Shown here one piece after another: positions 1 through 64,000 of a stretch of DNA of 64,000 bases. Under the pieces are notes generated by a model. The model was given only the letters and a program-made list of their open reading frames with translations. It did not search any database and had not been told where the DNA came from. The DNA is from Subtercola frigoramans (GTDB lineage Bacteria; Actinomycetota; Actinomycetes; Actinomycetales; Microbacteriaceae). The stretch spans positions 1,302,001 to 1,366,000 of the forward strand of contig NZ_JAFBBU010000001.1 in NCBI RefSeq assembly GCF_016907385.1, read 5' to 3'. Every line of letters starts with the position of its first letter. Position 1 is the first letter of the stretch. The translations under genes and the position numbers were made by a program.

Positions 1-258
1 GGTCGCGCCGCGGCGGCCTGGCGTGTAGACTCACACACTGAACTTCGGCGAGGGATGCCGCTGCCAGATCGACGTCATCTTCGGCGAACGTCTGCCGGGC
101 ATCCGTAATCGACGCGGTGGACGAGGCTTTACGTCTTTCCTCACGTGTCTCCTCTGAGTCTTCACCGATTCAGGCGCGTTCGAGTTGAAAATTCCCAACC
201 CACACAATTTACGCGGGTGTGTGCTCCCGAGGCATACCGACCCGTGAGGAGAAAAATC
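1..258. other. Upstream region of rplY without a recognisable gene
   Basis: No coding region of this stretch could be recognised. It presumably carries the promoter of the L25 gene: a TAGACT hexamer near 25-30 and another AT-rich patch around 188-215 could serve, but neither has a convincing -35 partner. A GAGGAGAAAA ribosome-binding site at about 245-255 belongs to rplY. An open frame extends upstream of the rplY ATG, but that extension does not resemble the L25 family. Confidence 0.4.
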
Positions 259-864
259 ATGGCTGACGACAACAAGATCGTTGCGGAGACCCGCAACTCA
301 TTCGGCAAGGGTGCGGCACGCAAGCTCCGCGCCGCCGGCAAGATTCCCGCAGTGATCTACGGCCACGGTGCTGAACCGCAGCACGTGAGCCTGCCGGGCC
401 ACGAGGTGTTCCTGCTCATCCGTAAGTCGAACGCTCTGATCGAGCTCGACATCGAGGGCAAAGAGACGCTCGCCCTCGTGAAGGATGTCCAGAAGGACCC
501 CGTACGCCAGATCATCGAGCACCTCGACCTCATCGTCGTCCGAAAGGGCGAGCGCGTTCAGGTCGAGGTCGCCGTGCACGTCGAAGGTGAGCCTGTCTCC
601 GGCGCCACCGCCGACCTCGACACCTTCTCGCTGCTGCTCGAGGTGCTGGCCACGAACATCCCGACGCGCGTCATCGTGAACATCGAAGGTGCCGAGGCCG
701 GCACCCAGATCCTCGCCAAGGACATCGCACTGCCCGAGGGTGCTGTTCTCATCGGCGACGAGGACCAGCTGATCGTGGCTGTCTCGATCCCTGAAGAGCA
801 GGACCTGGGCGACAGCCTCTCGGCCGGAGACGCCTCGACGTCCGACGCTCCGACGCCCGCCTGA
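259..864 (+). CDS. rplY: 50S ribosomal protein L25, general stress protein Ctc form
   Basis: This is the long Ctc/TL5 form of ribosomal protein L25, which binds 5S rRNA in the large subunit. The protein has 201 residues. The N-terminal L25 domain (about 1-95) starts MADDNKIVAETR and contains the family motif GKGAARKLRAAGKIPAVIYG. A beta-rich TL5 C-terminal domain follows (about 96-185), and the protein ends in an acidic Ser/Ala-rich tail. The ATG at 259 is chosen because GAGGAGAAAA lies just upstream and the protein begins where family members begin; the frame is open further upstream but without similarity. A strong terminator follows, so pth is probably transcribed separately or at a lower level. 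Confidence 0.95.
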   Translation: MADDNKIVAETRNSFGKGAARKLRAAGKIPAVIYGHGAEPQHVSLPGHEVFLLIRKSNALIELDIEGKETLALVKDVQKDPVRQIIEHLDLIVVRKGERVQVEVAVHVEGEPVSGATADLDTFSLLLEVLATNIPTRVIVNIEGAEAGTQILAKDIALPEGAVLIGDEDQLIVAVSIPEEQDLGDSLSAGDASTSDAPTPA

Positions 865-888
865 TCTCGTAGATTCGCAGCTTTATTC

Positions 889-926
889 AAACGTGCCGTG
901 GCGGCCTCGATCGCCACGGCACGTTT
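889..926 (+). terminator. Intrinsic terminator of rplY
   Basis: A perfect 15-bp inverted repeat (889-903 and 912-926) with an 8-base loop sits 25 bases after the rplY stop. The right arm ends in TTT followed by GTGTTG, so the T-tract is short. The arm is GC-rich in the centre, as expected of an actinobacterial terminator. Confidence 0.8.
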
Positions 927-1034
927 GTGTTGTGCGGCCTGATGCGCAGTGCACCCTCACCGCGTGCCCATCAGATGTGTAGTGTGCCGAGGGATAGTGT
1001 GCCGGGGGGTAGTGTGCGGGAGCAGAAGGGTTCG

Positions 1035-1640
1035 GTGATCGTGGTGGCAAGTGACGACCAGTGGCTGGTGGTCGGACTCGGCAACCCGGGGCCGGAGTAT
1101 GCCGGCAACCGGCACAATGTGGGCCAGATGGTGCTCGACGAGCTGGCTATGCGCCTCTCTTCATCATTCAAGGCCGTCGCGCGCACGAATGCGCGCGTAG
1201 CGGAGGGCCGGATGATTCCGGGAGGGCCGCGCTTCGTGCTCGCGAAGCCGAACAGCTACATGAACAACTCCGGTGGGCCCGTCGCCGCCCTGCTCGCCTA
1301 CTTCTCCCTGCCACCGTCGCAGTTGATCGTGGTGCACGACGAGCTCGACATCCCGTTCGATACCCTCAGGCTGAAGTTCGGCGGGGGGCACGGCGGCCAC
1401 AACGGCATTCGGGACATCGCGGCTGCGACCGGCACGGGCGACTTCGCACGGGTGCGGGTCGGGGTGGGGCGTCCTCCCGGTCGCCAGAGTGCCGCCGACT
1501 TCGTGCTGCGCGATTTCACGTCGACGGAGCGCGGGGTTCTGCCGAACATCCTCGCCGACGCGGCCGACGCGGTCGAGTTGATCGCCGCCGACGGGCTCAC
1601 CGCCGCCCAGCAGCGTTACCACGCGCCGCCGCCGGCCTGA
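1035..1640 (+). CDS. pth: Peptidyl-tRNA hydrolase
   Basis: Releases tRNA from peptidyl-tRNA that drops off the ribosome. The protein has about 201 residues, normal for bacterial Pth. Visible family motifs are GLGNPG near residue 14, the catalytic histidine in NRHNVGQ (about residue 27, equivalent to E. coli His20), KPNSYMNNSG, the HDELDIP segment and GGGHGGHNG. Start choice is uncertain: GTG 1035 and GTG 1041 both follow AGAAGGG at 1024-1030. The frame is open to 927, but that N-terminal extension is not Pth-like. mfd follows 75 bases downstream in the same direction, a common actinobacterial neighbourhood. Confidence 0.93.
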   Translation: MIVVASDDQWLVVGLGNPGPEYAGNRHNVGQMVLDELAMRLSSSFKAVARTNARVAEGRMIPGGPRFVLAKPNSYMNNSGGPVAALLAYFSLPPSQLIVVHDELDIPFDTLRLKFGGGHGGHNGIRDIAAATGTGDFARVRVGVGRPPGRQSAADFVLRDFTSTERGVLPNILADAADAVELIAADGLTAAQQRYHAPPPA

Positions 1641-1715
1641 GCTTGTCCCCTGTCCACCAATCGTCGGAATGGGGAGCGGAGGGCGAGTGTCGGAGGGGGA
1701 CCGTAGACTTGTGCG

Positions 1716-4700
1716 GTGATACTTCAGGGCTTGATCGCTGCGCTTTCGCGCGCCTCGACGTTCGACAACGCCCTCGCGCAGGCCGGCCGTGACGCTGATT
1801 TCTCGCTCACAGACGGGCTTCGGGCGCCGCTGCTGGCCGCACTGCTGGGCAGGCGGGCAGAGAACGAACTCCCGCAGGTACTGTTTGTCGTCACGGCAAC
1901 GGGCCGCGATTCCGAGAGTCTCCGTGCGAGCCTGGATTCGCTCGCTCCCGGCGCCGATGTGCTCGAGTTCCCTGCGTGGGAGACGCTGCCGCACGAGCGG
2001 CTGAGCCCGAGCGCCGAGATCGTCGGCAAGCGCATCGCCGCGCTGCGAAAGCTCGCCGAATGGGATGCTCAAACCAAGGCGGCCGATGCGGCGGGCGTGC
2101 CTGCGCAGGCCGAAGAGCCGGCACAAGCTCCTTCGCGGGCGAAGGGCGCCAGAAAGGCGGGTGCTGCTCCATCGGCTGGGCCCGCACGACCACGCCCGCT
2201 CATCGTCGTCGCCTCCGTGCGCGCTGCACTGCAGCCGCTCGCCGACAACCTCACCGACCAGAAACCCATACTCCTGGTCAAGGGAGGGCGTGGCTACGAC
2301 CTCGCCCAGCTCACCACCGGGCTCGTCGAACTGGCGTACTCCCGCGTCGACATGGTCACCCGCCGGGGCGAGTTCGCCGTGCGCGGCGGCATTCTCGACG
2401 TGTTCCCGGCCGTCTCGGAGCATCCGGTCAGGGTCGACTTCTTCGGCGACGAGATCGAGGAGATCCGCGCCTTCTCGGTTGCCGACCAGCGCTCACTCGA
2501 GCTCTCGCTTGCCGAGGTGAGTCTGCCGCCGAGCCGCGAACTGCTGCTCAGCGAGGGCGTGAAACAGCGTGCCCGTGAGATGCAGCACGAGTTTCCGAGC
2601 CTCGCCGGCATGCTCGAGAAGATCGGCCAGGGCATCCCGGTCGAGGGTATGGAGAGCCTCGCGCCCGCCCTCCTCGATCGCCTGGTCACCGTTACCCACT
2701 ACCTGCCGAAGGGCGCGGCGATCGCCGTCATCGCCCCCGAGCGCGTGGCCAGCCGCGCGGTGAGCCTCACCGAGACCAACCGCGAGTTCCTCTCCGCCGC
2801 GTGGAACGCCGCCACCGCCGGAGCCGAAGCTCCGATCGACCTGGCCTCGGGCGAGTTCATCACCCTCAACGCGCTGCGTGATGCCGCCGGCCCTGGCCGC
2901 CCGTGGTGGACCCTCTCGACATTCGACAGCGGTACATCATCCATTGACGAGCACCTGCAGGCCATCGTCGATGCCGACTCCCACTACGTGAGAATCGCGG
3001 CGGATGCTGTACCCAGCTTCCAGGGCAACGTCGACGGTGCCCTCGAGCACGTTGCGGCGCGCCTCCGTGACGGCTGGAGCGTCGCCGTCGTCGCGGGCGG
3101 CTCGGGCCTCGTCGAGCGTGCGGCCGACGTGCTGGGCGAACACGAGTTGCCGGCGCGTATCGTCGACGAGTTCCCGTCCGACGTGGAGCCCGGCATCGCC
3201 TACCTCGTCAAGGCCACCGTCGAGAGCGGCTTCGAGCTGCCGGAGACCAAGCTCGCACTCATCAGCGAGAACGAGTTCTACGGCCGCAGTGCGGGGTATG
3301 ACGCGCGCCAGGTCAAGAAGCTGGCCACCCGCCGTAAGAACGTCGTCGACCCCCTGCAGCTGAAGACCGGCGACGTGGTCGTGCACCAGACGCACGGCAT
3401 CGGCCGGTTCATCGAGCTCACCCAGCGCGAGGTCTCCAGCGGTGGCCGCAACCCCGTGAAGACCACGCGTGAATACCTGCTCATCGAGTACGCGCCGTCC
3501 AAGCGCGGGTACCCCGGCGACAAGCTCTACGTACCCACCGACCAGCTCGACCTGCTCACCCGCTACGTCGGGGGAGAAGCGCCCGCGCTCTCGAAGATGG
3601 GTGGCAGTGACTGGTCGGCGGCCAAGTCGAAGGCGCGCAAGGCCGTTCGCGATATCGCCGTCGAACTGGTGAAGCTGTACTCGGCGCGCATGGCGTCGAA
3701 GGGCTACGCGTTCGGGCCTGACACACCCTGGCAGCGCGAGCTCGAAGAGGCGTTCCCGTTCGCCGAGACCCCCGACCAGCTCACCACGATCGACGAGGTC
3801 AAGGCCGACATGGAGCGGCCCATCCCCATGGACCGCCTGCTCGCCGGCGACGTCGGCTTCGGCAAGACCGAGGTCGCCGTGCGCGCCGCGTTCAAGGCCA
3901 TCCAGGAGGGTAAGCAGGTTGCGATGCTCGTGCCGACCACCCTGCTTGTCCGCCAGCACCTCGAGACCTTCAGCGAACGCTTCGCGGGCTTCCCCGTGCA
4001 CACCCGCGCCCTCTCCCGATTCCAGTCCGAGAAGGAGGCCCGCGAGACCATCAAGGGCCTCGCAGACGGCACAATCGACATGGTGATCGGCACCCACCGC
4101 ATCCTCACCGAATCCATGGTCTTCAAAGACCTGGGGCTCGTGATTATCGACGAAGAGCAGCGTTTCGGTGTCGAACACAAAGAGAAACTGAAGAAGCTCA
4201 AGACCAACGTCGACATCCTCTCGATGAGTGCCACGCCGATCCCTCGCACTCTCGAGATGGCGGTCACGGGCATCCGGGAGATGTCGACCCTCGCCACCCC
4301 GCCCGAAGACCGGCACCCGATCCTGACCTACGTCGGGCCGAACTCCGACAAGCAGATCGCGGCCGCCATCCACCGCGAGATGCTGCGCGAAGGCCAGATC
4401 TTCTTCGTTCACAACCGGGTCTCATCGATCAACCGGGTCGCCGCGCATATCGCCGAGCTGGTTCCGGATGCCCGCATCGCCGTTGCACACGGCCAACTGC
4501 CTGAGCACGTGCTCGAACAGGTCATCGTGGACTTCTGGGAGCGCAAGTTCGACGTTCTCGTCTCGACCACCATCATCGAGACCGGCCTCGACATCCCGAA
4601 CGCCAACACGCTCATCATCGACCGTGCCGACAAGTACGGGCTCTCGCAGTTGCACCAGCTCCGGGGGCGGGTCGGTCGCGGGCGTGAGCGGGCCTACGCC

Positions 4701-5459
4701 TACTTCCTCTACGACGAGAACAAACCCCTCAGCGAGACGGCGCACGACCGGCTCTCGACCATCGCAGCGAACAATGAACTCGGCTCCGGCATGCAGGTCG
4801 CGCTCAAAGACCTCGAGATCCGCGGCGCCGGCAACCTGCTCGGCGGCGAGCAGTCCGGCCACATCGCCGGTGTCGGCTTCGACCTCTATCTCCGGATGAT
4901 CGGCGAAGCCGTCTCGACCTTCCGGGGTGATGTCGCAGAGGGCCAGACCGAACTCCGGCTCGAACTGCCCGTCGACGCGCACATCCCCGAGGAGTACGTC
5001 GACAGCGAGCGCCTGCGTCTGGAGGCCTACCAGAAGCTGTCGACCGCCTCGTCGCCGGCTGCGGCCGACGGCCAGATCGACCAGGTGCTCGAGGAGCTCA
5101 TCGACCGCTACGGCGAGCCGCCGGAGCAGGTCACGAACCTCATCACCGTGTCGAAACTGCGCCGCCTGGCCCAGCGCACGGGGCTCAGCGAGGTCGTCGC
5201 GATGGGGTCGAACCTGCGAGTCGCCCCGGCGAACCTGGCCGACTCGATCCAGGTGCGGCTGAAGCGCATGTACCCCAACGCGAAATACCTGGCGTCGGCT
5301 GCTGCCGTGAGCGTTCCGATGCCGGTCGTGAACGGGCATCCCTTGCCTGACGCCGACCTCATCGCCTGGGTCGAGAGCCTGCTCGCGGCGATCTTCCCGC
5401 CACCGGCGACCCCGGCCGCTGCACCGGCTTCTGCAGTCACGGCTCCCGCCGGCGACTGA
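1716..5459 (+). CDS. mfd: Transcription-repair coupling factor Mfd
   Basis: Removes RNA polymerase stalled at DNA lesions and recruits UvrA. The 1247-residue length is close to the family norm. In order: a UvrB-like N-terminal module, a CarD-like RNA-polymerase interaction domain beginning near residue 548 (GDVVVHQTHGIGRF), a superfamily 2 translocase with Walker A GDVGFGKTE near residue 710, DEEQ box (DEEQRFGVEHKEKL) near 811, motif III MSATPIPRTLEMA, motifs V and VI (TIIETGLDIPNANTL, QLRGRVGRG), and a C-terminal TRCF domain. The start is GTG 1716 behind CGGAGGGGGA. The last 30 residues are Ala/Pro-rich and variable. Residues about 115-155 form an Ala-rich linker that looks like a lineage-specific insertion. 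Confidence 0.97.
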   Translation: MILQGLIAALSRASTFDNALAQAGRDADFSLTDGLRAPLLAALLGRRAENELPQVLFVVTATGRDSESLRASLDSLAPGADVLEFPAWETLPHERLSPSAEIVGKRIAALRKLAEWDAQTKAADAAGVPAQAEEPAQAPSRAKGARKAGAAPSAGPARPRPLIVVASVRAALQPLADNLTDQKPILLVKGGRGYDLAQLTTGLVELAYSRVDMVTRRGEFAVRGGILDVFPAVSEHPVRVDFFGDEIEEIRAFSVADQRSLELSLAEVSLPPSRELLLSEGVKQRAREMQHEFPSLAGMLEKIGQGIPVEGMESLAPALLDRLVTVTHYLPKGAAIAVIAPERVASRAVSLTETNREFLSAAWNAATAGAEAPIDLASGEFITLNALRDAAGPGRPWWTLSTFDSGTSSIDEHLQAIVDADSHYVRIAADAVPSFQGNVDGALEHVAARLRDGWSVAVVAGGSGLVERAADVLGEHELPARIVDEFPSDVEPGIAYLVKATVESGFELPETKLALISENEFYGRSAGYDARQVKKLATRRKNVVDPLQLKTGDVVVHQTHGIGRFIELTQREVSSGGRNPVKTTREYLLIEYAPSKRGYPGDKLYVPTDQLDLLTRYVGGEAPALSKMGGSDWSAAKSKARKAVRDIAVELVKLYSARMASKGYAFGPDTPWQRELEEAFPFAETPDQLTTIDEVKADMERPIPMDRLLAGDVGFGKTEVAVRAAFKAIQEGKQVAMLVPTTLLVRQHLETFSERFAGFPVHTRALSRFQSEKEARETIKGLADGTIDMVIGTHRILTESMVFKDLGLVIIDEEQRFGVEHKEKLKKLKTNVDILSMSATPIPRTLEMAVTGIREMSTLATPPEDRHPILTYVGPNSDKQIAAAIHREMLREGQIFFVHNRVSSINRVAAHIAELVPDARIAVAHGQLPEHVLEQVIVDFWERKFDVLVSTTIIETGLDIPNANTLIIDRADKYGLSQLHQLRGRVGRGRERAYAYFLYDENKPLSETAHDRLSTIAANNELGSGMQVALKDLEIRGAGNLLGGEQSGHIAGVGFDLYLRMIGEAVSTFRGDVAEGQTELRLELPVDAHIPEEYVDSERLRLEAYQKLSTASSPAAADGQIDQVLEELIDRYGEPPEQVTNLITVSKLRRLAQRTGLSEVVAMGSNLRVAPANLADSIQVRLKRMYPNAKYLASAAAVSVPMPVVNGHPLPDADLIAWVESLLAAIFPPPATPAAAPASAVTAPAGD

Positions 5460-5804
5460 CGCTGCGCCGACTGACCCTCGACTGACCCCACCGTCGACTG
5501 ATCCCACCGTCGACTGATCTCATCGTCGACTGGGCCCGCCCACACTGCGGCCATCGTCTGGCACTGTTCGGCGGAACGCGCCTCGACGGAACAGTCCACA
5601 CTCGAGGGCACGTGCACCGTGCACGCGACGGAGCGCAGGGACTGTTCCGTGGATACCCGCCGCTGGCAGAGTGTCGGGCGCCGCAGCGGGAATCAGCCCT
5701 CACGGCGGAGCAGCGCACGGGGGAATGGGGCCGGCGGGAGTGGCGCACGGGGGAGTGGGGCCGGCGAGAGTGGCTGAGGGGGCGGCTGCCCAGGTGACGG
5801 CTGC
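5460..5804. repeat. Gene-free spacer with two tandem arrays and an inverted repeat
   Basis: No gene is supported in this 345-base gap between convergent mfd and the EamA gene. It holds three 16-nt tandem copies at 5482-5529 (unit CTGACCCCACCGTCGA, with a few changes), two 30-nt copies at 5713-5772 differing at two positions, and a perfect 12-bp inverted repeat (5586-5597 / 5639-5650, arm ACGGAACAGTCC) whose 41-base loop contains a small GTGCAC palindrome. The inverted repeat may act as a bidirectional terminator. Short open frames here are side effects of high GC content. Confidence 0.7.
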
Positions 5805-6737
5805 CTAGGGGAGGGGTTCGGCGGGAACGGGACTGGGGCGGCGGGCGAACCGGGCGGCCGAGCGCACCGCACCGATACTCGCCGCGATGACGAGCGCGAT
5901 CGCGACGGCCTCCACCCAGCTCAAGGCCTGCCCGAGGATGACCAGGCCGGCCAGCGCGGCAATCGCAGGCGCGAGGCTCATCAGGATGGAGAACGTCGCC
6001 TCTGGCAGGCGCCGCAGCGCGAGCAGTTCGAACGCGTAGGGGATGGTCGACGAGAGCACCGCGACCGCGAGCCCGAGCAGCAGCGCGGTCGGCTGGAACA
6101 GAGCGACTCCCGTCGACACGATGCCGAAGGGCAGCGACACGATCGCGCCGACAGTCATAGCGATGGCGATGCCATCGAGCTGGGCGAACCGCTGCCCGGC
6201 CCGCGCAGACAACAGGATGTATCCGGACCACAGCGCCCCGGCACCCGCCGCGAACGCGACGCCGACCGGGTCGAGGGTGCCAGCCCCACCCTGGCTGAGC
6301 AGGGCGACCCCGGCGAACGCGAGCACCGCCCAGAGCCACGCAGAGGCCCGCCGTGCGACGACCACCGACAGCACGAGCGGGCCGAGCACCTCGATCGTGA
6401 CCGTCGTGCCCAGCGGCAGGCGGTCGAGGGCCTGGTAGAAGAGCATGTTCATGCCCGCAAGCACCACGCCGTAGGCGACCACGATCATCCAGTCGCGCCC
6501 GGTGTGGCCGCGCAGCTTCGGGCGACACACGACGAGCAGGATGATCGCCGAGAACCCCAGGCGAAGCCCCACCATGCCGAGTGCCCCCACGAGGGGGAAC
6601 AGCACGACCGCGAACGACGCCCCGATCTCCTGGCAGGCGCGCCCGATGACCACGATGCCGACCGGCCACAGCGTTGTGAGGCCACCGGGTGCCCTGCTGT
6701 CGCCGGATGCTCGGAAGGGTCTCAGCGGCACGGTCAC
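5805..6737 (-). CDS. EamA/RhtA-type inner membrane exporter
   Basis: A 310-residue polytopic protein with about ten hydrophobic segments arranged as two EamA repeats, typical of the drug/metabolite transporter superfamily. Sequence such as WPVGIVVIGRACQEIGASF near the start, GTTVTIEVLGPL in the middle and PYAFELLALRRLP in the second half is characteristic of RhtA-like threonine/homoserine exporters; the substrate here is an inference. The start is GTG 6737. It is convergent to mfd and tandem with nhaA, whose stop lies about 65 bases upstream. Confidence 0.85.
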   Translation of the reverse strand: MTVPLRPFRASGDSRAPGGLTTLWPVGIVVIGRACQEIGASFAVVLFPLVGALGMVGLRLGFSAIILLVVCRPKLRGHTGRDWMIVVAYGVVLAGMNMLFYQALDRLPLGTTVTIEVLGPLVLSVVVARRASAWLWAVLAFAGVALLSQGGAGTLDPVGVAFAAGAGALWSGYILLSARAGQRFAQLDGIAIAMTVGAIVSLPFGIVSTGVALFQPTALLLGLAVAVLSSTIPYAFELLALRRLPEATFSILMSLAPAIAALAGLVILGQALSWVEAVAIALVIAASIGAVRSAARFARRPSPVPAEPLP

Positions 6738-6801
6738 TCGTTCACGCTACCCTCTACGGCGGGTCGGACAGCTCGGGGGTGCCTCCACGCCGCTGGCTGG
6801 A

Positions 6802-8019
6802 CTACTCGACGAGTGCGGTCGTGCGGCCGGCAACGCGCTCGCGTTTGTATGCCCGTGAGCGCATACTCACCAGAATGGCAGCGGCCACAATTGAGACGCC
6901 TGAGCCGAGCAGCACGGCGATGGTTCCCTCGTCGGCGACCTCATGCACCCCGGCGAAGGCCAGTTCGTTCATCAGCAGCGAGACGGTGAAGCCGATGCCG
7001 CCGAGGCCACCGACCATGACCAGGTCTTTCAGCGAGAGCAACGACGACGCATCGGATGATCGCCCGACCGTCCGCGCCCCGATCCACCCGGCCAGGGTGA
7101 TGCCGAGCAGCTTGCCCACCGGCAGTGCGACCAGAACGCCCCAGAACGCCGGGCTGAGCTCGGCGATGCCGACGGAGGGAATCGCAACCAACGCCGCCGA
7201 GAACGCAAACAATGGCAGTACGACGGCGTTCGACCAGGGTTGCAGGGCGTGCGCGGCCGAAGCGCCGGGCTTTCTCGCCATGACGAGGCCGAGTGCGACC
7301 CCGGCGATCGTGGCGTGCACTCCGGACTGGTACATGAAGTCCCAGGTGAGGATGGCGACGAGGACCATGAAAGCGCAGAGGATCACCTTCAGCGCACCGG
7401 TCGGGGCAGTGCCGAGCATCCGGCCCAGGAGCCGACCACTCAGGAGCTGGCTGAGGGCGCCGAACACGACGACCCCGAGAATGGCACCGCCCAGGGCCAG
7501 CAGGTTGAGCGAGGTCGTGAAGAAGAAAGCGATGATCAGGATGGCGACGAGGTCATCGAGCACAGCCAACGCGAGCAGGAACACCCGCACTTTCGTCGGA
7601 AGCGCTCTGCCGAAGATCGCCAGCACGCCGAGCGCGAAGGCGATGTCCGTGGCTGTGGGGATGGGCCAGCCGCCGAGATACGGGCCCCCGGCGTTGAGGA
7701 GCAGGTAGATGCCCGCGGGCACAACGACCCCGCCGAGCGCGGCGATGGCCGGCAGGATCGCCTTCGTCGGTGAGTTGAGCGAACCCGCGACGAGTTCGTA
7801 CTTCAACTCGACGGCCACGATGAAGAAGAAGATGACGAGCAGGCCGTCGCTGATCCAGTGGCCCGTCGAGAGGTCGAGCCCCAAGGTCGGGAACCCGATG
7901 TGTGCGTCGTTCGCCTCGAGCAGGCCGGCACCCGCCTTCGTATTGGCGAGAATGAGGCCGAGGGCTGCGGCAGCGAGCAGAAGCCCCGCCGAGTTGCGTT
8001 CTGATCGGAAGATGCTCAT
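6802..8019 (-). CDS. nhaA: Na+/H+ antiporter NhaA
   Basis: Sodium-proton antiporter of the cytoplasmic membrane, used in pH and salt homeostasis. The 405-residue protein has the expected 11-12 membrane segments. Diagnostic pieces are FFFIVAVELKYELV (residues about 64-78), TATDIAFALGVL with the TM4 Asp at about 125, and the ion-binding Asp pair in AVLDDLVAI at about 155-156. The final 20 residues are basic (SRAYKRERVAGR), which agrees with a cytosolic end. The start is ATG 8019. Divergent mazG begins 204 bases away, so the gap between them must hold both promoters. Confidence 0.95.
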   Translation of the reverse strand: MSIFRSERNSAGLLLAAAALGLILANTKAGAGLLEANDAHIGFPTLGLDLSTGHWISDGLLVIFFFIVAVELKYELVAGSLNSPTKAILPAIAALGGVVVPAGIYLLLNAGGPYLGGWPIPTATDIAFALGVLAIFGRALPTKVRVFLLALAVLDDLVAILIIAFFFTTSLNLLALGGAILGVVVFGALSQLLSGRLLGRMLGTAPTGALKVILCAFMVLVAILTWDFMYQSGVHATIAGVALGLVMARKPGASAAHALQPWSNAVVLPLFAFSAALVAIPSVGIAELSPAFWGVLVALPVGKLLGITLAGWIGARTVGRSSDASSLLSLKDLVMVGGLGGIGFTVSLLMNELAFAGVHEVADEGTIAVLLGSGVSIVAAAILVSMRSRAYKRERVAGRTTALVE

Positions 8020-8223
8020 GGCTGGGGGTGTCCTGTCGTCGGGCCGTGGCGAAATTCTCGCTCTGCACGAGCGAGCCCCGCTTCAACCGTGGCTGATAGC
8101 TCTTGCCGACCAGACTTCCCGGCGCACCGATTACAGTCTATCGAAAGGGGGCACGCCACTGACCGGCGCGCACCTCACCCCGGGCTTCGGGGCGATGCCA
8201 CACCGATCGATGGGTGAACCGCA

Positions 8224-9069
8224 GTGACCACTCCACTTTTCTCGAACCCGACGAATGCCTCGAATGCGCCAGAAGCCGTGAATGACGCCGACGCCGTGAA
8301 CGACCCAGACGCCGAGAATGACGCGCAGTCCTCGGATGCATCGCAGCCGGCCCAGCCCGACGCGCCGTCGAAACTCGACGAACTGATCGCCGTGACGGCC
8401 CGGCTGCGCGCACCGGGTGGATGCCCGTGGGACGCCGAGCAGACGCACGAGTCGCTCGTGAAATACCTCGTCGAGGAGACCCACGAACTCGTCGACGCCA
8501 TCGAGTCGGGCACTCGCGAAGACCTCCTCGAAGAACTCGGCGACGTGCTCTACCAGGTCGTCTTCCACGCCGACCTCGCCGCCCAGACTCCGGGAGAGGA
8601 GTTCGACATCCAGGATGTCGCGGCCCACATGACCGTGAAGATGGTCGGCCGGCACCCCCACGTCTTCGGCGACACGGTGGCCGAGACCGCCGACGCAGTG
8701 GTCGCGATCTGGGACGACCTCAAAGCCGTCGAGAAACCCGGTCGCACCAGCGTTCTCGACGGAATCCCGCTCGGAATGCCCTCGCTCGCCCTCGCCGACA
8801 AGCTGCTCGGCAAGGCCCACAAGATCGGCGTGCTCGACGAGGCGGCGCCGCCGATCATCCCGATGTCGACCGAAGACGAACTCGGGCCGCTGCTGCTCGC
8901 CATCGTCGCATCGGCGAAATCGCAGGGGCTCGATGCCGAACGCGCCCTGCGCTCGACTCTCCGCGGCCTGCAGGACGAGATCCGTGAGGCCGAATCGGAT
9001 GCCCGAACCTCCGCAGCCCCGAACGATCGTTTCGACGCGGGCATCGTGGGTCTCCCCGCCTCAGACTGA
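8224..9069 (+). CDS. mazG: MazG family nucleoside triphosphate pyrophosphohydrolase
   Basis: Hydrolyses NTPs to NMP plus PPi, as a house-cleaning enzyme or through effects on ppGpp pools. The protein has 281 residues. The MazG core (about 45-165) shows LRAPGGCPWDAEQTHESL and the metal-binding acidic helices VEETHELVDAIESG and EELGDVLYQVVFHADLA. The first 40 residues (repeated Asn, Asp and Ala) are low complexity and not part of the fold. Only one MazG domain is present, as usual in Actinobacteria. The start is GTG 8224. A start after the acidic leader is possible, but none has a better ribosome-binding site. Confidence 0.9.
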   Translation: MTTPLFSNPTNASNAPEAVNDADAVNDPDAENDAQSSDASQPAQPDAPSKLDELIAVTARLRAPGGCPWDAEQTHESLVKYLVEETHELVDAIESGTREDLLEELGDVLYQVVFHADLAAQTPGEEFDIQDVAAHMTVKMVGRHPHVFGDTVAETADAVVAIWDDLKAVEKPGRTSVLDGIPLGMPSLALADKLLGKAHKIGVLDEAAPPIIPMSTEDELGPLLLAIVASAKSQGLDAERALRSTLRGLQDEIREAESDARTSAAPNDRFDAGIVGLPASD

Positions 9070-9344
9070 CCTCCCGGGCCCAGGTGCCGCGGCAGCCGCA
9101 GCAGGCGCTCGATCGGCCGCGCGTCTCGACTCGCCCACTGCCCCGGGAGCAACACCTCGGGCCCGGTGCTCCTTCACCTGCTCTCCCTGATCGCCATCCA
9201 ACGGGACTTCGGGCGGAGCTGGGCCACGGTGGCAGCGTAGGCGGCTGCGCATTCGACGTGCTCCGCCCGAAGTCCCCTCGGCTGCCGCGGGGCGCGCGGC
9301 CTGCACGGCGGGTGCCGCGCTCGCGGGCTGGCAGAATTGAGCGC
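9070..9344. repeat. mazG-hisS spacer with a 17-bp inverted repeat
   Basis: No gene is seen in this 275-base gap. A perfect 17-bp inverted repeat, arm GGGACTTCGGGCGGAGC at 9203-9219 and its complement at 9260-9276, encloses a 40-base loop. It has no T-tract after the right arm. Just before hisS, CAGAAT at 9332-9337 is seven bases from the ATG and could be the -10 of a leaderless transcript, since no Shine-Dalgarno sequence is visible there. Confidence 0.6.
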
Positions 9345-10619
9345 ATGGCCCACGCAATCACCCCGCCGCGCGGCATGCGCGACTTCCTGCCCGCCGAGAA
9401 GGCGGCCAGGGAGCGCGCGCTCGGTATCATCCGCCGCTCGTACACCACCCATGGTTTCGACGAGATCGAGACCCCGGTGATGGAGGACATCGAGCGCCTG
9501 CACTCCGGCCTCGGTGGCGACAACGAGAAGCTCAGCTTCAGCGTGCTCAAACGGGCCATTCCCACGGCCGCCATCGAAGCGGCCGCCGCGGCCGACGACG
9601 CCCAGCAGCTCGCCGACCTCGGCCTGCGTTTCGACCTCACTGTGCCGCTCGCCCGGTTCTACGCGAGCCACCGCGCCGAACTCCCCGCCGTGTTCCGCGC
9701 CATCCAGATCGCACCCGTCTGGCGCGCAGAACGGCCGCAGAAGGGCCGGTACCGCCAGTTCGTGCAGTGCGACATCGACATCATCGGCGAGCCGACCCTC
9801 CTGGCCGAGGCGGAGATCATCACGGCCACGCTCGCCACGCTCGACGCACTCGGGCTCGAGAACTGCACCATCCGCATCAACGACCGCCGGCTGCTCACCG
9901 CGATGCTCGAGGTGTTCGGGTTTGCTGCTGCCGAGCATCCACAGGTCTTGATCACCGTCGACAAGCTCGACAAGATCGGTCAAGGCGGGGTTGTCGCCGA
10001 ACTGCGCGAGCGCGGGGCGACCCCGGCGGCCGTCGACGCCCTCGACGCGTTCTTCCACCGCATCCAGACGCGCGAGTTCAACCCCTTCGGCGTACGGGCC
10101 ATCACCAAAGCGCTGCCCTCGGGTGTCGACGAGGCCCTCATCGCTGACCTCGCGAGCCTCGCCGACTCTGTCGACCCGTCGAAACTGCAGTTCGACCCGT
10201 TCCTGGTGCGCGGAATGGGCTACTACACCGGCACGATCTTCGAGATCGCCCACCCCGACTTCGCCTTCTCCCTCGGCGGAGGCGGGCGTTACGACGGCAT
10301 GATCGGCCGTTTTCTCGGCACCGACGTTGCTGCGTGCGGCTTCTCGATCGGCTTCGAGCGCATCGTCGACCTGCTGCAGGCCGAAGACGCGGGGGTGACG
10401 GATGCCCTGCTGCTCCTCCACGACTCCGAAGCGTCGGCCGCCCAGCTCGTGGGCCTCAAGTCCCAGCTCGTCGCGGCAGGCACTCGGGTCAGGCTCGAGC
10501 GGCGCATCAAGAATACTAAGGCGCAGCTCGATCGTGCGGCCGCGGGCGGGTACACCTCGTTTGCGTTCGTCGGGGCTGGGACGCACTCCGTGGAAGACCT
10601 CGACGTGAAGGCGATCTGA
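9345..10619 (+). CDS. hisS: Histidyl-tRNA synthetase
   Basis: Charges tRNA-His. The protein has 424 residues, normal for HisRS. It begins MAHAITPPRGMRDFLPAEK, like other actinobacterial HisRS proteins. Class II motifs are visible: motif 2 region around VWRAERPQKGRYRQFVQCDID, the HisRS-specific region MGYYTGTIFEI, and motif 3 GGGGRYDGMIGRF followed by GFSIGFERI. A C-terminal anticodon-binding domain is present (about 330-424), which argues against the shorter HisZ regulatory paralogue. The frame is open upstream to 9084, but that segment is not HisRS-like, so ATG 9345 is used. No Shine-Dalgarno sequence precedes it. Confidence 0.92.
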   Translation: MAHAITPPRGMRDFLPAEKAARERALGIIRRSYTTHGFDEIETPVMEDIERLHSGLGGDNEKLSFSVLKRAIPTAAIEAAAAADDAQQLADLGLRFDLTVPLARFYASHRAELPAVFRAIQIAPVWRAERPQKGRYRQFVQCDIDIIGEPTLLAEAEIITATLATLDALGLENCTIRINDRRLLTAMLEVFGFAAAEHPQVLITVDKLDKIGQGGVVAELRERGATPAAVDALDAFFHRIQTREFNPFGVRAITKALPSGVDEALIADLASLADSVDPSKLQFDPFLVRGMGYYTGTIFEIAHPDFAFSLGGGGRYDGMIGRFLGTDVAACGFSIGFERIVDLLQAEDAGVTDALLLLHDSEASAAQLVGLKSQLVAAGTRVRLERRIKNTKAQLDRAAAGGYTSFAFVGAGTHSVEDLDVKAI

Positions 10620-10626
10620 GGACGTT

Positions 10627-10697
10627 TCGGCCAAATCAGCTCGGCCAAATCAGCCTCGAATGGCGATGTTACTTAGTTCGGCTATACAATTACTTAA
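10627..10697 (+). promoter_or_regulatory. Tandem duplication, direct repeats and leaderless promoter of the MarR gene
   Basis: Two perfect 14-bp tandem copies (TCGGCCAAATCAGC, 10627-10640 and 10641-10654) are followed by two TTACTTA direct repeats at 10669-10675 and 10690-10696, exactly 21 bp (two helical turns) apart. Between them TACAAT at 10685-10690 is a good -10 hexamer. Seven bases later comes the GTG start, so the transcript is probably leaderless. The TTACTTA pair flanking the -10 is a natural autoregulatory operator candidate. Confidence 0.6.
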
Positions 10698-11171
10698 GTG
10701 AACAACCAATTCGATCTCAGCACACCCGAACTCACCACACCCGAACTCAGCACGCTTCTCGGTGACCTCGTCACGGTCACCCACCGCCTCACCCGTCTTG
10801 CAGCCCAGGCCACAGGAGAATCTACCTCACCGGCAGCGTGGCGAACGCTCAGCGTCCTCACCTCGGCAGGCCCGATGCGCATCGGCGAGCTGGCTCTGGC
10901 CAGCCGCGTGAGCCAGCCCACGATGACCAAGATCGTTGCAAACCTCAACGAGGTGGAGTGGATCAAACGCATCGCTGACAGCTCTGACGCCAGGGCCTGG
11001 CAGATCGCCATCGCTCCCAAGGGCCAGAATGCGTTGAACGACTGGCGCTACCGCCTCGGCGCCGCTCTCGAACCGCTGTTCGCCGACCTGACCACCCGCG
11101 AACTCGGCGTGCTCGCCGAGGCCACCGACCTCATCGGCGATCGCATCGGGGTACAGGAACTCGCAGCGTAG
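10698..11171 (+). CDS. MarR family transcriptional regulator
   Basis: A 157-residue winged-helix regulator. The middle of the protein shows the MarR pattern: LSVLTSAGPMRIGELALASRVSQPTMTKIVANL (helix-turn-helix, about residues 50-82), followed by a wing with DSSDARAW and the ALNDWRYRLGAALEPLFADLT dimerisation helix. It begins at GTG 10698 without a Shine-Dalgarno sequence, consistent with the leaderless promoter described at 10683-10690. The N-terminal LSTPELTTPELST is a short repeat. No adjacent target gene is obvious: hisS lies upstream and eno downstream with its own leader. Confidence 0.88.
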   Translation: MNNQFDLSTPELTTPELSTLLGDLVTVTHRLTRLAAQATGESTSPAAWRTLSVLTSAGPMRIGELALASRVSQPTMTKIVANLNEVEWIKRIADSSDARAWQIAIAPKGQNALNDWRYRLGAALEPLFADLTTRELGVLAEATDLIGDRIGVQELAA

Positions 11172-11172
11172 G

Positions 11173-12692
<1,520 letters not shown>

Positions 12693-12706
12693 AACCCGCA
12701 GCTGAA

Positions 12707-12788
12707 ATCGGTAGTCGATATCGGTAGTTCATATCGGTAGTTGATGTCGCTGGTTGAGTAGCGGCGAAACCTGTTACTCAACCAGCGA
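12707..12788. repeat. 13-nt tandem repeats joined to a 14-bp inverted repeat
   Basis: Three 13-nt copies of ATCGGTAGTNNAT at 12707-12745 run directly into a perfect 14-bp inverted repeat: arm TCGCTGGTTGAGTA at 12747-12760, complement at 12775-12788, loop GCGGCGAAACCTGT. There is no T-tract. The position right after eno suggests a terminator or mRNA-stabilising hairpin, but it lies inside the leader of the next gene. Confidence 0.7.
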
Positions 12789-12804
12789 AAGCGAGGTACA
12801 CACA

Positions 12805-13425
12805 ATGCGGCCCCCCATTCTCGGAGCGCGGTCCACCTCGCCCGCCGCCGGCAAGCCGCGAAAGACAAGGGGCGTCACCGGTGCCTCAAGCGGCCCTGGC
12901 ACCAGTACCGCTGGCGCGTCAACCAGAGTGACTTCCGGGGCCGCCAGTGTGGCCGGTTCGACGAACTGGTTGCGCAGCATCCGGTTATCTGGATTCACCG
13001 TACTCATGCTCATCGTGCTTGTGCTGTTCGTCGTCGTCGTGGCTCCCGGAGCGCGTGCCTTCTTCGAGCAGCGGCAGCAGATCGCCGACCTGCAGAGCCA
13101 GGTCCAGCAGGCGCAGGTGAAGAACACCGAGCTGAACGCCGACGTCGCGAGATGGAGCGACCCGGCCTATGTTCGCGCGCTGGCCCGTGATCGCCTGTAT
13201 TTCGTCATGCCGGGAGAAACGAGCTTTCTCATTCTGAACGACACGACCACGACGGGCGGTGCGGCCGCGGCACCGGTGAGTACGAGCATCCAGTCGACCG
13301 ACACAAACTGGCTGGCGTCACTGTTCGCGTCAGGAATGACCGCCGGGCTGAGCAACCAGACTCCCGAGCAACTCGGCGCGAGCGTCGGCGCTGACACGGG
13401 TACTAACAACGGAACATCCAAATGA
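12805..13425 (+). CDS. ftsB: FtsB/DivIC-like septum formation initiator
   Basis: A bitopic cell-division protein of the FtsB/DivIC family. The 206-residue protein has a 55-residue low-complexity N-terminus, one membrane helix (about residues 58-82, LSGFTVLMLIVLVLFVVVVA), then a coiled coil FFEQRQQIADLQSQVQQAQ and the family ending VRALARDRLYFVMPGET near residues 125-145. A Thr/Ala/Gly-rich extracytoplasmic tail follows. ATG 12805 with AGCGAGGTA upstream is chosen over the upstream GTG/ATG codons. Residue 61 is encoded by TTA, a rare codon here. The next gene overlaps by 4 bases (ATGA), indicating translational coupling. Confidence 0.88.
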   Translation: MRPPILGARSTSPAAGKPRKTRGVTGASSGPGTSTAGASTRVTSGAASVAGSTNWLRSIRLSGFTVLMLIVLVLFVVVVAPGARAFFEQRQQIADLQSQVQQAQVKNTELNADVARWSDPAYVRALARDRLYFVMPGETSFLILNDTTTTGGAAAAPVSTSIQSTDTNWLASLFASGMTAGLSNQTPEQLGASVGADTGTNNGTSK

Positions 13426-13934
13426 CAACACCTCCTTTCGACCCGGCCAGCACAAAAGACATCGCTACGGTCTCGGCCCAGCTCGGGCGCCCGGCCCGCA
13501 ATGTGCTCGGGATCGCCGCGCGGTGCGTGTGCGGTGCGCCGACGGTGGTGGCGACAGCACCACGGCTCGATGACAACACGCCGTTTCCGACCTTGTACTA
13601 CCTGAGCCACCCCGCGGCGACGGCGGCGATGTCCGGCCTCGAGGCCACTCAGGTGATGCCCGTGCTGCAGGACCTCCTTGCGACCGACGATGAGATTCGT
13701 TCCCAGTACCAGGCCGCACATGAGCAGTACATCGCCAATCGCGAGAGTATCGCGGTGGTCGATGAGATCGCTGGAATCTCCGCAGGGGGCATGCCGGTAC
13801 GAGTCAAATGCCTGCACGCCCTCGCCGCCCACGCGCTCGCCGCAGGCCCCGGAGTCAACCCGATCGGCGACCTCGCGTTGGCAAAAAGCGACTGGTCTCC
13901 GCTTATATGCCAATGCATGGAGTATTCTGTATAG
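13422..13934 (+). CDS. DUF501 family protein
   Basis: Member of the actinobacterial DUF501 family, function unknown, always found next to the FtsB-like gene. It has 170 residues. Conserved pieces include QLGRPARNVLGIAARCVCGAP, FPTLYYLSHPAA and the final VKCLHALAAHALAAGPGVNPIGD. The conserved Cys pair in RCVCG and Cys in KCLH suggest metal binding, which is an inference. The ATG overlaps the preceding stop by 4 bases. Confidence 0.9.
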   Translation: MTTPPFDPASTKDIATVSAQLGRPARNVLGIAARCVCGAPTVVATAPRLDDNTPFPTLYYLSHPAATAAMSGLEATQVMPVLQDLLATDDEIRSQYQAAHEQYIANRESIAVVDEIAGISAGGMPVRVKCLHALAAHALAAGPGVNPIGDLALAKSDWSPLICQCMEYSV

Positions 13935-14051
13935 AGAGGCCAGTGCGGGCCAATGAACAGCTCCGCAGCTGCACCCCTTCCCAACCGTCCCGGCGCACGC
14001 TGCGGAGGTAGTAGCCTAATGGCTGAACCTTCACTGAGGAGATCCTTTACT

Positions 14052-15449
14052 GTGCCCAAAATCCTGATCGTCGGCGGCGGCTACGCCGGTTTCTATACCG
14101 CCTGGAAGCTCGAGAAGTCGCTGCGTTCCGGCGAAGCCGAGGTCACGATTGTCGACCCGCTTCCCTATATGACGTACCAGCCCTTCCTACCCGAGGTCGC
14201 ATCCGGGTCGATCGAGCCGCGTCATGCCGTCGTCTCGCTCCGTCGTCATTTGAAGAAGACGAAGATCATCGCGGGCAAGGTCGAGAAGATCACCCACGCC
14301 GACAAGGTCGTGACCGTCGTCCCGAATGCCGGCGAGCCGTACGAACTCGAATACGACACGATCGTCGTCACCGCCGGCTCCGTTTCGCGCACTTTCCCGA
14401 TCCCGGGTGTTGCCGATGAGGCGATCGGCCTCAAGACCATCGAAGAGGCCACGGCCATTCGTGACCGCATCCTCACCAACTTCGACAAGGCCTCGCAGCT
14501 GCCAGAAGGCCCCGAGCGCGACCGTCTGCTCACGTTCGTCGTCGTCGGTGGCGGCTTCGCCGGCATCGAGATCTTCGCAGAGATGCGTTCCTTCGCCAGC
14601 GCACTGCTCGACAAGTATCCCGAGCTCGCGTTCGAAGACACGCACTTCCACCTGATCGAGGCAATGGGCCGAATCATGCCCGAGGTCTCGCTGAAGACGG
14701 CGGGCTGGGTCATCCAGAATCTTGCAGAGCGTGGCGCAGAGATCCACCTCGAGACGCAGCTCAAGTCGGCCGTCGGCGGGGTCATCGAACTCTCGACCGG
14801 TGACAGCTTCGAATCCGATCTGATCGTCTGGACTGCCGGCGTCATGGCCAGCCCCATGCTCAAGAACACCGACCTCCCGATCGAAGAGCGTGGTCGCCTG
14901 CGCCTGCAGCCCGACCTCCGTGTCATCAACGATGACGGTGTAGTCGCCGATGCGTGGGGTGCTGGTGACGTCTCAGCCGTGCCCGACCTCTCCGGCGGAG
15001 GAGTCGGTGGCTTCTGCGTGCCGAACGCCCAGCACGCCGTGCGCCAGGGCAAGCAGCTCGCGAAGAACCTCGTCGCCGAACTGCGTGGCGAAGACGTCAA
15101 GGACTACTTCCACAAGAACGCGGGCGCCGTCGCCGGCCTCGGACTCGGTGTCGGTGCCTTCCAGTCCGGCAAGATCGGCATCACCGGCCTTCCGGCCTGG
15201 TTCATGCACCGTGGGTACCACGGCCTGGCCATGCCGAGCTGGGAGCGCAAGTTCCGCGTCATCTGGGGCTGGGTGAACAACTTCTTCCTCGGCCGAGACA
15301 TCGTCTCGTTCGAAGCCCGCGTTCACCCGCGCGCGGCGTTCGAAGAGTTCGCCTCGCGCCCCCGGCCCGCGGTCGCCGCTGCTCCTGCCGGGCATCCTGC
15401 ACCCGCCGGAGCGCCTGTCGCCGTTGGTGGAGCCGTCTCGAAAGAGTAG
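14052..15449 (+). CDS. ndh: Type II NADH dehydrogenase (NDH-2)
   Basis: A single-subunit, non-proton-pumping NADH:menaquinone oxidoreductase on the inner face of the membrane. The protein is 465 residues from GTG 14052, with GAGGAG at 14035-14041 upstream. The FAD Rossmann motif GGGYAGFYTAWKLE is at the very N-terminus. The NADH-binding motif VVVGGGFAGIEIFAEM lies near residue 160, and the second FAD motif GAGDVSAVPD near 300. PYMTYQPFLPEVASGSIEPRH is typical of the family. The C-terminus (EFASRPRPAVAAAPAG and onward) is an Ala/Pro-rich tail beyond the catalytic fold. The open frame continues upstream to 13953, but that part does not match the family. Confidence 0.93.
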   Translation: MPKILIVGGGYAGFYTAWKLEKSLRSGEAEVTIVDPLPYMTYQPFLPEVASGSIEPRHAVVSLRRHLKKTKIIAGKVEKITHADKVVTVVPNAGEPYELEYDTIVVTAGSVSRTFPIPGVADEAIGLKTIEEATAIRDRILTNFDKASQLPEGPERDRLLTFVVVGGGFAGIEIFAEMRSFASALLDKYPELAFEDTHFHLIEAMGRIMPEVSLKTAGWVIQNLAERGAEIHLETQLKSAVGGVIELSTGDSFESDLIVWTAGVMASPMLKNTDLPIEERGRLRLQPDLRVINDDGVVADAWGAGDVSAVPDLSGGGVGGFCVPNAQHAVRQGKQLAKNLVAELRGEDVKDYFHKNAGAVAGLGLGVGAFQSGKIGITGLPAWFMHRGYHGLAMPSWERKFRVIWGWVNNFFLGRDIVSFEARVHPRAAFEEFASRPRPAVAAAPAGHPAPAGAPVAVGGAVSKE

Positions 15450-15461
15450 CCTTCACAGGTT

Positions 15462-15535
15462 GCCCCCATAGCCCAATCGGCAGAGGCAGTCGACTTAAAA
15501 TCGACACAGTGAGGGTTCGAGTCCCTCTGGGGGTA
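15462..15535 (+). tRNA. tRNA with anticodon UAA (Leu) and a short variable arm
   Basis: A complete 74-nt cloverleaf: acceptor GCCCCCA / TGGGGGT (first pair G-U), D stem GCC/GGC, anticodon stem GTCGA/TCGAC with loop CTTAAAA (anticodon TAA at positions 34-36), five-base variable loop ACAGT, T arm GAGGG TTCGAGT CCCTC, and discriminator A. CCA is not encoded. The anticodon reads UUA leucine codons. Leucine tRNAs normally have a long class II variable arm; this one does not. Confidence 0.9.
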
Positions 15536-15544
15536 CTCGGCTCG

Positions 15545-15584
15545 AAGGCCCTACTTCCCCTTTTCTGCGGGGATGTAGGGCCTT
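15545..15584. terminator. Bidirectional terminator after the tRNA gene
   Basis: A long hairpin: outer arms AAGGCCCTAC (15545-15554) and GTAGGGCCTT (15575-15584), a single T-T mismatch, then inner arms TCCCC / GGGGA around an eight-base loop. The right arm is followed by CTGTTTG. It separates the ndh-tRNA side from the converging anti-sigma-like gene. Confidence 0.85.
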
Positions 15585-15642
15585 CTGTTTGAGCGATCGG
15601 GCTTTTTGGGGGAGCGCTGGTGAGCGGGATGCTCGGGTTGGC

Positions 15643-16479
15643 TCAGGCCGGGCAGCGCTCGGAGGGCATCGTCTTCACGCTGCCGTTCTCGATAGGCATA
15701 ACCGCTTCGTTGGCCACTTGGATCCTGATGACCTTGTCGTCGAGGAGGCCGAAGACGATCCACCCGCCTTTGCCATCGGTGAGACCGTAAAAGGGGTAGT
15801 CGTCGCTCTGGTACGTCCCTGTCTTCTCGATTCCCGGGTAGGCCGCGAGCAGTTCCTCTTTCGTCGAATCGATGCCGATCCCCGCGGTCGTCTTTGGCGT
15901 GGTCGACCGATTGTCGGTGACCCTTGTGCCGCCGGTGGCGAATGTGATTGCTGCAGTACTGGTCGGTTGATCAACCCCGCTCACAAAAAGGAGTCCGAAG
16001 CCGGTGAGTGCCTGGAGTTCCAGATATCCGCCGACGCACAACGGATCGGTGATGTCGGTGAACGCGGGGAGTGTCCGGCGTTGTTTCTCGAGAGTCGACC
16101 CGAGCTTCACCGGGCCGACGCCATCGAAACCGATGATCCACGTGCTGGGATCGGCGGCATCGACGATGGGCGTAGACGACGTAGAGGTCGGCGTGAATAT
16201 CGGACTCGGCGTGGCCGAGGCAGGCGTCGGAGTTTCACTGGTCGTCGGCGCAGCACTGACAACCGGGTTCGGCGCGAACAGACCGGTGCCGAGCGCGTAG
16301 GCGACACCGCCTGAAAGGCTGACCGCCAGCACGACCAAGGCCGCGATCACGGCGACGCGCTTGCCGCGGGCCTGTCGCGACGTCGAAGTCGATGCCGAAG
16401 TCGATGCCCGAGCCGTCGTCACGACCAGCTCGCGAATCGCACTCTTGCGCCTCGGGTCGAAAGTCGGTTCGTCGTTCAT
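15643..16479 (-). CDS. Membrane-anchored protein coupled to an ECF sigma factor
   Basis: A 278-residue protein with a short cytosolic N-terminus (PRRKSAIRELVVTTARAS), one membrane helix at about residues 41-64 (VAVIAALVVLAVSLSGGVAY), a Ser/Thr/Pro linker (70-105), and an extracytoplasmic domain of unknown fold (about 110-278) with Cys at LCVGGY and near the end (SERCPA) that could form a disulfide. Its ATG overlaps the sigma factor stop by 4 bases, so it is likely the cognate anti-sigma factor or a sensor for it. It lacks the classic HxxxCxxC zinc motif of ZAS anti-sigma factors. Function is inferred from context only. Confidence 0.6.
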   Translation of the reverse strand: MNDEPTFDPRRKSAIRELVVTTARASTSASTSTSRQARGKRVAVIAALVVLAVSLSGGVAYALGTGLFAPNPVVSAAPTTSETPTPASATPSPIFTPTSTSSTPIVDAADPSTWIIGFDGVGPVKLGSTLEKQRRTLPAFTDITDPLCVGGYLELQALTGFGLLFVSGVDQPTSTAAITFATGGTRVTDNRSTTPKTTAGIGIDSTKEELLAAYPGIEKTGTYQSDDYPFYGLTDGKGGWIVFGLLDDKVIRIQVANEAVMPIENGSVKTMPSERCPA

Positions 16480-17060
16480 CGTTCTCCTCCCGTCGGAGTG
16501 GTGGCTGGTTCGTGCACGAGTGCCGTCAGCCGTGCCCGGGCGCGGGAAAGGCGAGACTTCACTGTTCCTTGGGCGATGCCCAGCGCCGCGGCGGCCTCAG
16601 CGGTGCTGAGCTCTTCGAGGAGGCACAGTGTGATGACGTCCTGGTCGCGGCGGGGGAGCTGGGCGAGGGCCTGTCTGAGAGCGGCCCGACGGGCATCCAG
16701 ATCGAGTCGCTCGTCGATCGCGTCGGCGTCATCGGGCGTGTCCTGAGGGAGCGGGAGGTGTTCGAGAGCGACACGGTAGCGGCGGGATGATCGGCTGAAG
16801 TTACGGAACACGAAGTTGGTCGTCACCAGCAGCCACGGGATGATCGAACCGTCGGTCACTCGCATCGAATCCCGCCGCCGCCATGCCTCGAGGAAGACGA
16901 CCGCGGTCACATCTTCAGCATCGTGCACCGAGGCGGTCAGGCGCAGGGCGTGACGGAACACGCGATCGTGATGCAGGTCGAAGAGCACCCCGAATGCGTC
17001 GGCGTCGCCCGCGTTCACGCGCTCGAGCACCTGCCGCTCGTCTGATTCGCTTGCCCCCAT
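16476..17060 (-). CDS. ECF family RNA polymerase sigma factor
   Basis: A 194-residue sigma-70 factor of the extracytoplasmic function type. Region 2 (about residues 12-80) contains FGVLFDLHHDRVFRHALRLT, HDAEDVTAVVFLEAWRRRD and WLLVTTNFVFRN. Region 4 (about 125-180) contains LPRRDQDVITLCLLEELSTAEAAAALGI followed by GTVKSRLSRARARL. It forms a two-gene unit with the membrane protein downstream. Upstream, ACTATAGG lies only a few bases from the ATG, so transcription may start at or near the start codon, but this is not certain. Confidence 0.93.
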   Translation of the reverse strand: MGASESDERQVLERVNAGDADAFGVLFDLHHDRVFRHALRLTASVHDAEDVTAVVFLEAWRRRDSMRVTDGSIIPWLLVTTNFVFRNFSRSSRRYRVALEHLPLPQDTPDDADAIDERLDLDARRAALRQALAQLPRRDQDVITLCLLEELSTAEAAAALGIAQGTVKSRLSRARARLTALVHEPATTPTGGER

Positions 17061-17171
17061 ATACCTATAGTGTCCGAATAGGGTAGGGCGGTTCCCGATG
17101 CACGATCTTCGGGAGTGGGCGATTCGGCGCAGGCTGCCACGATCGTCGAAGGATTCCGGGTTGGGGGTTTA

Positions 17172-17675
17172 CTACCAGCCGAGGGTGCCCGGTGCTCCCT
17201 TGAACGGGCCGACGACGCGGGAGGTGATCCAGCCGCCGTAGAAGTCACCATCCTGGCTGGTCACGACCTCGCCGTCGACGGTGCACTCCTGCATAGCCGA
17301 AGGGTACACAGCGACCCGGCTGGCGAGCGACTCGTAGCCCGGCGCTGGGTCGGGGTAGTACCAGGCCGCGTTCGGGGCAGTCTGCGAACCACCGTGCACC
17401 GACAGGTACCCGGCCAGACCCTTGAACTCGCAGAATGACTGGCCACGGGCATCCGACAGGGAACCTGGGCGAAACGCAACCCTCGGCAGGTAGTAGACGG
17501 GCGGATGGCTGGTTTCGAGCACACGAACCGAATCAGTCGTGTCGACGATCGTCTCTCCGCCAAAGACGATGACGATTCGCTCGGTGGAGGGTTCGACTCG
17601 GGGCGGCCGCGGGTAGTCCCAGACGGACTCCTGGCCGGGGTTCGGTACCTCAGGGACGATCGGGCCGCGTTTCAT
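17172..17675 (-). CDS. DUF427 domain protein
   Basis: A 167-residue protein of the DUF427 family, a small beta-rich fold with no firmly assigned activity. Typical pieces are WDYPRPPRVE at the start, VVFGGETIVDTTDSVRVLET, HPPVYYLPR, and the end DFYGGWITSRVVGPFKG. The start at 17675 gives a normal N-terminus MKRGPIVPEVPNPGQESVWDYP. It is monocistronic, with 111 bases to the sigma factor gene on its downstream side. Confidence 0.9.
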   Translation of the reverse strand: MKRGPIVPEVPNPGQESVWDYPRPPRVEPSTERIVIVFGGETIVDTTDSVRVLETSHPPVYYLPRVAFRPGSLSDARGQSFCEFKGLAGYLSVHGGSQTAPNAAWYYPDPAPGYESLASRVAVYPSAMQECTVDGEVVTSQDGDFYGGWITSRVVGPFKGAPGTLGW

Positions 17676-17892
17676 ACTGCGACGCTAGCGGTGTAGTCCG
17701 AATGGTGGCTGTGGCTTGCTGCGGCGGTTGGCTGCGGTGGTCGGCTGCCGATGGCAGATGGCAGGGGGTGGCTGCTGCTGATGCTGGATGTGCTGGATGT
17801 GGTGGATGCTGGAGGCTGGTATTGCTGTCGCGGTGGGGGAGGGAGGTTGCTGCGCGATGCGGCTGAGCGCTCGCGCGGCTGAAGCAACGGGC
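17676..17892. other. Low-complexity GC/TG-rich spacer
   Basis: About 215 bases of irregular short repeats built from GCTG, GGTGG and GATG elements, for instance two copies of GATGGCAGATGGCAG-like sequence near 17750 and repeated GCTGGATGTG near 17780-17800. No coding sequence is credible. It fits the many short duplications elsewhere in the window. Confidence 0.5.
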
Positions 17893-18348
17893 TCAGGATG
17901 CTCGCGGTTCTGTAAAGCTGAACATTGTGACGGGCGTGCCTGTGCCCTCCTGTGTCCGGTAGAAGTCGAGGGCGCCCACATCGTCGTTGTCGGCCACGAC
18001 GAAGATGTCGTAAATGCCTTCGAGGGCTGCCGTCACGCGCAATTCGTGTAGCAAGCGTGCTGCGATGCCCTGTCGCCGGTGTTCGTGGTGCACGGCCAGG
18101 TCGTAGACGAACACCTCGGACTGGGCAGTTCGCGTCAGGGGAACCGTGTGAGCAGTGAGGCCGCCGATCACGTCGGAGCCCAGGAATGCGGCGATTGCCC
18201 AGAAGGAATCACTTCGCAGAAGGTTGTTGAGGTAGGAATCCTCGAGTGGATCGCTGGGTTCTTCGAACACGGCGGCCATCATCGCGAACGTGCGCGCGGC
18301 ACGTGCCTCATCGCCGCGGACCAGGCGCGTGACTTCGACATCGCTCAT
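17893..18348 (-). CDS. GNAT acetyltransferase resembling aminoglycoside 3-N-acetyltransferase AAC(3)-I
   Basis: A 151-residue GNAT-fold enzyme from ATG 18348 (MSDVEVTRL). The segment YLNNLLRSDSFWAIAAFLGS followed by the acetyl-CoA binding region VFVYDLAVHHEHRRQGIAA closely matches what I recall of AAC(3)-Ia (YLGNLLRSKTFIALAAF, YIYDLAVSGEHRRQGIAT). The match continues to the C-terminus (FYRTQEG...TMFSF). The relationship is from memory of the family, not a search, and the substrate is an inference; chromosomal relatives may not confer resistance. An open frame extends upstream to 18462, overlapping the divergent HNH gene start, but it is not family-like. Confidence 0.75.
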   Translation of the reverse strand: MSDVEVTRLVRGDEARAARTFAMMAAVFEEPSDPLEDSYLNNLLRSDSFWAIAAFLGSDVIGGLTAHTVPLTRTAQSEVFVYDLAVHHEHRRQGIAARLLHELRVTAALEGIYDIFVVADNDDVGALDFYRTQEGTGTPVTMFSFTEPRAS

Positions 18349-18460
18349 CGCACGATCATGCCACCAGTGCACAGTGGAGGTCGGGCCGAAGTTCTCCACA
18401 GATTCAGAAAAAGGGCCGACATGGTGAGAATTACTCGAACATATGTGCGAAAATTGATTC

Positions 18461-20164
18461 ATGAACGAACCTCATTCATACAGGCGAGAAGAGCAGCTGA
18501 CCGCTGATCTCGAAGCCGCCTGCGTGCTGCTGAGGCGCTGTCGCGAGAGTCTCAGTGCCGGTTCGTCGACTGCGGGTTCGTCGACTGCGGGGTCACCTGC
18601 TGCAGGGTCTCTTGCTCCGGGGTCGCTGAATGCAGGGTCGCTGAATGCAGGGTCGTCGAATGCAGGGTCGCTGACTGCGGTGTCGTTGACGGTAGTGTCG
18701 TTGGCCGATGACGAACTGCTGCGTGTTGCAGCGGCAGCGGCCGAGGTCAGACAGGCTTGCGATTCCATCGAGGTCGCTCTCGCCGGGGAGATCGGCGATC
18801 GGTCGCGCCCGCAACTGGGTGGCGAACGCCTGAGTGCACGTAAGGGGTGCAGAAACGCCGCCGAGCTGCTGCAGCGCATCACCCGTGTGTCCTCCGCGAC
18901 AGCAACCAGGCTTGTTCGGGTGGGCGAGGCTGTACGGCCGGCGATATCGATGACCGGTCAGACCTTGCCTGCCCGGTTTTCGATCCTCGGTTCAGCGCTT
19001 GAGAATGCCGACGTCTGCCTTGATGCTGCCAGCGTCATCGTGAATGGGCTGTCTGTTCCTTCGTTGCGAGCAGATCAGATTGCCGTCGATGCTGCCGAGG
19101 TTGAGTTGGTGGCAGCAGCGCTCGGGTCGAGCGTGGAGTGTCCGGTGCCGGCTATGGCCGATGATCTCCGGTTGCAGGCTGCGGTGTGGCGCCTGGTCAT
19201 CGATCCCGACGGTGTCGAACCCGACGAAGAGCGCGCTATGTGCCATCGGTCGCTCAAACTGGGTCGAGCGACTTTTGCGGGTGTGCCGCTCTCCGGAGTG
19301 TTACTGCCCGAGGCCGCTGCTCGGTTGCAGAGAATGTTCGACGCCTATCTGTCTCCTGTGACGAGTGCGGTCGCTTTCCCGACCGACGCAGTGACGACCG
19401 ACGCAGTGACGACCGACGCAGTGACAGCCGATTCCGCATGTGCCGCTGCCACGGGTGTCGCTGCCACGGGTGTTGATACAACTGATGCTGCCGACACAGC
19501 AGATGCCAATACTGCAGACGCAGAATCCATCGCAGCAGGAGAATTTACTGTTGTTGCCGACGACAGGTCGCGAGTTCAGAAACAACACGATGTTTTCCTC
19601 TCGATCCTCGACAGTGCGAGTCGCTCAGCAGACACCCCGTCGATCGGCGGGGCACCGGCGTCCGTTGTGGTCAGTGTTCGCGAGTCCGACCTCGTAACTG
19701 GCGCCGGGGTTGGGTGGATCGAAGGCAGTGACGTCCCGGTGTCAGGCCGTACCGTTCGCCAGCTGGTGTGTTCCGGTGGTGTGCAGCGTGTCGTGCTTTC
19801 AGACGAGGGTCGCATAGTCCGCTTGGGTGCCGAGCAACGGTGTTTCGACGGCCGGCAGCGTCGCGCAATCACTCTTCGTGACGGCGGCTGCGTGATTCCG
19901 GGCTGCCGGGTGCCCGCTTCGTGGTGCGAGATCCACCATGTCGACGAATTTGCCGACGGAGGGCCGACACACACCGACAACGGCGTGTTGTTGTGCTGGT
20001 TTCATCACCGAACCATCGATCACTCGGGGTGGGAGATCCGAATGCACGCGGGCGTGCCCCATCTCAAGGCACCACCCTGGATTGACCCAAAGCATCGTCG
20101 GTGGATGCCCGTGACGAAGTCCCGAACCAGATTGGCCCAGGCCTTCGATGACCGGGCGGAGTAG
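18461..20164 (+). CDS. DUF222 / HNH endonuclease (13E12 repeat family)
   Basis: A 567-residue member of the actinobacterial 13E12/DUF222 family with a C-terminal HNH nuclease domain. The HNH motif reads CVIPGCRVPASWCEIHHVDEF...TDNGVLLCWFHHRTIDH (about residues 474-520), with two CxxC-like zinc ligands and the catalytic His pair. The N-terminal DUF222 region is interrupted by ten 15-nt tandem repeats (18560-18709, residues about 34-83). A second array of three exact 15-mers lies at 19381-19425 (AVTTDAVTTDAVT). One TTA codon is at residue 281. These genes occur in many copies in related genomes and may be mobile; no element ends are seen here. Confidence 0.9.
   Translation: MNEPHSYRREEQLTADLEAACVLLRRCRESLSAGSSTAGSSTAGSPAAGSLAPGSLNAGSLNAGSSNAGSLTAVSLTVVSLADDELLRVAAAAAEVRQACDSIEVALAGEIGDRSRPQLGGERLSARKGCRNAAELLQRITRVSSATATRLVRVGEAVRPAISMTGQTLPARFSILGSALENADVCLDAASVIVNGLSVPSLRADQIAVDAAEVELVAAALGSSVECPVPAMADDLRLQAAVWRLVIDPDGVEPDEERAMCHRSLKLGRATFAGVPLSGVLLPEAAARLQRMFDAYLSPVTSAVAFPTDAVTTDAVTTDAVTADSACAAATGVAATGVDTTDAADTADANTADAESIAAGEFTVVADDRSRVQKQHDVFLSILDSASRSADTPSIGGAPASVVVSVRESDLVTGAGVGWIEGSDVPVSGRTVRQLVCSGGVQRVVLSDEGRIVRLGAEQRCFDGRQRRAITLRDGGCVIPGCRVPASWCEIHHVDEFADGGPTHTDNGVLLCWFHHRTIDHSGWEIRMHAGVPHLKAPPWIDPKHRRWMPVTKSRTRLAQAFDDRAE
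18560..18709 (+). repeat. Ten-copy 15-nt in-frame tandem array
   Basis: Ten consecutive 15-nt units of the type GGGTCGCTGAATGCA, coding for GSxxA pentapeptides (GSSTA, GSPAA, GSLNA and so on). Units 1-2 and 5-6 are identical to each other; later copies diverge toward the right end. The array sits in the DUF222 half of the HNH gene. Confidence 0.95.
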
Positions 20165-20259
20165 CGGCAATGCCCGTACCTCCCGCCTGATCATTGTGTT
20201 GCCGACCCAGCCGAGCGGGGCGGTCGGCTTCACTGGGGTCTGTCAGCCTATTCCAGGCA

Positions 20260-20961
20260 TCAGACTCTGCGAATTGCGTAACGATGCATCGTCACGCCGA
20301 GGTCGAAACTGCGCTGTTCGAGGAGGTCGAGCTGGAGGGGTTCGGCGAGGGGCTGGTCCAGCGTGTCGAAGAGCGGCCTGCCGACTCCCAGAACAACCGG
20401 GTGAGTGAAAAGCAGCAACTCATCGAGAAGGTTGGCCTGCAGCAGTTGCGTCGCGAGAGTCGCTCCGCCAATGCCGATGTCTCCCTCCGTCTGCTGACGC
20501 AGCTCGGCGAGCTGTGCGATCGCGTTGCCGGCCACGCCGGGACCACTCTCGCCACCAGCGCCATCACCGGCACCGGCACCGCCACCGCGACTGTCGCCAT
20601 CACCGTTACCGGCACCGACGCCGCCAACCCCGCCGATGATGCGAGTGTTGTGCCCAGCCGTCGTACGGGTGCGCGAGACGAGCACTTTGGGCATACTTGT
20701 CCAGATTTCGCCGAATTCACGGGCGTAGGCAGGAAGCGATTCGTCTGTGCGCGCATCGGGCCAGAACGGATCCATCATCTCGTAGACGACCCGGCCCTGC
20801 ACCATCATCGAAAGAGCGCGGGCACGGGAGTTGAACTCGAGGTGCAACTGTTCGCTCAGACGAACCCACTTGGGGCCTTCGAGGTCGTTGTGTTCGCCTG
20901 TCTTACTGTCGATGAAGAGATCGAGCGAGACATTCATCCAGTAGACGAATCGACCGGCCAT
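20260..20961 (-). CDS. RibD C-terminal / dihydrofolate reductase family protein
   Basis: A 233-residue NADPH-dependent reductase-like protein. The RibD-C/DHFR-like fold is suggested by VYWMNVSLDLFIDSKTGEHND at the N-terminus, VVYEMMDPFWPDA, TSMPKVLVSRTRTT, the Gly loop GDIGIGGATLATQLL and LLDELLLFTHPVVLGVGRPLF near the end. A roughly 35-residue Gly-rich insert (about 115-150) interrupts the middle. ATG 20961 is used because AAGGAG precedes it by five bases; a GTG six bases upstream is the alternative. The reaction is unknown. Confidence 0.85.
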   Translation of the reverse strand: MAGRFVYWMNVSLDLFIDSKTGEHNDLEGPKWVRLSEQLHLEFNSRARALSMMVQGRVVYEMMDPFWPDARTDESLPAYAREFGEIWTSMPKVLVSRTRTTAGHNTRIIGGVGGVGAGNGDGDSRGGGAGAGDGAGGESGPGVAGNAIAQLAELRQQTEGDIGIGGATLATQLLQANLLDELLLFTHPVVLGVGRPLFDTLDQPLAEPLQLDLLEQRSFDLGVTMHRYAIRRV

Positions 20962-21071
20962 GAGCACTCCTTCGCTGGAAGTCCTCCCGATCCTTGTGGA
21001 CGCCGTCAGAGGACGCGGTTCGGCAGCATTTCACTGAATGGTACTCCGGCGCGTGGGGGAGAGATCAAGTG

Positions 21072-21308
21072 TCACCCGCTCCGAGGTTCACTCCCAGGCA
21101 ACGACCTGACGTAGCCGACGACGGCATTGGCGTGCCCGTGTCCCATGCCGTGTTCGGTCTTGAGCCACGTGACGATCTCCATGTGTTTGGAAGCAGGAGC
21201 GTGTTCCACCAGATCGAACCAGTACTGCATCGGATGCCCGTACTTCTTCTCGATCGACGGAAAGTAGCTCGCCGGGCCCTTCACTGCTTCTGACGCTGCT
21301 TCTGTCAC
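21072..21308 (-). CDS. DUF4287 family protein
   Basis: A 78-residue protein of the DUF4287 family, with the signature SYFPSIEKKYGHPMQYWFDL, then HMEIVTWLKTEHGMGHGHANA. Related domains occur in proteins with DUF5655; function is unknown. The GTG start at 21308 has GAGGAGACA immediately upstream. This Shine-Dalgarno plus start unit is present in three tandem copies (see the repeat at 21305-21360). Confidence 0.88.
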   Translation of the reverse strand: MTEAASEAVKGPASYFPSIEKKYGHPMQYWFDLVEHAPASKHMEIVTWLKTEHGMGHGHANAVVGYVRSLPGSEPRSG

Positions 21309-21360
21309 TGTCTCCTCATCCTGTCACTGTCTCCTCGTCCCGTCACTGTCTCCTCAACTC
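21305..21360 (-). repeat. Triplicated Shine-Dalgarno/GTG unit, 19-nt period
   Basis: Three 19-nt direct repeats, each containing GAGGAGACAGTGA on the minus strand: a ribosome-binding site and GTG codon. The copy nearest the gene provides the DUF4287 start. The farthest copy opens a 13-codon upstream frame whose TGA overlaps the DUF4287 GTG (GTGA). The middle copy opens a three-codon frame. Confidence 0.85.
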
Positions 21361-21432
21361 TGGCTCCGCAGCTCTGCATCCGCAACCGTGTGACTTCGGC
21401 AGATGAGGAGCGATGGCTAAGGAATGACGGCG

Positions 21433-23241
21433 TCAGCGTTCGCGTCGACCTGCGAGCAGGGCATGCAGCAGCGGGATGATCGACCCGACCAGGAGCACGG
21501 TACCGAGTACCGCGTCGCTGGCGTGGAGCACGGCTCCGGCGATCACGAGAGCACCGAACAACAGTGCTGAGATCAGCCTTCGAGCCGTGCGCTCCAATCG
21601 AGCGACGCGCTTCTCGAGCGCAGGGCTCGAAACTGCCACGGTGCCGTCTTCGAAGCGGGTGATGAGGGAGTCGAGCCGTTTCGGGAGGCGTACTGCGATT
21701 CCGGCGGTCTCGAGGGCCTGCTTCGCGAAATCCTTCACGACGTTTCCGCCTTCGTCGCGCAGAAGCTTCGCGGCGTAGGGCTCGACGGAGTCCCAGAGGT
21801 TGAATGCGGGGTTGAGCGCGCTGCAGACGCCGGAGACCAGCGACATCGCCCGGATGATCAGCAGGAAGTTCTCCGGAAGCTGGACCGGCAGCGTTCGAAC
21901 GACGTCGCTGAATTGTTCGGCGAAGGCGCGGAACTCCCGCGGATCCACTTCGCGCAGTTCGGCGAATCCCATGCCGCCGAAGCGGGCGAAGAGCTGGGTC
22001 ATCGCCTTCTCGAGCTCGGTGGTATCGGCGGAGGGGAGAAGCACACCCACGTCACGGACGGCATCCACCAGGCCCTTGCCGTCGCGGGACGCCGCGGCAA
22101 TCAGCATCTTTCGCAGGCCGCTTCGCGTGTTGCTCGGAACCTCGCCCATCATGCCGAAGTCGATGAAGGTCAGTTTCCACGGGCGAAAGCCAGCTGCGGG
22201 GGCACCTGCAGGAGAACTTGCAGGTAAGTCTGCGGGTGAACTAGCAGGTGAGTCTGCAGGAGAGTTTGCGGGGATATTCACCGTCTTGTCCACAGGCGTG
22301 ACGAAGATGTTACCTGGGTGAGGGTCGGCGTGGAAGAACCCATTTGTGAACAGCTGGTCGAACATGACCGCAGCGAAGACGGGAGCCACTTCTGCGGGGT
22401 CGATGCCGGCCGCGATCAGGGCATCGGTATCGGTGATCTTAATCGCAGTGACGTCTTCCAGTGTGAGGACGCGCCGTGTGGTGCGTTCCCAGACGACTGC
22501 GGGCACGCTCACCCGATCGTCGCCTTCGAAGTCCGCGGCGAAACGCTCGGAGCTCGTGGCCTCGTGCAGGTAGTCGATCTCCTCGAGGCTCGTCTGCGCG
22601 AACTCCTCGACCAGTGCGGGCATATCGACCCGGTCAGAAATGAGTCGGACATGGTTGAGCCACCCGCCGACCCTGCGGAGTGCCGCCAGGTCGACTTCGA
22701 TGATGGTGTCGATTCCGGGGCGCTGCACTTTCAGAACGACGCCGCGGAGTCCGGTGTCGGCGGAATCGAGTGGGCCGAGAATCGCCCGGTGGGCCTGCCC
22801 GAGCGACGCTGCGGCGACCGGGGTCTCGTCGACCATTGCGAAGGCACGATCCAGCGACACGCCAAGCTCCGCCTCAGCGAGCGCGCGGATAGCCAAGAAC
22901 GGAACAGGTGGTACTTCGTCTTGTAGGCCCTCGAGTTCCTTCGTGATCTCCGGAGGCAGCACATCGAGTCGAGAGGACATGAATTGCCCGACCTTGATCA
23001 TCAACCCGCCAAGGTCTACAGCGAGCACGTGGAACCGCTGCGCGAAACGGCGCATGCGTTTCGACCGCGTGCGCTCGGCGATGCTGGTGAGTCCGATGCG
23101 GGGGAGGAATAGTTCGTACCACCACGTGACAGCGAGGTTCCAGCCTGCGAACCGCAATATGCGCCTGTAGCGAGCGCGACCTGCACGGGCACCGGGAATC
23201 GAATGTTTCAGGTCCTGACTATCAGGCGGCACCCCCGTCAA
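21433..23241 (-). CDS. ABC1/UbiB-family atypical protein kinase, first copy
   Basis: A 602-residue UbiB/AarF (ADCK-like) protein with two C-terminal membrane helices (about 555-595). The diagnostic KxGQ motif reads MIKVGQFMSSRLDVLPPE near residue 82. AASLGQAH is the Ala-rich nucleotide loop and VLKVQRPG the lysine strand. The catalytic loop is FFHADPHPGN, followed by the DFG-equivalent FIDFGMMGEV. Between these a Pro/Ser/Ala insert of about 30 residues (period four: SPAD SPAS SPAD) is encoded by degenerate 12-nt repeats near 22200-22276. The start is TTG 23241, overlapping the PadR stop (TTGA). Role unproven; the family affects isoprenoid-quinone metabolism. Confidence 0.87.
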   Translation of the reverse strand: MTGVPPDSQDLKHSIPGARAGRARYRRILRFAGWNLAVTWWYELFLPRIGLTSIAERTRSKRMRRFAQRFHVLAVDLGGLMIKVGQFMSSRLDVLPPEITKELEGLQDEVPPVPFLAIRALAEAELGVSLDRAFAMVDETPVAAASLGQAHRAILGPLDSADTGLRGVVLKVQRPGIDTIIEVDLAALRRVGGWLNHVRLISDRVDMPALVEEFAQTSLEEIDYLHEATSSERFAADFEGDDRVSVPAVVWERTTRRVLTLEDVTAIKITDTDALIAAGIDPAEVAPVFAAVMFDQLFTNGFFHADPHPGNIFVTPVDKTVNIPANSPADSPASSPADLPASSPAGAPAAGFRPWKLTFIDFGMMGEVPSNTRSGLRKMLIAAASRDGKGLVDAVRDVGVLLPSADTTELEKAMTQLFARFGGMGFAELREVDPREFRAFAEQFSDVVRTLPVQLPENFLLIIRAMSLVSGVCSALNPAFNLWDSVEPYAAKLLRDEGGNVVKDFAKQALETAGIAVRLPKRLDSLITRFEDGTVAVSSPALEKRVARLERTARRLISALLFGALVIAGAVLHASDAVLGTVLLVGSIIPLLHALLAGRRER

Positions 23242-23789
23242 TCCTGGGCGAGGATCGCGTAGAGCCGTCGGCGCGCATCTTCCAGTACCGCCACCGCTTG
23301 TTTGACCTGCTCAGGTGAACCCGTGCGCCCCACCTGTGCTGCAGCCTGTGCGAGTTCGACGCCAGCTTTGGGCAAAGCCGTGAACCGGTGGCCGTCTTTC
23401 GACTCGGTCGATTCGTTCGCTCCGAACGTCGTCGAATCGCTGGCGGCGACTTTCTCGCGGCCAGCGTCGGTAAGTGTGTACGTCTTGCGGCCGTTCGACT
23501 CAGTTGCCTCGATGAGACCCTCGTCTGACAGCAACTGGAGTGTGGGATACACCGAACCAGCGCTCGGCTTCCAGCGGCCGCCGCTGCGCTCCTCGATTTC
23601 ATGGATGATCTGGTAGCCGTGCATCGGCTGTTCCGCTAGCAGCGCCAGCACTGCCTCGCGAACGTCGCCCCGACCGACGCGTGTTCCTACGCGCTTGTCG
23701 AATGTCGTGCGCAACTGTTCCATCGCCTCCCACACGCCGTCGGTGTTGATGGCGCCGACGAATCTGCCTGACGTGAACGAACCAGTCAT
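23238..23789 (-). CDS. PadR family transcriptional regulator
   Basis: A 183-residue PadR-type repressor. The winged helix spans about residues 38-110: GDVREAVLALLAEQPMHGYQ, GGRWKPSAGSVYPTLQLL, DEGLIEA and GRKTYTLTDAGREKV are textbook family sequence. ATG 23789 follows AAAAGGAGC. It is the first gene of a unit with the ABC1 kinase, to which it is coupled by a 4-base overlap, so that kinase is its likely target together with itself. Upstream, repeated ATCGTT elements and ACATATATCG around 23855-23882 are operator candidates. Confidence 0.93.
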   Translation of the reverse strand: MTGSFTSGRFVGAINTDGVWEAMEQLRTTFDKRVGTRVGRGDVREAVLALLAEQPMHGYQIIHEIEERSGGRWKPSAGSVYPTLQLLSDEGLIEATESNGRKTYTLTDAGREKVAASDSTTFGANESTESKDGHRFTALPKAGVELAQAAAQVGRTGSPEQVKQAVAVLEDARRRLYAILAQD

Positions 23790-23883
23790 GATGAGCTCCT
23801 TTTCGAACCAATTGAAGATCGTTCACCGGGCATCCGGAAACGACGGGCTGGACGACGAACGATACTCAACGATATATGTCGCT

Positions 23884-23919
23884 GGGCGAAAGCGAAAGCG
23901 AAAGCGGAAGCGAAAGCGA
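23884..23919. repeat. Hexanucleotide repeat between PadR and protease genes
   Basis: Five to six copies of GCGAAA, one changed to GCGGAA, in the divergent region between the PadR gene and the protease gene. With about 290 bases between the two genes, it may affect spacing of their promoters. Confidence 0.7.
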
Positions 23920-24085
23920 TGGTCACGGCGATGGTTGGAAGCCAGCCTTTTCCCCCAATGGGGGATTCCGCGACTGCCAGCATGTTGGTACTGTGGCGCC
24001 ACTGATCGTATCCGCGACGCCGAGGACCATCTGCCATCCGACTCTGTCGTCGTCAGAGCTTGGATGGTGGGGATGAGGACAAATC

Positions 24086-25840
24086 ATGTCCCAGACGGGT
24101 TCCGCACAGATTTCAGTACCATCACGGGGTGATCGTGGTGTGCGTCGCTGGCACGGCAGGCGACCAGCAGAAAGTTCCAGGCCCGTGGCGGGTTTTCTCG
24201 TGGGGGGTCTGATCACAGTGACTGTATTGCTCGGGACCGGAGTGGCTACGGCCAGCGCCGATACGGGCACTGATCTGCCCCAGGAACAGATCGCCGCGAT
24301 CGGCGATGCCGGAACCGTCTACCTCAGCGGAACGTGGACGGGGTTTGTGAACTATCCCACGGCGGATGGATCGTACTCGTGGTCTGACCAGATAGACGCG
24401 GGCTTCAGTTGCAGCGGATTTGTGGCTAGCCCCGACGGTTACATTGTGACTGCAGGCCATTGTGCAGATGTGGCCGAAGGAAAGTCGGCGATTGTCGACC
24501 AGTTCCTGGCCAACGAGGTGGCGAAGGGCACGATCACCGACGCCGATGTCACTTCGTTCATCAGTGGTGGTGCCGAGGCCAACTGGCCGGTGGAGGGCCA
24601 GACAACCGGTTCATCGCCCGAGCTTGCGATGCAGGTCTACCCGGCCATCAGTATCACCGGCAGCAATGCCGCCGGCTACGCGGGTGTGCTGGTGGACGAT
24701 CGGCCAATAAGCCAGGGTGACACCGCCCTCTTCAAGATCGACACCACTTCACCGCTGCCTGTACTTCTGGTCTCCGCGAACCAGCCGACGACGGGGCAGA
24801 CGGTCAACGCGATCGGGTACCCCGGCAATGTCACAGCGCTCGTGAGTGGCAATCCGCAACCCACGTTCTCCAAGGGTGAAGTGAGCGGCCGGCAGCAGAC
24901 CGCAGGAGGGCCATTCACGCAGATCGGTATCACGATGAGCCCGGGTATGAGCGGTGGCCCCGTGGTCAACGGCCAGGGTGACGTCGTCGGAACGGTCAGC
25001 TTCGGCCCGTCGAACGACACGCAGCAACTGAACTTCGCCACGGCGCAAGACACGATTGCCGCGATGCTGGCCAGAAACGGGGTCAAGAACACCCTGAGCG
25101 ATATCGACCAGAGCTACCGCAAGGGCCTGAACGAGTACTTCAACGGCCAGTACCACGCCGCGGCGACGGACCTCGGGAATGTTGTCACGCGTCAACCGAG
25201 CAACGCCATAGCCCAGCAGTATCAGAGCAAGGCCATCGCCGCGTACCCGCAGGAAAACACAAACGGGTGGGTAATCTGGCTGATCGTCGGGGCAGTCATA
25301 GTGCTCGTCATTGTTCTCGTGGTCGTCGTGCTCCTCGTGCTCCTCCGCGGTCGGCGGCGCAGGAACGCTGCAGCGTCGCCCTCAGGCGTCACCGGTACCG
25401 ACTTCACAGGTGCGGGCGCCCAGCAACCGGCTCACTACCCGCCTGCCGCGACAGCATATGCTGCAGCGCCAACGGGTGCGTATGCCACTGAGCCCGCACC
25501 GCCTGCCACGTATCAGGCTGCGCCCGCAATGGCTCCGACGACTGCTGTGTACCCTACACTTGCCGAACCCTTGCCTGCGGCACCGCAGGTCCCAGCTGTG
25601 GCCCCCTCCTCTGACGCATCGAATTCTGCAACCGCCGTCGGCTTCAAACCCAACCCAACGGATGCTCGAACTGACGAGTCGCCCGGCTCTCCGCTTCCGG
25701 CGGAGTCGATCACGGCCGAGTCGAACACGGCGGAGTCGAACACGGCGGTTTCCGAATTCATGTACTGCTCCAACTGCGGCGCGAAGAACAAGCCTGACGC
25801 ACACTTCTGCCCGAGCTGTGGGCATGCCGTCGGAGCATGA
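24086..25840 (+). CDS. Membrane-anchored trypsin-like serine protease with C-terminal zinc ribbon
   Basis: A 584-residue protein of unusual architecture. An N-terminal hydrophobic signal/anchor at about 34-57 (FLVGGLITVTVLLGTG) leads to an exported S1-type protease domain. Its triad is visible: His in VTAGHCAD (about 124), Asp in GDTALFKID (about 211) and Ser in SPGMSGGPVV (about 288). A short TPR-like helical segment follows (YRKGLNEYFNGQYHAAATDL, about 345-365), then a membrane helix at about 394-421. A 130-residue Ala/Pro linker ends in a zinc ribbon CSNCGAKNKPDAHFCPSCG (about 560-578), predicted cytosolic. Start ATG 24086 is likely but a later start before the signal cannot be excluded. 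The function could be signalling across the membrane. Confidence 0.8.
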   Translation: MSQTGSAQISVPSRGDRGVRRWHGRRPAESSRPVAGFLVGGLITVTVLLGTGVATASADTGTDLPQEQIAAIGDAGTVYLSGTWTGFVNYPTADGSYSWSDQIDAGFSCSGFVASPDGYIVTAGHCADVAEGKSAIVDQFLANEVAKGTITDADVTSFISGGAEANWPVEGQTTGSSPELAMQVYPAISITGSNAAGYAGVLVDDRPISQGDTALFKIDTTSPLPVLLVSANQPTTGQTVNAIGYPGNVTALVSGNPQPTFSKGEVSGRQQTAGGPFTQIGITMSPGMSGGPVVNGQGDVVGTVSFGPSNDTQQLNFATAQDTIAAMLARNGVKNTLSDIDQSYRKGLNEYFNGQYHAAATDLGNVVTRQPSNAIAQQYQSKAIAAYPQENTNGWVIWLIVGAVIVLVIVLVVVVLLVLLRGRRRRNAAASPSGVTGTDFTGAGAQQPAHYPPAATAYAAAPTGAYATEPAPPATYQAAPAMAPTTAVYPTLAEPLPAAPQVPAVAPSSDASNSATAVGFKPNPTDARTDESPGSPLPAESITAESNTAESNTAVSEFMYCSNCGAKNKPDAHFCPSCGHAVGA

Positions 25841-25849
25841 CTGCGTGAT

Positions 25850-26698
25850 TCAGTCGACTGTTCCGCGGCGTCCGAATGTCTCGGCTTCGGGTTTCAGTGC
25901 CACGGCGCCGATCAGCCGCAGCAATATGACGGAGGTGAGGGTTCCCGCGGCGAGGATGCCCGCCAGCACGACGATCTGAAATCGGCCGGCCTCAAGCGGT
26001 GAGGCGCCCCCGAAGATCGCTCCGACGAATGCGCCGGGCAGCACGACGATTCCCGTGGTCCGTGTCTGGTCGATCGTGGGCACCAGGGCCGAGTAGATCG
26101 CTGTTCGGGCCAACTGGCGGGTCGACTCGATGGGCCGGGCACCGAGGGCGAGCCAGCCTTCGACCTCATCCCAATGATCGCGCACCGAGGTGTGAAAGCC
26201 GCGGCCGCTGAGCGAGGCGATGCTCATGGTGTTGCCGATGACGATTCCGCCGATCGCCAGGGCGTACCGTGGCGAGAACTCGATGGCACCCGTCGCGAAG
26301 ACGATCACAAGCACCACGATGTTGCCGGTGAGCATGGCGATGGCGACCGACACGACTTGCTGATGGTTCGCGCTGATGCTGCCTGTCTGGATGGTGCTTG
26401 TCTGGATGCTGCTTGTGTGGATGTTGCTTGCGTGAATGCTGTTCGCAGCAATGCGCCGCGAAGCCGTGAGCACCGCGGCGAAGAACATGATGACGAGTCC
26501 GAGCGCGACCCACACGGGATTGGCGATGATGCCGCTGAGTACGACGCTCAGGGCGGCGAGTTGGAGCGCACCGCGCAGGATGGCCCTGATCGGCGCAGTC
26601 GCCCGCGGAACCTGCGCGACGGAAAGTACCGCCACAGCCAGGGATGCGAGAGTTGCCACGGCGACGATCGTGGGTAACAGCTCGGCAAGCCAGTCCAT
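25850..26698 (-). CDS. FetB/UPF0014-type ABC transporter permease
   Basis: A 282-residue membrane protein of the FetB (YbbM) family, with about seven helices. Motifs ALQLAALSVVLSGI, ALAIGGIVIGNTMSIASLS and ALVPTIDQTRTTGIVVLPGAFVGAIFGGASP are strongly conserved in the family. E. coli FetAB is linked to iron homeostasis; no partner ATPase is adjacent here. A loop at about residues 84-108 carries five pentapeptide repeats (NSIHA SNIHT SSIQT STIQT GSIS) encoded by 15-nt units around 26376-26450. The start ATG is 26698; the gene is convergent with the protease gene. Confidence 0.85.
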   Translation of the reverse strand: MDWLAELLPTIVAVATLASLAVAVLSVAQVPRATAPIRAILRGALQLAALSVVLSGIIANPVWVALGLVIMFFAAVLTASRRIAANSIHASNIHTSSIQTSTIQTGSISANHQQVVSVAIAMLTGNIVVLVIVFATGAIEFSPRYALAIGGIVIGNTMSIASLSGRGFHTSVRDHWDEVEGWLALGARPIESTRQLARTAIYSALVPTIDQTRTTGIVVLPGAFVGAIFGGASPLEAGRFQIVVLAGILAAGTLTSVILLRLIGAVALKPEAETFGRRGTVD

Positions 26699-26762
26699 TT
26701 CTCCGACTCTATGCCTTCATCGCTCGTGGACGGAATCGCTGGCCATGACGATCGCTAAATCC

Positions 26763-26792
26763 TTGGTCAATTGGTGAACCCAGAGCTATAAT
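26763..26792 (+). promoter_or_regulatory. Promoter of the VOC gene
   Basis: A perfect TATAAT at 26787-26792 with TTGGTC at 26763-26768 as the -35 and an 18-bp spacer. It is an unusually consensus-like promoter for this GC-rich DNA. The predicted transcript has a leader of about 55 bases before ATG 26854. Confidence 0.65.
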
Positions 26793-26853
26793 GTCGGCAC
26801 GAGGTCGCCGTCGACCGAGTGCGGCGGCCCAGAATCGGGATGTGAGGCACGCC

Positions 26854-27258
26854 ATGTTGGGTCAACTTTCGATCTACACCGTTCTACCAGTCCATGATCT
26901 GGAGCGCGCGCGTAAGTTCTACCGGGACATTCTGGGTCTCGAGCCAACCATGGAGAAACCCGGGATGCTCTCGTACTCGGGGCCGTCGGGGTACCTTTTC
27001 CAGCTCTATGAGACGCCGTCCGCAGGTACAGCGACCAGCACGCAGATGGGTCTGTCATCCAGCCAGCTTGACCAGGATATGGCCGAGCTCCGGTCACGCG
27101 GTGTCGCGTTCGAAGAGTATGACTTCCCCGGACTCAAGACCGAAGACGGAGTCGCTCTCGTCGGAACCGAGCGCGCTGCCTGGTTCAAAGACAGCGAAGG
27201 AAACACCATCTGCCTTTCCCAGACCGTCACTGCACCGCATCTAGTGGGTCAATCATGA
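26854..27258 (+). CDS. VOC (glyoxalase/bleomycin resistance/dioxygenase) family protein
   Basis: A 134-residue single-module VOC protein. The N-terminal half has YTVLPVHDLERARKFYRDILGLEP, the second half DMAELRSRGVAFEEYDFPG and AAWFKDSEGNTICLSQ. His/Glu metal ligands can be proposed but the substrate cannot. ATG 26854 is chosen, as the family begins shortly before YTVLPV. The stop overlaps the ATG of the decayed cupin gene by 4 bases, so the two were once a coupled operon. Confidence 0.85.
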   Translation: MLGQLSIYTVLPVHDLERARKFYRDILGLEPTMEKPGMLSYSGPSGYLFQLYETPSAGTATSTQMGLSSSQLDQDMAELRSRGVAFEEYDFPGLKTEDGVALVGTERAAWFKDSEGNTICLSQTVTAPHLVGQS

Positions 27259-27470
27259 CCACCGTTGAGCATCGCTCATTCACCTCGGCGGACGAAGTTC
27301 GAGAATTCCCGAATGGACAGGCCGAGGTTCTGAACATGACCGGGGGAGATATCGGGAGATTGGTCTTGAAGCCGGGTTGGCGCTGGTCCGTAGACGTGAA
27401 ACCGATCGCGTGAACTGCCAGTTGCGAAGCCCCACATTTCCAGTAACTCGTGGGCTTGAGCGGTCATGTA
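27255..27470 (+). pseudogene. Decayed cupin gene with in-frame stops
   Basis: Translation from ATG 27255 gives MTTVEHRSFTSADEVREF and continues to GWRWSVDVKPIA, then a TGA stop, TASCEAPHFQ, a TAA stop, and a further short stretch. This matches the beginning of small actinobacterial cupins (…GWRW.xDVKPI.GT.SCE..H..Y.xSGR) as I recall them: TGA stands where Gly (GGA) is expected and TAA where Tyr is expected. The remainder of the barrel is missing: the convergent FtsX-type permease gene ends at 27472. It is judged a pseudogene, though a 52-residue peptide could still be made. Confidence 0.75.
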
Positions 27471-27471
27471 T

Positions 27472-28896
27472 TCATTCGATCGCGAGTGCCCTCACCGGGG
27501 AGACCCGCACCGCTGAGCGCGCCGGAACTGCAGACGACACGATCGCGAGAACGATTGCGCCGGCCACGATGCTGAGGATGATCCACGCGGGAATAGTCGG
27601 CCAGAAGAACCCGCCGATGTGGTGGTTGCTGGAAATTGCGGCGAGTGCGCCTGCCCAGCCGTACACGGTGCCCAGAACAAGTCCCGTCGCTCCGCCGACG
27701 ACGGTCAACTGGATGCTCTCGGCGAGGATCATCATCCGAACCTGCTGCTTCGTGAACCCGAGCGCTCGCAGGAGCCCGATCTCGCGACGGCGCTGGATGA
27801 CGCTGAGCGACAACGAGTTGACGAGCCCGATTGCGGCGATCACGAGCGAGAACCCGATCAGAACGGTCAGGATGCCCATGGTGAGTTGCAGAAAGGCGCG
27901 ATCTCCATCGGCGTCTGCGGCATCGGCTCCAGCCGCGACAGGGCCGGTCTGGGCGAGGAACGACTGGCCGGCAACCGAGAACATAGTGACGAGGGTGACG
28001 CCGATGACGAGACCGATGGTCGACCGGGCCGACCGTGCGGGGTATCGGAGGGCGTTGGCGCTCGCAAGAACGCTCGGGGTTGAGGAGCCGGTGAGTCGCC
28101 CGGCCGCTTTCAGGAGGACCGGAATGAAGAAGGTCGAACCGAGCACGAATCCGACGAAGCTGAGGGCACCGCCGGGCGCCGCGACGAGCAGGCCGAATGG
28201 CGTCTTCAGCCCGATGGCGACGCCTGCGATGAGGAGAGCGATTCCTCCAAAGAAGCTGACGATGATGAGGGTTCGGAGTCGCCTGGGTATCTCTGAGACG
28301 ATCACGATTCGGGGTTCCTGGGTCGCACCGGTCGCCTCGATGGGCGAGACGCCGAGAATCTTGCGCGAACCGAACCAGGCAGCGCCAGTCGTGCTCACGA
28401 GGCCGACGATAACCGGTGCGACGAGCAGAGGAGACAGCGTGCTGATGGGCGTGTTGACGAAGGTGCCCGATGTGACGAGAGCTCCGTAGCTGATCTGGGT
28501 GACGAGCAGCCCGACCACAAGGCCGAGGGCAGCGCCGACGAAGCCCACGACGGCCCCTTCGATCGCGATCGCGCCGCGCAATGTGCTTGCCGAGGCCCCG
28601 AGAAGCCTCATCAGCGCGATGTGCCTGGCGCGGCCCGCCATGATGATGCCGAAGGTGTTCGCAGTGACAATGCACGCGACGAACACGGCGACAAAGAAGA
28701 AGAGCACGTCGAGAACGTCGAGCAGGAGCACCACGTAGCCGTGTTTGATGAACTGGCCGCCGACCGACTGCACGCGGAGCACGATGTCCATTTCGATCAT
28801 CATCGTCGCGAATACCGAGGTGATGAAGGCGACGAGCAGGCTCGAGGTGTGCTGCTTCCCGCCGTTCCAGAGCTCACGGGACGCGAGGGCGATCAT
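27472..28896 (-). CDS. FtsX/MacB-type ABC transporter permease
   Basis: A 474-residue permease with two FtsX-like modules and about eight membrane helices. It has MAGRARHIALMRLLGASASTLRGAIAIEGAV in the first module and QRRREIGLLRALGFTKQQVRMMILAES in the second, both typical coupling helices. The C-terminal VPARSAVRVSPVRALAIE is classic for this family. Such pairs export lipids, peptides or antibiotics; the substrate is not known. It follows its ATPase with a 4-base overlap, and a two-component system sits immediately upstream. Confidence 0.88.
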   Translation of the reverse strand: MIALASRELWNGGKQHTSSLLVAFITSVFATMMIEMDIVLRVQSVGGQFIKHGYVVLLLDVLDVLFFFVAVFVACIVTANTFGIIMAGRARHIALMRLLGASASTLRGAIAIEGAVVGFVGAALGLVVGLLVTQISYGALVTSGTFVNTPISTLSPLLVAPVIVGLVSTTGAAWFGSRKILGVSPIEATGATQEPRIVIVSEIPRRLRTLIIVSFFGGIALLIAGVAIGLKTPFGLLVAAPGGALSFVGFVLGSTFFIPVLLKAAGRLTGSSTPSVLASANALRYPARSARSTIGLVIGVTLVTMFSVAGQSFLAQTGPVAAGADAADADGDRAFLQLTMGILTVLIGFSLVIAAIGLVNSLSLSVIQRRREIGLLRALGFTKQQVRMMILAESIQLTVVGGATGLVLGTVYGWAGALAAISSNHHIGGFFWPTIPAWIILSIVAGAIVLAIVSSAVPARSAVRVSPVRALAIE

Positions 28897-29720
28897 GCGC
28901 TCACCTCGAGGTTCAGGATGATGTCGGAGAGAGCTTTCGCGGGTTCAGCGCCGAGATCCACGCTGCGCACATCGTGGGCGATCGACCCGTCGGCGATGAA
29001 GATCACTCGGTCGGCGTGCGAGGCTGCCACGGGATCGTGCGTCACGAGCACGACGGTCTGCTGGTATTCCCGTGTCAGGTCTCTGAGCAGGCCCAGGACT
29101 TCGCGGCTCGACTTCGAGTCGAGGTTTCCGGTCGGCTCATCGGCGAAGACCAGCTGGGGGCGCATGGCCAAGGCGCGGGCGATCGCTACGCGCTGTTGCT
29201 GGCCGCCGGAGAGCTCATGCGGGCGACGGCTCTCGAGCATCCCGATGCCGAGCCTGCCGAGCAGCTCACGCACCCAGGCGAGTTCGAGTGCGCTCGGGCG
29301 ACGGCCGTCGAGTTCGAACGGGAGGGTGACATTGCTCATGACCGAGAGAGTGGGCACGAGGTTGAAGGCCTGGAAGACGAAGCCGAGGCTTCGCCGGCGA
29401 AGCAGGGTGAGTGCGTTGTCGTCGAGGTCGGTGATGTCGGTGTCGCCGATGCTGATTCGGCCGTGGGTGGGGGAGTCGAGCCCGGCGAAGACATGCATCA
29501 GGGTCGATTTGCCCGAACCGCTCGGGCCCATGATGGCGGTGAGGGAGCCCGCCTCGATGTCGAGATCGATGTTGTCGAGGGCGCGGGTCTGGCTTTCGCC
29601 GGTTCCGTAGATCTTGCTGACGCCGACGGCTCTCGCCGCGATGTCTCTGGCTGCGATGTCTCTCGCTGCGATGGCCGGGGTTGGTGTCGACCGGTGTGTG
29701 GGAATCGGGGATTCGCTCAT
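28893..29720 (-). CDS. ABC transporter ATP-binding protein, LolD/MacB type
   Basis: A 275-residue ATPase. Walker A MGPSGSGKSTLMHV, Q-loop GFVFQAFNL, signature ELSGGQQQRVAIARAL, Walker B LVFADEPTGNLDS and the H-loop VLVTHD are intact. The N-terminus has a threefold IAARD repeat encoded by 15-nt tandem units at about 29627-29671, ahead of the first beta strand. It is the first gene of the exporter pair and lies 227 bases downstream of the response regulator. A GAGGAGACACA site precedes ATG 29720. Confidence 0.92.
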   Translation of the reverse strand: MSESPIPTHRSTPTPAIAARDIAARDIAARAVGVSKIYGTGESQTRALDNIDLDIEAGSLTAIMGPSGSGKSTLMHVFAGLDSPTHGRISIGDTDITDLDDNALTLLRRRSLGFVFQAFNLVPTLSVMSNVTLPFELDGRRPSALELAWVRELLGRLGIGMLESRRPHELSGGQQQRVAIARALAMRPQLVFADEPTGNLDSKSSREVLGLLRDLTREYQQTVVLVTHDPVAASHADRVIFIADGSIAHDVRSVDLGAEPAKALSDIILNLEVSA

Positions 29721-29946
29721 GTGCGTGTGTCTCCTCAGAGTGGGCCGGCAGGTGTGGGGCGGCGCAGATGTGGGCCGGCATGTATGGGGTGGGGCATTGC
29801 GGGATGACGTGATGTTTCCACGCTAGGGAACGCTGCCCGCTCACGAATCAGTCGGAGTGAGGAAGATTGCCGTACATCGATGTGATGATTCCGCTAGCCA
29901 AACGATCTTGTGACGATCTGTGCTTGCGACGATTCGCGCCGCCGGC

Positions 29947-30627
29947 TCAGACGAGGCCGTTGTGGTACGCGAAGATCACCAGCTGAACGCGGTCTCGGAG
30001 TTCGAGCTTGCCCAGAATTCGGCTCACGTGCGTCTTGACTGTTGCTTCACTCAGATGGAGGGATGATGCGATCTCCGAGTTGCTCAGGCCTGCGGCGACG
30101 AGATCGAACAGGTCCTTCTCCCGGGGAGTGAGCAAGGTGAGGGCCTCGTCTCGGTCGACGTGTCGAGGCGAGGCAAACCGTCGTACGAGGTTGGCGGTTG
30201 CGCTCGGCGCGAGCACGGCGTTGCCAGAATGCACGGTGCGGATGGCGGCCAGCAAGAACTCGGGTTCCGTCGATTTGAGGAGAAAACCGCTCGCTCCGGC
30301 GTCGATCGCTTCAAAGGTCTTGTCGTCGAGATCGAAAGTGGTCAGCACGATGAAGCGGGGGAGAGGCGGGTGAGCGGGATGCGCGCGAGCACGATCGAAT
30401 GCACTGGACGCTTCGTGGATGGCTTCGATTCCACCCATTCTCGGCATCTCGAGATCCATCAAGACGATGTCGACCGGCTCGCGTTCAATGAGTGCGATGG
30501 CTTCGGAGCCATCTGACGCTTCCCACATCACGCGGAGGTCGGGTTGCGAGTTGATCACCATGGCGATGCCGGCCCGGAACAGCGGTTGGTCGTCGGCGAG
30601 CCCGACGCGAATGATGGGGGCGATCAT
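29947..30627 (-). CDS. LuxR-family response regulator
   Basis: A 226-residue NarL-type regulator. The receiver domain has the acidic pair in GLADDQPLFRAG, the phospho-acceptor Asp in VDIVLMDLEMPRMGG (about residue 56), Thr in VLTTFD and Lys in GFLLKSTEPEF. A LuxR helix-turn-helix ends the protein: LTPREKDLFDLVAAGLSNSEIA, SEATVKTHVSRILGKL. The ATG at 30627 overlaps the kinase stop by 4 bases. A longer open frame upstream is antisense-like shadow of the kinase gene. It likely controls the adjacent ABC exporter. Confidence 0.93.
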   Translation of the reverse strand: MIAPIIRVGLADDQPLFRAGIAMVINSQPDLRVMWEASDGSEAIALIEREPVDIVLMDLEMPRMGGIEAIHEASSAFDRARAHPAHPPLPRFIVLTTFDLDDKTFEAIDAGASGFLLKSTEPEFLLAAIRTVHSGNAVLAPSATANLVRRFASPRHVDRDEALTLLTPREKDLFDLVAAGLSNSEIASSLHLSEATVKTHVSRILGKLELRDRVQLVIFAYHNGLV

Positions 30628-31907
30628 CCGGCGTCCCCAGGCGTCGAAAATACGTTCGACCGATACGGCAGGACGGCAACGACCTGAAATCCGGGGAGGT
30701 CGGTGCGGGGCACTGCGGTCACCGAACCGTCGAGTAGTCGCATGCGTTCCTTCATTCCGATCAAGCCGTGACCGGCCCTGTGTTCCGTTGTGTTTTCGGC
30801 CTCGGCCTCGACCCCGAGCTCGTTCCCTGGGTTTGCGGTCGTGGGATGCGACGTGGGGCGCGACGACTCCGTAGTGAGCACACCGAATCGTATGCTCTCG
30901 CTCTGCCAGTCGAGAGTGACGTCGACGTGGGTCCCTCGGCCACCATGTTTCAAGGCGTTGGTCAGGGATTCCTGCAACACACGAAACAATGCCAATTCGT
31001 GGGCTGCGGAGAGCGGTACTCGTGCACCGGACTCGGTGACGACGACGTCGAGCCCCGCTTGCTGCACAGTCGAGACGAGGAGGTCGAGGTCCGCGATCTT
31101 CGAATTCATCCGAGCGCCGTCGCCGGGTTCGCGCAGCACGGTGAGGAGTTCGTGGACGTCGTCGAGTGCCGCGCGCGCCGCCCGATTGATCGTTGCCAGA
31201 GCGGTCGTCTCGGCGTGTGGGTCTGTCGCCTTCGCGTAGCGGGCACCATCGGACTGGGCTATGACGACAGCGAGGGCGTGGCCGACGAGGTCGTGCATCT
31301 CGCGACTCAGGAGGGCCCGCTCGCGCTCCTGGGCCAGCCGGGCTTCGCTGAGGATCCGCTCGCGTTGGCGATCGGCGCGCTGTTGCGACTGGGCCCGGCG
31401 GTTGCGGACCAGAACTCCCAGCGCCCAGAACAGGGCAAGAGCGGCCGCGATCACAGCGCTGGCGAGAACGAAGTACACGCCGCGGTAGAACGGGTCGTCG
31501 AGAATCGGTGCGCGGTCGCTGGGGGCGAAGAGCACCAGGCGAGCTCCAGCAATCGCCCCACCCAGCACACTCGAGGCGAGTCCGGCCCAGCGGACAGCGG
31601 GATTCTGTGCGAGGCCGGTTGCGAACACCGCGGCGAGAATGAGCAGGTCGCCTGCCAGCAGGCCGTCCACGGTGGAGATCTGCACGAGAGCGCCGACCCA
31701 TGCCACCGCAAGACCGAGCCCGGGCATCCTTCGCCAGAAGAACGCGGACAGTGCGAAGATGATGGTTGTGAGCAACGCCGAGACCCCGCCGCGAATCAGG
31801 TCTGCCGCGCCGAGCATCACGAGGGCGCCGAGGGCTATTGCCGCGTCGGCGATGCGGGGGTGCCTTTCGAACCAGAGCAACACACGCGCAACTCTAGTGT
31901 GAATCAA
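30624..31907 (-). CDS. Sensor histidine kinase, HisKA_3 type
   Basis: A 427-residue DesK/NarX-like kinase. About five to six N-terminal membrane helices (residues 20-165) precede the dimerisation domain, with the phospho-acceptor in LSREMHDLVGHALAVVIAQ (His about 205). The ATPase domain shows the N-box VLQESLTNALKHGG and G-box GHGLIGMKERMRLL. Between N- and G-boxes there is an acidic/Thr-rich insert (TTESSRPTSHPTTANP). The start is uncertain: TTG 31907 or GTG at 31883-31885. It is coupled to the response regulator downstream. Confidence 0.88.
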   Translation of the reverse strand: MIHTRVARVLLWFERHPRIADAAIALGALVMLGAADLIRGGVSALLTTIIFALSAFFWRRMPGLGLAVAWVGALVQISTVDGLLAGDLLILAAVFATGLAQNPAVRWAGLASSVLGGAIAGARLVLFAPSDRAPILDDPFYRGVYFVLASAVIAAALALFWALGVLVRNRRAQSQQRADRQRERILSEARLAQERERALLSREMHDLVGHALAVVIAQSDGARYAKATDPHAETTALATINRAARAALDDVHELLTVLREPGDGARMNSKIADLDLLVSTVQQAGLDVVVTESGARVPLSAAHELALFRVLQESLTNALKHGGRGTHVDVTLDWQSESIRFGVLTTESSRPTSHPTTANPGNELGVEAEAENTTEHRAGHGLIGMKERMRLLDGSVTAVPRTDLPGFQVVAVLPYRSNVFSTPGDAG

Positions 31908-32022
31908 GGAGTGCGACGGGAGTCAGGCAGGAGTCTGGCGGGTCCGGCGGGTCAGGCGGGAGTGTGAGTTGTCTGGGCATCCCGGCCCCGGTCATCCTGA
32001 GCGCTTGGGTTCCAATTGTGGC

Positions 32023-32041
32023 TTAGGTTAGGCTTACCTCA
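32023..32041 (+). promoter_or_regulatory. DtxR/IdeR iron box
   Basis: TTAGGTTAGGCTTACCTCA matches 17 of 19 positions of the actinobacterial DtxR/IdeR consensus (TTAGGTTAGSCTAACCTAA). It lies 42 bases before the start of a ferric iron binding-protein gene, which is exactly where an iron-responsive repressor would act. Confidence 0.9.
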
Positions 32042-32083
32042 TACCAGAGTCGCCCCAACAAGCGGCCCGAACCAGAGGATCTC

Positions 32084-33151
32084 ATGAAACGCCTACCCCT
32101 GTCTGCCATCGCCGCTGGAGCCGGGGGGCTGGCTCTGACGATTGTTCTTTCGGGGTGCGCAGGCACCACTGGGTCGACGGGCTCCAGTGCCGGGTCCAGC
32201 GGCGCAGCGGGTGACCTTTCTGGCACGAACCTCACCGTGTACAACGCGCAGCACGAGGAGCTCACGCAAGCGTGGGCCGATGAGTTCACCACGGAGACCG
32301 GCGTCACGATCACGCTTCGGAACGGCGATGATTCCGAACTCGGCAACCAGATCGTCGCTGAAGGTGCTGCGTCACCAGCTGATGTCTTCCTGACCGAGAA
32401 CTCGCCGTCGATGTCACTCGTAGAGAACGCGGGGCTGTTCGCTCCGGTCGATGCGGCCACCTTGGCGCAAGTGCCGGCGGCCTACCAGCCGTCGACGGGC
32501 AAGTGGACGGGAATCGCGGCTCGATCCACCGTTGTCGTCTACAACCCCTCGCTCATCACCGAGGCCGAGCTGCCGACGTCGCTGCTCGACCTCGCCGACC
32601 CCTCCTGGAAGGGTCGCTGGGCCGCGTCGCCGAGCGGCGCCGACTTCCAGGCGATCGTCTCGGCACTCCTGGCGGAGAAGGGCTCAGACGCCACCCTCGC
32701 GTGGCTCACAGCGATGAAGCAGAACGTCAGCGAGTACAAGGGCAACAGCACCGTGATGAAGGCCGTCAATGCCGGTGAGGTACCGCTCGGAGTGATCTAC
32801 CACTACTACTGGTTCATCGACCAGGCCGGCACCAAGGAGAACAGCGCCAACACGAAGCTGTACTACTTCAAGAACGCCGACCCCGGGGCCTTCGTCAGCG
32901 TTTCGGGCGGCGGAGTGCTCGCATCGAGCAAGAACCAGGCTGCAGCACAGGCGTTCCTGAAGTTCATCACCGGCAAGACCGGCCAGGGTATCCTGCAGAC
33001 CGGCACGAGTTTCGAGTACCCGGTGGGCAGCGACGTGACACCGAACCCTGCGCTGCCTGCGCTTGAGACTCTGGATGCTCCGACCATCGACCCCTCGAAA
33101 CTGAACAGTTCAGACGTGACCGACCTGATGACCAAGGCTGGGCTCATCTAG
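32084..33151 (+). CDS. Ferric iron ABC transporter substrate-binding lipoprotein
   Basis: A 355-residue FbpA/FutA/SfuA-type binding protein. The lipobox LSGC (Cys about residue 25) is followed by a Ser/Gly linker and the mature domain, starting LTVYNAQHEELTQAWADEF. VIYHYYWFID (about 238-247) contains the Tyr cluster that binds iron in this family. DVFLTENSPSMSLVENAGLF and GWKGRWAASP-like sequence are also typical. It is the first gene of a three-gene importer behind a DtxR/IdeR box, so it should be induced by iron limitation. Confidence 0.93.
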   Translation: MKRLPLSAIAAGAGGLALTIVLSGCAGTTGSTGSSAGSSGAAGDLSGTNLTVYNAQHEELTQAWADEFTTETGVTITLRNGDDSELGNQIVAEGAASPADVFLTENSPSMSLVENAGLFAPVDAATLAQVPAAYQPSTGKWTGIAARSTVVVYNPSLITEAELPTSLLDLADPSWKGRWAASPSGADFQAIVSALLAEKGSDATLAWLTAMKQNVSEYKGNSTVMKAVNAGEVPLGVIYHYYWFIDQAGTKENSANTKLYYFKNADPGAFVSVSGGGVLASSKNQAAAQAFLKFITGKTGQGILQTGTSFEYPVGSDVTPNPALPALETLDAPTIDPSKLNSSDVTDLMTKAGLI

Positions 33152-33270
33152 CTGGGCTCAGTCTCTGGGTCATGCAGTTGGTTTCGTACAGCGAAGCCCT
33201 AGAGTGAACGGGCACCAAAGAGAGGTCTTGTTGTCGACTACGAGCGTCGATCGGCCGGGGGTTGCCCGAA

Positions 33271-34824
33271 ATGCAGCGCGGCGATCATCCACCATCGGGT
33301 AGAAGCTCCAGTCAGCGACCCCCGGTACTGCTCGTCGCGCTCGTGTGTGTGATTGCCTCCATCATGCTGGTGCCGGTTGCCTACGTGATCTCGATCGTGT
33401 TCCAGGTGGGCTGGCCGACTCTGGCACCGCTCGTCTTTCGGCCCAAGGTCGGCGAGTTGCTCGTGAACTCCGTACTGCTGGTGCTGCTCGGGGTTCCGCT
33501 CTGCATCACTCTCGGTGTGGGTGGTGCGTGGCTGGTCGAGCGAACGACGCTTCCCGGCAGGAGGGTGTGGGCAGTGCTTCTGGCCCTTCCGCTGGCTATT
33601 CCCGCCTTCGTGAGCAGTTACGGCTGGGTGAGCGCTGTGCCGTCGATCGGCGGGCTCGGCGGCGGCCTCCTGATCGCGACGCTGGCGTATTACCCCCTCG
33701 TCTACCTCCCGGCGGCGGCCACTCTCAGGGGGCTCGACCCGGCACTGGAGGAGTCGGCCCGCTCTCTCGGCCTCGGCTCGTGGCGGGTCTTCACGAGTGT
33801 TGTGCTCCCGCAGTTGCGCCTGGCGATCTGGGGCGGGGGACTCATTGTCGCCCTGCACCTGCTCTCGGAGTACGGGGCCTTCGCTCTCATCCGCTTCGAC
33901 ACCTTCACCACCGCCATCGTGGTGCAGTACCGGTCGACGTTCGCCGGTCCGGCGGCCAGTGCGCTCGGAGGAGTGCTCGCCGTCTTGTGCCTTGTTCTGC
34001 TCGTCGTCGAAGCCTCGACCAGGGGTCGTGCCCGCTACGCTCGTGTGGGTTCGGGCGCGTCGCACCCTGCCCCGCTGCTGGCGCTCGGGAGGTCAGCGCC
34101 GGTGGCCCTGGTAGCACTCGTACTTCTTGCGATCCTGGCGCTGGGAGTGCCCCTGGCGAGTCTTGCCAGGTGGCTCAGTGTGGGCGATGCGTGGGGTCAG
34201 CGCGAGTTGCCGGGGGCGATCATCCAGACCGTCGTGCTCGCCGGTGGGGGAGCGATCGCAACGGTTGTGCTCGCGTTGCCCGTGGCGTGGCTCTCGGTGC
34301 GCCACCCGAGCCGGGGGTCGCGACTTCTCGAGGGGGCGACGTATGTGGCGAGCAGCCTTCCGGCGATCATCATCGCCCTCGCGCTCGTCACAGTGACGAT
34401 CAGGCTGGTGCCGGCGCTCTACCAGACCCCGTTCACCGTGATGCTCGCCTATGTCATCATCTTTCTGCCTCGTGCCCTGGTCAGCCTTCGGGCGGGCATC
34501 GCACAGGCGCCTGTTGCCCTCGAGGAGGCTGCGCGTTCACTCGGCAGCTCGCCGTTGATGGCTCGCGTTCGCGTCACGCTGCCGCTCATCGCACCTGCGG
34601 TCGGTGCGGGGGCTGCTCTCGTCGCGCTCGGGGCCGCCAACGAGCTGACGGCCACACTCCTGCTGGCACCGAACGGAACACGAACGCTGGCGACACAGTT
34701 CTGGTCGGCGACCTCGGCCGTCGCCTACGCTGATGCCGCCCCGTATGCTGTGCTGCTGATCGTGCTCTCCCTGCCCGCCGTGGCCATTCTGTTCGCCCAA
34801 TCCCGAAAGCGTGCCCGCCGTTGA
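33271..34824 (+). CDS. Ferric iron ABC transporter permease
   Basis: An FbpB/SfuB-type double-length permease (about 517 residues) with two sets of six helices. Both halves carry the EAA loop: EESARSLGLGSWRVFTSVVLPQLR and EEAARSLGSSPLMARVRVTLPLI. ATG 33271 is chosen because GGGGG ends about nine bases upstream; TTG 33262 is the alternative. Its stop overlaps the ATPase TTG start (TTGA), so the two are coupled. The binding-protein gene lies about 120 bases upstream, with no strong terminator between them. Confidence 0.92.
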   Translation: MQRGDHPPSGRSSSQRPPVLLVALVCVIASIMLVPVAYVISIVFQVGWPTLAPLVFRPKVGELLVNSVLLVLLGVPLCITLGVGGAWLVERTTLPGRRVWAVLLALPLAIPAFVSSYGWVSAVPSIGGLGGGLLIATLAYYPLVYLPAAATLRGLDPALEESARSLGLGSWRVFTSVVLPQLRLAIWGGGLIVALHLLSEYGAFALIRFDTFTTAIVVQYRSTFAGPAASALGGVLAVLCLVLLVVEASTRGRARYARVGSGASHPAPLLALGRSAPVALVALVLLAILALGVPLASLARWLSVGDAWGQRELPGAIIQTVVLAGGGAIATVVLALPVAWLSVRHPSRGSRLLEGATYVASSLPAIIIALALVTVTIRLVPALYQTPFTVMLAYVIIFLPRALVSLRAGIAQAPVALEEAARSLGSSPLMARVRVTLPLIAPAVGAGAALVALGAANELTATLLLAPNGTRTLATQFWSATSAVAYADAAPYAVLLIVLSLPAVAILFAQSRKRARR

Positions 34825-36242
34825 CCTCACTAACCATCTCGGGTGTCTCCAAGTCGCTCGGCGGCAATTGGGTGTTGCGCGACCTCTCGCTCACCGTCGA
34901 TGCAGGTTCGCGCACGGCGGTCGTCGGCGCCTCGGGCAGTGGTAAGAGCACGCTCCTTCGCCTGATCGCGGGCTTCGACCGGGTGGATGCTGGCCAGATC
35001 GCCCTCGGTGACACCGTCGTCTCTGCTGCTGCTGGTTCAGGTGTGGATGGTGCCGGTACAGGTGCTGCTGAGGGCGCTGGTCGTGCTGGTGCTGTTGCTG
35101 GTGCTGATGCCGGTCGTACTGGAGCTGGTGCTGGCGGATCCGCAGCTTCTGGGGCTCGCGCCTCGACGTTCGTTGCCGCTCATCGCCGGGGTGTGGGCTA
35201 TGTGGCGCAGGATGGCGCCCTCTTTCCGCACCTCACCGTGCAGCAGAACATCAGTTTCGGGCTGGCGCACGCTGGTCGCGCTGCCCACCCTGATCGTGCT
35301 GCCCACCCTGATCGAGCCGCCCGCGCTGGCCGAACTGATCGCGGGACTCGAGGTACCTCTGCACGCGATCGTATCCGCGAGGTAGCAGAGTTGGTCGCCC
35401 TCGACGCCGCGCTGCTCAGCAGGTATCCGCATGAGATCTCCGGCGGCCAGCAGCAGCGGGTCGCTCTGGCGAGGGCGCTCGCTCCTTCGCCCTCGGTGAT
35501 CCTGCTCGATGAGCCGTTCAGTGCCCTCGACACGGGACTTCGGGCCCAGACTCGGCAGGCCGTCATCGCCGCTTTGGAGGCCAGCGCGGTCACGACCATC
35601 CTTGTGACGCACGACCAGGAGGAGGCGCTGTCGTTCGGCCAGCAGATTGCCGTCATCTCGGGCGGAACGATTGTGCAGGCCGGAGCCCCGGTCGATGTCT
35701 TCGACAGCCCGGTGACAGCGGAGACGGCGATGTTCCTCGGCGAGGCCGTCCTTCTGCCCTGCACGGTACGCGAAAGTGCGGGTGCGGGTGCGGGTGCGGG
35801 TGCGGGTGCGAGTGCAAGCGCAAGTCCAAGCCGAGGGGTTGTGTCGTGTGCGCTCGGCGAATTACCGGTGCGGCACGATCACCGGGCGGGAACGGATCGT
35901 GCGGCTCGCGCGTTGATCAGGCCGAGTCAACTGACCGCGCACTTCGACACCGTCTCACCGAACGCCATCATCGTCGCAGCGCACTACGCGGGTGACAATG
36001 TGGAGCTCATTCTGCGACTTGCTGCCGAAACGGCACCTCAGGGGCCTCAGACTTATGCGGGCGGTACCCTGATAGGTTATGCACGCGCAGGCGGTGCATC
36101 CACAGGCGGTGCATCCACAGGCGGTGCAGGCGCGTCGGGTGCCCTGACGATAGCCGTGACGCTCGCCACCGCCGAGGCGCGCGAGTTCCGGCCCGGCCGC
36201 ACACTGACTCTCCGCGTGAAGGGCGCTGTGAACCTCTACTAG
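34821..36242 (+). CDS. Ferric iron ABC transporter ATP-binding protein with repeat insertions
   Basis: An FbpC-type ATPase of 473 residues, over 100 longer than usual. Walker A GASGSGKSTLL (about 36), Q-loop GYVAQDGALFPHLT (about 135), signature ISGGQQQRVALARAL (about 206), Walker B VILLDEPFSALD and H-loop LVTHDQEEALS are intact. Extra length comes from a 45-residue Gly/Ala insert between Walker A and the Q-loop (about 74-120), an 18-nt duplication (AHPDRA twice, near 35279-35320), an (AG)n/(AS)n run near residue 320, and 15-nt repeats at 36091-36135 (GGAST). The C-terminal TOBE-like domain is present. TTG 34821 is the start. Confidence 0.9.
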   Translation: MTSLTISGVSKSLGGNWVLRDLSLTVDAGSRTAVVGASGSGKSTLLRLIAGFDRVDAGQIALGDTVVSAAAGSGVDGAGTGAAEGAGRAGAVAGADAGRTGAGAGGSAASGARASTFVAAHRRGVGYVAQDGALFPHLTVQQNISFGLAHAGRAAHPDRAAHPDRAARAGRTDRGTRGTSARDRIREVAELVALDAALLSRYPHEISGGQQQRVALARALAPSPSVILLDEPFSALDTGLRAQTRQAVIAALEASAVTTILVTHDQEEALSFGQQIAVISGGTIVQAGAPVDVFDSPVTAETAMFLGEAVLLPCTVRESAGAGAGAGAGASASASPSRGVVSCALGELPVRHDHRAGTDRAARALIRPSQLTAHFDTVSPNAIIVAAHYAGDNVELILRLAAETAPQGPQTYAGGTLIGYARAGGASTGGASTGGAGASGALTIAVTLATAEAREFRPGRTLTLRVKGAVNLY

Positions 36243-36265
36243 GGCTGTGGCCCGAACCAAACCGC

Positions 36266-36949
36266 TCAGAATGCGGTGCTCGGCAGGTCTTTCTCGTCTC
36301 CGACGATCGCCGTGATGATGCGCTCCGCGACGGTGTCAGCATCCAGGCCCGGTGCGAACGCCGGCGCGCTGCCCGCGATCGGATGCCCGGCAAGGCCCGT
36401 CTCCGTGTGCCCGGGCCTGGCGTCGATGACCCGGATGCCCGACCGCCGCAACTCGCGAGACGCCGCCTGGACAAACGCAGCCAACGCTGCTTTCGACGCA
36501 GAGTACGCGGCCATTCCTGCCGTGGGGGATTCGGCGACGATGCCGCTGATCGTGACGATGAACGGTTTGCGACCGGCTGCGGCTGACTGCGCCAGCCGGG
36601 GGATTGCGCCGCGGATGAGACGAATGGGAGCTGCAGTGTTGATCGCGAAGAGCTCGTCGAGGGTGTCGTCTGCCAGTTCGCCGATCGGCCCGAACGCCAC
36701 GGCTCCGGCTGCAATCACGATGCCGTCGAGATGCTCGGGGTGCGCCTGTTCGGCTGCGAGAAGGAGGGCTGCCGCGGCCCCGGGAGAAGTGAGGTCGGCG
36801 AGATAGGCGTCTGGTCCGGCTAGTGTCTGTGGGTTCCGCGCTCCGCGAACCACGACTGCACCGGCCGCGGTGAGACGCGACGCGAGCCGTGAACCCAGTC
36901 CACCCGATGCCCCGACCACGAGAACCACAGCACCGTCGAGAGTCGTCAT
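36266..36949 (-). CDS. Short-chain dehydrogenase/reductase
   Basis: A 227-residue classical SDR. The cofactor motif is VVGASGGLGSRLA (about 11-23), the NNAG equivalent is VIAAGAVAFG, the catalytic Ser in TISGIVAE and YSASK (about 148-152) are present, and RPGHTETGLAGHP is the post-catalytic segment. The substrate is unknown. It converges with the iron ATPase gene only 24 bases away, with no clear terminator between. Confidence 0.93.
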   Translation of the reverse strand: MTTLDGAVVLVVGASGGLGSRLASRLTAAGAVVVRGARNPQTLAGPDAYLADLTSPGAAAALLLAAEQAHPEHLDGIVIAAGAVAFGPIGELADDTLDELFAINTAAPIRLIRGAIPRLAQSAAAGRKPFIVTISGIVAESPTAGMAAYSASKAALAAFVQAASRELRRSGIRVIDARPGHTETGLAGHPIAGSAPAFAPGLDADTVAERIITAIVGDEKDLPSTAF

Positions 36950-36973
36950 GGCTGTGAGCCTACCCGGGTGAGC

Positions 36974-39595
36974 CTACTCGTGTGAGGCGCCGCTCAGTGT
37001 TGGTCGACCACGGGTTTCGGCACTGGGTTTCGGCAAGGGGGCGAATCGTCGCAGCCGCAGGCTGTTGGTCACCACGAACACGGACGAGAAGGCCATGGCG
37101 GCGCCGGCCAGCAGGGGGTTCAGCAGGCCCAGCATGGCCAGCGGTATCGCGGCCACGTTGTAGGCGAAGGCCCAGAAGAGATTGCCTTTGATGATGGCCA
37201 GCGTGCGCCTGGCGAGCCGCACTGCGTCACCGACCACCAGGAGGTCCCCGCTCACAACGGTGATGTCACTGGCGGCGATGGCCGCGTCAGTTCCGGCGCC
37301 CATCGCGATACCCAGGTCACTGGCAGCGAGTGCGGCAGCGTCGTTCACGCCGTCACCGACCATCGCCACCACTCGGCCGTCTGATTGCAGCTGCCGGATC
37401 ACAGCCAGCTTCTCTTGCGGGGTGACACCGGCGTGGACGTCGGTTATGCCCACTTCGGCGGCAACGGCAGCCGCGGCTCCGGCATTGTCACCGGTCAGAA
37501 GCACCGGGCGCAGGCCCAGCGCGCCGAACCGACGAATTGCTTCGGCGCTCGACAGTTTGACGGTGTCACGCACGCCGATGATCCCGCGAAGCTCACCATC
37601 CCAGGCGACTGCGGTGACCGTCACGCCCGACGATTCAGCGTCGCTGATTGCTGCGGCAGCGTCAGCGGGCAGCGCGATGGCCCACGACTCGGTCAACCAG
37701 CCTGCCTTGCCGGCCAGAACCAGCGTGTCGCCGACGACCGCCTGGACTCCCTGGCCGGGTGTTGACAGGAACGATTCTGGTGCGCCACCTGTCATTGCCG
37801 ACGTGTCTCCAGCAGAGGTGTTTCCACCCGCAGTGTCTTCAGCAGCCGTGTCTTCAGCAGCCGTGTCTCCACCAGCTGTGTCTTCAGCAGCAGAGTACTC
37901 GACGATGGCCCTGCCGACAGGATGCTCTGAGCCGAGTTCGACGGCGGCGGCGTTGCGCAGCAGTTCTACCCGCGAGGTACCGGCGCTGGGCGTCACGAAG
38001 GTGACCCCCATCTTCCCGGTGGTGATCGTGCCCGTCTTGTCGAGAACGATGGTGTCGATCGTGCGCGTCTGCTCGAGGACCTGCGGTCCACGGATGAGAA
38101 TGCCGAGCTGAGACGCGCGACCGGTGCCGACGAGCAGAGCTGTCGGCGTTGCCAGTCCCAGGGCGCACGGGCAGGCGATGATCAGTGTCGCGACGGCCGC
38201 CGTGAAGGCGAGAGTCAGCGTGCCGCCGAAGAGCAGCCAGCCCACGAAGGTCGCCACAGCGAGGCCGAAGACGACCGGGACGAACACGGCAGAGACACGG
38301 TCAGCCAGTCGCTGGGCATCCGCCTTCCCCGTCTGGGCATCTTCGACGAGTCGACCGATGCGCGCGAGCTCGGTGTCGGCACCCACTCGCGTCACTTCGA
38401 CCACCAGCTGACCACCGACGTTGACCGTGGCGCCGACGACCCGGTCGCCGACCGCGACGTCCTCTGCGGCCGATTCGCCGGTGAGCATACTCAGGTCGAC
38501 AGCGCTGGAGCCGCTCGTGATGCGGCCGTCAGCGGCGATCTTCTCGCCCGGGCGAACGACGATCGTATCACCCACCATCAGCGACGCTGCGGGAACTCGA
38601 GTCTCAACGCCATCGCGGAGCAGGTTCGCATCTTTGGCACCCAGTTCGAGCAGGGCGCGAAGTGCTGCACCCGATTGTTTCTTCGCCCTGGCTTCCATGT
38701 ATCGGCCGGCCAGGAGGAACACAGTCACGGCCGAGCACACTTCGAGGTAGATCTCAGACGGGCCACTACCCATGCCAGAATCCGCCCCACCAATCGCGCC
38801 GGGCAGCAGGGTGAAGGTCATGTGCATGCCGGGCATGCCAGCCGTGCCGAAGAAGAGCGCGTACAGAGACCACCCGAACGCGGCCGTCACACCGACGCTC
38901 ACGAGCGTGTCCATCGAGGATGCACCGTGGCGGGCGTTGAGGAGCGCGGCGCGGTGGAACGGCCAGGCGCCCCACACGACGACGGGCGCGGCGAGTGTGA
39001 GCGCGAGCCACTGCCAGTTGGTGAACTGCAGGATCGGGATCATCGAGAGCAGCACCACCGGCACGGTCAGTGCGGTCGAGACGATGAGGCGGTGACGCAG
39101 TTCCTCTGTTGCCTGGTCGCGCGGTGTTGGAAGATCTTCGCTTCCTGGAGCGCTGCCTGGAGCGCTGCCCGAAGCGCCGCCGGAGACGTCGCTGCCGGGG
39201 CCTTCGCCGCCAGAGTCTTCGCGAGAATCAGCCAAGGGGCGGGGGGTTCGCGCGGCCGGAGGAGGTGCCGGCACCGTCGCCGTGTAGCCTGCGTCGCGCA
39301 CAGCTGTGATCAGCGTCGCGATCAGTGCCGACGTCTCCACGCCCTGAGCGTGCACCCGAGCCTTCTCGGTGGCGTAGTTCACGCTCGCCTCGACGCCGTC
39401 GATGCGGTTGAGTTTGCGTTCGATGCGTGTCGCACACGAGGCGCACGTCATCCCTGCGATGTCGAGGCTGACGTCTGTCGTGTGTGTGTCTGGTGTCACG
39501 ACGTCTCCCGCCCTGTCTCCCGCCCTGACACCCGCACTGACTCCTGCGGCGACTCCAGCGGCGACGCCTGTGGTGGCTCCAAGCTCAGGCATCAT
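36974..39595 (-). CDS. copA: Copper-exporting P1B-type ATPase CopA
   Basis: An 873-residue P1B ATPase. The N-terminal heavy-metal domain has [13 protein letters not shown] (Cys 51 and 54). TGES is in the actuator domain, the membrane CPC motif in [22 protein letters not shown] (about 475), phosphorylation motif [10 protein letters not shown] (about 518), HP in [13 protein letters not shown], and [14 protein letters not shown] near 750. Two repeat insertions stand out: 12-nt repeats in the first 30 residues ([14 protein letters not shown]) and a six-copy 15-nt array at 37803-37892 just after the HP motif in the nucleotide-binding domain. ATG 39595 (or 39592) overlaps the copZ stop, so the pair is coupled. 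Confidence 0.95.
37803..37892 (-). repeat. Six-copy 15-nt in-frame array in copA
   Basis: Six contiguous 15-nt units; on the plus strand GTGTCTTCAGCAGCC and close variants, two of them identical (37833-37847 and 37848-37862). They encode acidic/Thr pentapeptides of the type [10 protein letters not shown] in the N-domain, next to the HP motif. Confidence 0.95.
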
Positions 39596-39873
39596 CAGGA
39601 GCTGACAATCGCTGCATATCCGGCCTCGGCGATAGCGCGGGAGATGGCGTCTGAGGAGACGGGGGTACCGGTTGCCACGACAACCCGCGAAACCTCTCCG
39701 GGGTGCAACTCGACCGTCACGTTCGTCACACCGGGCAATTCGGAGACCTCCTCCGTCACGCTGGCAACGCAGTGCGCGCAGGTCATCCCGGTGACGTCGA
39801 AGTGGTGCTCTGCTGGCGTCTCATTCGATCCAGAGGCGGTGATCGAGTCGATGGTGTTCTGGATGTCGCTCAT
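39595..39873 (-). CDS. copZ: Heavy-metal-associated domain protein, copper chaperone CopZ type
   Basis: A 92-residue protein with an HMA fold: [19 protein letters not shown] with the metal-binding Cys pair, then [16 protein letters not shown] and [13 protein letters not shown] 25-residue polar leader precedes the domain. ATG 39873 follows AAGGAG by six bases; an upstream start is open but has no ribosome-binding site. It is the first gene of the copper operon and presumably delivers Cu(I) to CopA. Confidence 0.92.
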
Positions 39874-39910
39874 GAACAGCTCCTTCACTTTCTGGATCAA
39901 GAGGATTGAA

Positions 39911-39925
39911 TACCCCTAGGGGGTA
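39911..39925 (-). promoter_or_regulatory. CsoR-type copper operator
   Basis: TACCCCTAGGGGGTA is a near-palindrome (TACCCC / GGGGTA around TAG) matching the known CsoR operator pattern. It sits 37 bases upstream of the copZ start, in the expected promoter region. No csoR gene is visible in the window. Confidence 0.85.
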
Positions 39926-39931
39926 CCAATT

Positions 39932-41590
39932 CTAGCGCACCGGATGATCGACCTGGCTGGCTGCGGCCCGATTGACGTGATCCCGTGCGTGGGCAACGGC
40001 GGAGTCGATGTCGTTGAACAGGTGATTCTGGTGCCTCAGCGAACTGATGACGCCGACCTGCGTGGCGAGTTTCAGGTGTTGCGGCTGGATGCCCTTGATC
40101 AGAACGGTGATCCCGCGGCTTTCGAGCGCGTGAACCATCTCTGCGATCACGCGGGCACCCGTTGCGTCGAGCACCTGCAGCTGGGACATGCGAATGATCA
40201 CCACGGTGACGTTGGTGATGGCATTGACCCGTTCGAGCATCCGGTCGGCTGCGCCGAAGAACAGCGCACCATCGAGGCGGAACAGGGCGATGCGCTCGTC
40301 GCCGGGAAGCGAGGGGGGTGGCAGCTCTTCGCGATGCACGCCTCCGGATTGCGCCAGCATCCGGAGGGCGAAGAAGGCAGCGACCGCTATGCCGATACCC
40401 ACGGCGATGATGAGGTCGAACGAGACGGTGATCAGTGCTGTGATGATGAACACCACCGCATCGGAGCGTGTCGAGGTGAGCACGCTGCGCATCGTGCTGA
40501 TCGAGACCATCCGCGTGGCGGTCACCATCAGCACGCCGGAGAGGGCGGCAAGCGGAATCTGGGAAACGACCCCCGTAGCCAGCGAGACGACGGCCAACAG
40601 AACGAGGGCGTGTAAGATCGCTGCGAGCCGCGTCTTGCCGCCGGAGCGCACGTTGACCGCCGTTCGGGCGATCGCCCCGGTGGCGGGCATACCTCCGAAG
40701 AATCCCGAGGCAATCGAGGCCAGCCCCTGGCCGACGAGTTCCCGGTCGGCGTCGTACGGGCCGGTGTCGGAGATCGACGCCGCAACCCGCGCAGAGAGCA
40801 GCGATTCGATGGCCGCGAGGGCGGCGACGGTGAGGGCCGGGCCGACGAGCCCGCCGAGCTGTGTGGGGTCGATGCTCGGCAGCCCCGGAACGGGCAGTGA
40901 ACTCGGCAGCACCCCGATGCGAACAAGCGGCAGTGCCGCGACGCCGGCGATGACCGACACGATCACGATCGCGATGAGTGAGCCAGGCAGTTGGCGATGG
41001 ATGCGCGGGGCGATCACCATGATCGCTGCGACGATCGCGACTGCCGCGAGCGAGTAGCCCAGAGTCGCCGGGTTGACCGTCTGCAGTGACTCGAAGGCGG
41101 AGACGAACGCGTTGCTGCTCGGCCCTGCCTTGGCTCCAAGGGCAGCGGGTACCTGCTGAAGAAAGATGATCACGGCGATGCCGAGGGTGAAGCCTTCGAT
41201 CACGGGCCACGGAATGTACGAGACCACCCGTCCCAGTTTGAGTGCCCCGGCGATGAGCACCACGACACCAGCCATGAGGGCCACAACCGCAACTGCGCCC
41301 ACCCCGTGCGAGACGACAATCGGGCCGAGTACGACCACCATTGCACCGGTCGGGCCAGAGACCTGGATGTTCGAGCCACCGAACACGGCGGCGATGACAC
41401 CGGCCACAATAGCGGTCACGAGGCCCGCCCCGGCTCCCGCGCCGGAGCTCACGCCAAAGGCGAGGGCCAGCGGCAACGCCACGATACCGACGGTGATGCC
41501 CGCGACCAGGTCACCGCGCCACGTGCGACGGACGGAGCGATAGTCGCTCCAGCTCGGCAGGAGCGTTCGGATGTACTTCACGGCTTGCAT
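39932..41590 (-). CDS. SulP-family anion transporter with STAS domain
   Basis: A 552-residue SLC26/SulP transporter. The membrane part (about residues 25-420) contains DLVAGITVGIVALPLALAFGV, FGGSNIQVSGPTGAMVVVLGP and GLASIASGFFGGMPATGAIART, all strongly conserved in the family. A cytosolic STAS domain (about 430-540) has IALFRLDGALFFGAADRM and VIIRMSQLQVLDATGA. Possible substrates are sulfate, bicarbonate or other anions; sequence alone does not decide. It lies 45 bases downstream of an ArsR regulator in the same direction, so they are likely an operon. Confidence 0.92.
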   Translation of the reverse strand: MQAVKYIRTLLPSWSDYRSVRRTWRGDLVAGITVGIVALPLALAFGVSSGAGAGAGLVTAIVAGVIAAVFGGSNIQVSGPTGAMVVVLGPIVVSHGVGAVAVVALMAGVVVLIAGALKLGRVVSYIPWPVIEGFTLGIAVIIFLQQVPAALGAKAGPSSNAFVSAFESLQTVNPATLGYSLAAVAIVAAIMVIAPRIHRQLPGSLIAIVIVSVIAGVAALPLVRIGVLPSSLPVPGLPSIDPTQLGGLVGPALTVAALAAIESLLSARVAASISDTGPYDADRELVGQGLASIASGFFGGMPATGAIARTAVNVRSGGKTRLAAILHALVLLAVVSLATGVVSQIPLAALSGVLMVTATRMVSISTMRSVLTSTRSDAVVFIITALITVSFDLIIAVGIGIAVAAFFALRMLAQSGGVHREELPPPSLPGDERIALFRLDGALFFGAADRMLERVNAITNVTVVIIRMSQLQVLDATGARVIAEMVHALESRGITVLIKGIQPQHLKLATQVGVISSLRHQNHLFNDIDSAVAHARDHVNRAAASQVDHPVR

Positions 41591-41635
41591 CTCACGATCT
41601 TCATCTCGGTCGCTTTCAGCTCAGTCACTTGCATC

Positions 41636-41995
41636 TCAACGAGTTGCTTCTTCATTGACCGTCTCGGCGAGTTGTCGCTGGGTGCTCTGCAGTACTTCGA
41701 CGAGCAACGATTTCGCGATCGACAGCAGATCGCTGACCTGGGGGTACGCGAGGCTGTAGAACACCTGGCTGGCACGCCTCTCGGCGACCACGAGGTTGTG
41801 GCGCCTCAGCACGGAGAGATGCTGGGAGAGATGGGAGGCTTCGAGGCCGGTGTCGGCCAGAAGTGCCGCGACGGACACGTGGGGCGAGGTTTGGAGCACC
41901 TCGAGAACTCGGATGCGAACGGGGTGAGCGAGCCCCTTGAACAGGTTCGCCTTCACTTCATAGAGCGGGCGATCGGTGGCGGAGAAGGTTGACAT
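41636..41995 (-). CDS. ArsR/SmtB family transcriptional regulator
   Basis: A 119-residue winged-helix repressor. It has LFKGLAHPVRIRVLEVLQ, then VSVAALLADTGLEASHLSQHLSVLRRHNLVVAER (recognition helix) and a C-terminal dimer helix. No CxC metal motif is present in the usual alpha-3 position, so the effector may not be a soft metal. ATG 41995 is preceded by AGGAAG; a TTG six codons upstream is the other option. The palindrome at 42136-42151 is a plausible operator. Confidence 0.9.
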   Translation of the reverse strand: MSTFSATDRPLYEVKANLFKGLAHPVRIRVLEVLQTSPHVSVAALLADTGLEASHLSQHLSVLRRHNLVVAERRASQVFYSLAYPQVSDLLSIAKSLLVEVLQSTQRQLAETVNEEATR

Positions 41996-42017
41996 GGTGG
42001 CGAGCTTCCTCAAACGG

Positions 42018-42110
42018 GGTCTGGGTTTGAATAGGTCTGGGTGTTACGAGTCTGGGTTCGAATGGGTCTGCGTGTTACGGGTCTGCGTGTTACGGGTCTG
42101 GGTGTGAAAG
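42018..42110. repeat. 15-nt tandem repeats upstream of the ArsR gene
   Basis: About six copies of a 15-16-nt unit related to GGTCTGCGTGTTACG, two of them identical (42065-42079 and 42080-42094). They lie between the palindrome at 42136 and the ArsR start, so copy number would change the leader length. Confidence 0.85.
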
Positions 42111-42135
42111 ATCTGGGTCCGGCGTTGTAAATGTG

Positions 42136-42151
42136 TGACTTTATAAAGTCA
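42136..42151. promoter_or_regulatory. 16-bp perfect palindrome, probable operator
   Basis: TGACTTTATAAAGTCA is a perfect AT-rich palindrome in GC-rich DNA. It overlaps the last codons and stop (ACT TTA TAA) of the Mg2+-ATPase gene and lies about 140 bases upstream of the ArsR gene. It is the best candidate for the ArsR binding site. Confidence 0.65.
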
Positions 42152-44975
42152 TCATATCGTGCTTTCTCGAGGAGTACCGGGGCGATCGCGAGGTGAAGCG
42201 TGCCGCGCGGCGGGAGATCCTGGACGGGTGGGCGTGTTGGCGCGGTGCTCGCAATGCCCTCTCTGGCGACTGCTGGGCGGCCCGGGAGAAGAACCAGAGC
42301 TTGGCCAGTTCGACGAAGAACAGGTAGATGACGATCATCCCGAGCAGTGCGAGAAAGAACGGGGCGGGCAGGGTGTCGAATCCGAGGAACTCTGCGAACG
42401 GGGAGAACGGTAGCCAGACGCCCAGCGCGACAACGCCGAGCGAAGCGGCTACCAGGGCGACGGAGGGTCGGCTCCGCAGGAACGGGACCCTGCGCGTGCG
42501 GATCGCGAAAATGATCAGCGTCTGCGTCGCAATCGATTCGATGAACCACCCGGCACGGAATTCGCCTTCGGAGGCATTGAAGACGAAAAGCATGAGGGCG
42601 AAGGTCGCGAAGTCGAACAGCGAACTGATCGGCCCGAACAGCAGCATGAAGCGCCGGATGTACGCGATGTTCCAGTGCGAAGGAGAAAGCAGCTGCTCCG
42701 TGTCGACGTGGTCGGTGGGGATGGCCAGCTGGCCCGAATCGTAGAGCAGGTTGTTGAGCAGGATCTGGCCGGGCAGCATCGGCAGGAAGGGGAGAACGAC
42801 AGAGGCGGTTGCTGCGCTGAACATGTTGCCGAAATTGCTCGAGGTGCCCATGAGGACGTACTTGATCGTGTTCGCGAAGATCCGTCGCCCCTCCATCACC
42901 CCGTCGGCGAGGACCCCGAGGTCCTTGTCGAGCAGAAGTACGTCGGCGGCATCCTTTGCGACGTCTGCGGCGGTCTCGACTGAGATGCCGACATCAGCCT
43001 GGTGAAGCGCCAGGGCATCGTTGACCCCATCGCCGAGGAACGCGACCGAACGCCCGCGGTGCCGGAGCTGGGCGATGATGCGGGCCTTCTGTTCGGGTGA
43101 GACGCGGGCGAAGATGGTCGCCTTCAGGGCGGCTTCGCCGAGCTCTGCATCGCTGAGGGCGTCGATGTCTTCACCGAGAAGCGTGGTGCCTGCAGTGGTG
43201 GTGCCCGCAGTGATGGTGCCTGCCGTGGTGGTACTCGCACTGGTGATGCCCGCAGTGTTGTCGCCTGAATTTCTGTTGCCTGAATTTCTGTAGGTGGTGA
43301 TGAGCCCGAGATCGGCGCACACCTTCTCGGCCACGATCGCGTTGTCACCGGTCGCGATCTTCACCTGGATTCCGAGCATCGCCAACCGCTCGAGCGAAGC
43401 TCGGGCATCCGCTTTGGGTTTGTCACGAAACGTGAGAAAGCCCGACAGCGTGAGGTCGTGCTCGTCGTCGGCATCGACACTCGCGAGTCCGGGAGCATCC
43501 CTCTGTGCAACGGCGATGACCCGTGCCCCCTGGCTGTACTGGGCATCGAGTAGGGCCTGCGCTCCGGCAGGCACCTTCGTGCAGTGCCGCAGAACGTCTT
43601 CGGGCGAACCCTTCGACACGATCCGCGTTGTGCCACCGGGTGTGCCACCGGGTGTGCCAGCGGGCCCCACGACGAGCGCACTGACCATTCGGCGCTCGTG
43701 ATCGAAGGGCAGGAGGTCGAGGCGGGTGAACGCACCTGTCACGCTGCCCCGGGCATCCGGTGCAAGCCACAGGGCCGCGTCGAGCGAGTTCAGCCCTACG
43801 ACGTCGATGAGGTTCGGATCCGTGAGCAGTGCTTCGCCGCCGACCCCTGTGTGGTTGGCGAACGTGGGCCCCACCACCTCCGTGGACAACAGGCCGAGCT
43901 CGACCAGTTCCTTCGATGTGATGGTCTCATCGACGCTGAGCGCCTCGATGAAGCTGATCGTGCCTTCGGTCAGTGTGCCCGTCTTGTCGGTCACGAGCAG
44001 ATCCATGTCTCCCAGGTCTTCGATGCACACGAGGCGCTTGACCAGTACTTTCCTGCGGATGAGCATGCGCGAGCCCGTGGCGAGGCTCGTACTCACCACA
44101 GCCGGCAGAAGCTGGGGCGTGATGCCAACGGCGATCGCCAGGGAGAAGAGCAGCGATTCGATGATCGGGCGCTGCAGCAGAACGTTGGCGATGAAGATGA
44201 ACGTCGTGAGCACGATCGCGACCTGAAGCAACAGCACAGAGAACCGGCTGAGGCCCTTCTGGAATTCGGTCACGGGCGCACGGGTGCCGAGCCCGAGCGC
44301 GATCTTGCCGAATTCAGCGTTTCCGCCGGTCGCGATCACGACGCCCGTGCCACTGCCCGATTGGATGATCGTTCCCATCAACAGGCACGATGTAAGGTCT
44401 TCGATTCCCCTGTCGCCGGAAACCGGCGCCGGGTCTTTCGCTACGGGCAGCGATTCGCCGGTCAGGATGCTCTCGTCGGAGAGGAGGTCCTTGCTGGTGA
44501 GCAGTCGCATGTCGGCAGGCACGACGGTGCCGACCGAGACACGCACCACATCACCCGGAACCAGGTCGACCACGTCGGTCTGTCGTGCATGCCCGTCTCG
44601 CACAGTGATGACTGTGTGCCTGACCTTGTCGTGCAGCGAGTCGGCTGTGAGCTGTGCCCGGAACTCGTTGACGAACCCGAGCCCGACGCTGACGACGAGA
44701 ATCACACCGATGATGATGGAGTTCGCCGCGTCCCCGAGGAACAGCGACACAGCTGCGGTGACGAACAGCAGGATGAGAATGGGGCTCCGGAGCTGCTGCC
44801 ACAACAGGGGCCACGCACGAGCCTTGTGGGTTCGCACAGCATTGGGCCCGATCATCCGCAGCCGAGTTGCGGCCTCGGTTGACGAGAGCCCCGACTCGGC
44901 ACTCCCACTCCCGCTGACCTCTGCACATATCTCGGCGGATGAACGCCCAGCGGCTTCACGCAGGGTGACGGTCAC
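42141..44975 (-). CDS. mgtA: P-type ATPase of the Mg2+ transporter (MgtA/P3B) type
   Basis: About 944 residues from GTG 44975. P-type landmarks: GFVNEFRAQ near TM2, LTGESLPVAKDP (about 170), phosphorylation motif LLVTDKTGTLTEGTISF (about 327), GDGVNDALALHQADVGISVETAADVAKDAADVLLL (split motif near 647), and MgtA-like NLLYDSGQLAIPTDHVD. A seven-copy 15-nt array (43183-43287) inserts about 35 residues in the P-domain loop before LLGEDIDALSD. A smaller GTPGGTPGG repeat occurs earlier. The C-terminal 40 residues are Arg/Ser-rich. It sits 9 bases after a UspA gene. Start is uncertain as no clear ribosome-binding site is seen. Confidence 0.9.
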   Translation of the reverse strand: MTVTLREAAGRSSAEICAEVSGSGSAESGLSSTEAATRLRMIGPNAVRTHKARAWPLLWQQLRSPILILLFVTAAVSLFLGDAANSIIIGVILVVSVGLGFVNEFRAQLTADSLHDKVRHTVITVRDGHARQTDVVDLVPGDVVRVSVGTVVPADMRLLTSKDLLSDESILTGESLPVAKDPAPVSGDRGIEDLTSCLLMGTIIQSGSGTGVVIATGGNAEFGKIALGLGTRAPVTEFQKGLSRFSVLLLQVAIVLTTFIFIANVLLQRPIIESLLFSLAIAVGITPQLLPAVVSTSLATGSRMLIRRKVLVKRLVCIEDLGDMDLLVTDKTGTLTEGTISFIEALSVDETITSKELVELGLLSTEVVGPTFANHTGVGGEALLTDPNLIDVVGLNSLDAALWLAPDARGSVTGAFTRLDLLPFDHERRMVSALVVGPAGTPGGTPGGTTRIVSKGSPEDVLRHCTKVPAGAQALLDAQYSQGARVIAVAQRDAPGLASVDADDEHDLTLSGFLTFRDKPKADARASLERLAMLGIQVKIATGDNAIVAEKVCADLGLITTYRNSGNRNSGDNTAGITSASTTTAGTITAGTTTAGTTLLGEDIDALSDAELGEAALKATIFARVSPEQKARIIAQLRHRGRSVAFLGDGVNDALALHQADVGISVETAADVAKDAADVLLLDKDLGVLADGVMEGRRIFANTIKYVLMGTSSNFGNMFSAATASVVLPFLPMLPGQILLNNLLYDSGQLAIPTDHVDTEQLLSPSHWNIAYIRRFMLLFGPISSLFDFATFALMLFVFNASEGEFRAGWFIESIATQTLIIFAIRTRRVPFLRSRPSVALVAASLGVVALGVWLPFSPFAEFLGFDTLPAPFFLALLGMIVIYLFFVELAKLWFFSRAAQQSPERALRAPRQHAHPSRISRRAARFTSRSPRYSSRKHDMMTL
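43183..43287 (-). repeat. Seven-copy 15-nt in-frame array in the Mg2+-type ATPase
   Basis: Seven contiguous 15-nt units on the plus strand of the form GTGGTGCCYGCAGTG, decaying to CTGTTGCCTGAATTT at the right end where the last two copies are nearly identical. They encode Thr/Ala/Gly pentapeptides (TTAGT, ITAGT). Confidence 0.95.
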
Positions 44976-44983
44976 ATTCGTCG

Positions 44984-45463
44984 TCAGACCGTGTCGGTTC
45001 CGTGGACGACGAGCACGGGGCATCCGGCATGCTCGGCGCACTGCGAACTCACCGAACCGAGCAACAGCCCTGCGAACCCGCCGTGGCCCCTGCTGCCGAC
45101 GACGATCATGTCGGCGTTCGCGCTCTCGTCGATGAGCACTCGAGCGGGTGTGCCTTCGTGGGTCTTCTGCTCGAACCATTCCGGTACAGAATCGCCGAAC
45201 ACCGACGCTGTGACCTCAGCGAGGATCTCTCGGGCGTCGTCTTCGGGCGACCAGGTGGTCGGGAGGGGGGTGTACGAGTTCGGGTACGACCAGACGGTCA
45301 CCGCTCGAACCAGGGCGTTCTGGAATTGACCGAGGGTCACGGCGTGTCGCAGCGCCTTCACCGAAGAGGGCGAGCCGTCGACGCCGACGACGAAGAGAGG
45401 TCGATGCGCTGGCTCCCCGACTTCGGGAGGGGACAGCTGGGGGGATGGTTCCTGGGTCGGCAT
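44984..45463 (-). CDS. Universal stress protein UspA family, first copy
   Basis: A 159-residue Usp-fold protein. It shows FVVGVDGSPSSVKALRHA at the N-terminus and the ATP-binding signature MIVVGSRGHGGFAGLLLGSVS (G-2x-G-9x-G-S/T type), ending CPVLVVHG. It is likely an ATP-binding Usp. Its stop is 9 bases before the Mg2+-type ATPase start, indicating an operon. Confidence 0.93.
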   Translation of the reverse strand: MPTQEPSPQLSPPEVGEPAHRPLFVVGVDGSPSSVKALRHAVTLGQFQNALVRAVTVWSYPNSYTPLPTTWSPEDDAREILAEVTASVFGDSVPEWFEQKTHEGTPARVLIDESANADMIVVGSRGHGGFAGLLLGSVSSQCAEHAGCPVLVVHGTDTV

Positions 45464-45495
45464 GACTTCATACTCCGCTGGATGTGACGGCGGCG

Positions 45496-46044
45496 CTAGG
45501 GTCGAAAGTCACTCGTGAGGTCGTTCAACGTCGCCTGGCCACCGTCCCCGGTCGGAATCACGATGATCGGGCGGCGCTGCCGGTGAGCGAGGTGGATCGC
45601 CACCGAACCGTTGAAGAACTCTGAGATGGAGGAGCGGGCGGTGGGGCGGTGTGTTCCGACGACGATAGCCACAGCGTCCACCGCCTCTGCGATGTGGCTG
45701 AGCGCATCGGCCGGGTCACCCGCAGAGACCATCGTGCGCCAGCGAACCTCGGTGGGGTCGAGCAGGGAGGCGAGGTGGGCGCGCAGTCGTGCAGGGAACT
45801 CGGGCGCCCGGTCTTCGGCGAGATCGGGGTCGGTTGTCGCCGAATACACCGTGCCGTCGGCGTTTCTCTGCACGATGTAGCGGTCGACCTCCACGTGCAC
45901 ACAGACCAATGCTGCGGCGAAGCGGTTGGCGAAGGCTGCGGCCTGGTGGATGATCGTGTCAGGTTGCCCGGGGAACACCCCGACGACGATCACGGCTGCG
46001 CGAGTTGATTCGGTACTGCCTCGTTCGGCGCTGAGTGGACTCAT
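45496..46044 (-). CDS. Universal stress protein UspA family, second copy
   Basis: A 182-residue Usp-like protein. VIVVGVFPGQPDTIIHQAAAFA and VAIVVGTHRPTARSSISEFFNGSVAIHLAHRQRRPIIVIP define the fold. The ATP-binding loop is degenerate compared with the first copy (GTHRPTARSSISEFFNGS lacks the usual GxRG), so nucleotide binding is doubtful. It precedes the first Usp gene by 32 bases in the same direction, making a usp-usp-ATPase unit. Confidence 0.87.
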   Translation of the reverse strand: MSPLSAERGSTESTRAAVIVVGVFPGQPDTIIHQAAAFANRFAAALVCVHVEVDRYIVQRNADGTVYSATTDPDLAEDRAPEFPARLRAHLASLLDPTEVRWRTMVSAGDPADALSHIAEAVDAVAIVVGTHRPTARSSISEFFNGSVAIHLAHRQRRPIIVIPTGDGGQATLNDLTSDFRP

Positions 46045-46066
46045 GGCGACACCTCTGACTGGAAGA

Positions 46067-47152
46067 TTACTCTTCGCCGGGCACCTGGCCCAGCAGAATC
46101 TCCTTCACGGTGGTGCCGTACGCAGTCTTGATCGCGCGCTGCAGATCGCGAACGTTGGAGAATCCCGCGTGCAGGGCCGCTGATTCCGGGGTCATCGGTG
46201 AATCGCCCGGGGACTGCATGCCCAGCATCGCCATCATGGCGCGGCGATCGCGAATCGCGTCGGCGGGGGATGTTCTCGCTCCGGTGCGCCGAAAACCTGC
46301 TTCGAGCTGGGCGAGCGTGAGAGCGAGCTGGCTGGCAACGGAACGTGAGTTGAAGCTCGGCCGGGCGGAACCCAGAGCGATCAGTGATTCGGCATGGGCG
46401 CGCAATCCCAGGTCGGAGACCCGCGCCGGTGTGTCAGATCGCTCGTCGTCTTCGAAGAGCCCGCCGACCAGCTGGGTGAGCACGGTTGCCGTGGGTTCCG
46501 CAGGAATGGAGTGCTCGTTGACGACGTCCATCAGAGCGACCACGAACGACAGGGTCGGAGACTTGACCGTCGCCGAGTACGCAAACGCCCCGAAGTCGTG
46601 CGCCGGGAACGTCGGCGCAGGAGCAGTGTGAGTGTGAAAATCGGGAGCGTGAGAACCGCGACTTCGAGAATCAGGTCGAAACTGCAGCATCTGCCGGGGC
46701 AGCGACACGATCGTGACGTGGCTCGTCACAGCCGACCAGGCTTCGACATGCGTCGGTTCGGCCAGATACGCTGCCGACCCATCGATGAACCGCAGCTGCC
46801 GTTCCGCGTACTCCACAGTGAAGTCGCCCGCTCGCAGGAAGATCACGCTCAGGCGGGAGCGGATGCGCGAGGTGGCGTCGAGGAGCGACGGGTTGACGCG
46901 GCCGGGGGCCAGCTCGAGGTCACTGACCGACACCTCACCGAAGGCCCAGTGTCGGCCCTGCACCGAACTCGTCGGGCTCTCATTCGGACCCAGACGGGTA
47001 GCCATGCCACCGTGAGTGCCAGTGCCAGTGCCAGTGCCAGTGCCAGCTTGAGCGCCAGTGTCGAGACCGGTGCCGGCCCCTGGTCCGGGGGCGCCGCGAT
47101 GACGAAGCGAACGGTCGGCGATGTTCACATCGATGCGAGTACTGGTTGGCAT
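46067..47152 (-). CDS. AraC-like transcriptional regulator
   Basis: A 361-residue protein with a C-terminal helix-turn-helix region (about 265-350): SVASQLALTLAQLEAGFRRTG, then ESAALHAGFSNVRDLQRAIKTAYGTTVKEIL, resembling the two AraC sub-domains in degenerate form. The middle (about 65-200) looks like an AraC-binding-like cupin sensor domain (DFTVEYAERQLRF, GSAAYLAEPTHVEAW). The N-terminus carries a (GT)n run (GTGTGTGTGTHGG) from a hexanucleotide repeat near 47015-47045. It is divergent from the second ABC1 kinase gene. The ATG at 47152 is probable; a start after the GT run is possible. Confidence 0.7.
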   Translation of the reverse strand: MPTSTRIDVNIADRSLRHRGAPGPGAGTGLDTGAQAGTGTGTGTGTHGGMATRLGPNESPTSSVQGRHWAFGEVSVSDLELAPGRVNPSLLDATSRIRSRLSVIFLRAGDFTVEYAERQLRFIDGSAAYLAEPTHVEAWSAVTSHVTIVSLPRQMLQFRPDSRSRGSHAPDFHTHTAPAPTFPAHDFGAFAYSATVKSPTLSFVVALMDVVNEHSIPAEPTATVLTQLVGGLFEDDERSDTPARVSDLGLRAHAESLIALGSARPSFNSRSVASQLALTLAQLEAGFRRTGARTSPADAIRDRRAMMAMLGMQSPGDSPMTPESAALHAGFSNVRDLQRAIKTAYGTTVKEILLGQVPGEE

Positions 47153-47312
47153 TCGGGCTCGATTCGTCGAACTCGTCTGGAAACCAGGGTCTGGGGTCTA
47201 CCGCGGGAGGCTGAGAACCCAATCTACTGCAGCAGCCCTCCAGCCCGATACTGTGAAAGTGGCAGCCCCCGTACGGAGGGGTGAATTCGACAACGATGGA
47301 GGACACCGGTCT

Positions 47313-48968
47313 GTGGCAATTGCATCGCACATCGAGCGTTACCGGCAGATCGCCGCAGTTCTGGCCCGCCACGGGTTCGGGTTCATTCTCGGGGCCAGCG
47401 GGCTGGACAGGTTCGAGCTGGCCAATCTGGTCACCCACGCCGGGGGTCGCACCGATGTGAACACGGGTCCGCAGCAGCTTCGCCTGGCATTCGAGGAACT
47501 GGGGCCGACGTTCGTCAAACTCGGCCAGTTGCTCTCGACCCGGTCAGACCTGCTGCCACCGGCGTATGTCGCCGAGCTCCAGAAGCTTCAAGACAGCGCG
47601 CGGCCCGTGCCCGAGAAAGAGGTCCGTGATGCCATCGAACAGGAACTCGGCGACCCTGCTGAGAAGGTCTTCGCGTCGTTCACTTCGCGACCGCTGGCGA
47701 GTGCCTCGATCGGCCAGGCGCACGCCGCCACGATGAAAGACGGCATGGCTCTCGTGGTGAAGGTCAGGAGACCCGGTATCGTGGCCCAGGTCAACGAAGA
47801 CCTGGAGATCATGCAGAATCTTGCCGTCCAGGCCTCCCGACACTGGAGCGCTGCCTCGGACTTCAACATCGTGGGAATCACCGACGAGTTCTCGACGTCG
47901 CTGCGATTCGAGCTCGACTACCTTCACGAGGGCCACAACGCGGAACGGTTCGCCGAGAACTTCGCCAGCAATCCGGGCATCCACATTCCGGCGATCCGCT
48001 GGGAGACGACCACGTCGCGGGTTCTCACGATCGAGAGGGTCACGGGCATCCGCATCGACGATGTCGCAGCCCTCGACGCGGCGGGGATCGACAGGAGGGC
48101 GCTCGCCAACCGGGCGGTCGACGCCGTGGCCCAGATGATCCTCGAGGACGGGTTCTTTCACGCCGACCCGCACCCTGGCAACATGTTCGTCGAACCCGAC
48201 GGCACCATCGGCCTGATCGACTTCGGCATGGTCGGAGAGATCGACGATGATCTTCGCGACAGGCTTGTGGCATTGCTGCTCGCCTTCGGCAGAAACGACG
48301 CCGGCAGGATCTCGACCGCCGTCGTCAACCTCTCCGTCAGTCAGGAGAACGTCGACCGAGTGCGATTGAAAGGCGATCTGACGCGCTTTCTCGCCAAGTA
48401 CCACAATCTGTCGCTCAGTGAACTGCACATCGGCCCGCTTGTCTCGGAACTCGTCGCGGTTCTGCGGAACAACCACCTGCAGTTGCGGCAGGAGATCGCG
48501 CTGCTGGTCAAGATGCTCGTGATGGTCGAGGGAATGGGTGTCACGCTCGACCCGGCATTCACCCTCAGCGAGGCGCTGCGCCCGTACACGCAGAAACTCC
48601 TCGCAGAGAAGTACTCATTGAAGGCCGTGGTGAAGAACCTGGGTAAAGCGGGACTGAGCGTCGCGGAGCTCGGGGCCGAGCTGCCCGACCGTCTGCGCTC
48701 GCTGCTCGACGTCGTCGACACCACGGGCTTCGAGGTGCACCTGCGTGCGAAGGAACTCGAACCACTGGTGGGCAGGGCCGAAGTGATCGGCAACAGACTG
48801 GTCGCCGGGGTGATCGCTGCGGCCCTGATCAGGGGAGTCGGCGAATTCGCCGCGACCGATCGGCAACGCTGGCAGGCCTGGGAACGGCCACTGATGGGTG
48901 CCGGGGTCGGTCTGGCGAGCATCCTGAGCGGGTATCTGCTGTGGACAGCGCGCAGGAAGCGACCCTGA
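47313..48968 (+). CDS. ABC1/UbiB-family atypical protein kinase, second copy
   Basis: A 551-residue UbiB/ADCK-type protein, starting at GTG 47313 with GGAGG at 47298-47302. The KxGQ motif is FVKLGQLLSTRSDLLPPAY (about 65), the Ala-rich loop ASASIGQAHAATM, lysine VVKVRRPG, catalytic loop FFHADPHPGNMF and IDFGMVGEI. Two C-terminal membrane helices occur at about 495-545. The frame is open upstream to 47121, overlapping the regulator gene, but without family similarity. Unlike the first copy it has no repeat insert and is not linked to a PadR gene. Confidence 0.9.
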   Translation: MAIASHIERYRQIAAVLARHGFGFILGASGLDRFELANLVTHAGGRTDVNTGPQQLRLAFEELGPTFVKLGQLLSTRSDLLPPAYVAELQKLQDSARPVPEKEVRDAIEQELGDPAEKVFASFTSRPLASASIGQAHAATMKDGMALVVKVRRPGIVAQVNEDLEIMQNLAVQASRHWSAASDFNIVGITDEFSTSLRFELDYLHEGHNAERFAENFASNPGIHIPAIRWETTTSRVLTIERVTGIRIDDVAALDAAGIDRRALANRAVDAVAQMILEDGFFHADPHPGNMFVEPDGTIGLIDFGMVGEIDDDLRDRLVALLLAFGRNDAGRISTAVVNLSVSQENVDRVRLKGDLTRFLAKYHNLSLSELHIGPLVSELVAVLRNNHLQLRQEIALLVKMLVMVEGMGVTLDPAFTLSEALRPYTQKLLAEKYSLKAVVKNLGKAGLSVAELGAELPDRLRSLLDVVDTTGFEVHLRAKELEPLVGRAEVIGNRLVAGVIAAALIRGVGEFAATDRQRWQAWERPLMGAGVGLASILSGYLLWTARRKRP

Positions 48969-48971
48969 CAG

Positions 48972-50387
48972 CTACATGTTGATCATGTGCCCGATCAGAC
49001 CGTGGAAGGCATCTTGCATCGATTCGCTGAGGGTCGGGTGCGTGTGCACGTTGCGGGCCAGTTCGTAGGCCGTCAGGTCCCACTTCTGCGCAAGCGTCAG
49101 CTCGGGCAGAAGCTCGGAGACATCGTGCCCGACGAGGTGGCCGCCGAGCAACTCGCCGTACTTCGCGTCGGAGACCAGCTTCACAAAACCGCTCGGCTCA
49201 CCAAGCGCGTGGGCCTTGGCGTTCGCCGTCATCGGGAACGTCGCGACGCGTACGTCGTAGCCCTCGTCGCGAGCCTGCTGCTCCGTGAGGCCGAAGCTCG
49301 CCACCTGGGGCTGGCAGAAGGTGGCCCGCGGCATCATGCGGTAGTCGCCGAGTGACATCGTCTCGGCCCCGGCGATCGTCTCGGCAGCGACGACGCCCTG
49401 TGCCTCGGCGACGTGCGCGAGTTGCAGCTTGGCTGTCACATCCCCGATGGCGTAGATGCCCGCGACGCTCGTGTGCATGAAGTCGTCGACGGCGATGGCG
49501 CCCCGGTCGGTGAGTTCGGCCCCGGTGTTCTCGAGCCCGTATCCGGTCACGTTGGCCGCGAAACCGATCGACATGAGAACGCGTTCTGCGTCTACCGAGC
49601 CGGCGACTCCGTTCTTGTCGGTATAGCTGACGGTGACCGATGGGCTGCCGTTCACCAGTCCGTTGTCGACGACGCTCTCGACTCTGGTCGAGGTGAGGAT
49701 TGGCACTCCGAGCTTCTTGAAGTTGCGCTCGACCTCCTTGGAGACGTCGACGTCTTCGTTGGGGAGGGCGCGGGGCAGGAACTCGATGACGGTGACGTCG
49801 ACGCCATAGTTCGCCATCACGTAGGCGAACTCGACGCCGATGGCGCCGCCGCCGACGATGGCGAGTGACTTCGGCAGCTCGCGGTCGAGAATCAGGCTCT
49901 CGTAGGTGACGACGTTGTCGCTGAGTTCGACTCCGGGCAGGAGCCGCACGGTGGACCCTGTAGCGATGATGGCGTTGTCGAAGGTCAGCCGTTCGCTCCC
50001 GCCCTTTGTCAGGGCAACGTCGAGCGTGCGCGCGTCTGCGAAGGAACCGCGTCCGTCGTATTCGGTGACTCCGTTCTTCTTCATCAGGTAGTGCACGCCC
50101 TTGGCGCGGCCGTCAGCGACCTTGCGGCTGCGGTCGTAGGCGACGCCGTAGTCGAAGGTGACGTCGCCCCTGATTCCGAAGGTATCGGCCTCTTTGGTGA
50201 AGATGTGGGCCAATTCGGCGTTGCGCAACAGGGTCTTGGCCGGCACGCACCCCACGTTCAGGCACACCCCACCCCAGTACTTCTGTTCGACGACAGCCAC
50301 TTTCAGCCCCAGTTGCGAAGCTCGAACGGCCGCGACGTACCCGCCGGGCCCAGCACCAAGAATGACGACGTCGTAGTGAGCAGCCAC
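48972..50387 (-). CDS. lpdA: Dihydrolipoyl dehydrogenase
   Basis: The E3 flavoprotein of 2-oxo acid dehydrogenase complexes, 471 residues from GTG 50387, with AGAGGAAA upstream. FAD motif [17 protein letters not shown], redox disulfide [16 protein letters not shown] (Cys about 43 and 48), NAD motif [20 protein letters not shown], second FAD motif [19 protein letters not shown], and catalytic His-Glu in HTHPTLSE near the C-terminus are all intact. It is convergent with the ABC1 gene, 3 bases apart. Confidence 0.95.
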
Positions 50388-50590
50388 AGCAGATTTCCTC
50401 TCGAGAAGCGTTGCGTACTCCTCCATTCTCTGCCTCAGACGGCACGGGGTCGACCACGGGGCCACCACAGCACTGTGTGAGTACCAGAGGGCAACCGGAT
50501 GCGCGAGGCGCCGTAGGCTGGGGCGTGCAGGCTGGGGCGCGCAGGAGAAGCTCTACAGTCGTGGGCATCTGAAGAGGTGGGGGAGCCCGG

Positions 50591-51499
50591 ATGATCGTTG
50601 TCATCGCCTTCGCCGCGAACATCCTGGTGGCGCTCGCCAAGTCGGCTGCAGCCCTTCTCATCGGATCCGCGTCCCTGGTCGCCGAGGCTGCTCACTCCTG
50701 GGCCGATGGGGGCAACGAGATCTTCCTGCTCATTGCAGATCGGCGCTCGGTGAAAAACAAGGATGCCGGGCATCCACTCGGCTTCGGCCGCGAGGCCTAT
50801 GTCTGGTCGCTCCTCGCCGCTGTCGGAGTGTTCACGGTGGGAGCGGTGATCTCCGTGATGCACGGGGTCCAGTCGCTGTTCGACCCGGACCCGGTCACGG
50901 ATTTCGGTATCGCCTATGTGGTGTTGGGCCTCTCAGGCGTACTCGAGGGCGGTTCGCTGCTGATGTCGGTGCTCAAGGCTCGGCGCACGGCCAGCAGCTA
51001 CGGCCGCGAGCCCATCGACTATGTGCTTCGTGGCTCCGATCCGACGCTTCGTGCGGTGATCGCTGAGGATTCTGCGGCGCTCCTCGGTCTCTTCATTGCA
51101 TTCTGCGGAATCTTCGCCCACCAGGTGACGGGCGACCCGGCGTTCGACGCGATCGGATCGATCCTGATCGGCATTCTGCTCGCTGTGGTCGCCATCGGGC
51201 TGATCAACCAGAACAGGCGTTACCTGGTCGGTTTCACCCCGCCAGAGCGACTGGTCGCCCGATCGGGCGAGTTCCTGCTGGCGCGACCGGAAATCGCCCG
51301 GGTGACGTACCTCCATCTGGAATTCGTCGGGCCGGGGCGACTGCTGCTTGTCGCTGCTGTCGATCTCGTCGGCAACGATTCCGAAGAACGAATCGCCCCG
51401 CGCATCCGGGATCTCGAACGTCTCATCGAGCAGAACGAACTCTTCGAACAGGCCGTGCTCACACTGTCTGTCGACGACGAGCCGTCACTCTCGTTCTGA
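50591..51499 (+). CDS. Cation diffusion facilitator (SLC30/CDF) transporter
   Basis: A 302-residue CDF transporter, probably exporting Zn2+ or another divalent cation. Six helices can be drawn. The first metal site motif is AEAAHSWADGGNE (His/Asp in TM2) and the second AVIAEDSAALLGLFIAF (TM5). PLGFGREAYVWSLL is typical of the SLC30A9-like branch. A cytosolic C-terminal domain (about 220-302) has RVTYLHLEFVGPGRLLLVAAVDL. ATG 50591 follows GGTGGGGGAG. It is divergent from lpdA. Confidence 0.93.
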   Translation: MIVVIAFAANILVALAKSAAALLIGSASLVAEAAHSWADGGNEIFLLIADRRSVKNKDAGHPLGFGREAYVWSLLAAVGVFTVGAVISVMHGVQSLFDPDPVTDFGIAYVVLGLSGVLEGGSLLMSVLKARRTASSYGREPIDYVLRGSDPTLRAVIAEDSAALLGLFIAFCGIFAHQVTGDPAFDAIGSILIGILLAVVAIGLINQNRRYLVGFTPPERLVARSGEFLLARPEIARVTYLHLEFVGPGRLLLVAAVDLVGNDSEERIAPRIRDLERLIEQNELFEQAVLTLSVDDEPSLSF

Positions 51500-51519
51500 A
51501 GACCGACTGTGTGGGCTCC

Positions 51520-52530
51520 TCAGGCGTGGGTCGTTGCCAGGATGTCGACCACGAAGACGAGGTCGTCTGTGCCGCTGATGCCCGCGGTGCTGTTGCCCGC
51601 AGTTCCGTAACCCTGGTCGGGCGGAATGACGACGATGACCTGGGAGCCGACCGTGTTGCCGACGAGCGCTGCGGCGAATCCCTTGATGACCTGCCCCGTC
51701 GCGAACGAGGTCGGGCCGCTTCCCCAGCTCTGGTCGAAGACTTTGCCGGTGGACCAGATCACTCCCTGGTACTGCACGGTGACGCTGTCACCGTCGGCGA
51801 CCGTTTCGCCGTCACCCTTCTTGAGCAGGGCGATCTGGAGGGCCGTCGGGGCGGGCGTTGTGGGAATCGTCACCGTGGGTGTGCCGTCATCGGCGAGGGT
51901 CACCGTGGGGAATCCCTCTGGTGCAGGCTGGGCCGCCCCGGTCGCCTTGGTCGGCATGTTGGGATCGAGTGTGGAGCTCGGCGACGGGGTGGAGGTCGAT
52001 GCGGCCGCCACGGACTTCACGTCGATCACGAAGACCACCGTGTCTGCCGCTGCAACGCCCAGCGTGGAGTTGCCATTTGCACCCCAGGCATCGGCCGGGG
52101 GAACGACCGCGACGATGCGCGAGCCGACGGTGGCACAGGAGACGGCCTTGACCAGCCCGGGGAGGAACTTCGCTGCATCGACGGTGACCGACTGGGGCCC
52201 GACCTCGGCGTCGGTCGTCGTGAAGAGTTGAGCGCCGGTGACCCCGTTGTAGAGCGTGAAGTCCACGGTGGCTACTGATCCGTCAGTGACCTTCTCACCG
52301 GTTCCGACTGTTGCAACCGTGCGCTCCGTGCTGGTGGTCGAGAGCGGTGTGGTGAAGGCGGTGGTGGGGAGGGCGTCGAGCGCACCGGAGACCGTGACCG
52401 CCGCCGAATTCGGGCCGGGGGCGGTGAGCGTGCACGTCCCGGAAGAACTGGATGATGCGGTCGACGACGAGCAGCCGGCCAGTGCGAGAGCGACGGCCGT
52501 TGCCGCAGCAAGAAGGGCGATTTTGCGCAT
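51520..52530 (-). CDS. Two-domain FKBP-type peptidyl-prolyl isomerase lipoprotein
   Basis: A 336-residue lipoprotein. A signal peptide with lipobox LAGC (Cys about 20) and a Ser-rich linker lead to two FKBP domains: the first at about 75-175 (GSVATVDFTLYNGVTGAQLF, VGSRIVAVVPPADAWG), the second at about 235-336 (GDSVTVQYQGVIWSTGKVFDQSW, GFAAALVGNTVGSQVIVVIPPDQGYG). The first domain is degenerate in active-site aromatics, the second closer to consensus. It probably helps folding of exported proteins. It converges with the CDF gene. Confidence 0.92.
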   Translation of the reverse strand: MRKIALLAAATAVALALAGCSSSTASSSSSGTCTLTAPGPNSAAVTVSGALDALPTTAFTTPLSTTSTERTVATVGTGEKVTDGSVATVDFTLYNGVTGAQLFTTTDAEVGPQSVTVDAAKFLPGLVKAVSCATVGSRIVAVVPPADAWGANGNSTLGVAAADTVVFVIDVKSVAAASTSTPSPSSTLDPNMPTKATGAAQPAPEGFPTVTLADDGTPTVTIPTTPAPTALQIALLKKGDGETVADGDSVTVQYQGVIWSTGKVFDQSWGSGPTSFATGQVIKGFAAALVGNTVGSQVIVVIPPDQGYGTAGNSTAGISGTDDLVFVVDILATTHA

Positions 52531-52623
52531 GGACCGAGTCTGACGGCAGGAGCTATGAGCAAGCTGGCGACAGGCTGGGAGCGCCCCGATTGTGCCTGCG
52601 CAATGCTGACGGGCTGCGCAATG

Positions 52624-52956
52624 CTAGCGGGCTGCCGGCACCTGGCTTGCTGCGATGACCACGACGCTCAGTAGGGAGACGACGGCCATGACGATCATGA
52701 GGCCCGCGAGCATCCCGAGCCTGAACCTGCCGCGTTGGGTGACCAATTGCACGATGATCATGCCCACGTACAACAGAACGACGGCGACGAGCGCCCACAG
52801 GGCCAGCCCTGGTGGCGAGAACGACCGCAGCGAGAAGAGCATCACCCCGGCGATGCCGGCGAACAGGCCACCGAGCACGAGCCAGATTCGCCCGGTCGAC
52901 GTCGTCAGCGAGGGTTGGTTCGTGACCTTCGTCGGGTCTGAGGTCGGGTCTGACAT
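52624..52956 (-). CDS. Small membrane protein, unknown function
   Basis: A 110-residue protein from ATG 52956, with GGGAGG placed five bases upstream. It has three hydrophobic segments (about 25-45, 53-75 and 84-107), the first two separated by RSFSPPG and the last preceded by TQRGRFRLG. The open frame upstream overlaps the divergent gene and is not credible. The family resembles conserved actinobacterial membrane proteins of unknown role. Confidence 0.7.
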   Translation of the reverse strand: MSDPTSDPTKVTNQPSLTTSTGRIWLVLGGLFAGIAGVMLFSLRSFSPPGLALWALVAVVLLYVGMIIVQLVTQRGRFRLGMLAGLMIVMAVVSLLSVVVIAASQVPAAR

Positions 52957-53026
52957 GCGGTCCTCCCGGAGGCCCAGAGATTGCGCCTGCCAGTCAAGGC
53001 TACATTCGGGGCTATCGTTGTGGGCG

Positions 53027-53392
53027 ATGATCACTCGCCGAGAAGCAGCACTGAGGCTCGATATTCCGCTCGAGATGGCCCACCGCCACGGATTGCCCGC
53101 GCGCATGAGCGAGGCGGACTTCGAGGCCATCGACGCCTCGCCGCCACCGTGGCTGGTGCAGTCGCGCGCCAATCGCACCGGGAAGAAGCCCGTCTGGGTA
53201 CAGCTGGTGTGCACGGTCTGCGGCTTCACCGAGGCCGCCAGGCCCAAGAAATGGTGGCCGGCCTTCACCTACCTGAGCTGCGATTACCACGACATCGCTG
53301 AGCTGCCGGTGCTGGCTGCCGGGTTCTCGAGGCGTGAGTATGACGGCATCGGCTCCGGATTCGTGGGAATTGTCGACGAGCGGGTGGAGTGA
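53027..53392 (+). CDS. Conserved protein of unknown function
   Basis: A 121-residue protein. MITRREAALRLDIPLEMAHRHG at the start looks like a small helix-turn-helix; the middle has SPPPWLVQSRANRTGKKPVW and a Cys-containing strand VQLVCTVCGF, the end YLSCDYHDIAELP. The CxxC plus CDYH pattern suggests a zinc site. A TATCGT hexamer at 53013-53018 lies eight bases before the ATG, with no Shine-Dalgarno sequence, suggesting a leaderless transcript. Confidence 0.75.
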   Translation: MITRREAALRLDIPLEMAHRHGLPARMSEADFEAIDASPPPWLVQSRANRTGKKPVWVQLVCTVCGFTEAARPKKWWPAFTYLSCDYHDIAELPVLAAGFSRREYDGIGSGFVGIVDERVE

Positions 53393-53444
53393 GCACACCA
53401 CCCGCTCGTCGCTGACTCCGTTCCGGGAAGGCTCCGGGGAGCGG

Positions 53445-54725
53445 TTATGCCTGGCCGTGGCTGGCGCGTGAGCGACGCGACAGGGAGTCGATGATCACGG
53501 CCAGCAGCAGCACCGCGCCTGTGATCATGTAGCGGATGGACGAGTCGAGGTTCAGCAGCGTGAGTCCGCTGGAGATCGACTGGATCACGAGAATACCCAG
53601 CAGTGCTGACCAGGCAGAACCGCGGCCGCCGAAGAGGCTCGTTCCACCGATGACGGCCGCCGCTATGGCGTTCAGGTTGGTGTCACCACCGCCGCTCGAG
53701 AGGCTGGCGCTGGTCAGTCGTGCTGCGGCGAGGAGGCCACCGAGGGCCGCGAAGCTCGAGCACAGGATGAACACGGTGATGTAGACGCGGTTGACCCTGA
53801 TACCTGCTCGACGGGCGGCCTCCACCGAACCACCGACTGCGAACACCGAGCGACCCCAACGGGTTCTGGTGAGGAAGTAGTTCATCATGATGACCAGCAG
53901 CACGAACAGCAGGAACATGGCACCGAGTCCGCGGTCGGTGGCGAGGTACGCGACGGCGAGCAGCAGCACGATCAGCAGGGCCACGGCCTTGATGAGCATC
54001 ACCGAGACGGCACCGGTCGAGAGGCCTGCCTTCTTGCGACGACGTGCCCGGTTCCAGTCCGAGAAGAACAGGGCTCCGGCGGCGATGACCGACAGGGCGT
54101 ACGCGGCCCACGGCGGCAGGAACGTCGCCTGCGCGAACTGCACGATCCACGAATCGTACGGCAGGTTGATCGAGCCGTTCGGGCCGAGGACCTTCAGCTG
54201 CAGCCCGAGGAAGGCGAGAAGACCGGCCAGGGTGATCACGAAGCTCGGTACGCCGAATCGCGTGAAGAGCAATCCGTAGAGGTAGCCGATCGCCGCACCG
54301 ACGATGAGCGCAACGATGATGGCCAGGGCGACAGGCCACTTCAGCTGCGTGAGGCCGACGCCGAGGATGGCGGCAGCCAGCCCGCTGACAGAACCGACGG
54401 AGAGGTCGATCTGGCCGAGCAGCAGCACCAGCACGATACCGATGGAGATCGTACCCACTGCCGCACACTGGAGCGTGAGGTTGACGAGGTTGTTCGACGA
54501 CAGGAAGTTCGGGTTCAGAACCTGGAAGATCACGCAGATGACGACCAGGCCGATGACGACAGGGAGTGAACCGAGGTCGCCGCCCCGCACGCGCTGGCGG
54601 AAGGCGAGCACGGCGCCGCCGATGCCCTCGGTTCGAACTAGGCGTTCGTCCTGCAGGTCGGTGGCGCGCTCGGCCGGAGTCTCCGTTGAAATCGGAGTCT
54701 CTGAAGAAGAGGGTGTGGTAGTCAT
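53445..54725 (-). CDS. CUT2-family sugar ABC transporter permease
   Basis: A 426-residue permease resembling XylH, with about ten membrane helices after a 50-residue polar N-terminus. Family sequence includes NPNFLSSNNLVNLTLQCAAVG, LLLGQIDLSVGSVSGLAAAI, FAVGGSVEAARRAGI (the conserved permease loop) and AAVIGGTSLFGGRGSAWSALLG. The substrate is inferred to be xylose or a related sugar. It is the last gene of a unit with the ATPase (2-base gap) and binding protein. Confidence 0.92.
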   Translation of the reverse strand: MTTTPSSSETPISTETPAERATDLQDERLVRTEGIGGAVLAFRQRVRGGDLGSLPVVIGLVVICVIFQVLNPNFLSSNNLVNLTLQCAAVGTISIGIVLVLLLGQIDLSVGSVSGLAAAILGVGLTQLKWPVALAIIVALIVGAAIGYLYGLLFTRFGVPSFVITLAGLLAFLGLQLKVLGPNGSINLPYDSWIVQFAQATFLPPWAAYALSVIAAGALFFSDWNRARRRKKAGLSTGAVSVMLIKAVALLIVLLLAVAYLATDRGLGAMFLLFVLLVIMMNYFLTRTRWGRSVFAVGGSVEAARRAGIRVNRVYITVFILCSSFAALGGLLAAARLTSASLSSGGGDTNLNAIAAAVIGGTSLFGGRGSAWSALLGILVIQSISSGLTLLNLDSSIRYMITGAVLLLAVIIDSLSRRSRASHGQA

Positions 54726-54727
54726 GA

Positions 54728-55666
54728 TCAGTCGATCTCCTCGTCGATACCGGTTGAGTTGTCAGGCAGGGGCTCGGTCAAGCGGCCCTCGCTCGGTGCA
54801 ACGGCTGCATGGGCAGCAGCAGAGGGAGCAGATGCCGATTCGGGGGGCGAAGCTGGGGCCGCGCTTGCGTGGGCACTGGCACGCCGGGTCACCACGTTGT
54901 CTGTGGCACCCGTGATCGCCGAGATGATTTCTTCGTAACTCACGTCGGCAACATGGAAGTCACCATTGTTGCGTCCAAGGCGAAGCACGACCACGCGGTC
55001 GGCGACGGCCTGCACATCGGCCATGTTGTGGCTGATCAGCAGAACACCGAGCCCCCGTTCACGCAGGCGTTCCACCAGGTTCAGTACTTCGGCGGTCTGG
55101 GCGACACCGAGCGCAGCGGTCGGTTCGTCGAGGATGACCACGCTGGGCTCACCGATGAGGGATCTCGCTATGGCCACGGTCTGCCGTTGCCCGCCAGAGA
55201 GAGAGGCGACGGCGATCCGCACCGAGGGGATCTTCGCGGAGAGCTGGCGAAGCAGGCTCCACGCGCGTTGTTCCATCTCTTCTTCATCGAGTGACGGGCC
55301 GCGGGTGATCTCGCGGCCGAGAAAGAGGTTCGACACGACGTCGAGGTTGTCGCAGAGGGCGAGATCCTGGAAGACCGTGGCAATGCCGAGTGCGCGCGAA
55401 GCGGTGGGGGTCTGGATGCTCACCTCGACTCCGTCGAACGAGATGGTTCCTGAATCCTGCGGGTGCACCCCGGCGAGGATCTTGACGAGCGTGGATTTGC
55501 CCGCGCCGTTGTCGCCGACGATGGCGACGACTTCGCCGGGGTAGATGTCGAGATTGATGTCTGTCAATGCGCGGACGGCACCAAATCCCTTCGACACTCC
55601 CTTGAGCGAGAGAACGGGCTCTCGCGTGGTGCCTCGCGGTTCGGCGACGGCAGAATTCATCGTCAC
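54728..55666 (-). CDS. CUT2-family sugar ABC transporter ATP-binding protein
   Basis: A single-domain ATPase of 312 residues, unlike the double-domain XylG/RbsA proteins. Walker A GDNGAGKSTLVKIL, Q-loop ATVFQDLALCDNL, signature ASLSGGQRQTVAIARSL, Walker B VVILDEPTAALG and H-loop LLISHN are intact. The C-terminal 60 residues are Ala/Ser/Pro-rich and non-catalytic. GTG 55666 has AAAGGAG five bases upstream; ATG 55660 is the alternative. Confidence 0.9.
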   Translation of the reverse strand: MTMNSAVAEPRGTTREPVLSLKGVSKGFGAVRALTDINLDIYPGEVVAIVGDNGAGKSTLVKILAGVHPQDSGTISFDGVEVSIQTPTASRALGIATVFQDLALCDNLDVVSNLFLGREITRGPSLDEEEMEQRAWSLLRQLSAKIPSVRIAVASLSGGQRQTVAIARSLIGEPSVVILDEPTAALGVAQTAEVLNLVERLRERGLGVLLISHNMADVQAVADRVVVLRLGRNNGDFHVADVSYEEIISAITGATDNVVTRRASAHASAAPASPPESASAPSAAAHAAVAPSEGRLTEPLPDNSTGIDEEID

Positions 55667-55683
55667 GATTTCTCCTTTGAAGT

Positions 55684-55790
55684 GCGGTGAACAGAATGCA
55701 GTGAACTGCGGTGAAGCTGGACTGCGGTGAAGCTGGACTGCGATGAAGTGAACTCTTGTCAAGTGAACTGCGGTGAAGCTGTTCGCTGGT
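55684..55790. repeat. GAACTGCGGTGAAGCTG repeats
   Basis: Several direct copies of a 16-17-nt unit (GACTGCGGTGAAGCTG and variants), two adjacent and one about 55 bases away, lie between the binding-protein terminator hairpin and the ATPase start, in the leader of the ATPase message. Confidence 0.75.
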
Positions 55791-55819
55791 TGTGCGATCG
55801 AGCCTTGACGCAAAAGTAG

Positions 55820-55855
55820 ACCCGGTCGGGGTGCATGTACACACCCCGACCGGGT
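55820..55855 (-). terminator. Hairpin between binding-protein and ATPase genes
   Basis: A perfect 14-bp inverted repeat, arm ACCCGGTCGGGGTG (55820-55833) and complement at 55842-55855, with an 8-base loop. It lies 8 bases after the binding-protein stop. Minus-strand reading gives a weak TCTACTTTT tail. It probably acts as a partial terminator or mRNA stabiliser that lets the binding protein be made in excess of the permease parts. Confidence 0.8.
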
Positions 55856-55863
55856 TTGTTCAC

Positions 55864-56970
55864 CTACTTGATGCCGTTGGCAGCACAGGCCGCTGCGTAG
55901 TCTGCGGTGCAGATCTGCGCGACGGTGTAGAAGCCGTCAGCAACGACGGTGCTCTGGATCTTGTCAACGGTGACGGCGGCCGGAACGAGCAGGAACGAGG
56001 GGATCTCCGCTCCACCTGCCGTCTTGGTGGTCGACGTGGCCTTGACGGTCTCACCCTTGGCCAGCGACACAGCGAGCGTTGCAGCCTGCTCTGCTTCGGG
56101 CTTGAGTGCCTTGTAGACCGTCATGTACTGGTCGCCGGCAAGAATGCGCTGGATGCCGGCGAGCTCGGCGTCCTGTCCGGTCACCGGGGGAAGCGGGCTG
56201 ACGTTGGCTGCCTTCAGCGACGCGATGGCGCCACCTGCGGTGCCGTCGTTGGCCGCGTAGAGACCGGTGATCTGTGAACCGAACTGCGTGATCTGGCCTG
56301 CAACCCAGTCCTGGGCCTTGGCCGGGTCCCACCCGGGTGTGTCGAACTCGGCGAGAACCTTGTAGCCCGACGGGTCGATGATCGAGTGTGCGCCCTTCTT
56401 GAACAGAGTGGCGTTGTTGTCGGTCGGTGAACCGTTGACCATCAGGATGCCGGAACCGGCGGGAACGCCGTCCTTCTTCAGCTTGTCGACCAGGGCCTGG
56501 CCCTGGAGCTCGCCGACCTTCTCGTTGTCGAACGAGATGTAGAAGGAGATGTCGGGGCTGTTGATGAGGCGGTCGTAGGAGATGACCGGCACGTTCTTGG
56601 CCTTGGCCTCGCTGACGATCGAAGCGGCTGCTTCGCCGTCGAACGGGTCGAGTACCAGCACGCTGACACCCTGGGTGAGCATCGATTCAGCCTGTTGCTG
56701 CTGCTTCGCGGCGTCGCCGTCGGCGTTGGAGTACAGCACCGTGCAATCGGGGCAGAGTGATTTGCCCTTCGCCTCGAAGTACGGCTTGTCGGCACTTTCG
56801 TACCGAGCGGTGACAGAGTCAGGAAGAAGCAGACCGATTTTCGCGCTCGAGGCGTTGGCGGTCGATGCGCCTGAACTGTTGGATGAACCGTTCGAACATG
56901 CTGTGAGCGAACCGGCTGCGAGCAGGAGCGCGGCAGTGGCTATGACCGCTCTCGTGGTGGCGATCTTCAT
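55864..56970 (-). CDS. CUT2-family sugar ABC transporter substrate-binding lipoprotein
   Basis: A 368-residue periplasmic-binding-type lipoprotein resembling XylF/ChvE. The lipobox LTAC (Cys about 26) is followed by a Ser/Asn linker and KIGLLLPDSVTARYESADKPYF, GVSVLVLDPFDGEAAASIV, VPVISYDRLINSPDISFYISFDNEKVGELQG, YAANDGTAGGAIASL and VTGQDAELAGIQRI, all sugar-binding family segments. ATG 56970 has GGGAGG upstream. The palindromic ROK operator at 57032-57058 lies in its promoter. Confidence 0.93.
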   Translation of the reverse strand: MKIATTRAVIATAALLLAAGSLTACSNGSSNSSGASTANASSAKIGLLLPDSVTARYESADKPYFEAKGKSLCPDCTVLYSNADGDAAKQQQQAESMLTQGVSVLVLDPFDGEAAASIVSEAKAKNVPVISYDRLINSPDISFYISFDNEKVGELQGQALVDKLKKDGVPAGSGILMVNGSPTDNNATLFKKGAHSIIDPSGYKVLAEFDTPGWDPAKAQDWVAGQITQFGSQITGLYAANDGTAGGAIASLKAANVSPLPPVTGQDAELAGIQRILAGDQYMTVYKALKPEAEQAATLAVSLAKGETVKATSTTKTAGGAEIPSFLLVPAAVTVDKIQSTVVADGFYTVAQICTADYAAACAANGIK

Positions 56971-57031
56971 TGAGGAACCTCCCGTTTTGGTCGCCCTCTT
57001 TGGCGACTGGAGCGAGCTTGGCACTATTCAA

Positions 57032-57058
57032 CCTTGTCGTCAAGTCTTGAAGACAAGG
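57032..57058. promoter_or_regulatory. 27-bp near-palindrome, probable ROK repressor operator
   Basis: Arms CCTTGTCGTCAAG (57032-57044) and CTTGAAGACAAGG (57046-57058) around a central T are complementary at 12 of 13 positions. The site lies between the ROK repressor gene and the binding-protein start, in the transporter promoter. Confidence 0.85.
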
Positions 57059-57071
57059 ATTAGATAACAAC

Positions 57072-58253
57072 TTAAGCACTCCTTTCTTCGGCCATGATCG
57101 ACACCTGGTCGACGGCGAACACGGCCGCTCCCAGCGTCGCCGCGCGGGCGCCCAGCTGGCCTTGGACGATTTCGGGCATCAGCTCCGGCCCGACGATGAT
57201 CGAGCGCTCGACGGCATGGCGGAGGGGCCCGAGGAGGAGCTCGCCAGCTCGGGCCAGTTCGCCTCCGACGACGATCCGTTCGGGGTCGAGGAGGTTGCAG
57301 AGATTCGCTGCGGCGACGCCGATGTGCCGCCCGGCGTCTGAGATTGCCCGCATCGACAGTGTTTCACCCGCCATTGCCCGAACGACGATGTCGTTGAGCT
57401 TCAGCGCACCCAGGTCATCCCTCAGTCTCTCGAGGATTGCCGGGCCGCCGGCGATCGCTTCGAGGCAGCCCCGGTTTCCGCAACGGCAGAGGGGTCCGTT
57501 CTCGAGAATTGTGGTGTGGCCGAACTCCCCGGCCGTCCCGTTGTGCCCCCGGAAGACGGCACCGTTCAGAATCAGGCCGGCCCCGATCCCGTCACCGATG
57601 TCGAGCGTGACCGAATTGCGCTTACCCCGCGCGGCACCGAGGCGGAATTCGGCCAGGGCGCTCAGGTTCGCGGCGTTGTCGACGAAAACCGGCCGCTTCA
57701 GCCGGCGTTCCATCACCTCAGCCACGGCGACGCCGTCCCAGCCGCGCATGATTCCGCTGCGCGCAGTCGTTCCCGTCTCGACATCCATCGGAGCAGGCAC
57801 CGCTATGCCGACCCCCAGCACCTCTTGCATCGAGGCGTCGACCGATTCGAGCATGTCTGAAAGCAGAAGGGTGGTCTTGTCGAGTTCGTTGTCGGCGCGG
57901 TGGTCTTTGGCCAGTGGCATGTGATGCTCGGCGACGACGGTGTGCGCTGCATCGGCCAGCGCGATCCGCATGTGCCTGGTGGAGAAGTGAACACCCACGA
58001 ACAAGCCGATCGAGTGCGCCAGGGTCACGTGCTGGGCCCGGCGGCCGCTGCGTGTGCTCGGTGCCGTGTGCAGCAGACCCGAGGCCGAGAGCTCCTTGAC
58101 GATGTTTGAAACGGTGGCAGGCGAGAGCCCGGTGGCACCCGCGAGTTCGACCTGCGTCAGGCCCCCGTGCTTCTTGATGGCGTCGACGATTCGAGCCCGG
58201 TTGGCTTCACGAAGTGAAGTCTGTGATCCCGGGGTGCGCCGTTGGTCTTCCAC
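57072..58253 (-). CDS. ROK family transcriptional repressor
   Basis: A 393-residue ROK regulator of the XylR/NagC type. The N-terminal winged helix (about 15-75) is NRARIVDAIKKHGGLTQVELA, ATGLSPATVSNIVKELSASGLL. The ROK sugar-kinase-like domain has VGIAVPAPMD, FVDNAANLSALAEF, IGDGIGAGLILNG, GTAGEFGHTTI and the zinc site CRCGNRGCLEAIAG. It is immediately upstream of the sugar ABC genes and a strong palindrome, so it almost certainly represses them until the sugar is present. Start GTG 58253. Confidence 0.95.
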   Translation of the reverse strand: MEDQRRTPGSQTSLREANRARIVDAIKKHGGLTQVELAGATGLSPATVSNIVKELSASGLLHTAPSTRSGRRAQHVTLAHSIGLFVGVHFSTRHMRIALADAAHTVVAEHHMPLAKDHRADNELDKTTLLLSDMLESVDASMQEVLGVGIAVPAPMDVETGTTARSGIMRGWDGVAVAEVMERRLKRPVFVDNAANLSALAEFRLGAARGKRNSVTLDIGDGIGAGLILNGAVFRGHNGTAGEFGHTTILENGPLCRCGNRGCLEAIAGGPAILERLRDDLGALKLNDIVVRAMAGETLSMRAISDAGRHIGVAAANLCNLLDPERIVVGGELARAGELLLGPLRHAVERSIIVGPELMPEIVQGQLGARAATLGAAVFAVDQVSIMAEERSA

Positions 58254-58307
58254 CAGATCAACATACAGCCCGTGTCAATACGGTTACGAAAGGGCAATAA
58301 TTGACGG

Positions 58308-58778
58308 ATGATCTCCCCACAGCTTGCCCGCGCACTGCGGGTCGCCGGCCTCCGCTGGCAACCGACTGCGGGAGACCGGTTCGTCATCGAGCGCCCGGGT
58401 TTCGAAGGCGATGTCTTCACCGTCAGCGACATGACGATAGAGGCCCAGGAATTCTCAACGGGCACCGTTCTGGGCTTCAACGGCACCACGGAGTGGGCCC
58501 TGGACTCGGTGGCGCTGGACGACGCTCTCTGGTTGCCTGCAGAACATCAGCTCCGGGCGCTGCTCGCCTCCGCCTTCCGGTGCCTCCGCAGGGTCGACAG
58601 CTCGTCGGCGGATGCCCCGGCCGATGAAGGGGCCCACCCCTTCGTGCCCGATTCCTATGTCGTCGAGACCCTTGTCGACAGCCAGCTCGCGGCCTTCAGC
58701 GCCACCGATCCCGCCGACGCCTACGCTGGTGCGCTGCTGACCATCGGCGAGGTTCCGGGGCTGGAAGTCACCGCGTGA
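58308..58778 (+). CDS. Conserved hypothetical protein
   Basis: A 156-residue cytosolic protein beginning MISPQLARALRVAGLRWQP, with GDRFVIERPGFEGDVFTVSDM and FNGTTEWALDSVALDDALWLP. Similar proteins are widespread in Actinobacteria, but I cannot assign a function. The gene following overlaps it by 4 bases (GTGA), which suggests a shared role with a hydrolase. Confidence 0.75.
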   Translation: MISPQLARALRVAGLRWQPTAGDRFVIERPGFEGDVFTVSDMTIEAQEFSTGTVLGFNGTTEWALDSVALDDALWLPAEHQLRALLASAFRCLRRVDSSSADAPADEGAHPFVPDSYVVETLVDSQLAAFSATDPADAYAGALLTIGEVPGLEVTA

Positions 58779-59545
58779 GACGTGCGGCCAAAGCGGGCTT
58801 CTGGATGCTCGACTACGCCTATGACGTCATCGACGAGTTTCGCGGCCTGTTCCGCACTCCGACCACCTTCGAAGCGGTTGGAAAGGTCGACGGCACTGAG
58901 TCACCGAAGCAACCCGAGGGGCCGATCCGATCTGGGGGGCCCATTCGATTTGACAGGCCCAGGCCCATCGTCCTGGTCCCCGGTGTGTTCGAGAGGTGGC
59001 ACGCGCTGTACGGTGTCGGTGCGGGCCTGAAGAGCGCCGGGCATCCCGTGTATTTCTTGCCGGAACTGGGGCGGAACACCGATCCGATTGCCGAAACGGC
59101 GAGCGGAGTTGCGCAGTTCCTCGAAGACGAAGACCTGAGCGACGTTGTGATTGTCGCCCACAGTAAAGGCGGTCTGATCGGCAAATACCTGATGATGAGG
59201 GGTGACCCGCAGCACCGTGTTGCTGGCCTGGTTGCCGTCAACACGCCGTTCTCCGGTTCGGTGTGGGGCAGGCTCGTGCGAATACCGAGCATCAGGGAGT
59301 TCGACCCGGCCGACCTGACCGTCACGTTCCTCAGCGGCGAGGCCGAGGTCAATTCCCGTATCGTCTCGATCTTCGGCACCTTCGACCAGAACGTGCCAGA
59401 AGGCAGCGAGTTGGCAGGTGCGAAGAACATCCAGCTGCCGGTGGCCGGTCATTCCCGGATTCTGTCCACAGCGATCCTCAGGCGCACGGTGATCGACGCA
59501 GTCACCAGCCTTCCTGCTCGAGACGTGCCGCAGCCTCGAGGGTGA
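58775..59545 (+). CDS. Alpha/beta hydrolase
   Basis: A 256-residue alpha/beta-fold hydrolase. The oxyanion region is IVLVPGVFERWHAL, the nucleophile elbow is VIVAHSKGGLIG (Ser about 128), and the catalytic His is in LPVAGHSRIL near residue 230. An acidic partner is probably in the VPEGSELAG region. The first 60 residues are an N-terminal extension. It resembles triacylglycerol lipase/PGAP1-like enzymes; the substrate is unknown. Confidence 0.88.
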   Translation: MRRAAKAGFWMLDYAYDVIDEFRGLFRTPTTFEAVGKVDGTESPKQPEGPIRSGGPIRFDRPRPIVLVPGVFERWHALYGVGAGLKSAGHPVYFLPELGRNTDPIAETASGVAQFLEDEDLSDVVIVAHSKGGLIGKYLMMRGDPQHRVAGLVAVNTPFSGSVWGRLVRIPSIREFDPADLTVTFLSGEAEVNSRIVSIFGTFDQNVPEGSELAGAKNIQLPVAGHSRILSTAILRRTVIDAVTSLPARDVPQPRG

Positions 59546-60659
59546 TCACCGCACTCAACTGGGTGGAGAGATAGGTGGTGCGGCCCGGCGGTTTCTGCCA
59601 GTCGTCGCCGGAGAGGAGCGTCGGCGAGAGGTTCTGCCAGAGATCTTCAGCGTTCTGCTGAAGGAAGACCGCGAGCATCCGGGCATCGGGGTCAGCGGGA
59701 TCCAGCTGGGAGACGAGCGTGGCGAGATGACGGAAGAAGATGCCCTTGAACAAGCCGGCGTCGCCTCCGCGGCGTTCGCGCGGCCTCGTCGTCTCGAGGG
59801 CGAACACGCCACTCGGAGCAAGGAGGTCGATCGTCGACACGGCGGTGAGAACGGCGCGCTTCAGAAGCCCGGGGTTGTGGTGTCGTTCCGCAGAGTCCAC
59901 CAGCAGCCCGAGGTACAGGCCCTGGTTGTAGGAGAACCGCCAGTCGGAGTCGACGGTCTGGTCACCCGTGCGGCCCAGCCCGTCGAAGACGATTCCGGTT
60001 CGTGGGTCGACCAGGCGAGACTCGATCCAGCCACAGAGGTCATCGGCCGTTGTGGCGTAGGCGGAATCGCCGGTGACCCGGAACAAGCCGGCAGAAACCA
60101 GAGCGAAGCTGCCGTTGGTCGGTGCGTTCTTGTAGTCGGGTTGTTGCCGTCTCCACCCGACGCTGCGACCGAAGGTGGCGTTGAACCCCCAACCGTCGAT
60201 GTGGCGCCAGAGCTCCTGGGCATCGTCGAGGTACCCCTGTGTCCCCGTTGCCGCATGAAGTCGCAGGGAGGCCAGCGCCAGCCAGCTCATGTCATCGAAG
60301 TAGTCGTTGAACAGGCGCCCGTGATTGCGCTGGACCAGTCTGCGGTAGGTGGCCTCAGCCAGGTGCAGCCATTCGCCGTCGCCGGTGCGGTCGAACGCAT
60401 CGACGCGTGCCTGGACCGCGTGCGCGAGCCACCAGTAGTTGAAGGCGCCCAGCTGCCGGAGACGCAATGGCGCCGTGTTCTGCAGATGCCCGCGGCGGAA
60501 ACCGGAGAAATTCGACGTGAGGGCGACGTTCGCGCGCTCGGCCCTGGCTGACCAGGGCTGAGGATTCAGGGCGCCAGGGCCTGAGGTCGCCTCGCCAGGG
60601 CCCTTAGGCGGTTCGCCGCCTATTTCAGGGCCGGTGCTATGAACTTCAGCCAGGCCCAC
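59502..60659 (-). CDS. Glycoside hydrolase family 76 protein
   Basis: A roughly 385-residue GH76 (alpha-1,6-mannanase-like) protein. The catalytic Asp pair is seen in NDYFDDMSWLALASL (about 120). Other family segments are FNYWWLAHAVQARVDAFDRT, YKNAPTNGSFALVSAGLF and FSYNQGLYLGLLVDSA. No signal peptide is visible, so it may act inside the cell. The start is uncertain: GTG 60659 gives a 40-base overlap with the upstream polytopic protein gene. The 3' end overlaps the convergent hydrolase gene by 44 bases. Confidence 0.85.
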   Translation of the reverse strand: MGLAEVHSTGPEIGGEPPKGPGEATSGPGALNPQPWSARAERANVALTSNFSGFRRGHLQNTAPLRLRQLGAFNYWWLAHAVQARVDAFDRTGDGEWLHLAEATYRRLVQRNHGRLFNDYFDDMSWLALASLRLHAATGTQGYLDDAQELWRHIDGWGFNATFGRSVGWRRQQPDYKNAPTNGSFALVSAGLFRVTGDSAYATTADDLCGWIESRLVDPRTGIVFDGLGRTGDQTVDSDWRFSYNQGLYLGLLVDSAERHHNPGLLKRAVLTAVSTIDLLAPSGVFALETTRPRERRGGDAGLFKGIFFRHLATLVSQLDPADPDARMLAVFLQQNAEDLWQNLSPTLLSGDDWQKPPGRTTYLSTQLSAVITLEAAARLEQEGW

Positions 60660-63100
60660 ACCGACACGCTCACCGCCGCGAAGCCGATCGTGGTGAGCAC
60701 CAGGCCGACGGCGGCGGGGAGGTGGGCGAGGTGCTCCAGATTCGTCGCGAGCAGCACACCGAACACCGTCACCGTGGTGAGCGTCGTCGCCAGCCAGACC
60801 GGCTTGGACCAGGCGAGCAAGGATCGCCCGCTCAGGCCGCCGAACGGCAGAACCATGACTGCGGCAGCGCCGAAGGAACCAAGCACGATGGTGTTGAGGA
60901 CCTCGGCGACGAAGGCTCCACCTGCGGTCGTGGCGGCGGCTGCGGCTGTGCCTGTAGTTGTGGTGGCGGTGGCGGTGGCGGTGGCTGTCATCAGAGCTGC
61001 ATCGGGATGGAGCAGGCTGACCACTGCCCAGGCCACTGAGCCCAGAACCAGGAGGGTACCGATGTGAAGAAGACCGCGCTGGCCTCGCATTCGGGTGCCC
61101 AGTGACCCCGTTGCACTGACGGTCACCACCAGACCGAACAGAAAAGCGGGTTCGAGATTCAGAAGCCGGGACACCAGGCTCGCCGCGGCCGCAATCAGCA
61201 GATAGCGGGGAGCAAAGGCGATCCCGTCGCTGATTCTCGTGCGAGTACCGAACAGAGGGCGAGCCAGCAGGTTCGGTATGACCGCCGAGACGATGTTCAC
61301 CACAGCGCTGGCGACACACATGGCGGCCAGGAGGCGGAGGTACGCCGGCTGGCTCTCGACGGGACCGGAAAGCATGCCGATGGCCGCCGAGGCGACGATG
61401 GCGGCACCAGCAAGGATCCAGGGATTCAGAGTGAGATCGGGAGCCGTGTCGAATCCGTCTCGCGGGCGATTGCGGCCGGTGAGGCCAAGACGACCACGGC
61501 GGTCATGTGGCGCATCACCGGTGGGCGATGCGTCACTACCGCGCGACGCTCCATCGCTGTCCAGGCGGCCACTGGTCCGGGAGTGCGAGATGGCTCCGAA
61601 CACCAGCCTCGCCGGGGCCGCGACACACACGATCAGCAGAATCGCGAGCACCAATCCAAGCCACCAGTTCACGGGAGAAGACGCCGAGAAGACGGGCGAA
61701 ACGGCCGAGCTGAACGGGGTGGAAGCGGCCCAGTTGCCCGAATTCTGACGCGCATCGCCACGCGGCGGCGCGGCGCTACCCGGGCCCGGCACTCCTGCAC
61801 CGGGTGTGGCGGGCGCCGGAGATGAGCTGCTGCCCGATCCCGAGCCTGATCCTCCGTTGGAGGGGTTGGTGCTTCCCGGTGCTGTCGAGGCGCCGGGAAC
61901 AGGGCCGCCAGGACTCGCAGATCCGGAAGACGGCGGAGTTCCCGCCGAACCGGGGGCCGTCGCTGTGGGAGTGGTGCCCGTCTGGGCGTCACCGGGGGTG
62001 GCCGACGGTGTCGACGCGGCGAAGACCACGCTGTGGCCAGCGCTCTCCGGCCCGACATTACCCGCTGCATCCTGCTGCAGTGCAGAGACGGCAGAGCTGC
62101 CGACAGGCACGCCCGTCGAGGTGCACGACCAGCTCGTATTCAGGACTGTGGCCGTGCAGGCGGCGAAGGGGCCGGCGAAAACGGTGACCAGTGCACCGCC
62201 CTCCCCGGTGCCGGTGAAGGTGGCGTTGTTCGCCTGTACCGTTGCACCCGCGGCCGGAGTCAGTACGACGGGCACAGCGGGAGCATCCGAATCGACCTGC
62301 AGGGTGAGCGCGGCACTCGGGTCGGAGTCTGTGCCACTGAACGACGTGGACTGGGTCGCCCGGGCGGTGAGGGTTCCGCTGGGAATGTCGGTACCGAGGT
62401 TGCACGACCACCCACCCAGGGCATCGGCGACGTACGAGCAGGAGTACGAGCCAGCTGAGGCGGTCACAGTCGCACCGGGGTAGGCCGTGCCCCTGACGGT
62501 ACCGAACCCGGTCGTCTGCGATGTGCCGGAGCCGGACGCGATGGTCGGCGCATTCAGCACGTTCACCGTTACAGCATCGCTGGAGTTGTCGTAACCCGGA
62601 ACCAGTTGCACGACGCGAATCGTGATGTTCGGTCCGCTGGGAAGGGTCGGGGCCGCACAGCTCCAGTTGCCGGCGGTCGAGGCAGTGCTGATGCAGAGTG
62701 GGTCACTCTGCGTGCTGCTGCTCACCTGGATGCTGCTTCGGGGCTCTGCAGTGCCTTCGATTGTGGTCGGGCCGCCCAGAAGCGCACCCGATCGCGGCGA
62801 CGACAGCGCTGGGCTCTGAATGGGCGGTTGGGTCGGGGAGGGTGTCGGCGAGGGGGCCCCTGAGGGCGAGGGAGTCGATGCTGACGTTGGCGAGAAGGAC
62901 GAACTCGGAGTGGGGCTCGGTGTCGGGCTGGCCGTCGCCGCCGTCGCGGGTTGCGAGGCCCCGACGATCGTGAATGCAAGCGTGAAGCCGAGCGTGAGAG
63001 TGATGGCGAGAAGCGGTGCTGCGAGCATCTGGACTCGCGAACGAGCGGCCCCCGGTACAACCGGTGCCAGCCCCTCGGTGCTTGATTTCAGAACAGTCAC
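60620..63100 (-). CDS. Large Ig-like and polytopic envelope protein
   Basis: An 826-residue protein of unknown function. A signal peptide (about 25-55) leads to a Ser/Thr/Pro linker, then two or three Ig-like beta modules (about 100-370) with Trp-Ser-Cys motifs (NWSCAAP, GWSCNLG, SWSCTST) that suggest disulfides. A second Pro/Gly/Ser linker (370-470) follows, then about eight membrane helices (480-826) split by a charged loop (RLDSDGASRGSDASPTGD). A TATATATTTTGTAAAAATTAGG-type low-complexity loop occurs near residue 715. GTG 63100 has GGAAG upstream. It is followed by, and overlaps, a GH76 gene. It may bind or scaffold at the cell surface. Confidence 0.7.
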   Translation of the reverse strand: MTVLKSSTEGLAPVVPGAARSRVQMLAAPLLAITLTLGFTLAFTIVGASQPATAATASPTPSPTPSSSFSPTSASTPSPSGAPSPTPSPTQPPIQSPALSSPRSGALLGGPTTIEGTAEPRSSIQVSSSTQSDPLCISTASTAGNWSCAAPTLPSGPNITIRVVQLVPGYDNSSDAVTVNVLNAPTIASGSGTSQTTGFGTVRGTAYPGATVTASAGSYSCSYVADALGGWSCNLGTDIPSGTLTARATQSTSFSGTDSDPSAALTLQVDSDAPAVPVVLTPAAGATVQANNATFTGTGEGGALVTVFAGPFAACTATVLNTSWSCTSTGVPVGSSAVSALQQDAAGNVGPESAGHSVVFAASTPSATPGDAQTGTTPTATAPGSAGTPPSSGSASPGGPVPGASTAPGSTNPSNGGSGSGSGSSSSPAPATPGAGVPGPGSAAPPRGDARQNSGNWAASTPFSSAVSPVFSASSPVNWWLGLVLAILLIVCVAAPARLVFGAISHSRTSGRLDSDGASRGSDASPTGDAPHDRRGRLGLTGRNRPRDGFDTAPDLTLNPWILAGAAIVASAAIGMLSGPVESQPAYLRLLAAMCVASAVVNIVSAVIPNLLARPLFGTRTRISDGIAFAPRYLLIAAAASLVSRLLNLEPAFLFGLVVTVSATGSLGTRMRGQRGLLHIGTLLVLGSVAWAVVSLLHPDAALMTATATATATTTTGTAAAAATTAGGAFVAEVLNTIVLGSFGAAAVMVLPFGGLSGRSLLAWSKPVWLATTLTTVTVFGVLLATNLEHLAHLPAAVGLVLTTIGFAAVSVSVWAWLKFIAPALK

Positions 63101-63214
63101 GTTCTTCCATTTAGCAAGGTAATGCCGTCAATGTCAAAGACCCATGCGGTTGCATCGACTATGGGGCACCCGCTCTGCACGGGGCGACGCTGAACCACGT
63201 CGTGGAACCAACAG

Positions 63215-63267
63215 TGGACAACACAGTCGCTGTGGGTCATAATCTGTCAACTGGGTCAACTGACCCA
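63215..63267 (+). promoter_or_regulatory. Promoter and operator of the TetR gene
   Basis: TGGACA (63215-63220) and CATAAT (63238-63243) with a 17-bp spacer form a good promoter. Directly after, TGGGTCAACTGACCCA (63252-63267) is a perfect 7-bp-arm palindrome at the predicted transcription start, the classic place for an autorepressor site. A GTCAACTG direct repeat overlaps it. Confidence 0.75.
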
Positions 63268-63291
63268 CTTGCCCGGGGGAGAGGTGATCTG

Positions 63292-63888
63292 GTGGGCCGA
63301 CTTGCTGTGAGTGAACGCCGCGAGCTCCTCCTTGACGCTGCTCTCGCCGTGATCGCCCGGCTCGGGGTCACGGGGGCCACGACCCGCGCCATCGTGGCAG
63401 AGGCCGGAGTATCGCTGGCGAGTTTTCACTACGCCTTCGAATCGCGCGACCAGTTGATCGCGGAGCTGGTCAGCCGCGTCATCCAGGGTGAGGAGGCGGT
63501 TCTGTCTGCTGTTCAGCCTGAGGGTGTCTCGATGAGAGACACGATTCGCCAAGGGCTGATCCAGTACTTCGACGTGGTGAAAGCCGATCCGCTCAGAGAG
63601 AAGGCAATGTTCGAACTCACGCAATACGCCATGCGATCGCCCGAGCTCGAACCGCTCGCACGGGCGCAGTACGACCGGTATTACGCGCTCGCCGAATCGG
63701 CCCTCGATGTGGCCGCTCGCTCCACCGGACTGTCCTGGGCCAGGCCGACTGCCGAACTGGCGACCTTTCTGGTGGTACTCACTGACGGTCTCACCCTCAA
63801 TTGGCTGGTCAACCGCGATGATGCTGCGGCCCTGGCCATCATCGATTTCGCCGCGGATTCACTCGGTGCGTTGGCGGTTGCAGCATGA
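63292..63888 (+). CDS. TetR family transcriptional regulator
   Basis: A 198-residue TetR repressor. The helix-turn-helix is at about 10-55: RRELLLDAALAVIARLGVTGATTRAIVAEAGVSLASFHYAFESRDQLIAELV. The C-terminal ligand domain follows. I prefer GTG 63292, since GGGGAGAGG ends seven bases upstream and a promoter plus palindrome lie just before; the longest frame starts at GTG 63202, but that start would put both inside the coding region. The next gene overlaps by 4 bases and is its likely target. Confidence 0.9.
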   Translation: MGRLAVSERRELLLDAALAVIARLGVTGATTRAIVAEAGVSLASFHYAFESRDQLIAELVSRVIQGEEAVLSAVQPEGVSMRDTIRQGLIQYFDVVKADPLREKAMFELTQYAMRSPELEPLARAQYDRYYALAESALDVAARSTGLSWARPTAELATFLVVLTDGLTLNWLVNRDDAAALAIIDFAADSLGALAVAA

Positions 63889-64000
63889 GCGAGGGTTCAC
63901 AGACTCCCGACTCAGTCTTCAGCGACGCCACCATAACCGGGCTCTTCACCGAACCGACCAGACGGGTCGGCGGCGGGTGGATCGCCCTGTTCGCAGCAGC
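63885..64000 (+). CDS. Partial gene, probable transporter (MFS type), runs off the window
   Basis: The reading frame begins at ATG 63885, overlapping the TetR stop (ATGA), and is open to the window end (38 codons). The visible N-terminus, MSEGSQTPDSVFSDAT then FTEPTRRVGGGWIALFAA, resembles the start of actinobacterial MFS exporters with the first membrane helix beginning at the end. Its family is therefore only a guess supported by the TetR neighbour. Confidence 0.5.
   Translation, partial: MSEGSQTPDSVFSDATITGLFTEPTRRVGGGWIALFAA

Follow-up and report, generated by a model that had tools for sequence, protein, structure and literature searches.

Short tandem arrays with units near 15 nt in a 0.4-Mb chromosomal zone of two Subtercola species

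In the stretches sampled, short tandem arrays crowd into a single zone of ~0.4 Mb on the chromosome of Subtercola frigoramans (G000, GCF_016907385.1), at about 1.14-1.54 Mb of a one-contig genome of 3,679,597 bases (NZ_JAFBBU010000001.1). They lie both within and between genes, preserve the reading frame within genes, turn over between S. frigoramans and its sister species Subtercola sp. PAMC28395 (G004, 3,214,492 bp), and recur at the same sites in the two, and synonymous divergence in the zone is normal. Each species is represented by one genome. We consider it probable that the arrays are short minisatellites: tandem duplications that grew by slippage, passed a filter of frame and place, and are concentrated in this zone. 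The window (the whole stretch of DNA analysed, 64,000 nucleotides, G000:1302001-1366000) lies within it.

Arrays in the window and across the zone

Array calls were made with Tandem Repeats Finder (TRF), which returned 96 rows for the window. All of the arrays listed in the original prediction are present and in frame, as judged by TRF and unit-by-unit translation. One of the proteins had been described as DUF222-HNH; Pfam supports the DUF222 domain and gives no HNH match at E<=0.001. For the two ABC proteins the Pfam check was limited to ABC_tran, and 'MacB-like' and 'FbpC-like' are names carried over from that first description. The features of the window and their sister-species counterparts are:

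10627..10654 (G000 1,312,627), unstranded: 14-nt duplication, intergenic; a single diverged copy in the sister species
11173..11216, unstranded: 13-nt array, intergenic
12703..12757, unstranded: 13-nt array, intergenic
18560..18709, plus strand: 10-unit 15-nt array, imperfect (mostly G-S-x-x-A), N-terminal part of the DUF222 protein, aa 34-83; sister-species site 120 nt shorter
19380..19425, plus strand: 15-nt array, 3 identical units TTDAV, DUF222 protein
19440..19473, plus strand: 15-nt array, 2.3 units, DUF222 protein; the matching sister-species place also holds a 15-nt array
21302..21356, unstranded: 19-nt array, intergenic; 14-nt array at the sister-species counterpart
22206..22269, minus strand: 12/24-nt array, ABC1-family kinase gene, aa 325-346; 24-nt array at the sister-species counterpart
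25698..25748, plus strand: 15-nt array, 3.4 units TAESN, trypsin-like protease gene, directly ahead of the C-terminal zinc ribbon; the sister-species counterpart is a 31-nt array
26375..26441, minus strand: 15-nt array, 4.5 units, UPF0014 (FetB-type) permease, about aa 83-108; sister species also has 15-nt units, of different sequence
29630..29673, minus strand: 15-nt array, 2.9 units DIAAR, N-terminal tail of an ABC ATPase ('MacB-like'), aa 16-32
35268..35322, plus strand: 18-nt array HPDRAA, second ABC ATPase gene ('FbpC-like'); 45 nt shorter in the sister species
35776..35815, plus strand: 6-nt (GA) array, second ABC ATPase gene ('FbpC-like'); 24 nt shorter in the sister species
36088..36128, plus strand: 15-nt array GGAST, 2.7 units, C-terminal part of the second ABC ATPase; 45 nt shorter in the sister species
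37802..37891, minus strand: 15-nt array, 6 units (e.g. AAEDT), copA aa 568-598; 75 nt shorter in the sister species
39139..39222, minus strand: 12/15-nt arrays, GS-rich, copA linker past the copper-binding domain, aa 125-153; a separate array in the sister species
39505..39570, minus strand: 12-nt arrays, N-terminal tail of copA, aa 9-31
42018..42105, unstranded: 15/16/31-nt array, intergenic; 16-nt array at the sister-species counterpart
43183..43291, minus strand: two abutting 15-nt arrays in mgtA, in the interval from DKTGT (aa 398) to GDGVND (aa 716): 43183-43257 (5.0 units) and 43259-43291 (2.2 units); 15-nt units of the sister species differ in sequence
43629..43664, minus strand: 12-nt array GGTP, mgtA; 24 nt shorter in the sister species
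47001..47060, minus strand: 6/18-nt array in a gene whose HTH_18 match falls below threshold, N-terminal part; 18-nt array in the sister species
55702..55781, unstranded: 16-nt array with 5.1 units, upstream region separating two genes of the minus strand, covered by the longest reading frame that the first of them could have; 14-nt array in the sister species

The original prediction had overlooked intergenic arrays with periods that three does not divide, for example those at 42018-42105, 21302-21356, 12703-12757, 11173-11216 and 10627-10654.

Exact self-matches of at least 14 bases, counted in the window and 20 other 20-kb stretches of S. frigoramans, peak at period 15 (32 runs; there are 14 at period 18, 11 at 12 and 13 at 30). 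Third-order Markov copies contain essentially no such matches, and three 464-kb copies have none at period 15. Codon-shuffled copies of the zone give 4, 5 and 6 arrays vs 197 observed. With head-to-tail units of ~10-60 nt, at least two copies and an abundance beyond chance, the arrays have the structure of minisatellites and are candidate VNTRs.

Array scans covered S. frigoramans, PAMC28395 and the congeners G009 and G001; the congeners compared in other respects also include G007 and G008. At a TRF score of at least 50, the S. frigoramans zone holds 197 arrays in 398 kb vs 48 in the 560 kb scanned outside it, and the PAMC28395 zone 164 in 334 kb vs 125 in 760 kb. G009 and G001, with 400 kb scanned in each, have 135 and 103 arrays, and a comparison set of 80 named actinobacterial loci (1,565 kb), which is non-random because the loci were selected via their copA relative, has 303. 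Expressed per 10 kb, the S. frigoramans DNA outside the zone is sparser (0.86) than the named loci (1.94), and the excess in G009 and G001 (3.38 and 2.58) is diffuse, so the zone is not a rule of the genus. Arrays of period 15 number 178 per Mb in the S. frigoramans zone vs 18 in the sampled outside, a tenfold difference; the corresponding figures are 164 and 50 in PAMC28395, 68 in G009, 48 in G001 and 23 in the named loci.

Within the zone are three hot clusters, at about 1.18-1.26, 1.31-1.35 and 1.48-1.53 Mb. PAMC28395 is collinear across the zone and has its clusters at the corresponding places. Zone borders and hot clusters were picked post hoc, with the S. frigoramans counts already in view. 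Array density per kb falls from the hot clusters through the rest of the zone to the outside, in coding DNA (0.486, 0.146 and 0.055 in S. frigoramans; 0.435, 0.180 and 0.099 in PAMC28395) and in non-coding DNA (1.86, 0.97 and 0.39; 2.04, 1.13 and 0.59), with the contrast between the rest of the zone and the outside weak in PAMC28395 (p 0.10 non-coding, p 0.04 coding). The zone-to-outside ratio for non-coding DNA is 2.5-4.8x in S. frigoramans and 1.9-3.5x in PAMC28395. The phenomenon had been presented as a behaviour of coding loops, a view that finds no support here: non-coding DNA of the zone is the denser, at 0.97-2.04 arrays per kb vs 0.15-0.49 in coding DNA.

A genome-wide trait was considered and, in the stretches sampled, is not borne out. 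Only 3 of the first 21 S. frigoramans stretches are dense (the window, L009 and L010), and denser sampling led to one zone. The positions of dnaA (9.5 kb) and of a dif-like site (2,079,244) place this zone in mid chromosome arm, and a terminus effect was discarded given the ~0.54 Mb between the dif-like site and the nearer zone border. The zone has the average GC of the genome and contains core genes, including those for YchF, citrate synthase, PRPP synthetase, PhoH and a class II aldolase.

Frame, place and turnover of the arrays

Gene calls come from our own simple predictor, which placed some starts too late, and arrays that were ambiguous as to coding or non-coding were set aside (50 of 197 in the S. 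frigoramans zone and 30 of 164 in that of PAMC28395). Within zone genes, TRF periods are divisible by three in 100 of 101 cases in S. frigoramans and 88 of 89 in PAMC28395, vs 24 of 46 and 17 of 45 in intergenic DNA of the zone. Non-coding periods of the zone, pooled over both species, concentrate at 13-19 nt with a mode at 15 (10, 7, 13, 8, 4, 8 and 4 arrays at 13, 14, 15, 16, 17, 18 and 19 nt, respectively). A shared period of five codons had been proposed; given the 13-, 14-, 16-, 17- and 19-nt units of non-coding zone DNA, that specificity is not supported. Since arrays also occur between genes with periods not divisible by three, the five codons reflect a general unit of ~15 nt that is frame-filtered in genes, and not a mechanism peculiar to coding DNA.

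Counts of 12-, 15- and 18-nt arrays stand at 28:89:24 in coding and 3:13:8 in non-coding DNA (chi-square p 0.16). They differ between the zone (37:126:37) and the 80 named loci (19:36:39, p 4e-5), and show no difference between G009 and G001 combined (15:46:35) and the named loci (p 0.39). Within the zone, 15 nt is clearly favoured over 18 nt; that the genus as a whole has this preference is not proven. The likeness of the period spectrum inside and outside genes, together with the position of the arrays at change-tolerant places, agrees with the earlier suggestion of one generating mechanism plus tolerance. A k-mer test of the arrays, crude because repeats hold fewer distinct k-mers, found no common unit motif. 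Overall array GC is 0.616 and 0.636 vs 0.645 and 0.646.

The residues encoded by coding arrays (3,468 in all) are enriched in T, N, S, P, G and A and depleted in W, Y, M, I and L. On the coding strand, the S. frigoramans arrays have 21.8% A vs 17.2% in zone genes, for which amino-acid make-up could account, and 12.6% T vs 17.5%. CopA is the protein for which we assessed loop placement with a structure model (AlphaFold2, 17 sequences, mean pLDDT 71.9, pTM 0.53). In this model pLDDT falls below 50 at aa 1-37, 113-154, 261-277, 577-600 and 860-873 and in two three-residue bits, and the arrays at aa 9-31, 125-153 and 568-598 overlap the segments 1-37, 113-154 and 577-600. Composition and low predicted confidence in CopA both suggest that the array-encoded stretches are intrinsically disordered.

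Alignment of S. frigoramans CopA with 17 relatives, from PAMC28395 and 16 other actinobacteria, places the 31-residue array (aa 568-598) between the invariant SEHP (aa 556) and the next conserved block, and the array is absent in all 17. Both Subtercola CopA proteins have arrays in the linker after the metal-binding domain; the remaining relatives have a shorter linker. DKTGT, SEHP and GDGVND are all preserved, and the expectation of intact catalytic motifs is borne out for CopA, the protein in which it was tested. The arrays had each been assigned to a variable loop, an assignment that needs amending for the MacB-like (aa 16-32) and copA 12-nt (aa 9-31) arrays, which are in N-terminal tails.

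Array lengths change readily between the sister species. Of 124 arrays at 1.13-1.56 Mb of S. frigoramans, 110 had an anchor in PAMC28395 on each side (the 14 without an anchor were dropped). The anchor-to-anchor distance differs at 104 of the 110 sites and by at least 9 bases at 94, differences to which nearby unrelated indels may add. The site is longer in S. frigoramans in 69 cases and in PAMC28395 in 35, a lean that is expected because the arrays were chosen in S. frigoramans. The arrays are therefore not old fixed linkers. The identical neighbouring units from which their youth had been deduced are present in some arrays and not in others, such as that at 18560-18709 in the DUF222 gene (77% match over the full array). 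Alignments reveal places where local sequence is duplicated in S. frigoramans and single in PAMC28395, for example at 1,312,627 (14 nt) and 1,312,721 (15 nt), and others, as in mgtA, where both species have arrays of unlike units.

Same-site recurrence is far above chance. Of the 197 zone arrays of S. frigoramans, 181 can be mapped to PAMC28395, and 66 of these have an array at the same place (64 distinct arrays), vs 12.8 expected when spans matched for width are placed at random (s.d. 3.4; the highest of 300 trials gave 22). An earlier control that was not matched for width gave 378 of 5,426, and, for coding DNA, 218 of 4,521 vs 36 of 91 observed. The period is equal in 24 of the 66 pairs. 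In 8 of these 24 the units are at least 80% alike, over the random-pair 95th percentile (0.67), and the remaining 16 are below or at it; recurrence is therefore partly shared ancestry. Judging from the unit sequences, a minority of same-place arrays have a common origin; the others look like tolerant sites that were filled anew. Formation is rapid and largely independent between the species, the 8 related pairs notwithstanding.

Regional rate, tolerance and other explanations

Divergence was estimated from 510 of 554 reciprocal best pairs (275 zone genes and 235 outside, 212 of the latter from 1.00-1.14, 1.54-1.62 and 1.70-1.76 Mb, near the zone). Zone and outside orthologues have median dS of 0.361 vs 0.379, four-fold-degenerate divergence of 0.276 vs 0.288 and median dN of 0.023 vs 0.019. 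Protein indel blocks number 2.20 per 1000 residues in the zone vs 0.60 outside, and the rate ratio at equal dN is 2.96 (bootstrap 95% 2.2-4.5; Poisson fit with dN as covariate). Approaching an array, amino-acid difference rises from 3.7% of codons at >1 kb to 17.7% within 15 bases; four-fold-degenerate divergence is flat with distance, at 0.25-0.29 throughout the zone. Equal synonymous divergence, average GC and the presence of core genes led us to reject a raised point-mutation rate or a foreign origin for the zone as a whole. Error-prone synthesis as the main cause is likewise unsupported, as there is no halo of point mutations around the arrays.

We suggest the following course of events. 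Arrays would be born by tandem duplication of local DNA, with a favoured unit of ~15 nt, or 13-19 nt where the DNA is non-coding. They would then grow and shrink through slippage, which we infer as the mechanism. Coding and non-coding DNA would be hit alike. In genes, a double filter would retain duplications that keep the frame (9, 12, 15 or 18 nt) and that fall in tails, linkers or loops where extra T, N, S, P, G and A residues can be accommodated. Turnover is fast enough that sister species often end up with different arrays at one tolerant site. The process is concentrated in the ~0.4-Mb mid-arm zone of both species, and loads zone proteins with about threefold more indels at equal constraint, the point-substitution rate remaining unraised. 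A regional rise in rate that is specific to duplication is likely, with relaxed constraint in accessory clusters a real contributor. More tentatively, the segment of ~0.4 Mb could be in a heritable, duplication-specific mutator state, making ~15-nt duplications several times faster at a normal substitution rate, with the same loops repeatedly rewritten in the sister species; we regard this as possible and somewhat doubtful.

Could tolerance alone suffice? Duplications might arise evenly genome-wide and survive in the accessory, weakly constrained genes of the zone, a possibility that deserves serious attention even though we doubt it. Median dN is raised in two of the three hot clusters (0.044 and 0.042; the third has 0.027, and outside stretches range over 0.017-0.033), and the hot clusters contain mobile or locally gained genes, from which it follows that relaxed constraint accounts for part of the pattern. 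The gene block at 25.9-35.8 kb of the window occurs with its gene order unchanged in G001 (contig C2), G007 and G008 apart from the copA homologue, with shorter pieces in other congeners, and is accessory, given that it recurs on contigs or in places away from that homologue. The full 20 kb including copA and mgtA is collinear only in PAMC28395 among the matches listed (11 other Subtercola genomes). Similarly, the array-rich stretch L141 has, beyond 6.9 kb, a collinear match only in PAMC28395 among the matches listed (6 genomes), and the cold stretch L149 is collinear in all 6 congener genomes. Aligned non-coding indels of 6-60 nt are just 1.3x as frequent in the zone (14.3 vs 11.2 per kb), and those of >60 nt 1.8x (2.1 vs 1.1 per kb), both from poor, broken alignments; the 1.3x figure counts against a regional rise in rate and carries little weight. 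However, tolerance alone does not predict threefold indels at equal dN, nor the greater density of non-coding arrays in the zone of both species. Arrays are also found in the first 6.9 kb of L141, which is collinear in other congeners. These points lead us to favour a zone-specific rise in duplication rate over tolerance alone.

An origin of the zone, or of its hot clusters, by integration of plasmid or island DNA from repeat-filled donors is unlikely. The idea draws on the presence of the 25.9-35.8 kb block and a copA homologue on the second contig of G001 (G001:C2, 165,207 bases), and on replichores of unequal length in S. frigoramans, PAMC28395 and G009, the difference of 0.45-0.48 Mb being close to the extent of the zone. 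The housekeeping genes of the zone, its genome-average GC and a synonymous divergence equal to that elsewhere argue against it, and the related units in only 8 of 24 comparable same-place arrays imply that most arrays arose after any integration.

Quite unlikely, too, is an origin by end joining, in which Ku would join the ends of a staggered break after fill-in of the overhang and addition of one base; LigD is the usual partner of Ku. All 10 Subtercola genomes searched encode Ku. Among isolated two-copy repeats of S. frigoramans with a period of at least 15, the commonest match length is the period minus one (12 cases, with 1 on either side), as expected from a duplicated overhang with one added base. 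The signature is not repeated in PAMC28395, however, where there are 6 such cases with 8 and 2 on either side, and of the 18 genomes searched 17 have Ku, among them G009 and G001, in which no zone of this kind is seen. No excess of point changes lies beside the arrays, and many-copy arrays require slippage regardless. That a dedicated element diversifies particular proteins in a programmed way is very improbable: the same sites are affected in both species and several of the proteins are transporters, but no common unit sequence emerged from the crude k-mer test and arrays are denser between genes than within them.

Comparison with known repeat systems

Our literature search found no bacterial chromosome with such arrays in one collinear zone and normal synonymous divergence, and no paper with both 'Subtercola' and 'tandem repeat'. 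If the zone is truly a regional rise of one mutation class, it would separate indel mutability from substitution mutability on one chromosome, and would provide a natural system for studying what sets the unit length and location of short tandem duplications. The arrays also represent a route by which ordinary enzymes and transporters gain new disordered loops over the time separating sister species, with their conserved motifs intact, as tested for CopA.

Mutation rates are described as varying by region along bacterial chromosomes (PMC6106087, PMC7023495). Subtercola is alike in its dependence on region, but what is raised there is tandem duplications and indels only, not synonymous substitutions.

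The original prediction knew of no name for the arrays, yet in-frame arrays with units divisible by three have been described in Legionella and in Borg elements. The Legionella pneumophila arrays, 26 of which are listed genome-wide (PMC2639597), are intragenic and in frame, with units divisible by three. The Subtercola arrays resemble them in this and in copy numbers that differ between related genomes, and differ in being packed into one zone with one modal unit length.

The closest known counterpart is the tandem repeats of the giant archaeal Borgs (PMC9879509). There, the units in ORFs are all divisible by three, as are 14-38% of intergenic units; repeats form rapidly and independently, encode disorder-prone stretches, and are enriched in A and poor in T on the coding strand. 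The Subtercola arrays are similarly short and pervasive within and between genes, fast in turnover and confined to one genome compartment. They share units that are divisible by three in genes and not between them, rapid and largely independent formation, and disorder-prone encoded repeats. In genic arrays the coding strand has A up and T down, for which amino-acid make-up could account. Borgs are extrachromosomal and their units near-perfect, whereas the Subtercola zone belongs to a chromosome, assembled as a single contig, that carries dnaA, a dif-like site and core genes, and its units are often imperfect, with periods peaking near 15 nt. The arrays reported here extend that pattern to a bacterial chromosome.

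Strain-specific DNA and gene blocks within the array-rich zone

Seven tandem arrays occur within a single 10-kb stretch of the array-dense zone of the Subtercola frigoramans genome (L010:10000-20000; 1.490-1.500 Mb) that has no match in the collinear zone of Subtercola sp. PAMC28395 (G004), and strain-specific DNA of the zone is therefore likewise array-rich. Within the window, the UPF0014 permease, ABC transporter genes and their neighbours form a collinear block (~25.9-35.8 kb) that recurs in other Subtercola at ~71-83% DNA identity, with one counterpart on a 165-kb contig (G001:C2). It is accordingly regarded as a mobile block. The ABC transporter pair (window 27472-29641) has two more copies in the S. 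frigoramans genome, both at 75-76% DNA identity.

Block counterparts and further transporter copies
G001:C2:13775-22763, collinear block
G007:C7:330173-339097, collinear block
G008:C6:158803-167051, collinear block
G000:C1:201692-203851, ABC transporter pair
G000:C1:220857-223014, ABC transporter pair

The Ku gene and chromosome arms

The third hot cluster of arrays contains the sole Ku gene in both S. frigoramans and G004, with arrays nearby.

G000:C1:1512075-1512611 (L152), Ku gene, single copy, inside the third hot cluster

Among isolated two-copy repeats with a period of at least 15 in the S. frigoramans zone, the match length equals the period minus 1 in 12 cases, with 1 case to each side; no such excess occurs among the isolated two-copy repeats of this period range in G004.

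Positions of dnaA and of the dif-like site indicate arms that differ in length by 0.45-0.48 Mb in S. frigoramans, G004 and the Subtercola genome G009, and the longer arm holds the zone, or its matching part, in all three. The similarity of this difference to the size of the zone may be coincidence.

Positions of dnaA and the dif-like site
G000: 9.5 kb; 2,079,244
G004: 964 kb; 2,346 kb
G009: 3,296 kb; 1,379 kb

Other repeats and repeat-like inserts

One small repeat lies in array-poor DNA of the zone.

L149:19354-19429 (G000 1,445,354-1,445,429), dispersed small repeat of ~76 bp, at the citrate synthase gene end and immediately downstream

Among the matches listed, there are at least 17 further copies in G004 (79-95% identity) and at least one in G009. 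These matches make it one member of a family of small repeats dispersed in Subtercola genomes, and this family has no relation to the tandem arrays. Beyond Subtercola, alignment of CopA sequences places a repeat-like insert, AHDEAHVAVAHDA, in another loop, after DKTGT, of the protein from Microbacteriaceae MAG FW021_bin.57 (L061), hinting that such inserts exist in other Microbacteriaceae.
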